Positions 1 through 64,000 of a stretch of 64,000 nucleotides of DNA are shown in pieces. Source of the DNA: Acanthococcus lagerstroemiae (Eukaryota > Arthropoda > Insecta > Hemiptera > Eriococcidae); assembly GCA_031841125.1 (NCBI GenBank), contig CM063108.1, positions 55,574,122 through 55,638,121 on the forward strand, read 5' to 3'. The translations under genes were made by a program, and so were the position numbers. The notes under the pieces were generated by a model. The model ran no database searches. It saw only the letters and a program-made list of their open reading frames with translations, and was not told the DNA's origin. Position 1 is the stretch's first letter. The number at the start of each line of letters is the position of its first letter.

Positions 1-21
1 GGTTTTCCAAGTTCACCAAAA

Positions 22-40
22 ATGGCGGCGGGGGTGATAG
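22..40 (+). CDS. Possible first coding exon (MAAGVI...) ending at a strong splice donor
   Basis: An ATG in good context (AAAATGG) opens six codons reading MAAGVI plus one base, followed at 41 by GTAAGT, a near-ideal donor. The exon would end in phase 1. The GC-rich codons differ from the AT-rich sequence that follows. The window begins just upstream, so no promoter or UTR can be examined and the product is unknown. Six codons and one donor can arise by chance, so this is only a candidate. Confidence 0.3.
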
Positions 41-1689
41 GTAAGTTCCACTTATACAGTGATATGCATTGACATGAATAGATTCTTTGAACATAAGAAT
101 GGAAATGACAATTTGAAGTGTTTTCAGTTTGATTTCTCCGAAGTAGTATTTCTATACCGGAGCCAGTCTGCTTTTCTTCAACGACCCATGTTGATGCTTT
201 TGCCAATTGATTTGAAACAACAGCGTGTCGTAAGAAAGACTTGAGAGTACCGTAAAAAGAAATGATTTGGTCGTGAACAGTTAATTAAAGCCGGGCCGTT
301 CGTAAGTTTGATAATTAAACAAGTTGCAAGTACGCACGATTGTTGCAATTGAATTCAGAAATGCGGTACTTGAATAAACGAGATTTACTGTCAAGGATCT
401 AAATTTACGCAACAAAAGATGAAGACGATTCATCGAAGAGGACCAGCGAGAAAATGTTCAACTTCTGTGATGCCATATGGAGTGCGTATAATTTGGAATT
501 TATGGCGCTTTTCTTTTGTCTCTTATCTAAGAAAAAGTGAGTTATGGTTCCAATCAATGGTACAGTTGGAAAACAAAAGAAACCAGTAACACCAGCGATC
601 TGAAAATAGTCTCCCGGTTTTTCAGGCAGTAAAGAGTGAATCCCTCCTTTTTTTTGGAGAGGGGGGGTCCTCTTTGGTACCCAATGACCAAAATTTGGAA
701 CGAAATTGGAAGATGAATATTAAATAATATGACGGACGAATTTGTGGTAATCTTGTGACCTAGGTTGGATATCCGTACTGTTTCTTGGTATGTTCTATTT
801 TGACCCATTGCCTACCCTGGGTGCTCCGGTTTTCACAGAAATGTCAAAATGATATCGAAATGAGATCAATTGCCTGAAAGATATACTCTTATTATTTTAT
901 GCTCATAGTATATAAATTTTGATATGTTTTGTTTTGACTCCCTCTTCCAGTCATGGGTCGTCGTATTTTTCACAATTATGCCAAAATTACGTTTAAAATG
1001 ATAAAATCAGTGATCCAAAAACCCTACGATTCGATATTCATGTTGTATTTCCTGATAATTTTCAGTACCTCGTGCCTCAAATAGCTGAAGTTCTCAAGGG
1101 CATTGACAGTAATTTTGACAATTTTAGATTCTCACTACTAAAGCCTCTCCGTATGGACCTGAAATTTTTTTCCAGATGCTGCATTGCAGGGTCGCGGAAT
1201 CGTTTGTGATATCATGTACTTTTCCTCATGATCCTTGAGGTTCCTTAGGCAGCTGAGTTTCATTTATTTGAATGCCGGAGTTCTTGACGTTGATAATCTC
1301 TGAATCCTTTTCTTGGGTTATTTTTCCTTTTCTCAACCCTTCAGGGGCCACGGAGATCTAATCTCCAAGTACTCCAATGTCCAAATTCTTTGCTCTGGAA
1401 AATAAGATTTTGTGGGACGCTGAATTCACTTTAGGATCCATTGCTTCTTCTCTCTAACGCTTCAGGCTTCACTGGGACCTAGAATTGAACAATGTCAGAA
1501 GAAATTTAGAAAATTCGTTTTTATAGGTTGCTGTATCTTGGAGCCAAATGAGTTACTAGCTGAAATGGACTCAGCGACCCACAGAACTTTTTTTCGAAAT
1601 AAAGAACTTGGAAAGTGGAGTAATTAGAGATTAGCTCCCCGTAGTGCCTGAAGGGTCATGGTTAGGGGGAAGACGCCAGTGAATAAATA
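41..1689. other. AT-rich noncoding stretch, no gene seen
   Basis: No open frame here looks like protein. From about 940 to 1480 there are degenerate phrases around 'gggtcgcggaat' and 'gggtcgtcg' that recall the GGGTCGCTGAT words at 23.9-25.5 kb and 33.4-34 kb, which suggests old repeat DNA. A near-palindromic run of Cs, Ts and Gs at about 640-680 is low complexity. Confidence 0.5.
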
Positions 1690-1963
1690 TGTGGATAGTC
1701 ATTTTCTAAAACCGAAAAGCGTCAGGGAATTTTGTCAGTCTCGAAAAGTCAGGATCAACATTAGGGAACTTTTTGAAAATAATGAGAATTATAGAATGTC
1801 CACAATTTTCATAACAATCAATGAATATCAAATTTGATATAAAATGATAAGTATTCTCAGGGCTGTGAATACTAGCTTGAAACATGTCACAGAAAATTTG
1901 AAAAATTGGTCTAGAAAACCGGAAAAGTTAGGGGAAATAGTTCTAAATAATGTGGCTTCCTTG
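1690..1963. mobile_element. Degenerate CAGGG-type word element (GGGAAAAGTCAGGGAATTT word)
   Basis: The left end (gtggatagtcattttct then aaaaccg) and the right end (gtggcttccttg) match the termini of the element at 20851-21247 with substitutions. The same words recur inside (GTCAGGGAATTTTGTCAG, GAAAAGTCAGG, then AAACCGGAAAAGTTAGGGG). No clean target duplication remains, so this looks like an older copy. The boundaries are approximate. Confidence 0.55.
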
Positions 1964-3020
1964 AATCAGCGGCTCACAAAACTCATTTATTAACGTACGG
2001 AACTCGAAAATTGGGATACATGAAAATTATCCCCATGTGTCACTGGAAGGGCTGACGGAAGGTAAAAAAGATTTGGGGAATGGGTTCAGTCACCTTCAAG
2101 ACCCACCAATAATAACAATAACATTTTATTTTGGAGTACAGTCGTAGAGAGTACACGTTTAGACGGCATTTATTTCTTTCCGACTGTACCCCTGGCTCAT
2201 GATAGGGAAGGATATCCCTCTCCCTTTCCTTGCGATCTTGGGCATATCATTGAAACTATTTATTTATAGGAATTAGTCGATTTCGTCCGTCCACCTAATT
2301 TTGGGGTTTCCTTTCTGGTTTTGTGGCCCAGAAACCAAGAAGTTGCCTGGTATGTCTATCTATTCTGTAGTAGCCTTACTATGTGTCCCGCCCAACCCCT
2401 TCAAATTTCTAATGGTTTTCATACAGATTTTTAAATTCAGTAGTTTCTTTTGCATGTTTGTTTAACCTAATTTGATCTTTGAGTTTTATTTCAAGAATAG
2501 ATCTCATCATTGTGTTTCGAGTAATTCAAGTTTTCTTAGTTTTGAAGTGAAGGCCTCGCTAGAGAATCCGTACGTTAGTACTGGTGCCACACACATGTTG
2601 AGGATTTCTGCGCTTTTTGTTTATTTTTGAAATGGCCTCTGAAATTATGTTTGAGTGACCAGTACTTTTTCCAGGCTAAAGTCATTCTTCTGTTAATTTT
2701 TTTCCAGTTCTATTTTTAAGTGAATTTAATTGCCCTAAATGAGTATTTTCCGAAACAGTTTCTGTTTCTTTCCTTTCAGTGTATGTTCTTGTACGAGAGA
2801 GTATTTATTGTCAAGCCCGCTTTTTTCCCCGTTTCATTGAGTTCCTGTAACATTTCGTCCATCTCTTCTTTTGCTTCCGAAATAAGGACTATATCATCTG
2901 CGTACTTCAGGTTTGAAATTTTATTTCCGTTCATGTTCAGACCCTTCCTGTTCCACTCCAGCTGTCTGAAGACTTCTTCTAACGCCCTACTGATTAGGAT
3001 ACGTGATAATGGATCCCCCT

Positions 3021-3033
3021 GACGAATTTCAAA
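3021..3033. repeat. Left copy of SINE target-site duplication
   Basis: GACGAATTTCAAA here is repeated exactly at 3438-3450, on the other side of the SINE. Thirteen identical bases are typical of LINE-mediated SINE insertion, and they rejoin the interrupted reverse transcriptase reading. Confidence 0.88.
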
Positions 3034-3437
3034 ATTCTTCTTCTAAGTGCCTGGTGGATCGCGGTTACTGACGCGCGACTTTCCTAGCAAGTTAGTCGGG
3101 GTAGTTTGCCAATTCTTTCCATACGGTTTTGTTGCGTTCGAGTTTTCTTTCACTGTACCGAAGACTGTGCAGCCGCAGTTCGCTTACTAGCTACGTGGTT
3201 CACGACGTGCACATGACAGTATCAGTCTTTTAGGTCTGGTTGTAACACGAGATCCTTGTTCATTCGAACTGGCGAGGTATTACGCTATCTTCCGCCTCGA
3301 TTTATACTGTAGTCGCTGTGTTCGCTAGGATGTTAGAGGTGGTATTCGAATATCACCAGCTTTTTCCGGCATTGGTGGGATTCGAACCCGTGACTTACGG
3401 GTGGCGAAGCGGGTACGTTACCACTCGGCCACGCGGC
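3034..3437 (-). mobile_element. tRNA-derived SINE, 404 bp, inserted in the RTE fragment
   Basis: Read on the minus strand, the head starts at 3437 with a polymerase III A box (TGGCCGAGTGG, plus-strand 3421-3431) and a B box (GGTTCGAATCC, plus-strand 3378-3388) in tRNA-like spacing. A body of about 300 bp follows, ending in an AGAAGAAGAAT-like tail at 3034. Exact 13-bp flanking duplications define both ends. It is not a functional tRNA: the anticodon arm and acceptor pairing are poor. The parent tRNA is not assigned. Transposition would have been in trans by a LINE. Confidence 0.85.
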
Positions 3438-3450
3438 GACGAATTTCAAA
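3438..3450. repeat. Right copy of SINE target-site duplication
   Basis: Exact repeat of 3021-3033 (GACGAATTTCAAA). Together the pair marks the insertion point of the SINE. Confidence 0.88.
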
Positions 3451-3690
3451 GTAAGAGCCCGTTTTATCTATTACAGTCCTACTTTGCAGGTCACAGTACA
3501 GTCCTCCTATCATTTTTATTAGGTGCACGGGAACCCCTTGGTTGTTGTAATCGACGAATGCCAAATTTATGCCCATTCCGTATTTCTGAGATTTTTTTAA
3601 TGATTTGGTTAATGGTGGTCAAGAGTAGCATAATTTTTCTTGAAACTGGCTTGATCTGGGGGCTGGTGTGGTCCTTAAGACCCATATTTG

Positions 3691-5949
3691 AAGAAATAAA
3701 ATGACGATGTCGCTTATATGAAGTCGCTCTAGGTGTCTGATACCCTGAAACCCCCATTTGAAAGAAATTCGTGTATGCTTATACGAGGCTATAGGTGTGT
3801 ACCAATCTTAAATTTTCTCAAAATCAGTGCTGATTCTCATGAGAACTCCAATCACCTTGAGGTACGGGTTGCTGGAAAGTGGAAACCGATTTTGCTCGAG
3901 TACGTGGAATATTGTATTTCTCCACTGGGGCAAAAATCGTGAAGTACTACGATTATGAATTTGCAACACGTACTGAAGGCGTGATTTCTGAGTTGCGTAC
4001 GAGTGTTTTTTGAGTGCCTCCTCAGAAAATGCAAAATTACATTTAGAACGCGACCACAAGAGGGGGGGGGGTAATGGATTATTTTCCCTGCAGGTATTGT
4101 AATTGATATTTTTGAAATATATGTGGAATCGATCTAGGAGGGGGCCCGATCGAGAACTTAGCATTTTTTATCAAATGTAAATACAAACCTACCTAAGGAC
4201 GCAATGTACCCCTAGAGGGGCTCGAAGTGACTTCACATTCCTTGGATCTCAACGACGAACGTACCCACCCATTGGCACCTTTTTATCAAAAAATGCAAGG
4301 TGGGCAGGCATTGGTAATGCTTACGTACGAAGAAAGCTCGCTGAAACAAACAGATATTCTTGGAAAAGTGTTACGAATTTTCAAATTGTACGGACTGAGC
4401 GCAAATTGCCAAATGTTATTCGCGATGATGATTTTTTTTTTTGTCCTAGTAGGTGAATAACTTAGTCGATCGGTGTACCGAACCTTCGGTATAATGGTAG
4501 TGGTTTGATAACACGTCGCGGTTTTTTTTTCTTTTTCTTTCTTTTTTGATGTACCTGTGGTGACGAAGTGAGTGTATACCAGTTACGAGGAGGTAAATGT
4601 GTGAGCTAATTAAAGGTTCGATATTAGAAATGTAATTCTGACACATTATAATAAGTCGGTGGTTCGTCGAAAATGCGGCAGTGGCTCGGTGGAGCGCGTG
4701 TACATAGTGTGTATAAATGGAAACTTTTTTTTTTTCTTTACACGTTGTATAATAAACATATGAAAATGCGTTATTGTTAGGCAGTATAACAATAACGTAC
4801 CTGTAAATCTGTCAGAAAAGTAGTTCGTTGCCCTCGGGGGGTTCTGCGCGTTTGTTGGGTTAGGTTAAAGTCATTGACTCGAGATTAACTTTTTAGCGAA
4901 ATATGCATATTCATTTGGGATTATCTCAAAAAATGTGATTGTAATGGAATTAGAGAATTTTGGTGGTCGTCGAAGTTCCGGGGAGACAGTGTTTAGTATT
5001 TAGATTGCACGACTTGCGCACATGTTCATGGCGATGCAAAGTAGGTGTAAAAAATATATTGGAATTGTGAAATTGCGTCCTTTGGCTGTTAAGTGTTTCG
5101 TATGTACGCGTTGTGCACAAAACGTGACCCACAGAACTTTTTTTTTTCCCTCGGCTTATTTCTTTCTTTTTAAATCTTTATTCGCGTTGATTTACGAGTG
5201 CATGAAAAGTCTTTCTGTGGGCTCACCTGATCAGAACGTGACATGCAACTATACTCCTACCACCGACAGAATCTGTGCAGTTGCTCTTGAAAATAACGGG
5301 ACTGCGTAAGCAGTTGGATCGCCGTTTCTGAGTTCAGGTATTAGGGGAATTTGAGTTTGAAAAAGTGGTATGGCGAAACTTAAAGTGGAGGAAGTGAAAT
5401 TTTATTACCGTAGGTTGCATGGCCCTTAATTTACCTTCTTTCTCCGATTTCCGCCCTCTAATTTGACGTTGATATTACCACAAACAAGCTTAGCGAGTCA
5501 GAAACCCTCGGTTTGATATTATTGATGCCAGTGTACCTTGACTTTGAATGTTTTAGGTTATAGCCCCCTTGCACCTTTTCGTGTTGAAGTTACCTAAGAT
5601 GACCGCAGAAATGAACTTGGTAACTCGCGAAACCCTAGGCTTCAGTTGGAAGGCCTGCTGGAGAAAGGGCTTCCCTTTCACGAGGGCTCTTTTTCCAGAA
5701 AATGGCTTATTGAATCCGTCATACCTGATCATGTACCAGAAAAAATTTAACTTGCCTGCGGTCCTCCTAGGCTGCGCTGTTAGACGATATTCATGGCTAC
5801 CTCTCACATTTTTGCCTTAGGCACCACAAATTTTGTAGTGTTTTTCTCACAACTGTCATTTTAGCAGAAAGCCGTTTTCCTAGCAGGTCTCTCTATTTTC
5901 ATGTGTTGACCATTATGGATTCTTTGGGTTCTCTAGAAAATTGAGAATC
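3691..5949. other. Noncoding, no gene recognised
   Basis: Only short frames with AT-rich, low-complexity translation are present. The sequence includes long T runs (about 4428-4440, 4520-4545, 4726-4738, 5137-5147) and no element whose ends I can define. Confidence 0.5.
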
Positions 5950-6038
5950 GATTCAGCCAACCCGAAAACCCCCAGTCGTAATTGGCCATTTCGGCTGTGA
6001 CCGGAGGGCTTCAAATAAATAAATATTATTATTATTAG
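5950..6038 (+). mobile_element. Likely 3' tail of a LINE or SINE with (ATT)n end
   Basis: A GC-richer stretch (ggccatttcggctgtgac, then ggagggcttc) runs directly into caaataaataaatattattattatta. A unique-looking 3' end followed by a short simple-repeat tail is the usual look of a truncated retroposon. Only the tail is present and no coding part is visible. Confidence 0.45.
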
Positions 6039-6330
6039 AATAGATTATTGCATGGCATTTATTTAACATTGAGTAAAAACATAATTTTCTTTGTTAACTC
6101 CCAACAGCCCTATTTTGAAACTCCGGTGCGTAGCCTTATTCGGATTTTTTCAACAATTTTCTTTCTAGTTTTCCTTTATGTTGAGAAGAATTATGTATTT
6201 TTCTGAATCGGAATCCTTGTGCACCGATTGAACTTTCATTTCAGATAATTTTGACCGTCAGCGTATACCCCTAAGTACACTGCTTTCCATGTGAGAGCGA
6301 AAATAGTAGAAGAGAACACGAAATAAGATC

Positions 6331-6677
6331 AGGGTGTCTACCGGTCATACATGTCGTATAATTGAGGCAGGGGTCATACAAGTCATACAGTTGCCCCTAA
6401 TTACTTACAAATTTGGTAATTCTGCCTAAACAATCGCAATATATCTAACCAAAATATGGCCAAATTGAAATTTAATCGAAAAATTGTGTTCTTTGCAATC
6501 ATTTGTTCGTTATTATTTAGGCTTCTTTAAACTTTTTGTTTACAATTAGCATGTTTTTGAATTTATTATTTCCCTAGTGAAAGTTCTGTTCAGGCGTGGA
6601 TATGTTTCGAAAACAGGTCGTACAAAAATCATATAAAGGTCATACTTTTAGAAAATTCGTATTTGGTGGATACCCTG
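6331..6677. mobile_element. Word element A: CAGGGTGTCTAC ends, word GTCATAC, TSD AAGAT
   Basis: The left end is CAGGGTGTCTACC and the right end is the complement of CAGGGTATCCAC. AAGAT flanks both sides exactly (6326-6330 and 6678-6682), giving a 5-bp target duplication. Inside the left end the word GTCATAC occurs repeatedly (GGTCATACA, AAGTCATACAG). It returns in the same orientation near the right end (AAGGTCATACTTTTAG). At 347 bp with no open frame, it must be non-autonomous. The termini and size suggest a hAT-like MITE, but the superfamily is inferred. Confidence 0.82.
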
Positions 6678-7089
6678 AAGATGCCACGTGGGAGGAACAC
6701 TGACAATCTCGACTGAAATTTTTTCAAAGTTTCTCCTCATCTTGATGTTTCCGACCGAGTCCATAGGCTCCCAACCAAATCTTATATTTAACGACTTTTT
6801 GACCAAAATCGACTGAAGTTTAACGAACTTCTTATGACATACGAAAAAACAGTTCTCCGTGCAGATCCACCGGACTGGATGTCTGAATTTCCCAACTTCG
6901 ATGTGTAAGTTCATGAAGGGGTCGCTTATTCCTCTTGCCGAGCATCATGTATCTCTCTTCTTTTTGTTATTCACTAATGCGTTTTGCAAACGTGGAATAT
7001 GGTTTACAATATCGGAGCTCAGATGGGAAAACTACAGACAGGCTAGACTATCAGTCGAGCGGAAATGAAATTGTTGTGTAACTGTATGA

Positions 7090-7181
7090 CCCCACTCGGT
7101 GGAGTGTATTGCTGTTCACGCGTGCCAAAATGGCTCCCTAGACACCGCACCCTTGGCCTCGGAAACTACCTTTCGATTAGC
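7090..7181. repeat. Dispersed repeat V, copy 1 (left part)
   Basis: The phrases CACTCGGTGGAG, GCGTGCCAAA and AAACTACC...TTTCGA also occur in order at 35578-35690. Here the repeat is interrupted by word element B and resumes at 7461. Function and class are unknown. Confidence 0.6.
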
Positions 7182-7460
7182 CAGGGTGTCTACAAGGTCA
7201 GGAAATCAGGATAACGTCAGGAAATTTCGAGGAATTTACTGAAAGGTCAGGAAAAGATTGGTAAACAACGATCCAATGGAAGATTCTGTGAGAAATTCCG
7301 TAATACGAATAAATAAAAAATCAAGAAATAATATTGTATGGTTGTAATGGATTCATGCAGAAAATCCCTTCCTCCACAGACTTTTATGTATATATTCTAC
7401 AAATACAAAAAAGGTCAGGAAAAAGTTAAGAAAAAAATTCTGTAGATTATAGATACCCTG
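7182..7460. mobile_element. Word element B: word GGTCAGGAAA, inserted in repeat V
   Basis: CAGGGTGTCTACAAGG opens the left end and the right end is TAGATACCCTG. The word GGTCAGGAAA recurs at the left (GGTCAGGAAATC, GTCAGGAAATTTC, AAGGTCAGGAAAAG) and near the right (AAAGGTCAGGAAAAAG), always on the same strand. The flanks TTAGC and GTATC are an imperfect pair. The uninterrupted copy of repeat V at 35.6 kb reads GTATC at the same place, which supports a 5-bp duplication that has since mutated. Length 279 bp, noncoding. Confidence 0.78.
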
Positions 7461-7495
7461 GTATCGTATCAGTGACCAGAGGGACGTATAGAGGA
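7461..7495. repeat. Dispersed repeat V, copy 1 (right part)
   Basis: GTATCGTATCAGTGACCAGAGGGACG continues the match to 35.6 kb after the inserted word element. Confidence 0.55.
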
Positions 7496-7609
7496 TTTTC
7501 CGAGCCCGCGTATGGCTCTATTCTGAATATTGAAGGGGCTAAATGTCTCTCCCAAGTTCGGAAAATATCGAAGTTTCAGCATTGATTCGGAAGGTTGTGC
7601 CTATTGCCT

Positions 7610-7850
7610 ACATCGAGAATTGAAGGGGTTGACGTTTTAAGAAATTTTTCAAGTCGTGAAATCGAACTACGCGATAACTTCCTTGTGACCTATTCTCTAT
7701 TCTGCATGGTATTAGATCATACGCTGAAAATATTATCTGTTGTTGCCTACCTTGAAAATTGAAGGAATTACAAAATGTGAACCACATTTCAAGTGAATTT
7801 GGTAACGAATTTCGATTCGAAAGGTGGAGATAGGTCCAGGAATCATTAGA
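7610..7850. repeat. Dispersed repeat U, copy 1
   Basis: This copy holds phrases such as CGATAACTTCCTTGTGACC, CATACGCTGAAAAT and TTGAAAATTGAAGGAATT. They recur in order at about 45850-46010 and partly at 8760-9000. The ends and class could not be defined. Confidence 0.5.
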
Positions 7851-8759
7851 CGTATTTTTCGTATCTGAAGAGTACCTATAACATCCATTGAGAATAATTT
7901 TGAAAAATGTAAAAAACAGTGACCTTGGGGGGGGGGGCACTTCCTCTACTACCGAATTGCATACTAACGGATTTCGTTCATATTACAACTGAAACTTATG
8001 TAAATAATGCTAGTTTAATTCAGTTTGTTTCTACACCTTTAGAGTGCAAGATTGGTGAAAAATATTTTATTTTTTTAATTGAAAATTTGACTTCAAAGAA
8101 TTAAAGACATGAGGCGGTTGGAGAAAGTGGGGTTGTATAGGGGACGTCCAGTACTACTAACATTACACATAAAATTTGTATGTCCTGAAACTACTTTTTT
8201 AAAGAGCTTCAAAAGACCTAATTTTTTAAACGAGGATTTCTTTGTTTTTGCCCGACTCTGTCCTCTCAAATAAGGTACGGCGATGGAAAAAATTCAGAAG
8301 AATACTATACTCCTTCATTACCAACTCTTCGAGTTTCACAGCCCTAACCCTCACCTACTGCCAGAAACGAAATTTTATGTAAACATAAGTCAAAATTGCT
8401 TAATTCGTCAATATCTCAGCGCCTGCGGCCGGGAGGGTGAGCAAACCTATATATATGCACGAACCATACTCAACTGCACCTACCTCTACCTAACGGGTTC
8501 TCAGATAGTCTCCCCGGAAATCCCTGTACATTGTTGAGTCTCAATCAGCCCATCAGCGAACAACAAGACAATGGTGCGAATTATAGAGCCACACTTCGCA
8601 AGGCTAAAACTGACCAACGTGTTACTTATTTGGTTGAATTTTTTCGTCTTTTGACTCTCCAAATGGAGTTGAATGAAAATTAGTAATGCCCAGTGAGTTT
8701 TAGCTTTGCGGAGGTTTGCTCGATGGTGCGACAAAATCTATCTTCTTTTTGTGCAATTA

Positions 8760-9000
8760 CCTTAGGGTTAAGTAATAATAAAATAATTGAAAATTTTAAG
8801 ACATTTTTCCAATCTTGGAATTGAGTTTTGTCTGCGAGCACTATTCTGTAGTATAGCAATTGACGGTACACTGGAAATGAACCAAAGATTATCGTCTGTT
8901 GCGTCCCTGGAAAATTGAAGGAGCTACAAAATGGGAACGTTGTACACTCGGATTTTATAATAGAATTCTGAAACTGGTGTCGTGGTGTGACCCATTCAAT
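8760..9000. repeat. Dispersed repeat U, copy 2
   Basis: GGAAAATTGAAGGAGCTACA at about 8907 and neighbouring phrases match the repeat at 7610-7850 and 45830-46010. Degenerate and noncoding. Confidence 0.45.
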
Positions 9001-9632
9001 ACATATCAAAAGCGCACAAGTAAGTTCGGTAAATCTTTGTTCCTTTTTGGATATTCTATCTTTTGCGCGTTTGGCCAATTCAGAAGTGGACTGACCAGTT
9101 GAAAACCCATGTATTGGATTTAAGAAAGAAAGGGGAAAAAACTGAACAACAAGAAACCATACAAAGAAGCTACATTTCGGCAGTTCGAACCATTGTGTGT
9201 GTGTATGTGTGGTGGGGGGAGTCGGACAAAAGAAAGATCAAGCTCTTTGTATTCTGTGTGAGGGGTGCAAGAGACTAGGTCGCCAAAAGAAATCAAGGAA
9301 AACAACTAAAACAGGTTCAGAACAAGAAAGAAGGTTTCATTGAATTTTGAAATGTCCATTTCGGGCTGGTCAAAGCGGTGGTGCTTTATTGTCATGTTTA
9401 CCTTATAACCCTGATCGAATGGAATATTTCATTTACAGGCCTGTGAAGAAATCTCAGACTATTATGAAAACGAAAGTGTTTATCGAAAAAATGAATACAA
9501 CAGAATTTATAGTACATAAAGTTTCCCTTCCATTGAGTCAATTTCTATTTCAGTCTGATGAATTTTTAGAAAATGTGTACGATTTCAATAGTTCCTTTTT
9601 TTCACGTGCCTAAAATAGTAGAGGGTGGCTCT

Positions 9633-9913
9633 CAGGCGCGGATTTAGAAAAAGGAGATAGCGGGGGGTACAGTAGCGGCGATGCATATAGATTAGCTGTT
9701 GCTTTTATGTTGGCAGGGGTGTGGGGCGGGGGCGCTCCCGGAGAAATATTTGATCTAATGTGGGATATGTGATGACGAATGTATAGATGTGTTATTATAC
9801 ATTTTTGGCATGTAATGAGCGTACGATTCATCATTTTTTCCTATTATTGCATTAAAATTTTCAACTAAGGGGGTGGCATGTATCCCATGCCCCCCTCCTT
9901 GGATCCGCCACTT
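9633..9913. mobile_element. hAT-like MITE with GGCGGATCC-type ends
   Basis: The left end CAGGCGCGGATTTAG and the right end (complement of AAGTGGCGGATCCAAGG) form an inverted pair next to G- and C-rich stretches. The flanks GTGGCTCT and GTGACTCT match at 7 of 8 positions, the 8-bp duplication expected for hAT elements. The interior of about 280 bp is noncoding. A lone right-type end of the same look (CTTGAATCCGCGCTTG) sits near 30503, and a related GGCGGATCC end near 17870. Confidence 0.72.
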
Positions 9914-10039
9914 GTGACTCTTTCGCGCGGCCAGTCCGAATACATCCTAGGCCAAGACGATCGGCCAACTGAGTCTCTGCACTATGCATTATCTTCAGGG
10001 GAAACAATTCTGAAGCAGTATTGGTAATTAGGTTCGCAA

Positions 10040-10200
10040 TGAAAGTTCGATATGTTTCAAACTTTTGGAAACTTGTAGCCCCTTCATTATTGAGTATAGA
10101 CCAGGTATGCTCGTAGCATTTTCGGTTTCTCTAGTCGAGCATCATCAGATCCTACCTGCTTGGCGTACCCAGCTGGAACGTCCTGTAAACTCGAACTTGG
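10040..10200. repeat. Dispersed repeat Z, copy 1
   Basis: TTGAGTATAGACCA and the following phrases (GCATC..CTACC, GGCGTACCCAGCTGGAAC) correspond to 47207-47350, where the order is kept with many substitutions. The repeat class is unknown. Confidence 0.5.
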
Positions 10201-11520
10201 TTCGCTCCTGTGACAGAGAGAAGTCAGTAGAAAGCAAATGTGATTCTCGACATCACGCGTTCTGGTACAGTTGTAGATTCGAATTTGTCATTTGTAAACG
10301 ATGCACGGCCGTGCTCGACCCGGTGCACTTTCACTCCATCGAAAAATGAACTCGATTAAGGTAACTCGACGCGTCGAGTTCGTCTTACGTAACTGAATTC
10401 TCGCTTGTAGTCGTATGCTCGCGGTCACGCGGCCGTATAGAGGAAACCGCGTGCCGGACAAAAACTCGAAATTTGGCCGACTCTTCGGGCGATAGATGTA
10501 GATGAAGTGTAGATGAAGTACATAAAGAATGATATACGGTAGTGTGTTTCCTAAAATGAAAGAAAAAAAAAATGAATATCTACTGGTACGGCGCCGTCAG
10601 CCATCAAAAGGTAAACAAAGAACGTGTTCCGCCGAATATATGTACGAACAAATACTGGACATATTACGGCGTTAAAAACTCGACGCAGATATAATATACG
10701 CGTCCGATACCACCGGAGATACTTTTATATCCTCGGGTATTTCACCGTGGCAGCCTTGAACGTGCCCCGAATACGACAACGTTTACCTGCCTGGCTACCA
10801 ACGACGAAGTACTTCGATGATGGAATATGTCAAGGTGAGAAACTCCTGGATACGCACGGCTATGTGTATCCTATGTATAGGTACACCTATACACGCATAC
10901 CGTGCTTCTCTGTACACGCTACGGACGCGCACACACGTGTCACGTGTCTAATGAAAGTCCGAAAACGGCCACAGCTACACATTCATTACCCAGCGCACCG
11001 GCAGTCCAGCTATGGGCTGAGCTGAGTCAGACGGTGGTAAAATGCCTGCCTGCCTGGTTGCATCTCACATTGTTTACGATCGTCGACTGATGTGTGCCTC
11101 CTCCGGCCCCTCTGCGTGTCACTTTTTCGGTGATGATTTTTGCGCGTTAATGAGGAAGTCATTACTGCGACACAACGAATGAGCAACAATCGACAAACAG
11201 TTCCACCTATGTTTTATTAATACTTTTTAATAAACCTGTCAAATGGCGCACATTCCTCTCGACCAAGGTTGCGAAATATACCCACTGTACGGCATACAGG
11301 CGCACGCCATGTCTACGTGGACAGCCTTGTCTGCGAACGTGGTGTATCGTCCACTGGACTGGGCAGGGTACGAAAATATTCGAAGAACGCGATGCGATTT
11401 GTCCGGTGGACTGATTTCGAAAACGCGACGATTCCTCGTGTTCTCCGCCACCGTCTACTCCTTAGTCCAGGAAGAGTAGAATCTGATCGACAAGATTTGA
11501 AAATGCGGTATACCTTCTAG
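10201..11520. other. CpG-rich low-copy island
   Basis: Base composition changes from AT-rich to CG-rich with many CG dinucleotides (for example around 10355-10480 and 10680-11000) and no recognisable repeat words. Frames are open on both strands, as expected of GC-richer DNA, and none translates into a protein I recognise. It could be regulatory sequence, an untranslated exon, or conserved noncoding DNA. Confidence 0.4.
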
Positions 11521-11879
11521 CCTAGTAGTTTGTAATATAACCACCCTCCTCCTCCTCCCCCCATTGTAAAAAAAGTCAAAAGTTGGAAATATTCTCAGGT
11601 TCTGGGGAATGACCAAGATAATGATCATTTTTATCTACAGATCATCCCTAGAGAAGATGACACACTGACAGACGTGCGTTGAAATGACGCACATCTCAGT
11701 TGAGATGACTTTTCAACTGTCACATCTATCTGCCGGTATTGATAAGGAATCCAGAAAGTATGGGGGAGGGAATCTATCCAGAATTCGAAAATTTTGTGAG
11801 ATAAACCCGTAAAATCAGGTCGATACATAATGTAGAGTTTTAGTTATTATTTAAACGTACTTTCAGTGCTCTAACGTAT

Positions 11880-12740
11880 CATGTTTTTTTTATGTTTCAG
11901 GTGAGTGTCGATTTCTTGATATCATGACTGAAGTTACGAATTTATTCATGTATTCGTAAGTACTTGACAACATAAGTACCTTCTTGAAACATTTACAGCG
12001 GTAATTTTCGCCCCGGAACGAGCAGTTGCCCTCGTTGCGCCTGAATCTCGATAAGTATCTGGCAAAATAATCGATGGACATTATTGCATTTCCACTTGCG
12101 CGAATTGCTCGAACTGTCTTCTTTTGAGCTCAGTCTGAAGAAAGACAGAATGGCGAAAGGATACGAAGAGGTCGGTCGTAAATTCGCGATAATTCGGAAA
12201 CAATGCTGACGATCCTGAATGACACAGACTTAGTCACAAAATGAAGGACTTCGCATGCGGGGGTAGGTCGTCTCCGTAGGGTGAAACTGAAACAGTTTTA
12301 GTCGCTTTGATTCGAGGGGCGGTCGATGACATCAACGGCGGCGGTATTCGGTGCAGTTCGAACTTTCACTCCCACTCGGCGACGATATGTAACTTAGCGC
12401 CGCGACGTACAGACACGACGGTGACTCATCATCCCCTTTTCACGCCCGGACAGTTTTTACTCAGACGTGGCGGCGGCGTCGCTTCCTCAACCGCGTCGTT
12501 ATGCGTTTTCGCGAAAATTCTCTGTGACTCAGATGTTTTCTTTTACTCGGAAACGATTGGCACACCGTTAGGAGGAGGAAATACCACGAGTTGCGTTCAC
12601 CGTTCTTCAGCGGCTGAAATCGACAATCGCCCTTGTCGTTCATGTTCAATCCTCGCCCCTGGCCCTCGAAATGATTTGTACAGGCGGTATTTTGGGCAAG
12701 TTTTCGAGCATAGGGATTTCGGCTTAAATATTTGAAAACC
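11880..12740. other. CpG-rich low-copy island, no gene recognised
   Basis: CG-rich sequence with little repetition, especially 12260-12690. Open frames exist on both strands (the longest 142 codons on plus), but their translations are rich in Arg, Ser and His, lack domain-like motifs, and mirror each other. I treat it as noncoding with possible regulatory content. Confidence 0.4.
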
Positions 12741-12830
12741 CCGAGTTTCATGTTAGTATCAGTTTGCTCTTTAATTGAAAATTGTGGCGGTTCTGGAATA
12801 TTTGAAGACGGTGGGACCAATTTGTGAGAT

Positions 12831-13078
12831 GGACGCTGTTTAACAAAAGGGAACTAACCCACATTTGTAAACAAAATGAGTTATTAGTATCGTTGGAAAG
12901 AGCGTAAACGTAGAATTTTTCAAAATTGAGCCCCCGATTCAAAAATGTGTACTCACGTTGAAAAAAGCTTCTCAATAAACGCAATGCCGTATAGTTTCTA
13001 CATGACTCTTGAACTTCGAATCACGTGTTCTCAAAAAGCGGATTTTGTGGGTTAGTTCCATTTTGTTAAACAGCGTCC
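12831..13078. mobile_element. GGACGCTGTT MITE, copy 1 (248 bp)
   Basis: The left end GGACGCTGTTTAACAAAAGG is mirrored at the right by the complement of GGACGCTGTTTAACAAAATG. The inverted match runs about 30 bp, through the next phrase (GAACTAACCCACA). A second copy of similar size lies at 62065-62316 in the opposite internal orientation. The interior has no coding potential. The flanks AGAT and AAAT are a weak 4-bp pair. The superfamily is not assigned. Confidence 0.85.
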
Positions 13079-13094
13079 AAATATCCTTTATGTA

Positions 13095-13638
13095 ATAGAC
13101 CTTTTCATAGGCGACGTCATGAGGAGAACTGTTGCACAACTGCTCCAGCATTCACAGCCATCAGGGTGCAGCCTTATTTGTTCACATTCATTTTACGAGT
13201 AAAACTCCATAAGCGAACATTCGTTCTTTGCGAGTCCATAAATATGAAAGAGAGCTTTACTTAATATTGAACGATGATTTAAATCAAAACTAAATGCTTT
13301 TAAGGGGGGTGGGAAATCGTATATATCTCTAATGCATACACATGTTCCTCTTTGTGAGAATCTGTTATAGTTCAGCTACCTAACTATAACAGATCCTCAG
13401 AAAGAGGAACATGTATAAATATGCATTAGTGATATACACGATTCCCACCCCCTTAAATCATAAATAAGCCCCCGGGAGCATTAAGAAATACGCTCTTTCA
13501 TATTTTATGGACCCGCAAAGAAGAACAAATGTTCGTTTATAATGAATGTAAACAAATAAGGTTGGACCCTGATGGCTGCAACTGGCTGGAGCAGCTGCGC
13601 AGCAGTCCTCCTCATAACGTCACCGTGAAAAGGGCTAT
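13095..13638. mobile_element. 544-bp foldback (near-perfect palindrome) element
   Basis: Two arms of about 265 bp read as inverted copies of each other. The outer ends are ATAGACCTTTTCA and the complement of ATAGCCCTTTTCA. Further in, both arms carry CAGCCATCAGGGT, the TTATTTGTT region, AACATTCGTTCTTTGCG/AACAAATGTTCGTT phrases and the GGGGGTGGGAA stretch. The arms meet at CTGTTATAGTTCAGC/CTAACTATAACAGAT near 13370. The arms have diverged modestly. A transcript would form a very long hairpin. It lies only 16 bp from the neighbouring MITE. Confidence 0.88.
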
Positions 13639-13699
13639 CAAAAATTACTCGATAGCTTATGGCAAATTGTCAATGGTCGATACGGATGTTAATCAGTGA

Positions 13700-14700
13700 T
13701 CTCTAATTTCAGTTCGGATCTGCATTATCAGTAAATCGGTTGTTTTTCATATGTGTGTGTTGACCTATACCGCTCCAATGTGTCGTCTTGACACCCTTCT
13801 CCCCCATTTATGATGTTTCTGGAGGTGACACATAAAATGTACGAATAATAAATCCGATTTAGAAGAATTTTTGGTACTCGAGATTTTTGAGAAATATTTG
13901 ATAGGCGAGGGGGAAATCTTCTTGGAGAATTAGCAAATAGGTAGAGGTAGGGACTTCTAAGATAGGAGTTGGGACACCATTCTCGAGAATTTTCAGCAAA
14001 TTCACTTGTTATCCTCCTTTTTAGGAGTAGCCGAGCTTATTGCAATTGAAATTTCATTTCCTATAGGTATTAGCTGTCCCCACGTTTGTATGTAGCGCCG
14101 AACCCGAGATGAGAGTTAGCAGTTAGTAGCAAGAAGCAAAAAGACGTTATGAGTAAATCAGTATTCAGTATGTTGAAGTGAACATTATATTTGTATGGAT
14201 GTCTTCTGTAGCATTATTCAGACGAATCATAGTCATAGGACGTATGTATGTCGTATGCGTAATTATTATCCAGCGAACAGAGAATCTGCTAGCGTTAATA
14301 TTACTTTGTTTTCATTCCCTTAGAAGTGAATAATTGTTCGCTAATCATTTGATGTTGTTAGGGTCGGCTAGGAGTAGTGTTGGTGTTTTATCTGTTGATC
14401 AATTGCTCTTCAGAAATTAGAAATCGGCTGAAATATTCGAGCTGATGGTCGAAGTGCGAATGTTGCGAAATCTGCAGCTTCGCAGTTTGAAGCCTTTTGA
14501 ACTTACCATGTGCTGTTAGTGTGTGTGTGTAGTGTCATCCCAAGTACCTTTCATTTATCAGCTCTTATATTCGAAAACAAAAGACCTTAAACATGATTAC
14601 CAATAGGTCTTTTTCCTGATATCTTTTCCAACAATAAGAGATAGAGGCTAATCTCTAGTTTCTCAGTGGAGAGCCGACCCTCTTCCAACAGCGAGCTGCT
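13700..14700. other. Noncoding, nothing defined
   Basis: AT-rich sequence without repeats whose ends I can place. A short GT run occurs at about 14518-14529. No plausible exon was seen. Confidence 0.4.
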
Positions 14701-15330
14701 TGTTTTTACCTCAAAATCCCTTTTTTTAAGTCTAGACTAATTCGCGTGCATCGTAATACGGTTTGGTAATTAATGATGCGCGTACCGATTATCTTAATGC
14801 GTTGAAAAAGCGGTATGTTCTAGATAGGTTAGTAGGTACACGGTACAGTGACGCGTGTCTCGCACACGATTCTCGTGGAGAATTAAAAAATTTTCTTCGT
14901 AATTTCGTGAGTATTTTTCCGCAATCCCCTCCAAACTTCATCTCGTTTACGCTTCGGAAAATGATTGTATACATAAGAACATGTTGTATCTTATCTGATC
15001 GCGAATACGGTTATTCGTTTCCGATTTCCTCACCACGCCATGCTGGTTTCATTCTTCCGAAATTCACACGGTTTTCGCGCTGGTTGGTCTGGCTGTTGAG
15101 GCCGACTGTGACCGCGTCTGCGATATCTGATAGAGCGTGCATTCTCCGCACTGTACTCCGTTCCGCATCCTATCACTCGTTTTCCATCGAAAATTTGTTT
15201 CGATTGTATTCGACAGTTGGCCTCCAAAAGGCTTCGGCAACATCCTCATCTTTCTTCCTTGTACGTGAGTTTTTCAAAATGACGGATCCGCCAACCGAAT
15301 GCTATCTTGTAGGGTGGTAACGAGAGGGTG
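14700..15330. other. Low-copy island with the window's longest open frame (185 codons, unrecognised)
   Basis: The plus-strand frame 14763-15320 is the longest in the window. Its translation is Ser-, Arg- and Leu-rich, has no motif I recognise and no obvious Kozak or splice context, and overlaps three minus-strand frames of similar quality. The open length probably reflects the local GC content. It could equally be an untranslated exon or a regulatory island. Confidence 0.3.
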
Positions 15331-15545
15331 GACCTAGAAATTATTCGAAAATCTACATTCAGCGACCTTGGAACCCGAAACACTGAATACATTCTCGAAA
15401 CAATGGCTAGTGCTTGTTCACAACCCGCAGCGGTGGAACGCCTAGAAGCTAATGTTTAATATTTGCCCTTGAAATCAGATTCATTAACCTTGAAAACCTG
15501 CATATCAACAATGAACTCTTGATTTTCATTTTTTTCCACAATTTT

Positions 15546-16288
15546 CAAGCTGTCTGCCGGTCATATAAGTCATCTAAAGTCATCTATTTTGAAAAGAGAC
15601 CATCCAAGTCATCTTTTTTTCGCTGTGGTTCATCTGAAAAATTTTTATTCTATTAAATATTTCGTTTGGTTAGTATGAAAAGGTGATATCTGTTGAAAAA
15701 CAAATCTTACAGGAGAGGGGTTTTGAAGCAACCCCGACGAATGAATCTGTTGAACATGAGTTTTAACTAAAAATATGTAGTATAACAATGGTTCAACATA
15801 GGAATACATCTCAGAGATGAAAATATTCCACTTTTCTTTTCTTAAATCTTTTCATATATGAGTTTTTGTTAGTGATGTATTTTTAATCCATTTTGTTTTT
15901 AGCGTTTCCTGGTGAACTGAGGCAATATTTTATCATTTGCTGTGTGGTATCTTGTAGATAATAAAATTTCCTATACAACGATACCAAAAAGTCACTTTGT
16001 CAAGCATTGCAGATAGCACCTTTCCACACTTACCCACTGATTTAAAAAAAAAAAAAAAAAGAGAAACTACCAAAGTATAACATAAGTTGATCGTACAGAC
16101 ATCAGCTAATGATTGAATAGTCAGCGAGTATGAATGAAATAGAAAGAAAGAATAGGAATGATATTTTGAATACAACATAAAGTAGGGGAAACATTAGAAA
16201 AGAAAGCGATAGGAGTGGGCAAAACATTTTTTACAAAAGTCATACAAAGGTCATACTATTGGAAAATTTGTATTTGATAGACACCCTG
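15546..16288. mobile_element. Degenerate word element C (GTCATC/GTCATAC words)
   Basis: The left end (caagctgtctgccGGTCATA, then AAGTCATCTAAAGTCATC) and the right end (AAAGTCATACAAAGGTCATAC, then GATAGACACCCTG) have the layout of element A. No target duplication remains and the left CAGGG is mutated. The 743-bp length suggests later insertions, or that two half-elements are juxtaposed. An A run lies at 16044-16060. Confidence 0.55.
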
Positions 16289-16489
16289 ATGCAGGAGGGA
16301 GTGGGAGCTTGAAAGTGATGCTTTGTACTTGTTTCTTTTTCCTCAACTGTTTTCGATTTTTCTTTTCTGGTCCTTCCACCTGGTCTCTTCAAACTACGAT
16401 TGCTAGGAGTTTTTTGTTCGTTTGCACTCAGTATGGAAGAATCGTATTAGGTAGCAACTTTTTTTTTCAAAAAACTGGAGGTGGCATTG

Positions 16490-16960
16490 CCTTGTGAGTC
16501 CAATCCAACGAGGTGTTTCGTCTCACGATTCGATCGCAGAATATGGTCTGCGGTTCATGGGGCGGACGTACGCTATGGACGATGAAATTGAGCATCAACC
16601 AATTTATTAATCGCACCAGCAGTTGGGTGATCTCCGCTGCGACGCTGGTTTATTATAACCGTCTACACTGGGGCGGCGTTCAACTTGGCCTCATGCACCT
16701 TTTATTAATGATGAATTACTGCGTCATACATTTTACACACTTACAAGTAATCAACAACAACAGTCGTTCAGAGAATTTTAAATGACGCGACCGAAAGCAC
16801 ATTCCATTGCAATTAGCAATACGATATCGGTACGTTGGAATTTTTCAGCAAAACGTTACCATTGCTTATCGTTCTCGTGTTAGGTTGTCGATGAAAAAAT
16901 ACACACACAAGCACACACAGACTTGGCGTAAATATTATCATCGATATGAGCCTGGCAGAA
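16490..16960. other. Low-copy island, no gene recognised
   Basis: CG-richer sequence (for example ggggcggacgtacgctatgg and gggcggcgttcaacttgg) without repeat words. The open plus frame 16513-16785 does not resemble a known protein. Confidence 0.35.
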
Positions 16961-17399
16961 TTACGCATTTGCGAATTTGAAATTTATATTGAGTTGTAAT
17001 ATGTTTGCGATGTTGCAAAAAAGAAAATGATATAATCAGGCTCCCTAGCGGCAAAGTTGAGGCCCTGTCGAGTTTGAGGGATCAGATTAATCGCTTTCAT
17101 AAGAAGTACGCAGAAGAGGATTCTCTATTCTGAATTTTAAAATATCTAAGGTTATTCGAGGATGAATGCTTATTGCAATCATCTTTTCTGCAACTTTGAC
17201 TACAAATTAAAACAGTAATCGAAACAGATAAATGGGTAGACTCCTTATAATAGGAGACCTATCTTTGCTCCTCGTGTTGAAGAAACGTATCGATTTTGAT
17301 CACTTTACCCTCCTTACTTGTGTTCAGGATGCTTGCGTGTATGTCGCGTCACGAGCGCTCTCTACATTTCATTTCACATCCAAATGGGGGAGGGGATTT

Positions 17400-20300
17400 G
17401 ATGGTGTTTGTTATTGACCCATAAATAAATGAAAACGAATGTTTGCGAGTAAAGCAGGCAAAATGTTTACAATTTTTCGGAGAATGTCTATGATATAACT
17501 TCATTTTCAACTGTTGGGAGGGGCAAATCCTTCCTCTTTACTCAACCCGCTGACCATTGGAAGATCCAAGAATTAATTCTGTATGGGTCAATTCAAAAGG
17601 TGTAGGAATTGGAAAGTTTTCACTCTCCGTTTCCTTCCTTCCTTCCTTCCTTCCTGATCCCCCCATTTTATGCTTTCGATGTGGTGATGGAGCGAAAAAT
17701 TCATCGGGGTTGTGAAGATATGTTCGGAATGAGGACTATTTTCGTAATGATGTTGAAAATCAATGTGTCGTACAGCTTTTTCTACGCACTGAATTCTTAA
17801 TTCAGTGACAATTTTCAATGAATTTTCATCATTTATCACTAAACCTTCCCTCAGGGCGAGAGGCGGATCCGGCCCTTGAAACTAGCTGATTCTTCAGTGC
17901 GCGGGTGAGGATCAAATGCTCAGACTTACTTAAAACTCTTCAAGGCTTTCCAGAAGTCGTCCAACTATTCCTGACTTCCGCAAACGTTAATCCGTATTAG
18001 TCTTTAAGCGAGTGAAATGTTTGTATCAGTTGTTGGACTACCAATTTCTTTCGAAGTTGTGCCGGATTCCTCTGATGGTGAAACGATGTACCAAATCGCG
18101 TGAGCGTCGGATTTAGTCATCAGGTTATGCGAGACTCCTCTGCAAACAATTTTTAACCGGCGAATGCATGCATTTTTGAAGTAGTTCCTTCAGCAGTTCA
18201 TTAGTTTTGGTTGGTCACCAACCGACGTAGCCAGTCTTACCTGATGAACTCTGAAGCATATTAACATTTAGTGGGAGGAGGGGGGTTGACACACTTTCTA
18301 GAATGGAAATGTGTGTTATTCTAATTATTGCAATGTTTAAGATTTGATTAAGGCTCTTCTGTAACTATTATCTTTTTATAATACCTCTGTCCCTTTTTAA
18401 AACTCGCCAAGAGTCTCCCAGCTGTGTTTGGAACTCGGTAAGGCGCTTGTTTAAGAGACTTGCTAACTGTTGAAAACTAGTTTAATACCTAACGACTCAA
18501 CCAGGCGTGATCAAAACAATTGAAGCTACCTCTGTGCTTGTTTTTTAAACATTCCTCGGCTGTTTAGTCACATGGCTATGTATATAACTAGATTGTACTT
18601 TTACTCAAATAGACGTTCTACTTATTCACATGACTACTATGATCGACAGTCAATATTATCGGTGTCCCATGCCTGTGAGATTTAAGGAACACCGATACGT
18701 TTAATAAAACTTGGAGAAGTGCGGAGAAGAGAATCTTAGAATGGTGAGTGATCCTAAAAGTGAAATTTACTCGGAGCTGAATCATGCTTGTGAAGGGAGG
18801 GACAAAGTGTAGAAGAATGTTGAGGAAAAGAAAAGAACGCCGGGAGTCAGTTTGATGCTAAGAAAATTTTATTCGCCATATACTGAGTACAAAAATGTGG
18901 AATTAATCTGAATAGTGATTGACTAAAACTTGAAGAGGCCCGCTAGAAACTCGTACTTACGCAAAAACGGAATAAGTGAGTTAGATACGGCAGGATGGTG
19001 AACAACCCTTGATGCAGAGAGTCTAAAATGGTGAAACTAATTCAGGTCCAAATTGTGTTAGAGTAAGTAGGTGAATGAGGAAGAATGAGTTATTATACTG
19101 GGGAAGAGTAAAAGGTAATTCGACGGTGCCAAGATCTGTTCAACCCTATACCTCGTGTCTGACAAACTGTTGAGTGATATACGAAAACCTATGGAAAATC
19201 ACACATGAGCAAAAATGAAATTAGTGAGTTGTATATATCTCATGATGCTGAGTGAATCCTTTAAGTAGAGGAGGATTCAGAAAGTTGTAATACGGATCCA
19301 AATTATATGTTTGTGAGAAGACTAGTAAGTTCGTTCTGTAAAGAGCTGAAAGGAGTAAGGGTCGATGTGTTGGTGCAAATATTTTCCTCGTCCTATACTT
19401 AGTATGAACGGGTGAAACTAATACCAGCCTGAAAAGTTTGAGTAAGGCTCGGGTAGAGGGAATATAAAACCGCAACTAAGCTAGAACTGAAAAGATAACT
19501 TGCGGATTTGAGAGTACTGTGGGATCCTTGAAATCGAGGAGAGTCTAAAAAGATAGTACATGCGTGGGTCACAGAAATGTCCGAGTAAGACTTGAGGATA
19601 AATGTACAACCCCATTAAGCAGAAACTGAAAAAGTTAGTTGTGTATGTGGGTGAAAAAAGCGCGTTTAATCAAAACCATAGTTTTGAGGAAAACTCTGTA
19701 AAAGTTTTCATTTTATCACAACTCGGCGATTCTAGACTGTACAATATTGCGTTCAGTCTCATTCAGAAAAGTAAGCCCTTATCTATATTTCTGAGTTGGG
19801 GAAACGAACATTGATCCATTTCAGTCTGCTTCAATTTTCCGGTAGCGTGTTGTATATCCTTTTTCCACTCATCGAGTATTGCAATTTTTTTCACATATTG
19901 TAAGTGTACCTGCAATATTCGTATCTGAATAAAGGAAATATGCAACCCGATTCAGTAATTAATATTTTTCAGGGAACAAAAATATGTATGATACACTTCA
20001 CGAACTAAAACCTATAATAAATCTAATACATCTTATGAAGACCACATAGCACAATATCATTCATTGTCAGGATATCAGGTATGGGAACCTATCATGTTTC
20101 AACTCGTCATAACTCGGGAACAAATAAACATAGAGATTTTCTTGTACAAAAAGACTTTTTTTAAAAAATTACTTCCTTTGAACATGAACATTGCTTAAAT
20201 GACTACCCCTATTTTCAACAAAATTCTCAACTCACTTTTTGAAACTTCCGATCATTTTCTTAAGCAGTATGGTTCTATCCTTCTTCACAGCCTGTCAAAG

Positions 20301-20450
20301 CTTTATTTTATTAATATTCCCTTTTTCGCGGAAGTTTTCAATCTATAGGGGAAGAGTTATTACAGTGGGCACTCGTTAACACGGCTGAATGGAAAAACAT
20401 TTTCGAAGAGCGTGAATAAGACTCCTGACTTGGAAACCAACTCAATGGCA
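17400..20450. other. Degenerate repeat-derived region, no gene seen
   Basis: A GGCGGATCC-like hAT end lies near 17870. From about 17900 to 18540, short phrases around AGACTT, ACTCTTCAAG and GACTTGC recur, as they do at 26.1-26.4 and 29.8-30.4 kb. From about 18660 to 19640, phrases such as GGTGAAACTAAT, GATGCTGAGTGAA and TCCAAATTATATGTTTGTG recur irregularly. A short hairpin with arms TATCGGTGT and ACACCGATA occurs at 18657-18697. Confidence 0.4.
17631..17655 (+). repeat. (TTCC)n microsatellite
   Basis: About six tandem TTCC units, simple sequence. Confidence 0.9.
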
Positions 20451-20454
20451 AGCA

Positions 20455-21380
20455 TGTGGTTTTCCATATTCCACTCATTTATCTTGGTGAAGTACTATGG
20501 ATAACCTAACCTTGATAAACTAGACTACCACCAGCCGATATCTTACTCCCACATTCCACTTGTTTCACTATAACAGCGATTTGAAATACAATTGGATAAC
20601 CAAAACTTGATAAACTAGACTATCATCAGCTGATATCTCGCTTCCCCATTCCATTTGTTTTACTCCTACAACGATTTGAATACAACGGGTAACCAAAACC
20701 TGATAATCTAGACTGCTATCAGCTGATATCTAGCTTCCCCACTGCACTTGTTCCACTATAACAGCGATTTGTAATACAATTGGATAACTGAAACTTGATA
20801 AACTAGACTGCCACCAGTTAATATCTCGCCTCCCCACTGCACTTGTTTCACAGGGTTGCCACTTTCTGGAAAACCGGGAAAAGTCAGGGAATTTGGTCAG
20901 TCAGGGAAAATTCAGGGAATTTTCATTTAAGTCAGGGAAATTTTCTGAAAATAAACGAGTTCGTATTTTATCAGAGTAAACTTTTTTTATCATAACATAA
21001 GAATAATGATAATCTATTCGCAAGTGAAATAGTCTATAATATTGAAAAATATTACATAAATTACATCTGTACCTTCTTCTTCTCGATAGCGATTTTTTAA
21101 AAATCTGTATTGTAAAAAGTTTCTGTGACTCTCCTCCCTCTGGGCTTTCTCGGAATCCTGTAAAAAAGTCAGGGAAAATTGGAAAAGTTGGCCTGAAAAA
21201 CCGGGAAAAGTCAGGGAAAACCAATCCTGAAAAAAGTGGCAACCCTGTTTCAGTACAACAGCGACTTGTAATATGTAGAATCGTATAACTGAAATTTGAT
21301 AAACTAGACTGCCAACAGCTATCTCGCTGTCCCACTCCAGTTGTTTCACTGCAACAGCGATTTGAATTACAATAGGTTCC
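20455..21380. repeat. Minisatellite, period about 94 bp, about five units, interrupted by an element
   Basis: The phrase CTTGATAAACTAGACT begins units at about 20511, 20606, 20699, 20794 and, after the insertion, about 21294. Each unit continues with CAGCTGATATCTCGC-like and CACTTGTTTCA..ACAGCGATTTG phrases. Units differ by scattered substitutions. The fourth unit is split by the word element at 20851-21247. Confidence 0.85.
20851..21247. mobile_element. Word element D: word GAAAAGTCAGGGAA, TSD TTTCA, inserted in the minisatellite
   Basis: The left CAGGGTTGCCACTTT and the right complement of CAGGGTTGCCACTTT are identical 15-bp inverted termini. TTTCA flanks both sides (20846-20850 and 21248-21252). 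Neighbouring minisatellite units show the empty site (CTTGTTTCACTATAACAGCG), proving insertion. The word GGGAAAAGTCAGGGAA occurs on the same strand at both ends. Length 397 bp, no coding frame of its own. A hAT-like class with 5-bp duplication is my inference. Confidence 0.92.
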
Positions 21381-22040
21381 CGTGCCGCACTAAGTAACAT
21401 AAAATTCGTTTGATTTTGAAAATTGAAATTACAATTATTGCAATAAAGAAGAAGCTAGTATTTTAGCTCGCATATTCACACTGCACCGCATAGAGCGCGT
21501 TTCCATTTCAATCTTTATAAAGTGAAAATGAAAACGCACTCTATAGGATTTTTGTATAAAGGCGCGATATCAGTTGACAATTCTTAGAAGTCCCCCCCTT
21601 TTTTTTTTTAAATCTTTCCCATGTGGGACAGCGCGTTGGATACATGGCTCTGTGTAGTGCAGTTTGTGCACTACACCACTCTTAATGCTGGCCGTGTATG
21701 GCACAATTCTTATGCAGTGATTTTGGAAATTCTCAGTCTCACATTCGCACTATAATGTCACTTCTAATTCAGTCAACTTGTGAAATGTTCTACAGACTCG
21801 GTATAAACAATATACAAATACAATCGAAGTTCAACATGTTTCCTGCTCTATTTTTGATTAAAGTAATTGAGGAAGCTAGTTTACTAGTCGATACAAGTAC
21901 ACTGATCTCCATCATTCCTGCGTGCAAGCCTATCCAGTAGCACTAGTGGGAGCCAATTGACATAATTGGGGGTGGGGGGGGGTTAGAAAGTAAAACTAAT
22001 TATTTCGTTCGGGAAGTAAGTTCGGGTTCAGCCCCCCAAA
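21381..22040. other. Noncoding, no gene seen
   Basis: AT-rich with T and G runs (about 21600-21610 and 21971-21981). A short inverted phrase ATAGAGCGCGTTTCCAT/ATGAAAACGCACTCTAT sits at about 21490-21546. Confidence 0.4.
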
Positions 22041-23190
22041 AAATTGTCGCCAGTTTTGAGCGAGGAGAAAACCGGGTGCACAGTGGATATTCGTAACCAT
22101 CTTTTCATCAATGGGTTTGTGAGTGCGTGTACCCTATGGTGGCGGAAAGGGACGACAACAAACAGATGGACACCTCGACTGAGTCCGCATGGGGCGCACG
22201 GTTTCACAGGTCGGCGGCGCACAGAATCTGGTTGCAGGCAGCTAGGAAGACGCGAACGTATTGTATGTGTAGCCCAACCGTGGTAGGACAGCGTGCAGCT
22301 GCGAAACCAGTTCCAGTTTATGGTATAGGAGGACTCTCTGAATAGTTGCGAGAGAGTCCATGCACTCGCTGCATCGAGGTCTAGGTCATTACAGACAATA
22401 CTATATACTACTCGGTAATACGCTCGGAGGTGAACATTGTTTCGGAATATAGGATCTGGAACGACGTATTTATTGGCGTTTGTTTTCTGTCGAGGAGCAG
22501 TGAGCCAAAGAGAATCGCGTTCTATTTAATCAAAATCTCTCGGGTATTATGAAGATATATAACGATACATAAACTAATCTCGACGGGTATACTGGGTCAC
22601 CGCGCCGCACCATTCCTCAGCGGCCATCGCGCTCCGGAATACAAGAAGCGAGCGATTTATCGATTCTGTAAACGATTTTCCCATCCCAACTTATATAGCC
22701 GATAGGTGTTAGGGATACCTAATCCAAATATATATATATACATGTATATGTAGAGTAATATGGTTAATGAGAGAGAGTGAGAAAGAGGAAAGACGCACCT
22801 CCGCCCCCTCCTGGGTAACAGTCAGAAACGGACGTAATGGGTACGCCATAAATTCCGGTGCCGCGGTCTGTCGACCGAGCCTACTCGATCCGCGATTTGC
22901 GTAAAGCCAAGTTCGCCAGCATGAAAATGCACGCTGAAAATTTTTTTCGAAGTTTTTATAGTTCTGGTATGGGCAGGTATTAACCGCGGAGAAGAATATA
23001 TTACATACAGATGCCTGTGAAGACAGCGTGTGTATAATATTCATTTCTCGGTAGCTTTACGATGTGCTAATAAAATTTGAATAATTTTCTTAATACAAAA
23101 GCGTCGAACAAACGAGAAGATCAGCACGTCTACCTCGAATCAATAATAATAAAGGACACACGGTTCGTTATTTTTCTTTTCATTGTAACA
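22041..23190. other. CpG-rich low-copy island with AT dinucleotide run
   Basis: The sequence becomes CG-rich at 22041-22660 and again at 22790-22940. Open frames on both strands encode no recognisable domain. An AT run lies at about 22728-22742. A candidate exon follows at 23191, so this could be upstream regulatory or promoter DNA for it. Confidence 0.35.
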
Positions 23191-23216
23191 GTATACAGGC
23201 TGGAGGGAGTGGTTCA

Positions 23217-23374
23217 ATGGCTCAGAAGTTAGGCGCGGTTTTGGCTCGCCAAGATTCTCGATTTCGTAAGTTGAAGAAAGGTTTGGCGAACTTCGGACAA
23301 GTCGACCAGTCCGGGAAGCCTTACGTTGGAAGTAATGTTATCCACTTATCTGAAAATGTGCTACTCTGTGTGAA
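23217..23374 (+). CDS. Candidate coding exon of unknown gene
   Basis: A long pyrimidine tract ending in TTGTAACAG (acceptor at 23190) precedes a 26-base leader and an ATG in good context (TTCAATGGC). The frame runs about 53 codons to AAG|GTCAGT, a good donor at 23375. A second donor, TTC|GTAAGT, lies inside at about 23265. The translation begins MAQKLGAVLARQDSRFRKLK, is basic at the N-terminus, and continues with a hydrophilic middle and LSENVLLCVK. I recognise no family. The acceptor, start and donor alignment is better than elsewhere in the window, but it may be chance or an alternative first exon of the downstream gene. Confidence 0.35.
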
Positions 23375-23859
23375 GGTCAGTATCGGATCAAGCGAAGTGT
23401 CCTGGGGAGGGGGAATACAAAATTTTTGAAAATAATTGACTTTTTCGTGGAGTTGGCGTATGTGCTTGTACGCTTTTTTTGCACAGAATGCATTTTCCAA
23501 CTTTTCATAATTTTGTAAATAACTGTACAAAATTTCATCTCGATATCTTGCTCCAGCCAGGATTTTTCGGGGGGGGGGGGGATCAGCAACATTTTTTAAT
23601 AATGTAGTTAGACTGGGGGTACACCTAATATGAACTGTATGATTTTACATTGACGTACAGTATGTTGTGCTTTTCAACTTCAATTATGCATCTAAATTTA
23701 AATTGCATTTCGCGCATTTACTATGATACTGTCAGCATATGAAAAATTCTCATCTCAAGGATGGGATTCATCCCTACCCCCTCCCCGGCTACGGTCCTGA
23801 TGCCGGCGTTACTTGCAAACATATTAGATATTAGTTATTTGGGACGTAGCAGGATTTCA

Positions 23860-25560
23860 ATTTGGTTATGTTTAGTTTACTCTTGAGTGAACAGATTCTC
23901 CCAAAAGAAGGGCTGGAAAGTTTTAGCAGCTTTGGATTTTCAAATTACCAAAGTATCGAAATCAGAGGTTCTTGGGTCGCTGATATCGAGATTTCTGATT
24001 TGACCCCAATTGAAATTCAACATTCAGAATTCATTGTGAAATAGGTAAATTATCCTTTTTTAACGGAAAGAAGTATTGAAGAGGGAGAATTAAGAATTTC
24101 TGGGTCGCTGATCCCGAATTTTTCATCAGATTTTGATCCGTATCCAATTTGAACCCCTCTGCTCATTCAGCTGAGAAATTTGAGTTTTGGTACACAAGTG
24201 TGTGTTAGATCAGCAGTCGGTTACGACATTTAAAATCAGCCACTCAAAAGCCCCATCTTCGATCCTTTATTCGAGTTTTCAAGAGCAAGTCAATTTTGTC
24301 CACCAAATGAAATTTAAATTTTGGGATTAAAAAGTTGGGTCGTGATAAGATATTCAAAATAGCTATTCGGGCCGTCCAGCGCTAGTATAGACTACTCTTA
24401 TCAGCGACCAAAAGTTGAAGTTTTTGACACGTGCAGTAAAATTTTGGAATCTAGGTATAAAAATAGTCTTAATCGAAAGAAAATTCTTTGTTCGAAAAAT
24501 TCTTTTCTCTTTAAATACTTTGAAAACGTCTTACTTTTTGAGATATTTCAATTTTAATGAGTATGTACATTAATGAGGGAAATGCATAGATTCATGTTTT
24601 CGTCCTTATCACTAGTGCTTGATTATAGGGCTCTCTGACGGATGGGCGGCCCGAATTCCCATAAAATAATTACTTCAATATGTACTTCATTTGACATGTT
24701 CTCATCCATCTGTTTCTTTTCTTTTGGAAGACAGAACATTCTTTCCCTCAGAAAAAACAGTAGACATCACTAAATTGAAATCCTATTCTGTCGCACCCCG
24801 GTCTAACTATTTGGTGAAAAATAAAGATGGGATATGTTTCGTTAAACACCCTGTATGAAGAAATTTGTAGTTCCTGGTTCATTGTTTCATTCTGTTGAAA
24901 AAAGTGTTCCGAAGTCACATTATGGTACTGGGTTTTTTCATACAGAAAATGAAAATTCTCGGTCATTGATCCATTTTGGGGTGAAAATGAGCTTTTATAC
25001 AAAATTTAAGATATATTTCGGATCATTTTCGAAATTCAGTCTAAGAGCACAGTTTTTTTTTTTTTTTTTTTTTTTTTAAATGAGTGTGAAAGGTCTCTCG
25101 ATATTAGCATTTGTGGTCTTCAAAAGACAATCACCTGTGAGAGTGAAAAGGGACTCGTGTTGAAATTTTAAGGTCTGATTCGAAATCAGCATGTAAATTT
25201 AGTCAGTGATCTCCCATAGATATGTATTGCTTGATTTTCGACATTTTGGGTCGTTAAACAGACCATTTTAGAGCAAAGAAAAGCACAAGTTGCAATTTTA
25301 AGATCGGATCCAGAATTGACGCACAAATATATCAAAATCTTGAAAAGGATCCCTACCACGTGTTCAAATTTATTCGTATAGATAGAAAAAATTACTTCCT
25401 TGTAAAAGGCCATATTCGGAATCTGTATGCTAGAAATTCACTCAGAAACTTCTTTAACCGATTTCTGCTTAGGCTAGAAAGTAACATGGTAACACTTTTT
25501 GTGACCTTTTCAGAGGCCATTTAAAAGAAAAATCCGGTTCCAGGGAAAACCAATTATTAA
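23860..25560. repeat. Word-rich degenerate repeat region (GGGTCGCTGAT family)
   Basis: TTGGGTCGCTGATATCGAG and TGGGTCGCTGATCCCGAAT occur about 145 bp apart. They are surrounded by loosely repeated phrases (GAATTCAAATTTTGAC-like, AAATTGAAATTC), and similar phrases return at 33.36-33.7 kb. A right-type end AAACACCCTG lies at about 24845. No clear termini and no coding frame. Confidence 0.45.
25053..25077 (+). repeat. 25-bp T run
   Basis: Uninterrupted poly-T. It could be the complement of a retroposon tail, but no element body is evident beside it. Confidence 0.85.
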
Positions 25561-26099
25561 TGTATTAGGAATCAGCGTGAAAATAGGTCAGGAAAAGTTG
25601 ATTTGTTTTTCGGTGAACTTTTCCTGTTGGACAGGGTCCGGATTCGTTGTAAAAAGTGCATGAAAGTTGGTCATAAAAAATGCATGTATTTCAATAATTT
25701 CAAGGCCAAAGTGCAACAAAATTATTTTGTTTATTATCATTTTCGGACATTAATTTATTTTTATCCCCAAGGCCGCTAGTTAATGCGGTATTACTTCGGA
25801 ATATTTGAACGCGTTTTTCTCTGAACATGGTTTTGTCCCGTTCGCCTTTTTCACAAAGAAGTTGTCAATATTATAGTTTGAACCATCTCCTCCCCTCCTC
25901 TTCCTTCGGAGTACTTACATCATTTTTTCGCCTTCTTAATGATGATTGAATGAGAAGATAAAACTTTACTGCCGACTGTTTTCTTATTCACGCTGAAAAT
26001 GAAAAACACCTTTTAAATCGCGATTTCAAATTTTTTCAATTCATTGGATTCTCGATTGAATGAGTTTTGGCTGAATTTTCTATGTTCATCGTAATATCA

Positions 26100-26470
26100 T
26101 CCAATTTTTCCGTCTATGTGGAAGGATGAGTAATTCTCAAGATCAAGCTTAAGACTTCGATCTTTCAACTTTTGTAGTTCTTTAAAGCTCTTCACGGCTT
26201 TTCCGAATTTCTCCAAATTCTTCTGTGTCTGACTTTTTTCAGGTTTGATTTTCGAAACTGATGAAAAGACATTTCAAGACGCTTACAGTTTTTCAAAACT
26301 CGTATGAAACTCTGACGACCGTGAAGCTAATAATTAAGACCTCAATGTTCATGTATGATCCTTCCAGACTTGTGTAAGACTCTAAGCTCTTATTCGAAAT
26401 TCGCTGACTTAACTTAGATGCATGCTGCCTCTTCAGGGAAGAAGTTCGCTGACATTACTACAGACTGGTA
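26100..26470. repeat. AAGACTT/GACTCT word region
   Basis: Short phrases (TTAAGACTTCGATC, AAGCTCTTCACGGC, CAAGACGCTTAC, CCAGACTTGTGTAAGACTC) recur loosely, as at 17.9-18.5 kb and 29.8-30.4 kb. No defined termini. Confidence 0.4.
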
Positions 26471-26479
26471 GTACGTCGA

Positions 26480-26571
26480 TTAACCCAGTAAAGGTGGCAT
26501 GGTGAGGGAATCCCCGCCCTCACCATGAAATAATTTATGTGCATTATTTTATGCCATCTTTAAAAGGTTAA
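26480..26571. mobile_element. 92-bp TTAA-flanked mini-MITE (piggyBac-like ends)
   Basis: TTAACCCAGTAAAGGTGGCA at the left is mirrored by the complement of TTAACCTTTTAAAGATGGCA at the right, a 20-bp imperfect inverted pair bounded by TTAA on both sides. An inner palindrome, GGTGAGGG...CCCTCACC, follows the left terminus. TTAA duplication with TTAACCC ends is the pattern of piggyBac elements (established); assigning this one is inference. Too short to code for anything. Confidence 0.72.
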
Positions 26572-27960
26572 GGAGCCAGGTCGCAGAAGTTCGTGCATAA
26601 TTTTTGAGCTGAACATTTTCTTCAACTCTGATACTTTCCGGATCTAATTTCTACGGGCTTTTACATCCGCTCGCTTTTCAAACGCTCGTCGTAAGAAGGT
26701 ATTCCATCGACTTATGCTCACTCCCCATCTCGAAAACCATGGTCCAAATCTCGTGAACAGTCACGAACTAACATTACCTAAATTTACCGATCACAAGAAT
26801 TCAGCACTGCTTTTTCTCTCGCTGCTACCCTGTTCCCTTAGTTGAAAATTGCTCCGCACGAATAATGAACCATCTTCCCGCATTTGAGATGAACTCTGTA
26901 GCAGTGTTCTTAAAATAACTAAAATGCAACAAGTTTCATTCAGACTCGCGCCATGTTCTAATTACTTGATTCGCATGATAAAAGAACTTCGTATTCATGT
27001 CAAGTGCAGTATCCTTGAAAGATAAATTGCGACCAGATTCCTTTCATGTCAACAAACTTGTAACGTCTAACGCAGCAGGGTTACGGCAACGACGCGGTCA
27101 GAATAATCCGAATAAATTGCGACGCGTATGTTCTGTAGAACGATCTGAAACCGTTCATACTTGAGCTGACCAATCAGACAAGTTCAGCGAGGGCGTCAGC
27201 GACTCTTCTCAGAGAGTTTGCCCGTAGACGAACATTTCGGGCGTCTGGGCTTCGAAGTCCGAGAATGAACATCGAGGAACCAAGAATGCGCCGGGTTGGA
27301 AGTTTTCAAACACAGCAGGTTCATTTCTGAGTGTTCTGTTGTGTATTCATAGCGGATTGGTATATTCAGTAGCATTAATGAAGGACTTTGGAAGATACTT
27401 TTGGCCCCCTCCCTCGTCTTACACGCCACGGTTTTCTAATTAGAGTCAAACTATTAGCACAAATGAGTTCACATACCTTTGAAACCTAAGAGTTGATACC
27501 CAGATTGTAGTCTTTGACACCTTCACTCTTGAGCCTCCTCCTTTTAAATGTCCCAATTTGCTAGTGAGGGTCTAATCATTAAAAATGCATGACGGAAACG
27601 ATGTCCATATTTGCATATCATGCAGTTTTGACCTCCAACCTCTTTCAGATGCTACAATCTGCAAAATCCAGTCAAACTGACAATAGTTGTGACTCTGAAC
27701 TTCTTTCTCTGGTACTATCTTAATTCGATCATTTATACGAGTAAAACCTCTCGATGGTCTTATTGAAGGCAAACGAATGCATCTCTACGTGTTTGACATC
27801 GAAGGATTTGGAAGGAGAAGATTTCAAGGATGGATAGGTGGCGCTGTAGAGAAATGGATCCGAAGGTTATAAGCACCCTTACTGATACAGAACTCAATGG
27901 CACCGAGAAATGTTGGAGATTTACGTTCTTCCATGAGGCCTGTATTGAATAGCTGTTTAG
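26572..27960. other. Noncoding, no gene seen
   Basis: Moderately AT-rich and apparently low-copy. The minus-strand frames at 27196-27429 and 27572-27772 show no recognised motif. Confidence 0.4.
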
Positions 27961-27969
27961 TCATTTTCA

Positions 27970-28212
27970 ACTAGAGATGGGCGAGATCATGATTTCAAAA
28001 TCATTTAAAAAATTGGAATCAAAAGATCACAGGAAATATCGTGATCTGTTTGATTTCAATCATGATTTTGTGATCTTTTTAATCTTAGATTATGATCTTG
28101 TGATCCTTTTGGTTTCAGATCATGATCTCAGGATCGTCTACAGGTTAGTGAAAAGATCACGATTATTCAGATCAGAAATTTAATGATCTTTTCTCGATCT
28201 AAGATCATATGA
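27970..28212. mobile_element. Word element with GATCATGAT word, one clear end
   Basis: Begins TAGAGATGGGCGAGATCATG. The words GATCATGAT, GATCACG, TGTGATC and AAGATCA recur at least ten times over about 240 bp. The architecture (G-rich terminus, then a private word) parallels the elements at 46046 and 62654, but no matching right terminus or target duplication was found. Noncoding. Confidence 0.55.
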
Positions 28213-28764
28213 GCTTGCTTGTGTCTGTTTTCAACCCACTTCGTCCTGTCTCCTTATGATGCATGTAGGGCAGTTGCAAAATAATGGTTTGTACATATTT
28301 TTCATGGAAAATCGAGCCGGGCTTCTTTTATTTGTACCATTTTTTCAGTTGTATAAACGTTTGTCGACTGGCTATCAGTTTTGGGGGCTATTTGATTCCT
28401 GAGGGGTGAAGCTCTGTCCCGGATTCTTAGACACTCATTATTAGCTCGCTAATTCTACGTACCCTTCCCTCTCTCCAAGCTGACTAGTTCACATATTTTT
28501 TTTCTTGCCTCCCTTCCCTCCATAAGTGCTGAAAATTCAAACTCTTCAATTTCGAATGGTCCCGTGTCTACTAATGACGCGGTCACCTTGAGGCAGCGAT
28601 TTGGATTCGATAGCTCTCATAGTCCATGGCGGTTCCGTAATAGAGGAGGAAGTTGGGACAAATAAAATTGGAGATGATCATTGATTCATAAGGTTTCGGA
28701 GTCGCTGAATTCAATTTTGTAAGTATATTTCGGATTCGACTCCTCGAAGTATCACCATAAGAGG

Positions 28765-29042
28765 CAGGGACGTACTGAAGAGTGTTTTTTTTGGAGGGGT
28801 GGGGGAGTAAAATTGTGAAAGTCACGACTGACTCAGTTCGGAATTCCCAGGTATCAATACAAAAAAAAAAAACCTTTTTACTTCTCCCGACTTCTGAACT
28901 CAATTCCCAAGTATCAAAGCAAAATAAAATTGTTGGATTTTTTCAACTCGCCTGACTGAAATGGTGAATTTTCCCAACTGCTAAGTGATAAATTCCTACG
29001 TGGGTGAGGAGGGTAAGGTACCTCCCTATCGGTACGTCCCTG
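28765..29042. mobile_element. CAGGGACGTAC hAT-like MITE, copy R1
   Basis: The left CAGGGACGTACTGAAGAG and right (complement of CAGGGACGTACCGATAGGGA) ends are inverted. The body carries ACTGACTCA, AATTCCCA.GTATCAA and CGCCTGACTGAAATGGT phrases shared with copies at 41053 and 54413. The flanks ATAAGAGG and ATAATGGG match 6 of 8, a decayed 8-bp duplication. Length 278 bp, noncoding. Confidence 0.85.
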
Positions 29043-30525
29043 ATAATGGGCTCAACTCAAAATAATTAGTTGTTCATAAGGCTTATAATAAAGGTCTATA
29101 AAAAAATTGTTGGTTAAAATTGTCAAATGACTGGAAGGCTGCGGCTTATGTGTGGCTTATCGATCTGAAGCTGTGGAGGAGTTTATTTTCTCTTATTGGA
29201 ACCGCCCTGGGAGAGGGCAGGGTATTTCTGCAACAACATGAATCCAATGAGAAGAAATCGAGGCACTTTCTTCTTTATAAATTGAGTTTTTGACTAAAAT
29301 TTGGAAATTGGTTCGAACAAATCAGTGGTTTTGGCTGAAATTTTGGCATCCATTGTTTTCTTGTGAATGTCAACAAAGTCGTCCCACTCGGTAGAAAAGT
29401 TTGAAATTCAATTTTTTTATCTTGCTTTATTTATGAGGTCGGTGTCGTGTAATGGCGAACTTTTTTATCCCACTATTAGTGAGGTCGATGTCGTGTAATG
29501 ATGAACTTTTTTTTCGCTTTCACATGTGCAGGGCAGTTTAGTAAAATTTGCAAGGTACTTTCCCTGTCGGATTTAGTGACAAGTAATTTAGACAAAGCCC
29601 TTTTTTCTTGTAATTGGCACTACTCGAAATTTTCGAAAGAATTAAAATCTGGGGTTAGTGGCGAATCAAGACGTAATCTTGGAAATGGCAATTCAGAACG
29701 AGTAGGAGATGAGTAGCTTTGACCATCTTTTTCGCTCAGTATTTGGTCAGTATTACACTCGCAGGGTGGTAACAGAGTGAGTTGTAGACGAATGCCAAAT
29801 AGTTGAAGTTTTCAACGCTTCCATGGAGCGGGGAACGGAATGTCCTTAAAAGACTGACTAAGCCCTTCAGTAGTTCTTTATGAAGCTGTTAGACTCTACC
29901 AAACTTGTTTGAGACTCACTACCGTTGCTCGGAACGTTTTTGTGAATGCCTCTCCTAAACTTGATTAGTGCTCTTCAAGACGTGACCAGACTTTAAATCT
30001 TTTCCATATTTGTTTAAACAGTTCGCTAAGACTTGCTGAAACTTCGAAACCCATTAAGACTTCCCTAAAATCGTTAAAATAAAGAACCTCAATAAGGCTC
30101 CTGTATTACACTTGCTAACTTTTCAAGCTTTGCTAAAGACGTTTTGTGGCCGCCCCTTGCTTTACTTAAGCATTTCAAGACTTGATTGAGACTTCTGAAA
30201 TGTCTGCCACGTGTAAGACATTTTGAGACTCCTTTATAATTCTTCGAGGTCCTTCCAAATTAGTTGAAGACCCGTTTAGGTTTCTTATGACACTGTCAGA
30301 CTTGGTAAGTACTTTTCAAGCCTGTTAAGAACTCTGTAAAGCTCCGCCGCTTGTACCAGCTCAAAATTTGTGAAATCTTTTTGCGACTCCTACACGCTAT
30401 TGAAGATTCGGTGAGCTTTTTCTATGCTAGTTGCCTATTTTTGAAGCTATTTCAATAGGAGTTTTTATTTTGTGTAAATGGTAGTGGCTTTATTGCCCAC
30501 CCCTTGAATCCGCGCTTGTTTGGGG
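29043..30525. other. Noncoding with AAGACTT/GACTC word repeats
   Basis: Two near-identical phrases, AGGTCG(A/G)TGTCGTGTAATG, occur near 29437 and 29481. From about 29850 to 30440 phrases such as TAGACTC, CAAACTTG, TCAAGACTT and GAGACTC recur loosely. A GGCGGATT-like hAT end (CTTGAATCCGCGCTTG) is near 30503. Confidence 0.45.
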
Positions 30526-30529
30526 TACC

Positions 30530-31690
30530 ATCGAATGAGGACGTTCTCATCATCATTAATCCGTCACTCATGTCTGAGTGTTGGTAACCAGTCTCTAACT
30601 ACGTCTACCATTTCTCTCTAGGCCTCCGTGCCCCCCACCTGTCTAGTGAGCTGGTGTATCGGTAGCCCCGTTGACTCTTCCATCTGGTCGGTCTACCTCT
30701 TCGAGGATCTCCCCCTCGAACTTTCTCCGCTCCATCAGCCTCTCCAGGTCGTCACCGGGTCCCGGGTCTTCTCGCGATGTGCCCGAAGAACTGGAGTATC
30801 CGGCGGTGGCTGGTGGACGATAGTCGGTCCCTCGCTGTTAATTCATTGAGTATCCACGCGTTGATTCTTTCCTCTGTCTGGGGCATTCGGAGCATTCGTG
30901 GATATATCCACATTTCCAATGCGCCTGTCCCTTTGCGATCGTCCGCTTTGATGGTCCATGTTTCACATCCGTACAGGAACACTGCAAATACCAGCGTTCT
31001 TAGTTGCTGCATCTTTGCATTCCTCGTTATTGACATTTCTCCCCATATTGGCGTGAGTTTCGCTGTGGCTTCTCCGGCGAGCATTATCCTTGTTCGTATT
31101 TTTGTTGAGCTGCCACCATTGCGTCCACGATTGAGCCGAGGTGCATAAAATGATCCACCTGTTCAAAGTCCCGAAGGGCATCCGAAGGCACCATTTTGCT
31201 GCCACTATCTGTTATCATAATCTTCGTTTTGCTTCTGTTCAGCGTAAGGTCACAGTCCTGGCTGTTCCTCTCATTTAGTGGAGGAGTTATTTCGCTTCAC
31301 CTTGTGATGTCGCATAGAAGGTGGTGTCCGCGAATCCGAGGTTGTTGATGGTGTGACCCTACTCGAACCCCTCAGTTTCAACTGTCTTGGCTTTTCCGCA
31401 TTATATATTCGCCATAGATGGTGTAAGAGGATTGGCGACAAAATACAGCCTTACACCTTCTGCTAATTTGAAGCTAGGAGTGTCTTCCCTGAAGTGTTTT
31501 AAGAGTTGCGATTGAGTTAACGTACAGATTCTGTATTAATGCAGTGCGATGTTTTGGGAGCCCATTTCCGTCAGCGACGTTCTAGTCTTCTCTAAAATGG
31601 CTGATGAGTTCTGATTTTGACAGCGTAGGACTGTTGTTCGCCGTCAAACTTTCGCGATTTTGTCATTGTTCCTTCCTCCACTTATCAACT
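30530..31690 (-). mobile_element. Decayed non-LTR retrotransposon, 3' half of the reverse transcriptase
   Basis: Read on minus, the order is: a region matching GVR..ILSP..FN (about 31440), INNLGFADTT (the palm motif, catalytic DD degraded, about 31340), a thumb-like LGSIVD stretch (about 31145), then MQQLRTLVFAVFLYGCETWT, RKGTGALEMW, ILNELTARDRLSST and RRILQFFGHIARR, ending near 30620. This C-terminal signature is typical of arthropod LINE ORF2 proteins. Several frameshifts and stops make it inactive. The clade is not assigned. The 3' end, with a TGATGATGA-like tail, is at about 30540. Confidence 0.85.
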
Positions 31691-31789
31691 GACATTTCAT
31701 CAGGTCATCTCTAGCGATTCCCTGTGTCAGCGTCGAAATTACGAGCTCGAAACTCATCATTTAACTGCGGAGAATCATACTTGTAACCA

Positions 31790-33200
31790 AGTTCCTGTCA
31801 GTACATAGCGATTGCCTTCTCAGAAAGCTCATATCCGTACAAACACGCCCACTCAGCTCGTACGATCCTCCTTTTTCGACTCGTTTCTACCCGAAACTCT
31901 TCTATTCCATACGAATGGTATCCAGAATCTGTGAAAAAGCACGTCCTGGTATCGTTTTTTTTTTTTTTTTTTGTTTTTTGTTTCGTGTGTGACTCGTGGC
32001 TACAATCTGCAGCAATCAGCGTATACATCGACGAATTGAACAGAGAACTCGATTTCGGGCTCAAAATGGATTCCGTTCTGGACGTCCACACACGGCTGTG
32101 TGGATGTTCGTGACCCTGTCGACCGGGACGTGTAATTATAGTCATTACCGCGGTTGTCCCGCACACTAGAATTGGTCGTCGCTGACAAGAAAAGAAGCTC
32201 GATAAACGTAATACATTTTAATGCCAACCCGGCGGTTTTTAATTTCTATTAACCCCGGACCATGTTAAGGGAGTGTGACCTGATCAACAGAATGCGGGAC
32301 GCGATACGTCAGATTAAATAAATAATATAAAAACACGAGCCCTTATGTCGGCGAAATCGCTTGCCCACAAATGGAGTCGCCGACGGTCGCGCCGATGATT
32401 AATGTACGTCGATAGGATCGACCATATGACGCGGGAAATTATTGTTTCGTTATCCATCATCGATTGTACAAAAACGTTGTCGAACAATTTGAGATGCTGT
32501 CGACACACCAGGCACAAACTAAGAGTATACGCGATCGGTACTAATAGCACCCGAAGCTGTATCTGGAATGATCTATCTACGCTCAGCTCGTGCGTATGTA
32601 CATCTCCATCTCCACATACGAGAGATCGCATGCATATATATCGACGTTCCACCTGAACTTGTGGAAAATCTGTTGACCGAATTAATGCACGAGCCGATTG
32701 CAACGTCCACCGAAAAAGGTTTCCTATAGTCACGATCGTTGCACGCTGAATCGTTGGTCAGCCACTCTCAATGGCGGAGAGCGCGGAAACAAAAAATGAA
32801 TGCCACCAAACTGATACACGATTTCCGATGTGTTCTCGTAATTAGTCGCACACGAGAAAGTACTTTCTTTTCTATCGGCTCTTGCAGAATACACGCGCCA
32901 GCGCAAATAAGATACTCCAGGCATGAGGCACTCGAAACGTCACCCGATCATTATTCAACGCGAGTAACGGTTGCTTATTTTCAATACAGTCATTTGAATA
33001 ATTATGGTTGCCGCATTATAAAAACGGTGCGTAAGTTGGCTGTGCGAGTTGTCCCGCGAAACGAGGACGTCGTAGTTTTGAGAACTGGTGGCTTCGCGAA
33101 TAGAAGTAAAGAGGACCGTGCTCGAGTAACCTTTGTTTTACTCTGTTAATCCAGTCAGTAAAGAAATGAACTCGGACAAAAAACACACGAAGTCGATTTA
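31790..33200. other. Large CpG-rich low-copy island
   Basis: About 1.4 kb of CG-rich sequence with almost no repeat words (except a T run at about 31955-31972), flanked by AT-rich repeat DNA. Both strands have overlapping open frames (up to 139 codons) whose translations are not protein-like. Candidate regulatory island or noncoding transcript of the surrounding locus. Confidence 0.4.
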
Positions 33201-33339
33201 TGGCATAAATGTGTTCAGGTCACCAACGTGATGAAGGTACAGAAAGTATCATCCCTCCCACCCGGACATCCGGTACCACGAGGTTAGATGCCTCCAAGTT
33301 TGTTTTTGTGTTCAGTATTCGTTGATTTTTTTTTAGTTT

Positions 33340-34080
33340 TGGGGCCCTCTTCCTGTAATTCAGTGCTGTATAGTTATAGCCAGAGGGATCGCTGATTTCA
33401 GATACTGTATCAGATTTTCGATCCGACACCGATTTCGGTTCAAACGTACAAATTTTAGACCTAAAATGGGCAAAACTGACTTTGCTTTAAAAATTGGAAC
33501 AAAATATCGAAATAGAAGTTTTTTTGAGAATATCTCATTGGATTCTTTATTCCACTCCGATTTCAACCATGAATTTAATTTTACCCTTTTAGGGCCCGAA
33601 TTTGATTTGGCTTCAAAAGTCAAGTAACATAACGAAGCAGGCTGGGTTTTTAGGGTTGTTGATCTCGAAAATGGCATTGGGCCCTCCTTCTCTAATACTG
33701 AACCCAGTTCTGAAGTTTTGTTCAAATTAATGTCAGAATCGAGTTTAGTAACTTTTTTAAACGTATAATATATTGATATTCTTATTATATTTCACGTAAA
33801 TGTTCCCTCTCTCGCTCGTATGTGGCCACGATTTTGAACGTTGAATGATTCTTAGACTTTTCAATTTTGAGGCCTCGTCCCCTCAGTTTTTAAGTGAATC
33901 GATTTTAAAGACTACGAAAACAAAGGAATAAATCATATTCATGTTGTTGGTATTGCACCATATTTTCGTTCTCCTTCCTCTCCTGTGGACCCCCAATCGG
34001 AATTTAAGATGAAACCGATTTCAAAAATGAATTCAGTGAGTTCAGAATACCCCTCGATGATACTTCAATTGCGTCATTCG
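33340..34080. repeat. GGGTCGCTGAT-type degenerate repeat region
   Basis: GAGGGATCGCTGATTTCAG, then TCAGATTTTCGATCCGAC, and later GGGTTGTTGATCTCGAAAAT share wording with 23.9-24.2 kb. Diffuse edges, noncoding. Confidence 0.4.
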
Positions 34081-34287
34081 CACAACTAAAAAGTCTACAA
34101 ATTCCTCTTGAAAATCCTCTCTAAGATCAATGAAGCACTGAAAGAACACAAATTAATTTCTATTGTAAAGGATGAAGGTAGCGAGTAGAAAAAATTTCAG
34201 GTATGGGTGTAGTGGAGTCGGGGGTCGTGTTCTTTTCTCTCTATTACCACATGTCTTTAAGTCGAAAATTCTATACTTTGTCTCGTA

Positions 34288-34390
34288 AGACCTGTCTGGA
34301 TGTCTGCCAGTCATGAAAAAGTCATGAATTCGATTGTATATTTAATTGATTTTCTCCTAAAAATCATGAATTCTCACCAAATTCTTGTGG
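34288..34390. mobile_element. Partial word element (AAAAAGTCATGAATTC)
   Basis: TGTCTGGATGTCTGCCAGTC leads into ATGAAAAAGTCATGAATTCG and later AAAATCATGAATTC. This is the skeleton of the CAGGGTGTCTAC elements, with the word CATGAA. Only the left end is recognisable. Confidence 0.45.
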
Positions 34391-34594
34391 AAAAAGTGAA
34401 AGTATTAAAAAAGTGAAAAATATTAAGTGTGAGCAGCAGCACAGCTTCCAATGGTCCAAATATTATTTTCAAAAATATGTTTACTTTTCAGTTTTCAGCT
34501 TCATTGCTGAAATACATTCATTAATATTATTTCATTTTCATTCTCTCACGGACAATAAGATGAATTCTTAGTGTACCTTTTCTTGAATTTATTA

Positions 34595-34720
34595 CAGGGT
34601 GGCCACTTTTCTGGAAATCCTGGAAGCCAGGGAATTTTGTGAGACCTGGAAAAATCAGAGGGAAGTCAGGGAATTTTGCCGAAAATTTTATGATGTGGAG
34701 GCATTGTTCAATTTTCTCTG
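34595..34720. mobile_element. Partial word element, D type (CAGGGTGGCCACTTT end)
   Basis: CAGGGTGGCCACTTTTCTGG is followed by CCAGGGAATTTTGTGAG and GGAAGTCAGGGAATTTTG, like elements D and D3. No right end was found within the next kilobase, so it is probably truncated. Confidence 0.6.
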
Positions 34721-35577
34721 TCAGACTAGATTCGGAAGCCACTTTCCTATGTTATTGTCTCTGTGCGAGATGAGGCAGATCGATAAGCCGCCAGGCAGTC
34801 AGCTTACCAGGAGACAAATTAATTGGACAGACAGACAAAGCAAAGTGCATGATTAAACAGTTAGGAGACTAAGACTCTTCATAGTCATTGAAAATTCGTG
34901 AAAAATCGAAGAAAATTAAAGAAATTGATGTAGAAATATTCGGAGTCAAAGTTCAAAATTTCACATTTTGTCATGTTAAAAATTTGAATGCTTTTATATT
35001 TTCATTTGTTCGATACCCCATGAATAAATTTCTTCTGAGACGATCAAAACTGAGGGTTTTTTCCTGAGAGGGACTGTATCGTTGAAAATACTGAAAAACT
35101 CTGAAATATGCAGCGGGGAAAGCACTGTCGCAATTTTTGCTACGTGGAAGGGAAAATTTCTAGGTGGGTTTTCTTGTTTTATAGCCACAAAATTAGATCT
35201 TATTGAAGAAGAATTTAAAAAAGAAGAAGAAAAAAAAACTTTGAAAGATATCCAATTGAATTTTAAGGCTTTAATTTGTCCCACGTTTTCTTATTGGGCA
35301 CCGGGAATAACTTTACTAACTGACAAACATATCTGAGCTAAAACCGTATGCGTTTCTTTCACTTTTAAATGCCAGATTTTCCAGCAGCATGATCAGCTAT
35401 TGATGGGAAAAAAGTAAAACTTTCTGAAAGTTTTCGATTTTTTGTTACCAAGCGCTGAGGCCGGTTTCACCACCTGAAAATGTGTGTGAGGGGAAAGAAA
35501 TTACCAATTTTTTTTTCCAATTTCAAATGCCTGTTTTTCCAACAAGACTAGTAGCTGTTGGAAGAAAAACAGTGTGA

Positions 35578-35690
35578 CACTCGGTGGAGCATATGGCGAT
35601 GCACGCATGCCAAAGTCGCTCTCCGGGTATCGTATTCCTGACCCCGAAAACTACCCTTTCGAGTATCGCGTCAGTGCCTAGAGGGACGCC
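35578..35690. repeat. Dispersed repeat V, copy 2 (uninterrupted)
   Basis: The same ordered phrases as 7090-7181 and 7461-7495, without the inserted word element. It supplies the empty site (TTTCGAGTATCGCGTCAGTG) for element B. Class unknown. Confidence 0.6.
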
Positions 35691-36119
35691 TTGAGGCTGG
35701 CCCGAGTCCCTCTTTCGTTCCTCCGCTTCGGATTTGCGCTGTTCTGCCTGGGCCACTGTAGGACACCCCTTACTAACAGAGGCAACGCTCGCCCAGCATT
35801 AACCTAGAATTCGGGTGCACCGCAGACGGACGCGCTCGCTTAAAGATCCGATTTTTTCCACATTTTTGGTATTGAGCTGTGGAGATGATCTACCAGTCGA
35901 CAAGAGAGTTTGTGTAGGGTCCCTCTTCTCGTTACAATGTCTACCTTTCGACTCGAAAGGCCAAAAGGCCATCACTTTCAAACCGAAGCTTGAAGTTTTT
36001 TTTTTGTCCACGTATCCAAAGGGGCCAGGAACTCCGGAGAGTAAGGGGTTTCTCCCTCATCCTGTCTGTTCTGCTTTGTAGTTGGTTCGGTGGGGTGGGG
36101 GGGGGGGCTAATAGCGAGG

Positions 36120-37640
36120 AACACCTTTTTCCACATGATATTCTTGAATAATATGGAAAGATTCGACTGATGAATGCGTAACATAGTAGTGAAAATAGGA
36201 AGTAGCCGGAAATGGGAGCCAAAATTATGGTTGAGGGCAAAGATAGTAGCTATCCTGAAACCTGGGGACGATCCCAACGATAGGAAGAGCTACAGACTAA
36301 TTTCCCTCCTTTGCCACCTCTACAAGACACGATTGATGGAAAACTCATCCTCCAGCAGGCTGGCTTCGACAAGAAAAAAACTGCACAAGCCAAGTCACCA
36401 ACCTCGTCCAACACATCGAGAATGGCTTTGAGAGAAAGAAAATGACAGGGGCAGTCTTCGTAGATTTAGCTGGTGCTTATGAAACCGTGAATCACCACCT
36501 ACTATGCTGAAAAATATACGAAATTACTCGAGATTTTAAGTTCACGACACTCATCAGAACAAAGCCCAGCAACAGAATGTTCTATGTCATTCACCAGGGT
36601 AAATCGAGCAGATGGAGACGGCAGATAAATGGACTACCACAGGAAAGTGGATACACACGTAGAGGTAGAGGGAAGATTGCAGGACATCCTTAATGAACTA
36701 GAAGTATATTACACGAATAATGCTCTCAAGCCAAATCCATCTAAAACCCAGGTGTGCAGTTTTTACCTGAAAAATGCTAAGGCCAGATGTAAGCTGAAGC
36801 TGAATTAGGGAGGAATAAACCTTGAAAATTGCGAAAATCCGAAGTACCTTGGCGTCGCACTTGACAGGACACTTACTTTTAAGAAGCACTGTGAGAATAC
36901 TAAGATGAAAGTCGAAGCCAGAAATAGGATCCCGAAAAAACTCGTATCAACCAAATGGAGAGCCAGTACGAGCACACTGAGGATCACAGTTCTGGCGCTC
37001 TGTTACTCTGCCGCGGAATACGGATGTGCAGCATGGGGTAGATCTGCACCTACTAAAAAAGTTGATGTGGCCCTGAATAACACCATGCGGATCATATATC
37101 CGACTGCCTGAGACCAACTAGTCTAAAGTACCTTCCTCGGATATGTGGAATCGCTCCGCCGAAGGTGAGGAGGGAAGTGGCTGCAGATGTGGAGAGGACT
37201 AAGAAGGAAAGCGACCCTCGCCACATCATGATGTTCGGCCTGATGGCAGCAACGCCGAGACTGAAATCCAGGAGGAGTTTTCTCATCAATACATTGGTCC
37301 TTACAGATGACCCCTCGACCTCTAGGGTGACAAGATGGACAAAAATCGACCACACCCCGTGCGCTGAAGACCTAGCCAGTGGACATGATCTCCCCTATCC
37401 GTCGTGGCTCACCCTGAATAGGCTGCCCACCGGATGCGCCCGTACAGCGGCAAACCCGACCGGATGGGGCATACGCGACGATGCAGGATGCCAGATGTGC
37501 GGTCAGCTGCAAAACGACGACCACCTCCTTGTGTGTGGAGGAGGGACCACACATACTAGAGGGGAGATGTGTGGTCATCTAGACGACAGCACCTTGACCC
37601 GGTGCAGGGATTTAGGGGGAAGGTTTAAAACCTGAAGTCA
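36120..37640 (+). mobile_element. Decayed Jockey/X-element-like non-LTR retrotransposon
   Basis: In order on plus, in shifting frames: AKIVAILKPGDDPNDRKSYR (about 36220-36290), FVDLAGAYETVNH (palm motif with the catalytic D, about 36456-36495), ALKPNPSKTQVCSFYLKNAK (about 36721), NPKYLGVALDRTLTFKKH (about 36838), LRITVLALCYSAAEYGCAAW (about 36979), and a C-terminal tail with CQMCGQLQNDDHLLVC, a zinc-knuckle-like C..C..H..C cluster (about 37489). The YXDD segment is missing between about 36640 and 36660. Stops and frameshifts make it inactive. Clade assignment is from recalled wording. Confidence 0.82.
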
Positions 37641-37644
37641 ACTG

Positions 37645-38850
37645 CCAACGCGTCAAAGTCCGGACGCGGAGGTGGGCTTTTAGGTAACGTCTTAACTTTT
37701 TTGCACCCGCAGGCCGCTAAGTCCCCATTACTGGTATTACTTTACGGCATTTCATCAGCTCGATAGGGGGAGATTTAACTTCGTATGAATTGAAGAAAGA
37801 AAAATCAGAGAAGTATCCCGTCTAAAATGTTCGTTGGCTAGTTCTAACTTTTTACTTTCTTGGGACTCCGAAAGGATATGTTACCGTACAACTCCCCCCC
37901 CCCCCGTTCATTAATGCCACTCGTGTGACGCGTTGCCATTTACCTGTGTTCTGGTAACAGTTTTCTTTGGTTTCCTGAAACCGAAACCGCATTAGCGTAT
38001 TCGTGCTACTCGGCTTCAGAAACAACGAATAATTAGTTTCTAGAACAAACAAGAAGGAAACAGAACTCGGAAGGCTTATCAAATTAACGCTTCTGCGATG
38101 CAAACGCTTTTCGTGATGGTATGTTAATCATGTTCCTCTTTGTGTTTTTATAGTATACGAGTTTAGTTGTTCATCTTGTTCATTTATATACAAAAACCTA
38201 ATTAACAATTTCGACGTTTACCGAAATTCTACGTAACATTTTTGTTGGTACCTGCCTGATGTCTGCGGTTATTCGCGCGCGGCCCGGGGTCCGTACTCGG
38301 AGCAGATCAAATTCGGGTATCGAGTCATTTTTTTTGTTCTTCCTCGCTAGTATTATCATCATCAGCATCTTCATCATCATCATTATCGTTGTTATTCGTG
38401 CACGTCCAAACACTGTTATTATTTTCGCCTGGTACTGCACGGTGCGCTGCTCTCGCACATCCTATATCGAAATCTATACACTCAGTGTCAGATGGAAACG
38501 ATAAGACCAGTTTTCGGTTCGCCATCGAACTTAGTTTTTCCATTACGCTGGTTGTGGAGAAGCCCCCCCCCCTATTTTTTTTCGTTTTCGTATTCGTAAT
38601 TCGTTTACAGATATAGTACGTGTAGAATCGAGTTCGTGGAATCGCGTCGGCGAGATTTATTAGCCAGATTAAACGGTTCAAATCGCTCGTACCTTAGTAT
38701 ATATTTCTGCGTACCAGTAGTATGCATGTAACTGTGTGCAGCTAGTGAACGGGTTTTGGCGGTGCCGTTGGCCTCATCTAATGGCGGTGGTAATCGTATA
38801 AATGACGCGCCGCAATGTCGTTATATCATATATAGGATCTTTGGACGTAA
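37645..38850. other. Mostly low-copy, CG-richer sequence with short simple repeats
   Basis: A C run lies at about 37894-37905. A TCATCA-type simple repeat occurs near 38352-38390 and a C run near 38563-38571. The 38240-38830 stretch is CG-rich and unrepetitive. Open frames on both strands translate into unrecognised sequence. Confidence 0.4.
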
Positions 38851-38984
38851 TCGAGTCAATATTATGTGCGGATGTACGGCTGACTGAGAACTGATCAGTG
38901 GAAAGAGCGGATAGCTACTATACTGATACCTGCTGTTCTTGCATCGACTTGCCGACGAGTTTATAGGCATTTTGTAAGCTTTCG

Positions 38985-39265
38985 AGTACCATACGAAGTC
39001 CAGGCTCAACATTGTTCCGGTGAGTATCTGATGAAATCCTGATCCTGACAGCATCGAAATGTGGAAATGAGTTTGGTTTGTCAACCGAACGTTTCAAGCC
39101 GTACTCCTTCCTTTCCCTCTCTCCGCGCCCGCAAAGTCCAAGCTCAGCACTGTTCAGGTTCGTATCTACGGAGATCCGGATCCTGACAGCATCGAGTAGT
39201 ATGTGGGAATAAGTTAGATTTATGAACTCGACATCTTCAAACCGGATCCCCCGTCCGTATCTCCG
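38985..39265. repeat. Tandem duplication, unit about 136 bp
   Basis: AAGTCCAGGCTCAACATTGT at about 38997 and AAGTCCAAGCTCAGCACTGT at about 39133 begin two similar units. Each continues with a GTATCTGATG/GTATCTACGG phrase and TCCTGACAGCATCGA. The duplication lies inside a 135-codon minus-strand frame, where it appears as repeated DAVRIRIS.DT segments. I see no further evidence that the frame is coding. Confidence 0.7.
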
Positions 39266-39973
39266 CGCACACGTACTTTGAATTAACTCCAGGTCGCTGG
39301 AGACCCTTCCCCACTTCTTCCGCACACATATCGTTTGGATTGGCGTAGAAGTGCGCGATCCTCAAATCTGGAATATGTTACGAAAGTCCAGTAGCTTGTT
39401 CGATCTACTTTGCCCGGAGTCAGTTCTCTTACGTTGTTTCCTGCCTTAAGCTTGAGCCACGAAGGTACCGGCTATGTCATCTTCATCAGCGCAACGGTGA
39501 GTGGAATCATTGAAGACGGATGGTTGAAGTGTTACCAAGATCAGTGACTGTAGATAGATTTCCAGTCTCGAAGATGTCACTGGTCTTGTTCATCTTATTG
39601 ACCGAAGTCGTTTTCGTTGGTTTTATCTTTGCATTTAATGAATCATCTTGGATCACTTTCAGTTGTGCAGTTGATCTATCTTTTTATCTTCATATGACTT
39701 CCTCACTCTCGATGATTGTTTTGTGCCAGGGTCTAAAAGATTGAAGAACACGAGTGGCAATCTCGCTAATGTGAATCTTGAAAGGTGTCTCCGCGATTTT
39801 GACCAAGATTAGGAAGTCCATAACCTGGGTAAATTTGTATGACTGGCTACTAGAATCTCTGGTATGACTATCGAAGTCTCATAACCCATCAAATTTCTGT
39901 TTTGTAGTCAATCGCTTCCCCGGCGCCATTAGTGAGAAAGAGAACATCACTTTACCCTAGTGATAGTCTTTCG

Positions 39974-40479
39974 CACTGCTGCCAACCTCAAGATAAATCT
40001 TGAGATCTCAAGATTTTGAGGTTTTCCTCGTGTTCTCAAGATCTAGAAAATCTCAAAGAGTTCTCAAGAATTTACATAAAACTGAGTGAATATACATTGC
40101 TTCTTCAAATTTTTCACTTTCAAAATTTGAGAAATGAAAAATTTATCGCCTTATGGGAGTAATAAGCTCTCGGATTTTACACAGTAATAGAAAAGTAAAA
40201 TACATCTCTGACCTGTTACAAGAAAATAGCTCTTAGTAGCATCGGAATGTTCTAAAGAAAAGGCGTGTGTAATGAAATTCTCGTCTCTCTTCTTCACAGT
40301 ATACAAGAACAAAAGTGGGAAGAAAAAGGAAAATTTTTAGGATTCTCGACAGAACTGAGGGTGGAGGGGGTAAAACAACATTGTTGAGAAACATAATATA
40401 GAAAAGGCGAACATTTTTGTCTCAAGATTTTTTACGAAGAATCCTGGGATTTTTCAACAGGCTTGGTTGGCAGCACCGG
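39974..40479. mobile_element. Word element L: CACTGCTGCCAACC ends, word CTCAAGA, TSD (C)TTTCG
   Basis: The left CACTGCTGCCAACC and the right complement of GGTGCTGCCAACC are inverted. CTTTCG lies immediately outside both ends (39968-39973 and 40480-40485), a 5- or 6-bp duplication. CTCAAGAT-type words recur strongly in the first 130 bp (CTCAAGATTTTGAG, TTCTCAAGATCT, TTCTCAAGAATTT) and again near the right end (TCTCAAGATTTTTT). Length 506 bp, noncoding. Confidence 0.82.
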
Positions 40480-40754
40480 CTTTCGTTCAGTTTGCACTTG
40501 AAGTCCCAGAAAACAATCTCCGCCGCGTCTGAAAAACAAAGGAGCTATTGGGAATTAAGATCCAGAATTTCTTTTACCCGGTATTTTGTTGGAGATGAGG
40601 AACCTAGACTCAGGGATGGCTTATTCAAATTTTGAATACTAACAATCTGATCCCTCTTTTGCCCCTCAGTTCCTAAGAAGAACTTAGTTGAGAGAAGAGA
40701 ACTTGCACGCTTGCATGATTCTGCGGTACCTCCGTCTTCGCCTGTTTGGGAACC

Positions 40755-41626
40755 CAGGGTGTCTACAGGGTCAAGTAAGTCGAGTAAAAGTCAAGTGTTT
40801 TCTTCAAATTCTTTCAGAGGTCAATTAATGTTAATTATAGGAATGACTAAGAACGATGAATGAACTAAAAAATAACAAAGCTAGAGGTAACAACTTTTGT
40901 TCCAATTTTCAATAATTGCCATTATTTGTTCTTCATTATTTGCGTCGTATAGCATAGCACACTAATTTTTGCAGTTTTACGATTTGCTGAACTGCTTGCA
41001 TGTTCCTGCATAAGGCGCTTTTCGTGGTCCTTATAAAAGTCAAATTTATAGGTAGGGACGTACTGAAGAGTTTATCCGGGGGAGGGGGTGAAAATAGTGA
41101 AAGACCCAACTGACTCAACTCAAAATTTCCACGTATCAAAACATCAAAGGAAAAAAAGAACCTTTTGATTGACTCATTGGATTTTAAAAACTGATAACTC
41201 AACTCAAAATTCTCAAAAATATCAAAGCAAAAAAAAAACCTTTTAACTTGTTGGATTTTTCCAATTTCTCACCTGAATTCCCAAGTTTTGATTGACATAT
41301 TGGATTTTTCCAACTGATGCTGACTTAACTCAAAAATCCCAGATATCAGAGTAAGAAAAAAACCTTTTGACTCGTTAGATTTTCCCTACTTCTCGACTCA
41401 ATTCCCAAGTGTCAGAGCAAGTAAAAAGAAAATAATGAAAAACTTTTGACTTGTTGGATTTTTTCGACTCCGCCTGACTGAAATGGTAAAGTTTCGCAAC
41501 TGCTGAATGAAAAATTTCTACGTGTGTGGGGGGGTAAGTTGCTCCTCACCCTCTATCGGTACGTCCCTGTTTCTAGGTTAAATAAAAGTCAAGTATTTTG
41601 ATTTTCCGAATGGTGTAGACATCCTG
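40755..41626. mobile_element. Word element J: word GTCAAGT, split by hAT-like MITE R2
   Basis: The left CAGGGTGTCTACAGGGTCAA and right GTGTAGACATCCTG ends are inverted. GTCAAGTAAGTCGAGTAAAA and AGTCAAGTGTTTTC at the left, and AAAAGTCAAGTATTTTG at the right, share the word and the strand. The flanks GAACC and GGACC match 4 of 5. Removing the 517-bp R2 insertion leaves about 355 bp, the normal size of this group. Confidence 0.82.
41053..41569. mobile_element. CAGGGACGTAC hAT-like MITE, copy R2, nested in element J
   Basis: The left end (TAGGGACGTACTGAAGAG) and right end (complement of CAGGGACGTACCGATAGAGG) match R1 and R3. The flanks TTTATAGG and TTTCTAGG match 7 of 8. It is longer than R1 because the phrase block ACTCAACTCAAAAT..CCAA..TATCA..AACCTTTTGA is repeated about four times inside. 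Noncoding. Confidence 0.88.
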
Positions 41627-41859
41627 GGACCGGGCAAATTATAAGTTCGTGAGCATCGATTGAAGAAAAACTGATAAGGCAATGGGGTCGGAAAGGGGGA
41701 GTTCAGTGCAACAGTTTATAGCAATTTCAAATGTTTTTTCAAAATATCTCGAGAATGAATGCGGTTAACGGAAAATTAAAAAGAACATGCCTTGTAGCAA
41801 ATGAAATTTCCTTTCAGATGAGCTCATTTTTATCGGAATCGGAGTGCTAGTCTTTTTCG

Positions 41860-42760
41860 CATAAAAATGGCATTGTATCCTTGTTGTTGTTGTTTGCTCG
41901 GCCCGATATTAATGTACCCAGCTCCACTTGACCCTCCATTTTTCAAAAAGTGCCTTTTCATCGCCGCCTTCTGTTTCTCTTCTTTCTTTCCAGTCGGCGC
42001 CGGTCAGACTATTTGCATATTTGCAGTTCTTGATGTACTTGAATTCATTAGTCTCTGTCATCCTTTCATCTCTGATCTTTACAATTCGCACACTGCCGAT
42101 CCTTTTGTCCTTTCTTCATTGTACTCTTCTCCATACAAACACATCACCGAGTTCTATACCTAGGTCATCCCGATTTGAGTTGGAGTCTTGGAAATAGGAA
42201 TTTCGTGGTCTTCCCTTTCCTATTTTTCGATCGTCAAGTCCTTTCTTGCTCACCCTCCTAAATTTTTGTGTAGTTACGATTCTCTCCAAAACATGCGCAT
42301 TTTTGATTTTACCTCTCATTGCTTATGTACATTGCAGAGCATAAAGAAACTGCAGTTTTGTGCAGGGTAAGAAAAAACATTTTCATACATTAGGAAAAGT
42401 GCGTAGATACACTCGATCAATTTTTACCAGAGTCGGGACGTTTGGAACGCAGAATATTCTCGTGTAGACTGTGCTGAGTGAGACCGGGTTTTTTCGATAA
42501 ATTACGACTGGGGGAGGATGCTAGAAAAACGTGAAAAAGAGAAGATTCCTACTTGATGTTGGGCAGGCATGAGCATTATGGTGGAGAAGAATAGAAATAC
42601 CTTGGAACTACGCTGACACAACAAAATTTTTTAGTGTCTGTAATGATTGCACTGTTCCTGTGGACACCAAAACACAGCTTCAGAAGAACCAGTATATTTC
42701 GGTTCCGAAATTTTTATTTATATTCCACTCTAATGAGCATCTTCTGGAATATTTTTGGGA
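41860..42760. other. Noncoding, possible unrecognised retroelement remnant
   Basis: The minus-strand frame at 41909-42091 reads charged, protein-like sequence (KIRDERMTETNEFKYIKNCK), but I cannot match it to a family. The phrase at about 42597 (aataccttggaactacgctg) resembles the YLGTTLT motif of LINE reverse transcriptases. Evidence is too thin for a call. Confidence 0.3.
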
Positions 42761-42769
42761 AGAAATTAC

Positions 42770-43340
42770 GCTCGAGTAATTGCCGACCCTAGACATTACA
42801 AATCTCAACGAGCCGTAACCGTGTCTTGATGAGTCATTGCAGCGTCTGTGTTGTAATTCTTGATTTGTTTTGACATGTTCTAGTGATTTCTAAACAAATT
42901 AAAATGAGTCAAGTCTCAGTAAGTTTTAACAGAGTCGCGATAAGCCTAACACGTAACACCAGCTTCTACTGGTCTCGAATAGTCCTTGCCGAGTTTTTTT
43001 TTTTGAAAAGTCTGTTCAGCATGTTTACGATTTTAAAGAGACCTAATTTGACGGATCTTGATGAGTTTGAGCCGAGTCTGATAAGTCACAATGAGACTTA
43101 AGTCTTAAATAGTTTTGGTTTGAACGTAGCTACGACGAGCTCTGCATAGTCATCATACTGTCCTGTTTTAATTCGTTGGAGCGTAATATTCGTGAGTATT
43201 GAAAAGTTGTTACCTAATTCTGAATACTTCAAATTGTGAAAAAGTCTTGAAAAGGCCTTATGAGTTATAATTAGTTGTAGCGATTCTCCACAACGACTCT
43301 CAGAGAGTCTGAACCCGGTTTTAAAATATTCTAAGTAATC
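42770..43340. repeat. TGATGAGTC word region
   Basis: Phrases such as CTTGATGAGTCATTG, AATGAGTCAAGTCTC, CTTGATGAGTTTGAGCCGAG, ATGAGACTTAAGTCTT and GATTGAGTCTGTCCAGTC recur over about 560 bp. The same design (a private short word in a noncoding block) is seen elsewhere, but termini are not clear here. Confidence 0.45.
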
Positions 43341-43399
43341 CGATTGAGTCTGTCCAGTCTACTGGAGGCTGCAACAATCTTGAATCGGAGGTGCCTCTC

Positions 43400-43771
43400 C
43401 AGGGAATCTACAGGTGCTGAAAAGTCCTGAATTTTGAAAGTAGGTCCTAAAAGTCCTGAAAAGTGCTGAAATTTAATTAGAAAACTGAAAAGTCCTTCAT
43501 TTTTGTTGATACGTCTTTTTAAAACCACACACCTCAAAAGTCAACGTTCGTCGATTAAAATTGGAATTTTCAATAATAACAATTATCTATATTCACCAGG
43601 AGGAGGGAAGTGGGAGAGCAAAAAGGAGGGAGGGGTAAAGGGGATAAAACAGTTGCAAACAAGAAAGATTTACCCACTCCGAGAAAAGATGGAAAATATG
43701 CCGGCTACAGTCCTGCGAAGGGTCCTGAAAAAGTACTTCATTTTTACTTTTCAATTTCTGTAGACACCCTG
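43400..43771. mobile_element. Word element F: word CCTGAA/CTTCA
   Basis: The left CAGGGAATCTACAGGTGCTG and right CTGTAGACACCCTG ends are inverted. GAAAAGTCCTGAATTTTG at the left and CCTGAAAAAGTACTTCATTT at the right carry the word on the same strand. The element is clearly the same family as 53900-54196: the block around GATGGAAAATATGCCGG and the last 60 bp are nearly identical. No target duplication survives. Length 372 bp. Confidence 0.8.
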
Positions 43772-44276
43772 ACCAAATGTTTGGAACAAGAATTAAAGTA
43801 AAAGTAGTACAAGAAAAGGTTGGTTTTCATTAATTTGAGTAGCTTGCTGTCTCAAACTTTTCAGAACTTGAAAATGAGGATCCTACCTATGAGTTACGTC
43901 CTACTCGCCTTGTGTCTTCAACATTATGTGTTGTTTAAGTGTGTGCCTTATTACACTACTATTCCTGAGTAATTACGTAGTCAATTGAACTTTTCTTTGT
44001 ATCGATATCCATATTATCTTAAAGGTAACGAGTCTATTGTTTTTCGCTTTGCTACTTCCCCCTCTCCCCTGAATAAGTGTTTACACCAGTCCAATGCTAT
44101 TGTCTTCGCAGGTAAGCCCGAAAGTAAATCTCGAAATCCGAAGTTCAAACTTGATGTCACGTGGTATAATCCGCTGCTGAGTTCGGTCCAGCCCCGACCT
44201 TCGTTTGACTCCATAATGGAATCGTTCATTTTCAGTTACCTTGGTCGGATTTTTATTACGCCTTCATTAAATTAAA

Positions 44277-44300
44277 CTTCTTCTTCTTCTTCTTCTTCTT
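44277..44300 (+). repeat. (CTT)n microsatellite
   Basis: About eight CTT units. Confidence 0.9.
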
Positions 44301-45424
44301 TTATGACGCTCCGATCTTCACCGCCCCTCGTCGTGCTTACATTTTATGCTTTTATTTTTAGAATTTCGAACCATTTTCATTTCAATTTCGTGTTAACGTG
44401 GTTTTATTCGACTGTACTTGTGATGTTCGTCTGAACTAAGAATGAAATGTGATGGAAGTTACGAAAAAGTCTAGTAATTCGCTATTGTTCGGCAATTCAC
44501 GCCTTCTTCAACAACAAATTACAGTAATTTTTCTGAATTTTGGTGAAATGCAATAGTGTAATTCTATTAAAAATAACTATAATTTGCCGTTGAGAGTACG
44601 TGAACTGCTGAACGTCAAACTTAATATGTAGAATCCTGTATATTGAAAGGCGGAATCCCGTTTGTGCAACTCATGAAGCGAAATGGTGGACGAATAAATT
44701 TTGTTTGATTTAAAAGCGCTATAAATTTACGAATTATGAAGGACTCTAATGTACTTGTACATTACATTTCTATTCTCTCCTTGATAATTTCATAAATGGG
44801 TGTTTGTTGATAATGATGGTTGATGTAAGAAAGGAAAAAATGAACGACAAAGTGGTGACATAATGCGCGTAATTTACTCGCACTGAGGACTTTTCCAATT
44901 CGTGTAAGAAATTCTGTTGTGGATTCTAGAAAATGGAAATCAGTTAGTACCTGAAGAGAAATGGAAACCACAGGTGCATGATGTTCCATCTTGGTGTGCC
45001 AAGGCGGTAAGAGATGGTGACACTTTATGAGAGAAACGAACTGTGGTATAAGTCTGGCCTCTGCTTAAAATTACGGGGGCTCAGTGTTTCCAGAGTTCGA
45101 AGGTATCACACTCTCTTAGCGAGGTCTAATTTCTCTTTAATTCAGAATCCCTGTTGAATAGTCAGTGGGTAGTACGTATGTTGGAAAGGCAAAAGAACCT
45201 TACCATCTGAATTGCTTACCTTTGATGTCGAAGGGACTGTACCAGTTTTCAAATTCTAATAATAAAATTTGCATAAGATCTTTTAAGTACACACAAATTT
45301 TAATTATCGTTCCTTCTTGAGATTGACAGTAAGCAGTGACAGTAATTTCTGTTCCGCTTTCAAAATAACACTGGTTCATAGCCATCTTTAATGAAGAATG
45401 ATATTCTGCTCTGAGTTTCGTTCA
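44301..45424. other. Noncoding, no gene seen
   Basis: AT-rich, apparently low-copy, with short frames only. Confidence 0.4.
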
Positions 45425-45813
45425 CAGGTTGTCTACCAGCCACGAAAATCCCGAAAAAGCCACAAATTTTTAATATAGGCCATAAAAAACCTGAAAAAGT
45501 CGCGATTTTTTTTTAACACCCGCAAAATAATAAGAACGTTACTATTTTAAATTTTCGGTGAAATTCGATTTTAAGTAGCGTGCATTATTCAATTATTGTG
45601 TCAGTGGGCACACCAAGGCATCTCCTACTTTCCTTATTATTTTATTATTGGCACCTAACTGTGCTAACTTACTGTTAGTTTTACATAGTTTCTCATGTTT
45701 GTTACTTTCAGGTTTTCTGTCTAATTCATGGGAGGGGGTGGGGTACGAAATTATATTTCAAAGGTTACGAAAAAGCCACGAATTTTCATTATTTGATTCT
45801 GGTAGACACACTG
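45425..45813. mobile_element. Word element H: word GCCACGAA
   Basis: The left CAGGTTGTCTACCAG and right CTGGTAGACACACTG ends are inverted. GCCACGAAAATCCCGAAAAA and GCCACAAATTTTT at the left, and TTACGAAAAAGCCACGAATT at the right, repeat the word on one strand. The flanks GTTCA and ATTCA match 4 of 5. Length 389 bp, noncoding. Confidence 0.82.
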
Positions 45814-45829
45814 ATTCAAAAATTTTTAT

Positions 45830-46010
45830 ACTATGTAAAAATTTAACAAAATTTTTCCGGAATTGAATTTTGTCTGTGATAACTTCTTTGCGACCTTTTC
45901 TGAAGGGGGGTAGTAAATAATACGCTGAAAATGAAATCAAATTACCTATTGCTTTCTTAAGAATTGAAGGGGCTATCAAAGTTGAAATCAGAAGTTTTAC
46001 TCAAATTTTA
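45830..46010. repeat. Dispersed repeat U, copy 3
   Basis: GATAACTTCTTTGCGACC, ATACGCTGAAAATGAAAT and AATTGAAGGGGCTATCAAA match 7610-7850 in order. Class unknown. Confidence 0.5.
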
Positions 46011-46045
46011 TTATTAAAATTGTAAAATTGGTGTAGGCTTCTCAG

Positions 46046-47068
46046 CAGGGATGGCAAACGAAACGTTTTTTTTTTCCGTTTCGTTATTTTCAATATTTTC
46101 GGTTTTTCATAAGCGATTTTTCGTTTCGTTTTCCGTTTCGTTTATTTCATACTGGTGTTCATTCGTTTTGTTTATAACAAAACTAAATCATTTCGTTATG
46201 ATTTCGTTTTTTTTTTGTTTTGTTTTTTTCCCCATGTCATTAGGTACAATACAGATATTAGTTCAAAAGATTACTGATTGCCATGCATTTCTGAAACTGA
46301 TGTAATTTTAATTTTCATTCACGGTATCTTTCATATTTTTTTTGTACTTTTCAGTTTTCAGTCACGATTCGTGAAAAACAGTAATAAGAGTCACAATTAT
46401 TAGTTTTCATTTATTACTGATACATCTTTGAAAAAAATGTATATACGATATTGTTAGAGAAACTAGTTTCCTATTTTAATGAATCTACTTCTAGTAAAGT
46501 GCGGATCACCGAGTTTAAAAATTGAAATTCCAACTAGCAACTCAAGACAAAATACACAGTAAGAAAAATAACTCAGAATTCACGAGATCAGGACAGGCGG
46601 AAGTCCTTCTTTCTTTAAGAAAAAACGCGGATTACAAAAACTGATAACACAACAATCACAGAAGACAGAACACAGAACAACCAAGAACCAACACAGAAAT
46701 AGTCACAGGCTCACAGCTCACAGGTAAAATGAGAAACATGAGTAAATTCCGGCCAAAAAAAGGACTTCATTGAAATTACAACTCCATCTCATAAGGTTCT
46801 TTATTTTTCTACGACATAAGTACAAGATAGAGCATTACAGTGCAGCCATAAAGCAGACGAAAAAATAAACAACGAAAGAATGAAATAACGTAACGAAAAA
46901 ACTAAGTTTCAGTTTAGTTTTTTCGTTACGTTTTTCCTCCACTCTATTTTTCATTTTGTTTTTTCGTTTCGCTTTTTTTGCTACATTTTCATTTCGTTTC
47001 GTTATTTTGTTTCAATATTTTAGACAAAAATCAATCGTTATTTCGTTTCGTTTCGTTTGCCATCCCTG
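46046..47068. mobile_element. hAT-like word element O: word CGAAACG/TTTCGTT, TSD CTTCTCAG
   Basis: Perfect 20-bp inverted termini (CAGGGATGGCAAACGAAACG) are flanked by a perfect 8-bp duplication, CTTCTCAG (46038-46045 and 47069-47076). TTTCGTTTCGTT-type words fill about 150 bp inside each end, on the same strand at both ends. The middle of about 600 bp is AT-rich with no transposase. The 8-bp duplication and CAGGG ends fit hAT (established for the superfamily). The element is non-autonomous. Confidence 0.93.
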
Positions 47069-47206
47069 CTTCTCAGTATCAATGGTAAGCAAGTCAACTC
47101 GGTTAATTTTCGTTGCCCTTTCGATGTTCTACCTACTGACGTTGTTGAGGAAGAAAATTCTGAATTGAAATTATTGGTCATCAGACTTGCAATGGAACTT
47201 CACTAT

Positions 47207-47350
47207 TTTTCAAAGTTTGAAGATTTGCAGCCACTTCAGTCTTGAGTATAGACCATACATGCAGGTAACGTCTTTGTTACTCTCGCACTGTGCTATCATC
47301 TCTTACCGATTCGGCATACTCAGCCGGAACCATTACTGGAATGAAAAACT
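47207..47350. repeat. Dispersed repeat Z, copy 2
   Basis: Ordered phrases (TTGAGTATAGACCA, ACTCAGCCGGAACC) match 10040-10200 with many substitutions. Confidence 0.5.
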
Positions 47351-47847
47351 GTTGTTGAAAACTCGAAAATAACGGCAATGTGACAAATTGACTTTCGAAA
47401 TTACTAAACAAAAAAAGAGATTTAAAATTATTTCATTCATTATTGGAAAGCAACTGTTGAAGGCTAGAAAATAGGAGTTTGAAAATTTGAGTAATAAAAC
47501 TGGGGGGGGGGGGTTTGCATAAATTTAGTTTTTAATGGCTCCTTCAAAAATGAATGTAGGCACCCAAGAGTGTTGACCGTGCACTGTCGAAGTACTGGCC
47601 GATGCTCGTACTTGAGGAAATGCTGTGAAGCGATGGTCGCCAAATTTGATTTCAAAATTGGTGACAAAATGTTGGAAAATTTGAAAACTGTGAGGCAACA
47701 TTTCTTTAAGAAGAATGAATTATGTGCATTTTTGAAGGCTAATCGTTAATAATACTTCGGAAATAGGACAACTGTTGATACTTTCGTTTACTGATCTTCA
47801 GTTTTGAAGGGCTGTGAAAGTATCAGATTGTACGAGTTTCAAACTCG

Positions 47848-47945
47848 GGTAGCCTCTTTGGGATTAAAGATGGGCAATAACCAGTTCGCAAGTTTTTATC
47901 CCATTTTCGTTGTGCTACCTTTTGCTGCCCTAGGAGAAAGCAATA
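47848..47945 (+). repeat. Left copy of about 98-bp direct repeat flanking an RTE fragment
   Basis: The block from GGTAGCC through TTTGGGATTAAAGATGGGCA to CTGCCCTAGGAGAAAG is repeated at 49382-49480 with a handful of substitutions. Either it is an unusually long target duplication of the retroelement between them, or the retroelement inserted into a tandem array. Confidence 0.85.
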
Positions 47946-49381
47946 CTTTTATTCAGAGGGATATGCGTTATAACTATTTCTAGTTTACCCTAAAAATATC
48001 CCGGCCCTTTAAGAGCACAGGTACACCTCACTCTTTCCCATTCTTCCCTTTTTGTAGCAATTCTTTGTTATTTTCTATGGAAAAAGAAGCGATCGGTTTC
48101 GTCCCTCCATCTCGCTCTTTGTCCCCCTTTCTTCTTTCTTTTGTAAGCGAAAATCCAAGAGGTGGCCGGATATTCCCATCTATCAGGGGGAAGTCTGGCA
48201 GCGTGTCCCACCCACCCACACTTTTGATTCCAAGAACTATTGCGTCTGACATGTTTGGGATTTTTTCTTTTTGTGAAGCTGTACGAATTCTGTCCGATTT
48301 TCTCTTTCCAAGCCTAAACCGTAGCATAGAGTTTTGGGTTCATGATATTTTTGTTAGAATTTTTGCTGTTGGTGTCCAGGTTGGACATGCGTATGTTAGA
48401 ACTGCCAGCGCGCACATATTGAAGATTTCCCCTATTTGTTTATACTTGAAATTACCTTTGAAGATATGGCTCAGTGCCCAGTATTTTTTCCATGCTAAGC
48501 CAATTCGCCTGTTAATTTCTTTCTCCATTTTATTTTCGCAAGCGATTAATTGACCTAAGTAAATTGATTTCTTTACAGATTCTCTCTCTGGTGTCTGTGC
48601 TAATTTTTGTTGAGGACGATTCTGTTGACATAATTTTGTTTTTTTCTAAGTTCATAAGTTAATCCAGCTGTCTTTCCTGTTGCATTTAGAGACTGAATCA
48701 TTGAATTTAATTCCGAATGCGATTCTGATATTAGAATTACGTCATCTGCAAATCTTGAGTTTGAGATTCTCTTACCATTTATACTCAGTCCCCTGTTCTC
48801 CCACTCAAGTTGTCGGAAAACCTCCTCCAGTGCATAGTTGAAAAGGATGGACGAGAGGGGTCCCCTTGCCTGACTCATTTTTCTATTTCGACGTATGTAC
48901 CTGGTCTATCGGTTATAATCTTACTTTTAAGATCGGAGTAGATCTCTTCCACTATTTTTCTAATTGGAGTTTCCACCTCTTGGTTGTGTAAAGCTTTAAG
49001 AATAAATTTGTAGTTTACTGAATCAAAGGCTATGTTATAATCAACGAAAGCGAGGTTAATATTGGTTCCATATTCGTATGCTTTTTCTAAGATTTGGTTT
49101 ATGGTTTGAAGGTGGTCTAGTGTGGAGAAGTTGTGCCGGAATCCAGCTTGTTCAGGAGGTTGGTGGTACTCGAGAGTTTTTCTGAGCCTTAATTCTAGTA
49201 ATTTTGAGAAGATTTTGGAAATAGTGGGAGATTAACTTATAGGGCGGTAGTTGTTTATTTTGTGCCTACTGCCATTTTTATGGGGTAAAATTATATCGGA
49301 GTGCTTCCATTCGGTCGGTATTGAGTTAGAATCCATAATTTTGTTGACGAGTGTTGTTAGTGCTTCCGATTTTCCAATTCT
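47946..49381 (-). mobile_element. Decayed RTE-type non-LTR retrotransposon fragment
   Basis: Read on minus from 49381: IPTEWKHSDIILPHKNGSRH, then NNYRPIS (early reverse transcriptase, about 49320-49232), a frameshifted middle, then QARGPLSSILFNYALEEVFR, the palm motif NSRFADDVILIS (FADD at 48741-48752), GKTAGLTYEL, and the C-terminal EINRRIGLAWKKYWALSHIF and MCALAVLTYACPTW (about 48525-48370). The order and wording match the RTE clade. The 5' part with the endonuclease is missing, and frameshifts make it inactive. Related to the fragment at 2.1-3.7 kb. Confidence 0.87.
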
Positions 49382-49480
49382 GGTAGCCCTCTTTGGGATT
49401 AAAGATGGGCAATAACTAGTTCGCACGTTTTTATCCCATTTTCGCTGTGCTACCGTTTGCTGCCCTAGGAGAAAACAATA
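49382..49480 (+). repeat. Right copy of about 98-bp direct repeat, followed by a partial tandem unit
   Basis: Matches 47848-47945. Immediately after it, 49476-49525 repeats the middle of the unit again in degenerate form (CAATAACTGGTTTGCTAG, ATTTTTGCTATGCTACCG), a spacing of about 65 bp. This hints that the repeat was part of a short array. Confidence 0.8.
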
Positions 49481-49854
49481 ACTGGTTTGCTAGTTTTTTT
49501 CGCATTTTTGCTATGCTACCGTGGTTACCATAAAAAAATGTTCTGAAAGTTTGCGATCAAAGTTTTATGGAATATTGGGTACTTTTTCTGATGTGAATCT
49601 TTGCAACCCCTTCAATTTTCTGGATATGTCGTATGTGTTCTTATAATTGTTTGTTCCTTTCAATGTGTACTACAAAATCCGTTCAACGTGTCTACCAAAA
49701 GTGGGACACCTTGTTTGTAATCTGACTATCGGGTACCCGACTAATTAAAAGAAGTAAATCGAGTACATACAGTGATCACGCTATGAAGTTGTGTCGGTCG
49801 CGTGTCTCTGGTAATTTCTGTCATAATTTCTTTTCAGTGTATGCGACGCCTGCG

Positions 49855-50480
49855 ATCAGCAAGGCAGCTAGTAGCTTAAGCTAAAGCTTGAGTCACATTT
49901 TTGGTCGCTGTTCATGAAGCCAAAAGCCAACCGGGCGAATTCTATTGATCGGCTTTCAGCTCATAAGTCGAGCTAGGTTTCGTGGCTTATACTTATCAAT
50001 CCAGCTAATGCCAAATGTAAAATGAAAATAATTTGTGAGTAAATTGATGAAAAATTTGCTGTCTTTTAGAATGTTTTGCCGCGAACCACGTTCAGTTCTT
50101 CAAGGATCAGTATTCAGTACATCAATTGCAGTTGGTCTGATTAGTTAGCCAAATGGTGGGAAATTGCAAGCTTTGTAACTTAGGATTGAAGTCAGTTCAT
50201 GTGCAAAAATTTAGCCATAAGTCAGACAGCATTAAGCCGTATTCGAAGCCCGAAAATTAGCTTGAAGCCAGTAACCAAGTTAACCAGCAGCTGAAAAGCC
50301 GTCAGCTAAGCTTAAGCCAGCGACCATTGATTTCACAGTTCTGGCTTTCAGTGATCCGTTCGCATACTATGCTGAGCGATGAAGCCAATCTACGTAGTTG
50401 AAATCAACTGTGTCAAGCGGGAAGCCAGTCAGCGTGCTGGAAAATTGATCTACCGTCTAATGCTTGCCTGTGGATGTACC
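49855..50480. repeat. AAGCCAGT/AGCTTAAGC word region, possible element
   Basis: Words such as GTAGCTTAAGCTAAAGCTTG, GAAGCCAAAAGCCAAC, TTGAAGCCAGTAACCAAG and GAAGCCAGTCAGC recur across 600 bp. The ends (AAGGCAGCTAG and the complement of CAGGCAAGCATTAG) are only weakly inverted and no target duplication was found. Confidence 0.45.
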
Positions 50481-50639
50481 TTTAGGATGGGAATAATGGG
50501 AATACTGTTTGAAGGCTGGATAGACTGAAGTACTGTGCACCATAGGGCAGCTAAATCTGTCGGTTTAGTCACCTGACTATCGACTTGTCGATATTGACCA
50601 TCCGGATACACCTACTCAAATTGCTCGGATACTAGTGAG

Positions 50640-50890
50640 AGAATTATTGCTAAGTGGCTGGGTACGGTGTTGCCATTTTCGTTCCGAGGTATGTTGAGAG
50701 CGAAGCCGAATTTTGCGAAGTCTAGTGTCCCCGCAGAATGCATCGCTATTCACTGGAGTTCCGTTTGCGAAAAAGTCGCAAATTTTTTCTTCGCTAGATT
50801 AACGTGCATATCCGCCGCGCTGCTAATTACTCCCCGTTGCGAAACTGGCGTTCGTTTATCGTGAAAGTAACCAGCACTGAAAAACCAGCG
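50640..50890 (+). promoter_or_regulatory. CpG-rich stretch upstream of the Akap200 exon, possible promoter
   Basis: Composition rises in CG dinucleotides (gagagcgaagccgaattttg, ccgccgcgctgc) about 350-500 bp before the splice acceptor at 51150. It could host an alternative transcription start for the downstream exon. No TATA box or initiator stands out, so this is suggestive only. Confidence 0.3.
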
Positions 50891-51044
50891 AAGGTTGTGA
50901 AAACCGTACTCACGAAGTTTCGATTCTTATCTAAACGAGGTGGTAGATATCAGATATAAATGTACATTCCAATAAATTTAATTTTCAGCTCGAAGTGTTG
51001 TCGTAACTCGGGATAGTTGTTAAGTGTATATATATATACACTAC

Positions 51045-51045
<1 letters not shown>

Positions 51046-51074
<29 letters not shown>
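51046..51074 (+). repeat. (TG)n microsatellite
   Basis: About 14 TG units, preceded by a short TATATATATACA run. It lies in the presumed intron before the Akap200 exon. Confidence 0.92.
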
Positions 51075-51075
<1 letters not shown>

Positions 51076-51130
51076 GGTTTAAAACCTTAATTAAACAAAT
51101 GTAACGATCCGTTTTACCACAGTAAGAAAA

Positions 51131-51150
51131 TGTTTTCTTCTTTGTTGCAG
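51131..51150 (+). other. Splice acceptor before the Akap200 exon
   Basis: A pyrimidine-rich tract (ttttcttctttgttgcag) ends in AG at 51150. The exon then begins with a 77-base 5' UTR, with stop codons in frame before the ATG at 51228, so the ATG is the natural start. At least one untranslated exon must lie upstream. Confidence 0.75.
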
Positions 51151-51227
51151 GTTTAAAAGAGTTGTAATACCAGAGGAAGAATAAGAGAAGCGTTTAATCT
51201 GGTAAACCGGTTTGTTGTAAAAGCGCG

Positions 51228-51416
51228 ATGGGTGCTAGACAGAGTAAGCGCTCGGTAGACATCTCGAGTACGCCCAAAAAAGGAGAACTCGAAAATGGCG
51301 CAGTCGCCGGACCCGAAGAAAAGCTAGAGAAAATTGAGGAAGGCGAGTCAGCGGCGACGAAGGTAAACGCCAATGGTTCCACGACGACCACATCCACAGT
51401 AACAGCCGAACAACAG
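51228..51416 (+). CDS. Akap200: Akap200-like A-kinase anchor protein, first coding exon
   Basis: The translation starts MGARQSKRSVDISSTPKK, then an acidic Glu/Lys/Ala-rich stretch (PEEKLEKIEEGESAATK) and a Thr-rich end. As I recall it, Drosophila Akap200 begins very similarly (MGKAQSKRSVDI). Gly2 followed by Ser6 and basic residues is an N-myristoylation plus basic-patch membrane anchor. The family (established) is MARCKS-like, tethers protein kinase A through its RII subunits, and acts at the cell cortex. The exon probably ends at AAG|GTAAAC (51362), or at CAG|GTTTGC (51416). Both keep phase 0, and the first is the better donor. Later exons with the RII-binding and phosphorylation regions are outside the window. 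Codon use is GC-richer than the surroundings. Confidence 0.85.
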
Positions 51417-52658
51417 GTTTGCATTTTGCAGAATTTTTTTTTCCTTTTAATTTATTTATTCATTCCCTTCTGCGTGATGCGCGATTTTAGCGCTTTGCGC
51501 CCCTTCTTACTGGTTCCTGTTCAACTGGGTTGAAGGCAAAAGAAGAAAGAGAAAGAAAGATGGAAAGAAGAAATAAAGACCGTCTGTTAGAACCAGTTCG
51601 AGCTGATTGTTCTACGCGCGGTTTTGCGCGAATTTACTCACTTGGTTCACCGTGGTAGGGGGCGAATTCCGGCCATGTAATGCCCGTCAACTTGTGCGTG
51701 AAAACCGCCGAACGATTAATTCGTTTTACGGCTGCAGTTGTGTTTTTTAATCGCGCTTTGCAAAATGGAATGATATAAAAACAGAAAGAAAAGTATGGTG
51801 GTCATGTGAATGTGGTTTGATGTGGGTCACGATGTGCGTGAAGAGACGGTTCCCTTGTGTTGGAGTGCAACAGTACATGAGATGGGGTTTCCGCTGCTGA
51901 TTGAATCTATTCTGTTTTTCAGTTTTTGATTTGTTCGAGAATTCGAAATCCATATGCCAATCAGCTCTGAGTAGGACTCCGTAGTTGCACACGGATACGA
52001 TCGATCTGCCATTTTGATTGCAGAAAGTCAGCTCAAGAATCTATCGTATCTCAAGCAGAAGTTCACGAGACTATTCTTGCAACGGGGAACTTGAATTTGC
52101 CAGCCCGGAATCCTAAATCTGCCGAGTTTGCCAAGTTGATACAATAAGAGCAAGAAATAAAAGTTGTGTGAATAAGGCCTGATCGCGAGACCCCTCATCT
52201 CAGGATTGTCTGACTTTTTTGAATGTGTTTGTTTGAAGTTCTATAGGTATTCTATCTATGTTCCACACATACTTTAGAATCATTTAGCACTGATCATTTA
52301 TCCTTTCCGATTATTCATTCATACTAGACATTTTCTATAAAACCATCAACTTGCGAATTAAAAAATATGAAATATTCAAAATGTTGTTCTATATCAGTTG
52401 ATTTCGTATGACTCCAGGGTATATCTGAAATATGAAATTCAAAAATTGAATCAAAATTTCGAAACGATTAGAAGTATTGAGATATAAGAGAATTATGAAC
52501 TGACTCTCCCCAGTTAAAATGGCGGATCTATTGTGACTGTGTGTTGATATGAAGTATTACCTTTGCTGTACATTTTATGCAACAATGGGTCGTCACGTTG
52601 TCGAACGTCTTCTTCTGGTACCTTCGAGCCCATCCAGTAGCGATTCGTTCTTATTCTA
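51417..52658 (+). other. Presumed first coding-region intron, proximal part
   Basis: After the exon the sequence is moderately CG-rich to about 52030, then AT-rich. No further exon was recognised, and frames read through the donor quickly reach stops. Confidence 0.5.
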
Positions 52659-53077
52659 CAGGGTTACCACTTTGTCACTTTTTCTATTTTAGTCATCTAA
52701 AGTCATTTTTGATCATTCCCCCCCCCCCAATTGAAATTATCATTTAAGTCATTTTTGGGAAAGTTTCTTCTTCAAATTCTGGAAATTCAGCTGATTATGA
52801 GAAACTTACTTTTTTACTTTATTTAGTGCTTCCACTGTGCAGTGTAAATAAAATTGAAGTTCAATTTTCCAGCAAATTGCAGCAAAAACTTCCAACACAA
52901 CCCTAGCTAGTCAATTGGGATTGGGCGGGGGGGGGGTGACTATATTTAATGACGAGTAGTGTGTAAAAGAGAGAAGCACAAAATAAAAATTGCAAATAAT
53001 CTTCAATTCTGGTCATTTTTCACGTTTAATAAGATCAGTTTTCCATTTTCCCCCTGAAATTTTGAGTGGTCATCCTG
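52659..53077. mobile_element. Word element K: word GTCATC/GTCATTTTT
   Basis: The left CAGGGTTACCACTTTGTCAC and right complement of CAGGATGACCACTC are inverted. TTTAGTCATCTAAAGTCATT and TAAGTCATTTTTGGG at the left, and GGTCATTTTTCACG at the right, share the word. No target duplication is visible. Length 419 bp; C and G runs lie inside. Confidence 0.68.
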
Positions 53078-53899
53078 CTGTTTAGCGGACATTGTCAGAT
53101 TCTGCCCTCTAATTCTCGGCATCGTGGCGCGATATTCTTGATCCCATGTTTCTTAGTCATGATAGCTGTTTTCCTCCAATGTGATGTCTTCCTTCTTACT
53201 TTCCGAATAACTATATAAAATCGTAATGTCCACCTCGTATGATATGCCCCAAGAATCCCTCTTTTTGCTCTTCAATCGTTTTCAGCTATGCTAGTTCTTC
53301 ACGACCTGCACGTCCGAGAACCTCTGTATTTCTGACTTTCTCTATGAAAATTGAACAACGGCGAACAATGTAATTCATGAAAAATAGCAGGGGCGGATTG
53401 GCTATACAAGGTACCGGGAAATATCCGGTAGCCTGGTACATTTGGGAATTTTAGGCTGCTGTTATTAACAGTCAAGGAGTGAGGAGGAAAATGAGATATG
53501 ATGGAAGGGAAATGGAAGTAGAAAATTGGGCCGATGAAATGACATTTTCTCGATAACTTTTTGGTATCCAATCCGTCTCTGAACAATGGCATTCGATCTT
53601 CATGTTGTTAGGTATATGGAGTCTTTAAAATCGAACTAGTCCTACAGGCTTGAAAAGTTGCACTGTCTTGAGCGGGTATTATTGAGTGTTGATGTGTCTT
53701 AAAAGAGATTTAGCTGGCTAGGAAAATTCCAGTGGCGTTTTGATTTACCAAGAAGATCAAAATGGTTTCGTGTATGAAATGTTGGATGGCAACCTCTGAA
53801 CATAATATTTTACTTTCCCTCTGGCTCTTGAAGGGATTATATTTCTCTTTACTTGCACCCCTGAAAGAGTCTTCGGAATGTCAATGAGTGTTACTAGCA
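53078..53899. other. Noncoding, no gene seen
   Basis: AT-rich intronic or intergenic sequence. 53160-53290 faintly resembles an antisense LINE 3' end (wording like that at 30.5-30.8 kb), but it is too short to call. Confidence 0.35.
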
Positions 53900-54196
53900 C
53901 ACGGTATCTACAGGTGCTGAAAAGTGTCCTTCATTTTTGTTAGAAATACTCGCATATAAATTTTTGGCGATTCCTGTGATTAGTCATTAAAAAGTTAGCG
54001 CAGGATCTATATTCACAAGAAGAAGGAAATCAGAGGAGCAAAAAGGATGGAGGAGTAAAGCAGATAAAACAATTGGAAACCAAAAAGGGAAGATTTGCAC
54101 ACTCGGGGAAAAGATGGAAAATATGCCGGTTGCAGTCCTGCAAAGGGTCCTGAAAAAGTACTTCATTTTTACTTTTCAATTTCTGTAGACATCTTG
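53900..54196. mobile_element. Word element G: word CCTGAA/CTTCA, TSD TAGCA
   Basis: The left CACGGTATCTACAGGTGCTG and right CTGTAGACATCTTG ends are inverted and match element F. TAGCA flanks both sides exactly (53895-53899 and 54197-54201). GAAAAGTGTCCTTCATTTTT at the left and CCTGAAAAAGTACTTCATTT at the right carry the words on the same strand. The middle (GATGGAAAATATGCCGG region) is shared with F. Length 297 bp, noncoding. Confidence 0.88.
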
Positions 54197-54239
54197 TAGC
54201 AGAGAGGAAGGTGACTCGGGAACGGAACCCAGAATGCAA

Positions 54240-54990
54240 ATCGGAGGTTCTAGATTTTAAATTATTTTTTTCTTAGATTCAGATTCATTCATCCGAGTTT
54301 ATTTTCCCCCATGGATTCGGATTCTGTTTTTCCGCAGAAGCCATGAGAATTCTGTTTTCCATACAGTCCATGTCAGGATTCTACGTAAATTCATATTAGG
54401 ACCAGGGACGTACCGGAGTTTTTCCCGTGGGAGGGGGGGGGGTAAAAATTGTAAAAGTCCCAACTGACCTAACTCAGAATTCCCAAGTATCAAAACAAAA
54501 AAAAAATTGACTTGTTGGGTTTTTCTAACTGGCTCAACTCAAAATTCCATAGTATCAATGCAAAAAAAGGAAAACCTTTTGCCTTTATTGGTCCCAACTT
54601 CTCAACTCAATTCCCATGTATCAAAGCAAGAAAGAATAAAAAAAGTTAACTTGATGGATTTTTCCAACTCGCCTGACTGAAATTGTAAATTTTTCCAACT
54701 GCTGAGTAAAAAATTCCTATGGGGTAAGGTGTAAAGTCCCCCCCCCCCTTCATTGGTTCGTCCCTGATTAGGACTTTAATTCCATACCAGGATTCCGTAT
54801 TCTATCAGGCAGATCAGTGAATTGTTCTCGATTCCTCTTTTTCGAGAAAATCTAAATCCCTGGATTCTTCGTAGATTATACAATATACAGTTCCATTTCC
54901 AATGAGAATTTCTGCTGGATTCGAATTCCCAGTTACCGGGATCATGTTGGTTCTGGATTTGGATTTTCAGATTTCAAATGCATTCGTCGT
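54240..54990. repeat. GGATTC word region, split by MITE R3
   Basis: GATTCAGATTCATTC, ATGGATTCGGATTCTG and TCAGGATTCTACG precede the R3 insertion. After it come ACCAGGATTCCGTATTC, CTGGATTCTTCG, GCTGGATTCGAATTCCC and TGGATTTGGATTTTC. It looks like one word element carrying a later insertion. Terminal inverted repeats could not be placed with confidence. Confidence 0.55.
54413..54766. mobile_element. CAGGGACGTAC hAT-like MITE, copy R3, perfect 8-bp TSD
   Basis: The left CAGGGACGTACCGGAG and right (complement of CAGGGACGAACCAATG) ends are flanked by ATTAGGAC on both sides exactly (54405-54412 and 54767-54774). The body phrases (CCCAACTGAC, AATTCCCAAGTATCAA, CGCCTGACTGAAAT) match R1 and R2. The 8-bp duplication makes hAT the likely superfamily. 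Length 354 bp, noncoding. Confidence 0.93.
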
Positions 54991-55261
54991 CGATTCTCTA
55001 GTCTGTGAGTTTAAATGGGGGAAACTCCGTATTGATGGAATTGAGTTTTCTTACCTTGATATGAATAGGTGTTTTTCATTTTTTGCTTTGTGGCATTGTA
55101 TACACTTCCTGTTGCAAATCGCATACAAATCTCTGATTGCCGTAGTGCTTGTGATTTATAGTAATGATGTTCTGATTGTTCCTAACCAACGGCCGTGTGG
55201 CACACTTTGCTTGAGAGTACTTTTTGCAAATACGGATGGTAGCCTAACAGTTCTAATATGG

Positions 55262-55524
55262 CGGGGTGACCAGTTTCTGGGAAACCGGGAAAAGTGAGGG
55301 AATGTGAGCACACCTGGAAAAATCAGGAAATGTTGATAAAAAGTCGAAAAAGTCTGGTAATTTTGAATAAAATTTGATGATTTGAAAGTATTATACAATT
55401 TTCTTTCAGGTTCAGGTTTTTTTTTTTTTTTAGTAATTCGTTTGTTATGAAAAAGTTGAAAAATGGACTGAAAAAATCTGAAAGAAATCTGGAAAAGTCA
55501 GAAGGGAAAAAACTGGTCATCCTA
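55262..55524. mobile_element. Word element D3: word GGGAAAAGT.AGGGAA, TSD TATGG
   Basis: The left CGGGGTGACCAGTTTCTGG and right complement of TAGGATGACCAG are inverted and resemble element D. TATGG flanks both sides exactly (55257-55261 and 55525-55529). The words CCGGGAAAAGTGAGGGAA, CTGGAAAAATCAGGAAA and CTGGAAAAGTCAG lie on one strand at both ends. Length 263 bp, noncoding, with a T run at 55419-55432. Confidence 0.86.
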
Positions 55525-56960
55525 TATGGCCTGATTTGGTAGTGAAGCACAAAGTTGATAAAGTTCTATTTTTTCATGTGGTCTAATCTATTAAACCATC
55601 ACGCCGGTATTTTATCGATTCTCTGGCCGTTCTTTGGTCCTCTTATTATCTGTGCGAAGGCAATAATCGCTGACAGAACGAATTTGTATTCTTGCTGTGT
55701 AAAGCCCTTTTTATGCATGTACTCATTAATTCTAACATCTACTGTGCTCCTTGTGTCCTAATTTTATTCACGGGCAGCGGGTCATATATCATTGATGAAA
55801 TATTATTTTAAATTAGGTACAGGAATTTATCCATTTTGATTTAGAGTTCTCAGATAAGTAAATGTGCAAATGGGTTACGTAAACTGATTACTTGATAAAA
55901 GCTGTCATCGCCCATAGCGTTCAGTCGAGGAAATGATAACATATTTCAGTTTGTGTAGTATAGTGTTGAAGAAGCCTTCTTTCTAATCATTAAGTATTCC
56001 TGAAAGTGTAGTAAATTTACGTCAGGGAGACCCTCAATGGCTACAAAGACGTTTTGAAAAGTGTGGATTGAATGGGTTGTAAACTGAGGCGCAATATGTT
56101 TCAAAAAATTGAAGATACAGATTGGTTTTTCATTTTTCATTCGAAAACCAATTTTACTTGTATTAGTTGAGAAATCGGATAGTGTTATTCACGTTGCTCG
56201 CGAGTAACGGTTTCTCTATGCTCTTCGTAACTTTGACTTCCCCAGACCGTCATTTCAGTTACCTGTCATCGCCTTGTGTTTTCGTATTGTACGTGTGAAT
56301 TGATTAGCTGAGTCATGAAGTTTCATTGTATCGAAGAATGGGTTGCGCGGCAACCCTGAAGTTCGAAAACTACTTCCTCATAAATGAGTACTGCTGGGCT
56401 TATCGAAAATACTAGGTACTGAAAAGCTATTCAATACTAATTCAAAAGTACCTAATTTGCGTACTTTTGTCTTATTATTCTTGAGTATCTTCGACCAGCT
56501 CAGTAGTACCTCTTCTTTTAGGGCTCGAGAGGGGTAAGTTTGGAAAGTGAGTACGAAAACACTTATCTGAAGAGAGCGCTTTTGATTTCCTACGGAATCA
56601 TCTACAAGCTAAACCTCTTACATCAAGTTAATTAAAACGACAATTGTTTTGATTTTTCCGCTTGAATGTGGAACAGAGCTATATCCACTTCTCAGATGTA
56701 TGAACGGCCTGCTTCTTTTCATTCTCAGATTATGACTTGATAAAATTAACTGCAATGGTTTTGTATAATGCAAGGTGTCTACAGGTTTGGAAAATTTGGA
56801 AAGTTTGGAAAAAGTCAGGAATTTGGAAAGTAGGTCAGGAAGTTTGTAAATAGTCAGGAAATTCAACAATATTTTTAAGAAGTTTGGAATTTTTCATCTC
56901 GTACACTTGGAGAAATATAATTCATAACTTAGTTCATCGCTTTGTTTATTTATATGTATA

Positions 56961-57963
56961 TGTTATGGTCAAAGTAGATAATTGCGACATTTTACATACT
57001 GCCCGGTCATTCTGCATAATGCCCACCTTTTTTTGGATATTCTGTATAATGCCCGAGACCTAACGGTCATTGTGATGAATCAGTGCAAGTTATTTCATAC
57101 AGAATCAGGTTCCATACAAGAAAATATGTTTTTACATGAAATTGGCAGCCCTAGTGATGGGGAATAGTGTAACAGTATTTTTTTTCTTCCATATGTCTGT
57201 ATAAGAGCAGGTATTTCTTTTTTCCATACGTCTGTGTACTGCCATGTCTGATATGTTTACATTTTGATATGCCCGGTATCCGCTAATTTTGATAAAACTG
57301 TAGTTTATACGTTGTACCAAAAGATTTTTGGGTCCATTATTTAAAAAATTCTGGATTTTTCCAAGCTAAATGATTACCCTATCAACTTTTTGGCAGTGTT
57401 ACACTGTGCCCAGGTACTAGGGTACAGTGTAACAAAAAAGTACATGGATAAAATAATTTCTAGATTCTTCAGGTTTTAATATTTTCAGGCGGTAATAACA
57501 CCAAAATGTAGCCAAAGGCTGTATCTTTCAGGTGAGGTGTTAAAGTCTGAATCCAAAATTAATTTGTAGTCCAAAGATCGAAATGGACGGAGAGTGTTAC
57601 ACTGTTCCCAGGTCTCCCCTATGTGAGGTTATAAAAGCCAAAGAGAATTTGCGAAATGCGACCTGTAAAACAGAGCCTGCACATTATTCATTAGTGAAGA
57701 AGTACAACGTCGTGAACATTGCTGGACAGGAAAGTAGACTTACTTGATTTTTTGTTTACTTTTGTACATCAGTGTTTTCTGATTTCAATTTCATTCAATT
57801 TTTACGTGTACATTGACCAATTTTTACTGGATGTTCTATAAAATGACTGTGGTCATTGTGTAGATTGACAAAGGGATTCTACACAATGTCAATTTCTCCT
57901 AGACATTATATAGATTGGCCGGGCAATATGTAAAATGACCGATTATTTACTTTGACTGTAACA
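56961..57963. mobile_element. Nested element: ends TGTTAYRGTCAAAGTA, word ATAATGCCC
   Basis: TGTTATGGTCAAAGTAGATA at the left mirrors the complement of TGTTACAGTCAAAGTAAATA at the right. The similarity continues into ACATTTTACATA.TGCCCGG, about 45 bp of inverted termini in all. Words such as TTCTGCATAATGCCC, TTCTGTATAATGCCCG and TTCTACACAATGTC recur inside. It splits element I. No clear target duplication was found and the superfamily is unknown. Confidence 0.78.
57155..57618. mobile_element. Third-level nested element: word TGTTACACTGTNCCC
   Basis: GATGGGGAATAGTGTAACAG at the left and GTGTTACACTGTTCCCAGG at the right, followed by TCTCCCCTA, form loose inverted ends. The same words meet in the middle (GTGTTACACTGTGCCCAGG, GGGTACAGTGTAACA). 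It sits inside 56961-57963. Boundaries are approximate and no clean duplication was found. Confidence 0.6.
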
Positions 57964-58141
57964 GAACACCTTCCTAATGCTTTCACCCAAAAATCTACTT
58001 CAAATTTCTGTTCATTTTAACCATAGCGTCTAGTAGTATAAACATAAATATATACTGTCTATACTGTAAAGGTTTAAAGAAGGGGAAAAAAGTTTGGAAA
58101 AAGTCAGGAATTTTTATTTTTCCATTCTTGTAGACACCATG

Positions 58142-59590
58142 TAATGGCTGCGAATGTTGCGCTATCTGTGTTCCAAATTGAAAATTCAAAATGTACTATG
58201 GTTGTTTTCACAGTTAGGGTTTCAGTCATCCGGAGGATTACTAATGATGAATAGTAAGCAGGAATTTTACGCGGAGTAGTAGAATTTCTCAACCGAGGGC
58301 CATATCTTCCAGAATGATCGGAATTCTCGAATGAGAGTTCGGGTCATTTGTGAATATATTCGGAGTACATTAGAATTTGGGTGTTTGAATTGAGATTCAG
58401 ACTAATCGCAACAGAGTGAAACAGCCTCCGAGAATTCCATTTGTTATCGTTATTGTTCGTCTTGAATTCTTCGAACGCACCAGGATGAGAGGGGGGAGGG
58501 ATATTTAAGTTTTTGTTCACACAGTAATTTTCAGTTTTGAGTGAACAAAGTAGACTTACGTACTGAAGATTTTTTCATATTTGTTATCTTCATATTGGTG
58601 TCCTCTTCCCTCAACCTAGGTGTCTCAGTTTTCGTATGCGAGTCAAATTAATGTTAAATCGATTTCCCTGACGCTTGAAACCTAAAAATGAATCCCTGTA
58701 TCTATGATTTTCTCTCCCCTGATACCAGAATTTTAAATGAAGGGTCAAAACGATACTGAAACTTGTTTGACCTTGAACCGTGCCGAATATATCGGTCTGA
58801 TTATTCGAACAAATAGAAGCGCTAAAAATTCCTCTAGTTTACGCCTTTCTAGAAATAATAAAACAAAAAATCACGTTTTTCAAGGCGTGATATCTAAGTA
58901 GTGAGAGAGGATAACGAACTTCCTGTGGATGATGTGTGTGGACTTGATAAAACGGGTTGAGGAGTAATTGGTATCCCTCCAGTGTGTTGAAGTTGATGAG
59001 ATTGACGTAATATTATGTCATCAGTTGTGTGTTTTTGTTCGTAAGGCTTGTTTCTTGTTTGTTTTGTTGGTTGTTTTAAACCCATGATTTAAGACATTAG
59101 TTTTTGAAAAATTTTAGTCGACCTTTCTTATGTCGAATTGAAAGAGAAACAATTTGTGCTGAACATTTTTCTCAAAACGTTGATCCTTCTCGAAATTTCA
59201 AGTGAAACTTGATAGTACCTTCGCAAGCTTCAGCAACTCACTGAAGACTTTTGGTGTGTTGATTAGAAAGCGTGACTGAAGAAGAAGTCGAAAGAAAAAG
59301 CTCTGTTGGCAGCTGGGTTGAACTGAAACTCCTAACTGTTCTGGGCTATTGAAGGGGTAATCTGCGTACGAATTCAAGTTCGATTGGTGGGTGGAAGCAG
59401 CGCTGGGAACACTCTAAGGCTAGTAGCATTCACAGTACACACCACTAATAATGACTAAGCTGCTAGTAATGTGAGAGCGTTTTCCAAATTGAAGATCACA
59501 ATTTTAATAATAACATTTCAGTATCATGAACTTTTGTGAAACAAAATTAGCGTGAAAATTTCAGTAGACTAAAAAATTGTCGACAAGTTG
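58142..59590. other. Noncoding, no gene seen
   Basis: AT-rich presumed intron. The minus frame at 58894-59085 is Gln/Thr/Ser-rich and low-complexity and is not called. No element ends were placed. Confidence 0.4.
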
Positions 59591-60560
59591 TTAGTATCAT
59601 TGCTTATCCTCTCGGTCCATAAGTTCATCGTAGTCGGCTAGATGGCGCACCTTTTTAGCACAAATGGCCAACTTCATTTCTGAATGCTGCGTTAATACGA
59701 AATAAGAACGGGGATCGAAACGATAAACCGCGACTACTAAATTCATAAAGGACTCATTTAAAAGTCACAACATTTCTGTTGATCGTGAATCGCGGCAAAT
59801 TAAAGGGCTGTAAGACGTCGAGGTGCTTCACAGAACTTGCAAAACTGGTTTGGCGGTAGTATTGTCCGCGTGAATTTCGACTGTATTTCCATTATTTTTT
59901 ATTTTTGCATCTAAATCGTATTAGTTTCGGGTATGGGTTGCAAAGCCGTATAGAGATACCGTGAACAGTTCTCATACCATGACTCATGGCTGATACACCG
60001 ATGGGGCGTTTCTCGAAGTTCAAACAATATTTGTAGTTTGTGCGTTGAACTACATTAATAGCCAATGGCAAATATTGGCCTCACGTTTGGAATTGAATTT
60101 TTTCCCTCCAATTATAACCGACCGAATTTAAACGAAGAAGAGTGCGATTCTCTTTTTTTTCTCTCTTTTTTTTCCCTTTTTTTTCCTTTTGCTTAACCAA
60201 CGTAATTCATATCCCATCAAACAACCGCTCCGGTCTGTCATCTGTAAATGACCTCGTTCGATTTTTTTAATTTAACGCGGAGCAACTCGGAAATTTACTG
60301 TTTTCTTTTCGGGCGGTGTCTTCGCTCGGAAAACCCATTTTATTATTTTGACATGAGCATGTACACGTGTTTGGTATCACTTTCCCATTATACAACTTCG
60401 CTGTAGCTCCGCGCATTAATTTTGCTTCATTACAATTGAGAAGCATACTTCCAGAACGGCCCGACCGCGGAATTAAGATTTCTGAGCTAAAAACGCCGTC
60501 TGGTAAAGCTGTTCCTACAATCGGCGGCACACTGTATTCGTAGAAAGTTATCACAGACTG
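59591..60560. other. Low-copy island in presumed Akap200 intron
   Basis: The sequence lacks repeat words and is richer in CG dinucleotides at 59630-59900 and 60220-60560. The minus-strand frame 60267-60554 is open for 95 codons but shows no motif or convincing splice sites. A pyrimidine-only tract lies at 60150-60190. Candidate intronic enhancer. Confidence 0.35.
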
Positions 60561-62064
60561 CTTGGCAATGGCTCGAAGTCGAGAAAAAAAGATTGACCAG
60601 TTCCAAAATCTCCGAATTGTGATTGAATTCTGGTAGACGGGCTGAGTTCAAATGCAAATAGGACGTTGTACCTGAACGGGGGTTGCATTTCTTGTTCCAA
60701 ATTGTACTAGGATACTAGTTGAATGCGTCCATTGATAAAGGGCCTAGGTACGAAAATGACATTTTGTGATACAAGCGTTTGAAAGTTTGAGAGCTTATAA
60801 CTAGTAATTTACAATAGTAATGATAATTTGGATAATAACTGATATTTTGTTAAAAAGTAGTTGGAAGTCTCATTCTGCAATCCTAAAGTATGAAGAGCTG
60901 AGGTCAAATGTAGGCAGAGATATGGGTGGAGAAGTGTGACTGAAGTTAGGCTCCTTTTCTTGGATGACTTTTTTTACTACTTTTTCTATAGAAAACGAAC
61001 GCTGAAAAAGAATAAATACACATACATACTCTGAAGTCAATATTATTTATGGAAAATAGACATAAGGAAGTCAATATTCACGAAAAATAAACATCCTGTC
61101 TTCAAAGAGTACTTGGGTCGAATAATACTAATTACCACTTTTCGGATTTTTTTTTTTCACTCTAACCGCTTTTTCTTCGAAAACATTCCTGTTGAGGGAC
61201 GTATCCTGGCTTTCTTTTAAGATCATCGAAAATCTATCAAAAATCGATGGAGAAAGTGACACGAAATTCGAACGGCACTTCTTTTTGCAACATTTTTCAT
61301 TCTTTTTCGAGAGGATAAACTTTAGTTTTCTCGATATTTTTTTTTTTTTTTAAACTTTAACGTTCAAATAACATGAAATACTGGCAACGCATGATCGAGA
61401 AGTCGATGCCCAACTTGGAGAATCACAGAACTGTAATCCCCTAATCATCGGTATCACGGAGCTCATGGGGAAGTCATAGAACCTAGTATTTTTCAGAGCA
61501 GTTATGTTTGATCCCCTATTGCGACCGTTTGGCGCCAGGTAGCGCTGTAATGTGAGATGTTCTGTAGTGTTCTTGACCTGCTGAATCGTACTACACCATT
61601 TTTTGAAAAAGGGCCTGAGTTCACTAAGGCCCATTTTCTATAGACGCATTCAATTGTTCTTCATTAATCTTCTCGTCTACGTTCTCTCATGCAAAAGTAT
61701 ATGAATCGATCAATGGTAAAACAATTTGTCATTTTTTCAAAATTTCGCAGAAGATACAGAAAACGGCCTTAATAAAGGTACAGTTCTTGGTATAAGAATG
61801 TAGTCTGTCGTACCCTCTTCTAGCACTCAGACTTGAATCTTTTTTCTATGGTAGATACGTTTTGGTGCATAGAAATGATTTTGTATGTATGTATATGTAT
61901 ATAGATGAAAAAACACCCTTAGTGTATTTTGTCATTGATCTGAGAACATGCATTTCACATGCTGTCCATCAAGTTTATGTGAGCGCACCTCTGTATCATG
62001 AAAGATTCTAGGTTGGGAAGTGGAGTGCAATGTAGAGAGCGCTCGTGACACCACACTCACATGT
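60561..62064. other. Noncoding, no gene seen
   Basis: AT-rich with T runs (61149-61158 and 61338-61351). TGTATGTATGTATATGTATA near 61884 is simple sequence. Confidence 0.4.
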
Positions 62065-62316
62065 GGACGCTGTTCAGAAAAGGGAACCAATTAGCAAAAT
62101 CCGCTTTTTGAGAACATGTGATTCGAAGTTCAAGAACCATGTAGAAACTATATGACATAGCGTGTACTGATAAGCTTTTTTCAGTGGGAGTACACATTTT
62201 TGAATCGGGTGCCCAATTTTGAAAAATTCTACTTTTTACGCTCTGTCCAATGATACTAATATGTAACTCGTTTTGTTTACAAATGTTGGTTGGTTCCCTT
62301 TTGCTGAACAGTGTCC
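62065..62316. mobile_element. GGACGCTGTT MITE, copy 2 (252 bp)
   Basis: The left GGACGCTGTTCAGAAAAGGG and right complement of GGACACTGTTCAGCAAAAGG are inverted. ATGT flanks both sides (62061-62064 and 62317-62320). The interior matches copy 1 (12831-13078) in reverse orientation (AATCCGCTTTTTGAGAACA, AGTACACATTTTTGAATCGG, ACGCTCTGTCCAATGATACT). Noncoding. Comparison of the two copies defines the ends. Confidence 0.88.
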
Positions 62317-62653
62317 ATGTACACTAACAAACCCCTTGGAATTAGGTTGAGTGATCAAAATCGATATTTCCTGTCTTTTAAAACGGGAAGCAAAGATCTC
62401 GTTTTGTGAGGGTTTCAATGACTGTTGAACTTTTGTAATCAATGTTCTAGAAAAATAAGTTCAATGAGTATTCATCCTGAAAGAACTATATATTTTTCAG
62501 AATTCAAATTATCGAATCATCCCTTGTACATTTCTTACCGGAGCAAATTATTTGATTATTCAAACTAGATAGGTTCTCAACTCTGCCACCAGGTGTTAGC
62601 CACTTCGTTGCCGTGTCCTATTAAAGAAGATGTTAAAAATATAATGTTCTAAG

Positions 62654-63241
62654 TAGTGCTGTAATTTATATCGATGTGTATCGATATTTTTGAATATCGA
62701 ACTGTATTGATACCAAATTTTGTGTATCGATATCTATCAAAGATTGAGATGTTCACTAAGATCATCATAAAATAGACTATGATCCGCTTAGTCGATAATG
62801 ATAAAATATTGGAGAAATCATGAGTTGGAACAGCTGGTTGGGGAAATTTTCGTTACACCATCTTCATCGATAAGCAGTGAACGAGGTTGTTTATCAGCTG
62901 AGTACTTAATTAATGAAAGAAGAGGGAGCTTATCACTAAACTAAGTCAAAAAGTTACTATACTTGAATAGAAACTTGAAATTCTTAACTGAGTAAAGTAA
63001 CCAATTTTTAATTGTAGGTATTGTTTTAATATAAAATGAAACTCGGATTTCTCACAAATTTATTGATTCAGAAAATAGTTTTGAAAAAAGTTACACGAGT
63101 TTCTATTTGGAATTTTAGGTTTAACAAATTTATTCCCAAATAATACCAATTCAATTTCAAGTTTGTTAAATTATATCGATACATTTTGTAAAATTATCGA
63201 TGCATATCGATACGAAAAATTCTGTCGATATTACAGCAATA
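62654..63241. mobile_element. hAT-like word element N: word TATCGATA, TSD GTTCTAAG
   Basis: The left TAGTGCTGTAATTTATATCG and right complement of TATTGCTGTAATATCGAC are inverted. They are flanked by an exact 8-bp duplication, GTTCTAAG (62646-62653 and 63242-63249). TATCGATG, TATCGATATT and GTATCGATATC repeat at the left, and ATATCGATACAT, TTATCGATGCATATCGATAC and GTCGATATT at the right. Length 588 bp with an AT-rich middle and no transposase. Confidence 0.93.
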
Positions 63242-63274
63242 GTTCTAAGCATCCATGTAGAATATGTAAGGTAT

Positions 63275-64000
63275 GTAGAATAAACATTGTTATTATTGTT
63301 ATCGTAATAATGCTGAACTTATAATAATTTTTTTCCTATATATATGCTACGTTGCCATCTCCAAGAAGGACTACCACTTTTCAGAACTGTCAATATCAAG
63401 TTGCATTCATTATTAACCTGGCAGAGAGCACGTGGAATGCGGTGTTCTCGATAAAATGTGCTGATCATTTTTATAGTCACATAAGTATAATATGATTCAC
63501 TTATCAAGTGGCCTAAATACATTTTTTTAGGGTTTCTGCGAGCAAATACCCCATTGCCTTCTTTTATTCTTGTTCTGTTGAAGACATAGCCTATCAGTAT
63601 AAATGATTAGTATTTTGTTTACTCGAGGTGTAAAAAGACAAACATTTCCCCACCTTTTTTTGTGTATGTGAAGTCGGATCGACGCGTGGTGATTAGAGTC
63701 TGCAACTGGAAGGACCTGCAGTGGGCTCCCAATTATCTGCCGTAATTACGGCTGAAGGTTGAGCGGATAACCCAAAAACGTGTAATTTTAATCAAAAAAC
63801 ACTGGAAAATGGAGAAAACAATTTTTATTGAATTATCAGGTACGTTAAGGGATAATATATTTTCTACTAAAAAACTTTATTAATAAATTATTTTTTTTTT
63901 AACAGAAAAAACGGCAATTTTGGCTTCTTTGGTCAATGATTGGGGGAAAAGACAATGCTTTTGGAGAAAAAAACTGAACTGAAAAGAGAAGTCATTTCTT
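63275..64000. other. Noncoding to window end; possible retroposon tail at 63275-63312
   Basis: GAATAAACATTGTTATTATTG with TTATCGTAATAAT resembles the (TTA/TTG) tail of the RTE fragment at 2.1 kb, but no body is recognisable. The rest is AT-rich with T and A runs and no clear exon. Confidence 0.35.

Follow-up and report, generated by a model that had tools for sequence, protein, structure and literature searches.

Across a 64,000-nucleotide stretch of the Acanthococcus lagerstroemiae genome (the window, with positions counted from its first letter), we found short transposable elements in which a brief word sits repeatedly in a common frame, the word differing between families and recurring at both ends of an element. 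This word-and-frame pattern was confirmed to hold, within limits, beyond the window too. We consider it probable, at roughly 64%, that these are many families of miniature inverted-repeat elements (MITEs) which a single lineage of transposases, most likely of the hAT5 kind, mobilises in trans, and that the words are putative family-specific binding sites.

In the window, ends resembling CAGGGTGTCTAC (up to two mismatches) occurred 18 times versus 2.22 expected, with 0 of 100 shuffles reaching this count. Eight elements were delimited, all on the + strand, and in all eight the letters following a GTC/GCC-type rung recurred on the same strand at the left and the right end. Exact 5-bp target site duplications (TSDs) flanked four of them: 6330..6677 (word CATAC, recurring letters ATAC, TSD AAGAT/AAGAT; the first-pass annotation had its start off by one), 20851..21247 (CAGGGTTGCCAC ends, words CCGGGAA/CAGGGAA, recurring AGGGA, TSD TTTCA/TTTCA), 53900..54196 (words CCTGAA and CTTCA, recurring CTGAA, TSD TAGCA/TAGCA) and 56771..58141 (words TTTGGAA and CAGGAA, recurring AGGAA, TSD TAATG/TAATG, no long open frame). 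Duplications with one mismatch were seen at 40755..41626 (word CAAGTA, recurring AAGTA, GAACC/GGACC) and 45425..45813 (word CACGAA, recurring ACGAA, GTTCA/ATTCA). The description of a group of 5-bp-TSD elements thus fitted these six to differing degrees and failed for 7182..7460 (word CAGGAA, recurring AGGAA, flanks TTAGC/GTATC) and 43400..43771 (words CCTGAA and CTTCA, recurring CTGAA, flanks CTCTC/ACCAA). A further element proposed earlier, D3, was not confirmed: 34595..34700 (+) consists of a lone left end that has CAGGGTGGCCAC and CAGGGAA words, and no TSD partner was found for it within 2.5 kb, and the other candidates, at 52659 and 56358, had neither a TSD nor CAGGGAA words. On the - strand, 16199..16288 is a lone terminus with CATAC-type words (tip at 16277-16288) whose second end was not located. 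Two hAT-like elements with 8-bp duplications, 46046-47068 and 54403-54766, also lie near the window elements.

Exact CAGGGTGTCTAC tips of either end numbered 4,599 in the 658-Mb genome, versus 26 for the reversed control. Forty sampled pairs spanned 205-1,448 bp, and 15 of them, including three in the window, had exact 5-bp TSDs, to which 20851-21247 is additional. Behind the left tips of most sampled families stood GTC/GCC rungs about 10 bp apart, their positions clustering at 15/16, 24/25, 35, 44, 54/55 and 63/64. The vector strength of these positions was 0.75 near 9.75-10 bp, a value matched in 0 of 1,000 random placements. Rung spacing was mostly 9-11 bp at left ends and about 11 bp at right ends, and the sites, phased from the tip, lay about 15-95 bp (left) and about 39-62 bp (right) from it. 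When the slot between rungs was fixed at 4 bp the frame had 381 genomic matches and at 5 bp it had 10, with none in the reversed controls; the 381 matches to this strict two-rung pattern compare with the 4,599 exact tips, some of which have no ladder behind them. In the phase and slot tests the null assumes that families or copies are independent, whereas they are related by descent, which weakens both tests. The earlier idea of a shared skeleton was borne out in three ways, by the tip-anchored alignment, the 10-bp phase test and the genome-wide exact-spacing count, and it applies to most sampled families. Beyond the window it is not universal, as three of 13 families had zero (AAGGAAAA and CAAGAAA) or one (CATGAAA) left-end GTC/GCC rung. 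In the tip-anchored alignment word letters were less constant across families than frame letters, and the same kind of frame holds at least eight different words in this one genome. In viral contigs there were 0 matches to AAAAAGTCAGGGAATTTT and 95 stretches with CAGGGTGTCTACNNGNC; 15 were shown with any further rung-like letters, and by eye the ladder was present in none.

Agreement between the words was seen both from slot to slot and from end to end. Among the 100 matches listed, neighbouring slots agreed in 71 of 76 classifiable pairs; slots 1 and 2 were identical in 43 and at most one base apart in 86, whereas shuffling gave a mean of 12.7 identical pairs and a maximum of 24. With each of the 44 distinct slot pairs counted once, agreement still exceeded that of shuffled pairs. 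The repetition of a word at both ends, seen in all eight window elements, had been put more strongly in the first-pass annotation, as one word in every slot; this went too far, since slots drift by at least one base and 56771-58141 uses each of its two words at both ends. Free mixing of left and right words, which would have spoken against the pattern, was looked for in a sample of 36 elements from 14 families, and the words common to both ends instead covaried by family, with 0 of 20,000 permutations as extreme in each of nine direct-orientation settings. Depending on the setting, a family's own right end was the best match for 7 to 13 of the 14 families. Before this test five of the 40 pairs were removed by eye, which favours covariation somewhat: L025 1501-2303 and L049 4166-5012 each had an end that is part of a different pair with TSD support, and L007 2604, L030 1289 and L032 4287 had ends without a ladder and were taken as chance pairs. 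The common words lay in direct, not inverted, orientation. Words in common with the left end came to 6.6 for right ends read directly, versus 1.4 for interiors, 2.2 for reversed and 1.1 for reverse-complemented right ends; the CATG-word family cannot discriminate direct from inverted, and re-orienting L004, L006 and L036 by hand cannot affect this result.

Interiors clustered by word at E 1e-4, with a nested insertion accounting for the sole mixed group; an apparent homology between a CATAC and a CCAATAA element was a nested insertion. When the threshold was relaxed to E 0.01, words were mixed in one 11-element group. At E 1e-4 we found no two elements that combined a common interior with different words; what the data document is therefore a set of families, each with words unlike those of the others, and not a word swap in progress. 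For the CATGAAA family the genome contains 13 left ends and 12 right ends, and nine pairs could be read from their coordinates, eight at 351-378 bp and one, L158, at 1,118 bp.

Full-length relatives with a transposase, which the earlier annotation had suggested looking for, did not turn up among the loci and genes sampled. After low-complexity filtering, L001-L050 contained 122 open reading frames (ORFs) of at least 110 aa, and in the 115 scanned (seven copies from overlapping loci being omitted) no hAT domain was detected at E 0.01; the only matches were RVT_1, SET/FYR, PHD-like and weak others. Rescanning ten longer ORFs gave one weak match, and the longer members (3180, 1448, 1371, 963, 872 and 845 bp) had no long coding frame by eye. 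In the opposite direction, PF05699 had 2,179 candidates in the genome, of which 150 were scored and, out of these, 12 hAT genes followed for 450 bp downstream; a right end with at most three mismatches was present in 0 of these 12, and four-mismatch matches in four of them were taken as chance. Of the 720 candidate genomic places for the 103-aa ORF of L158, 150 were scored, and the ORF had one protein-database relative. We rejected it as the transposase partner because, on alignment to the short family members, it sits in a nested insert.

How, then, could such a pattern arise? The 12-bp inverted tips would be the cleavage ends, and inside them most families carry a directional ladder, GTC-word-AA-GTC-word-AAAA-GTC-word-ATTTT. 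Rungs about one helical turn apart could let repeated DNA-binding domains line up along the same face of the helix. In this scheme the constant contacts of the transposase lineage would be the GTC and A/T parts, and the roughly 4-bp word would be recognised by residues that vary from family to family. Since one protein has to bind every slot at either end, a shift in its specificity would pull all slots to the new word together. Since no transposase was found, co-evolution with transposase binding, one of two mechanisms raised at the outset, is something we infer, and it remains the best explanation. As a counterpoint, same-direction sites in an element with inverted tips are unexpected under a two-fold symmetric synapse. 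A more far-reaching version, which we offer tentatively and think somewhat less likely than its opposite, is a radiation of transposon dialects in one genome. Here the directional ladder is conserved and mainly the 4-bp word, read by few residues of the DNA-binding domain, is exchanged in repeated specificity switches, perhaps as a way for a lineage to escape the MITEs that parasitise it. The two ends would also be polar: the left would have more word modules than the right, every module would point the same way, and only left-right pairs would synapse.

The second mechanism raised earlier, template-driven conversion between ends, is not needed for the data, and we regard as improbable the related idea that a word was propagated through the left array and on to the right end by slippage or gene conversion acting on direct repeats, with no binding protein selecting for it. 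The direct orientation of the common stretches is one in which such copying is easy, some of these stretches are long, with 56771-58141 having one of about 22 bp, and short tandem arrays occur within ends, for instance at 56801-56860 with a 19-bp unit. However, the difference in rung spacing between the two ends means that the right end is not simply the left end copied, frame letters vary less across families than word letters, and the left end has far less in common with interiors than with right ends. Fixation of the words was probably by selection rather than copying. Plain descent, with one founder per family, word sharing as an old internal duplication, the frame kept and the words as free passengers, is similarly improbable. 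It would accommodate words and interiors that are both family-specific at E 1e-4, and the drift of words by 1-2 bases between slots; but passengers should drift independently in each slot, and yet the slot pairs agree as described, even with distinct pairs counted once. This argument is weakened because copies of a young family are expected to agree.

That host proteins, for silencing or as a nuclear factor, bind the words in place of a transposase we consider very unlikely: nothing specific favours it, and the tip-phased sites lie where transposase sites usually lie, as in Tgf2 (PMC4890040). Reader bias or chance in A/T-rich DNA, for which imperfect slots in individual elements and the exact tips without a ladder could be cited, is refuted by the genome-wide pattern counts and the permutation tests, and we give it almost no weight. 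Returning to transposase-read words, each partner transposase, if found, would be a natural experiment in which a DNA-binding domain changes specificity and dispersed sites must follow. Two questions could then be put to the test: by what route a system with many recognition sites can change over and stay functional, and whether escape from parasites is why transposons adopt new words. How an asymmetric end complex forms could also be probed with elements whose two ends carry their sites in one direction.

Compared with known systems, the elements are MITEs in being short, non-coding and high in copy number, with inverted tips and TSDs; animal MITEs, of which Mar (PMC3517528) is an example, share these traits. 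MITE is a descriptive class, silent on word-and-frame anatomy. Mutator-like elements (MULEs) have 8-9-bp TSDs, long inverted repeats and a transposase inside the element, and were rejected for the 5-bp TSDs here; the L158 ORF belongs to the nested insert, which has inverted repeats of its own and is flanked by a ACTAATTC repeat. Transib elements match in TSD length (5 bp) but have CACWRTG-like tips, whereas the tips here are CAGGGTGTCTAC. In CACTA (En/Spm) elements, with 3-bp TSDs, CACTA ends and motifs in both orientations, the repeated subterminal motif, and the protein that reads it, are particular to each family; such a family-specific motif is found here as well, the difference being a shared frame in which the word is exchanged. 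The ends of hAT5 elements are CAG...CTG. The 8-bp TSD of hAT elements in general was not seen, and from the 5-bp TSDs and CAG...CTG tips only, the present elements would be assigned to hAT5, a group whose definition is the 5-bp TSD (Kapitonov and Jurka 2007, cited in PMC12730594). They share with it these two traits and the repeated subterminal motifs of other hATs, and the samples taken here tied no transposase to their ends. The exchangeable 4-bp slot, 10-bp phasing and direct orientation were not found described in the hAT5 literature in partial texts, nor was the word-and-frame anatomy in a limited literature search, although it may be in print. In Tgf2, many short repeats likewise lie inside the tips and, with the terminal inverted repeat, are bound by an N-terminal BED zinc finger, and hAT subterminal repeats are described as haphazardly placed (PMC4890040). 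This haphazard placement, a counterpoint to our explanation, differs from the ladder here, which in most families keeps helical register and one direction, with family-specific words within one genome. Among hAT subterminal repeats, an arrangement of helically phased sites that all point one way and carry interchangeable words is an unusual variant.

Exact CAGGGTGTCTAC tips (the 12-bp inverted ends) were found 2,305 + 2,294 times in the source genome (658 Mb, 438 contigs), compared with 11 + 15 for a control in which the word was read backwards. In the window, a 64-kb piece of contig C3, 18 CAGGGTGTCTAC-like ends were present at ≤2 mismatches vs 2.22 expected, and the 5-bp TSD of the eight elements delimited there was exact in four, had one mismatch in two, and was absent in two. 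Pairs of ends were sampled from one chromosome region plus the window: the first 30 tip places gave 3-kb loci, some overlapping, to which 20 stretches of 10 kb were added, with contig C1 as the sole source and no place beyond its first 13.4 Mb (354 kb with the window, overlaps counted). These fetched sequences also contained SET, FYR, and reverse-transcriptase ORFs, which points to a eukaryotic and probably animal genome. The pair finder returned 40 pairs, 21 TSD-supported and 19 by proximity, with an exact 5-bp TSD in 15. Removal of five by eye left 35, and addition of the element at 20851-21247 gave 36 elements in 14 word families (five with a single member, three with two). This last element seems to have inserted into a tandem array of a 95-bp repeat (20498-20851, 3.7 copies) that stops at its start, because the repeat unit includes its TSD, TTTCA. 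At four fetched loci (L001 1512, L003 1501, L010 1501, and L026 1512), exact CAGGGTGTCTAC tips had no ladder of rungs and words visible behind them; these are perhaps further families or chance.

The first-pass annotation had proposed that words at the left and right ends vary together, and this was borne out at the family level. After dropping 6-mers common to ≥5 families, left ends shared 6.46 6-mers with right ends of their own family, compared with 1.32 when set against right ends from the remaining families (0/20,000 permutations, n = 14 families). The own right end ranked best in 12 of the 14, the exceptions being L006, which is single and diverged, and CAAGGAA, whose left end was closer to the right end of CAAGTA, a close word (6.9 vs 6.2 own). 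Across nine settings the permutation result was unchanged, with the own right end best in 7 to 13 of 14. Sharing was 1.4 with interior segments, 2.2 with reversed right ends, and not above background with reverse-complemented right ends (1.15 vs 1.37). Since direct right ends share and reverse-complemented ones do not, the words at both ends run in the same direction despite the inverted tips; in the CATG-word family, whose word is self-complementary, direct and inverted were indistinguishable (3.7 vs 4.0). This permutation is the fairest test, and it rests on 14 families whose definition draws partly on visually recognised words and is supported by the clustering of interiors.

Neighbouring slots also agreed. 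A two-rung frame with a 4-bp first slot had 381 matches genome-wide, even when AA was required after the second slot; a 5-bp first slot gave 10 and reversed controls 0; the 381 are a minority of the 4,599 tips, a number that counts both ends. Words were transcribed by hand from the first 100 matches (contigs C1-C3) and comprised AAGG, ATAC, ATCT, CCGG, CAAT, ATGA, and AAGC/AAGT with point variants; AGGAA, AGGGA, CTGAA, ACGAA, and others were added by the fetched loci and the window. In these 100, the two slots were identical in 43 and ≤1 base apart in 86, with shuffled slots identical in 12.7 on average (maximum 24). Counting each of 44 distinct slot pairs once, the mean difference was 1.23 vs 2.51 (0/20,000), and where both slots could be classified (n = 76), 71 were concordant and 5 discordant.

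Aligned from the tip, 15 representative left ends shared CTAC-N-(A/G)G, behind which most had GTC/GCC rungs separated by A runs. The 13 right ends mostly read AAAAGTC-word-ATTTT-N-A-N-TTTTC up to GTAGACACCCTG, with variable word columns. Rungs peaked at 15/16, 24/25, 35, 44, 54/55, and 63/64 from the left tip and at 39, 50, and 61/62 from the right, and left rung-to-rung distances grouped at 9-11, 19-20, 28-31, and 38-42 with few in between. The phase test on left rungs gave 0.75 near 9.75-10 bp, equalled in 0/1,000 random placements, and this test and that of slot agreement overstate significance because related copies and families were treated as independent. The left-end search found no GTC/GCC rung in families AAGGAAAA and CAAGAAA and a single one in CATGAAA; in all three, words are preceded by plain G (GCATGAAA, GCAAGAAA).

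When interiors only were clustered at E 1e-4, groups were word-pure except for one, which was mixed because at L049 4166-5128 a CATAC-family element is nested inside a CCAATAA-family element, giving the order of insertion. Some elements sharing the word CCAATAA split into separate groups at this threshold, and at E 0.01 one group of 11 elements had mixed words. Interior clustering of the sampled elements demonstrated no word swap within one interior. The 3,180-bp pair at L033 2581-5760, with CAGGGTGTCCATTC-type ends, an exact TSD (TGTTG), CAGGGAA words, and no long ORF, surrounds a CAAGTA element at 3636-5012.

Other elements lie beside or within this group. Two hAT-like elements in the window, at 46046-47068 and 54403-54766, have 8-bp duplications (CTTCTCAG, ATTAGGAC) and ends CAGGGATGGCAA / CAGGGACGTACC. 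In L158 (G000:C9:34454298-34455425), a CATGAAA element carries a nested insert at element positions of about 183-953, with a ACTAATTC repeat as its flank and inverted repeats made of GGTCGAA words; it likewise repeats one word, but in inverted orientation. Its 103-aa ORF, with 720 candidate places genome-wide, matched no Pfam family (best E 0.15) and presumably resembles the end of MULE/FLYWCH-type transposases.

A partner transposase was not found among 115 ORFs of L001-L050, and the 450 bp downstream of 12 PF05699 hits (from 150 scored of 2,179 candidates) contained no matching right end at ≤3 mismatches. The hAT5 class was matched through its 5-bp TSD length, as given in two sources (PMC12730594, PMC9004415). 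Judged only by TSD length and CAG...CTG tips, the elements are probably hAT5. The best explanation overall, at a probability of about 0.64, is that the words are sites of family-specific transposases of one lineage, likely hAT5; this confidence was lowered because of three families without GTC rungs and one loose cluster with mixed words. With the ladder in helical register, several DNA-binding domains could occupy one DNA face, and an altered binding specificity would force every slot to follow. Such multi-slot binding with a change of specificity would account for the frame, the slot length, and the agreement across both ends. Among known systems, Hermes is an octamer that reads many repeats.
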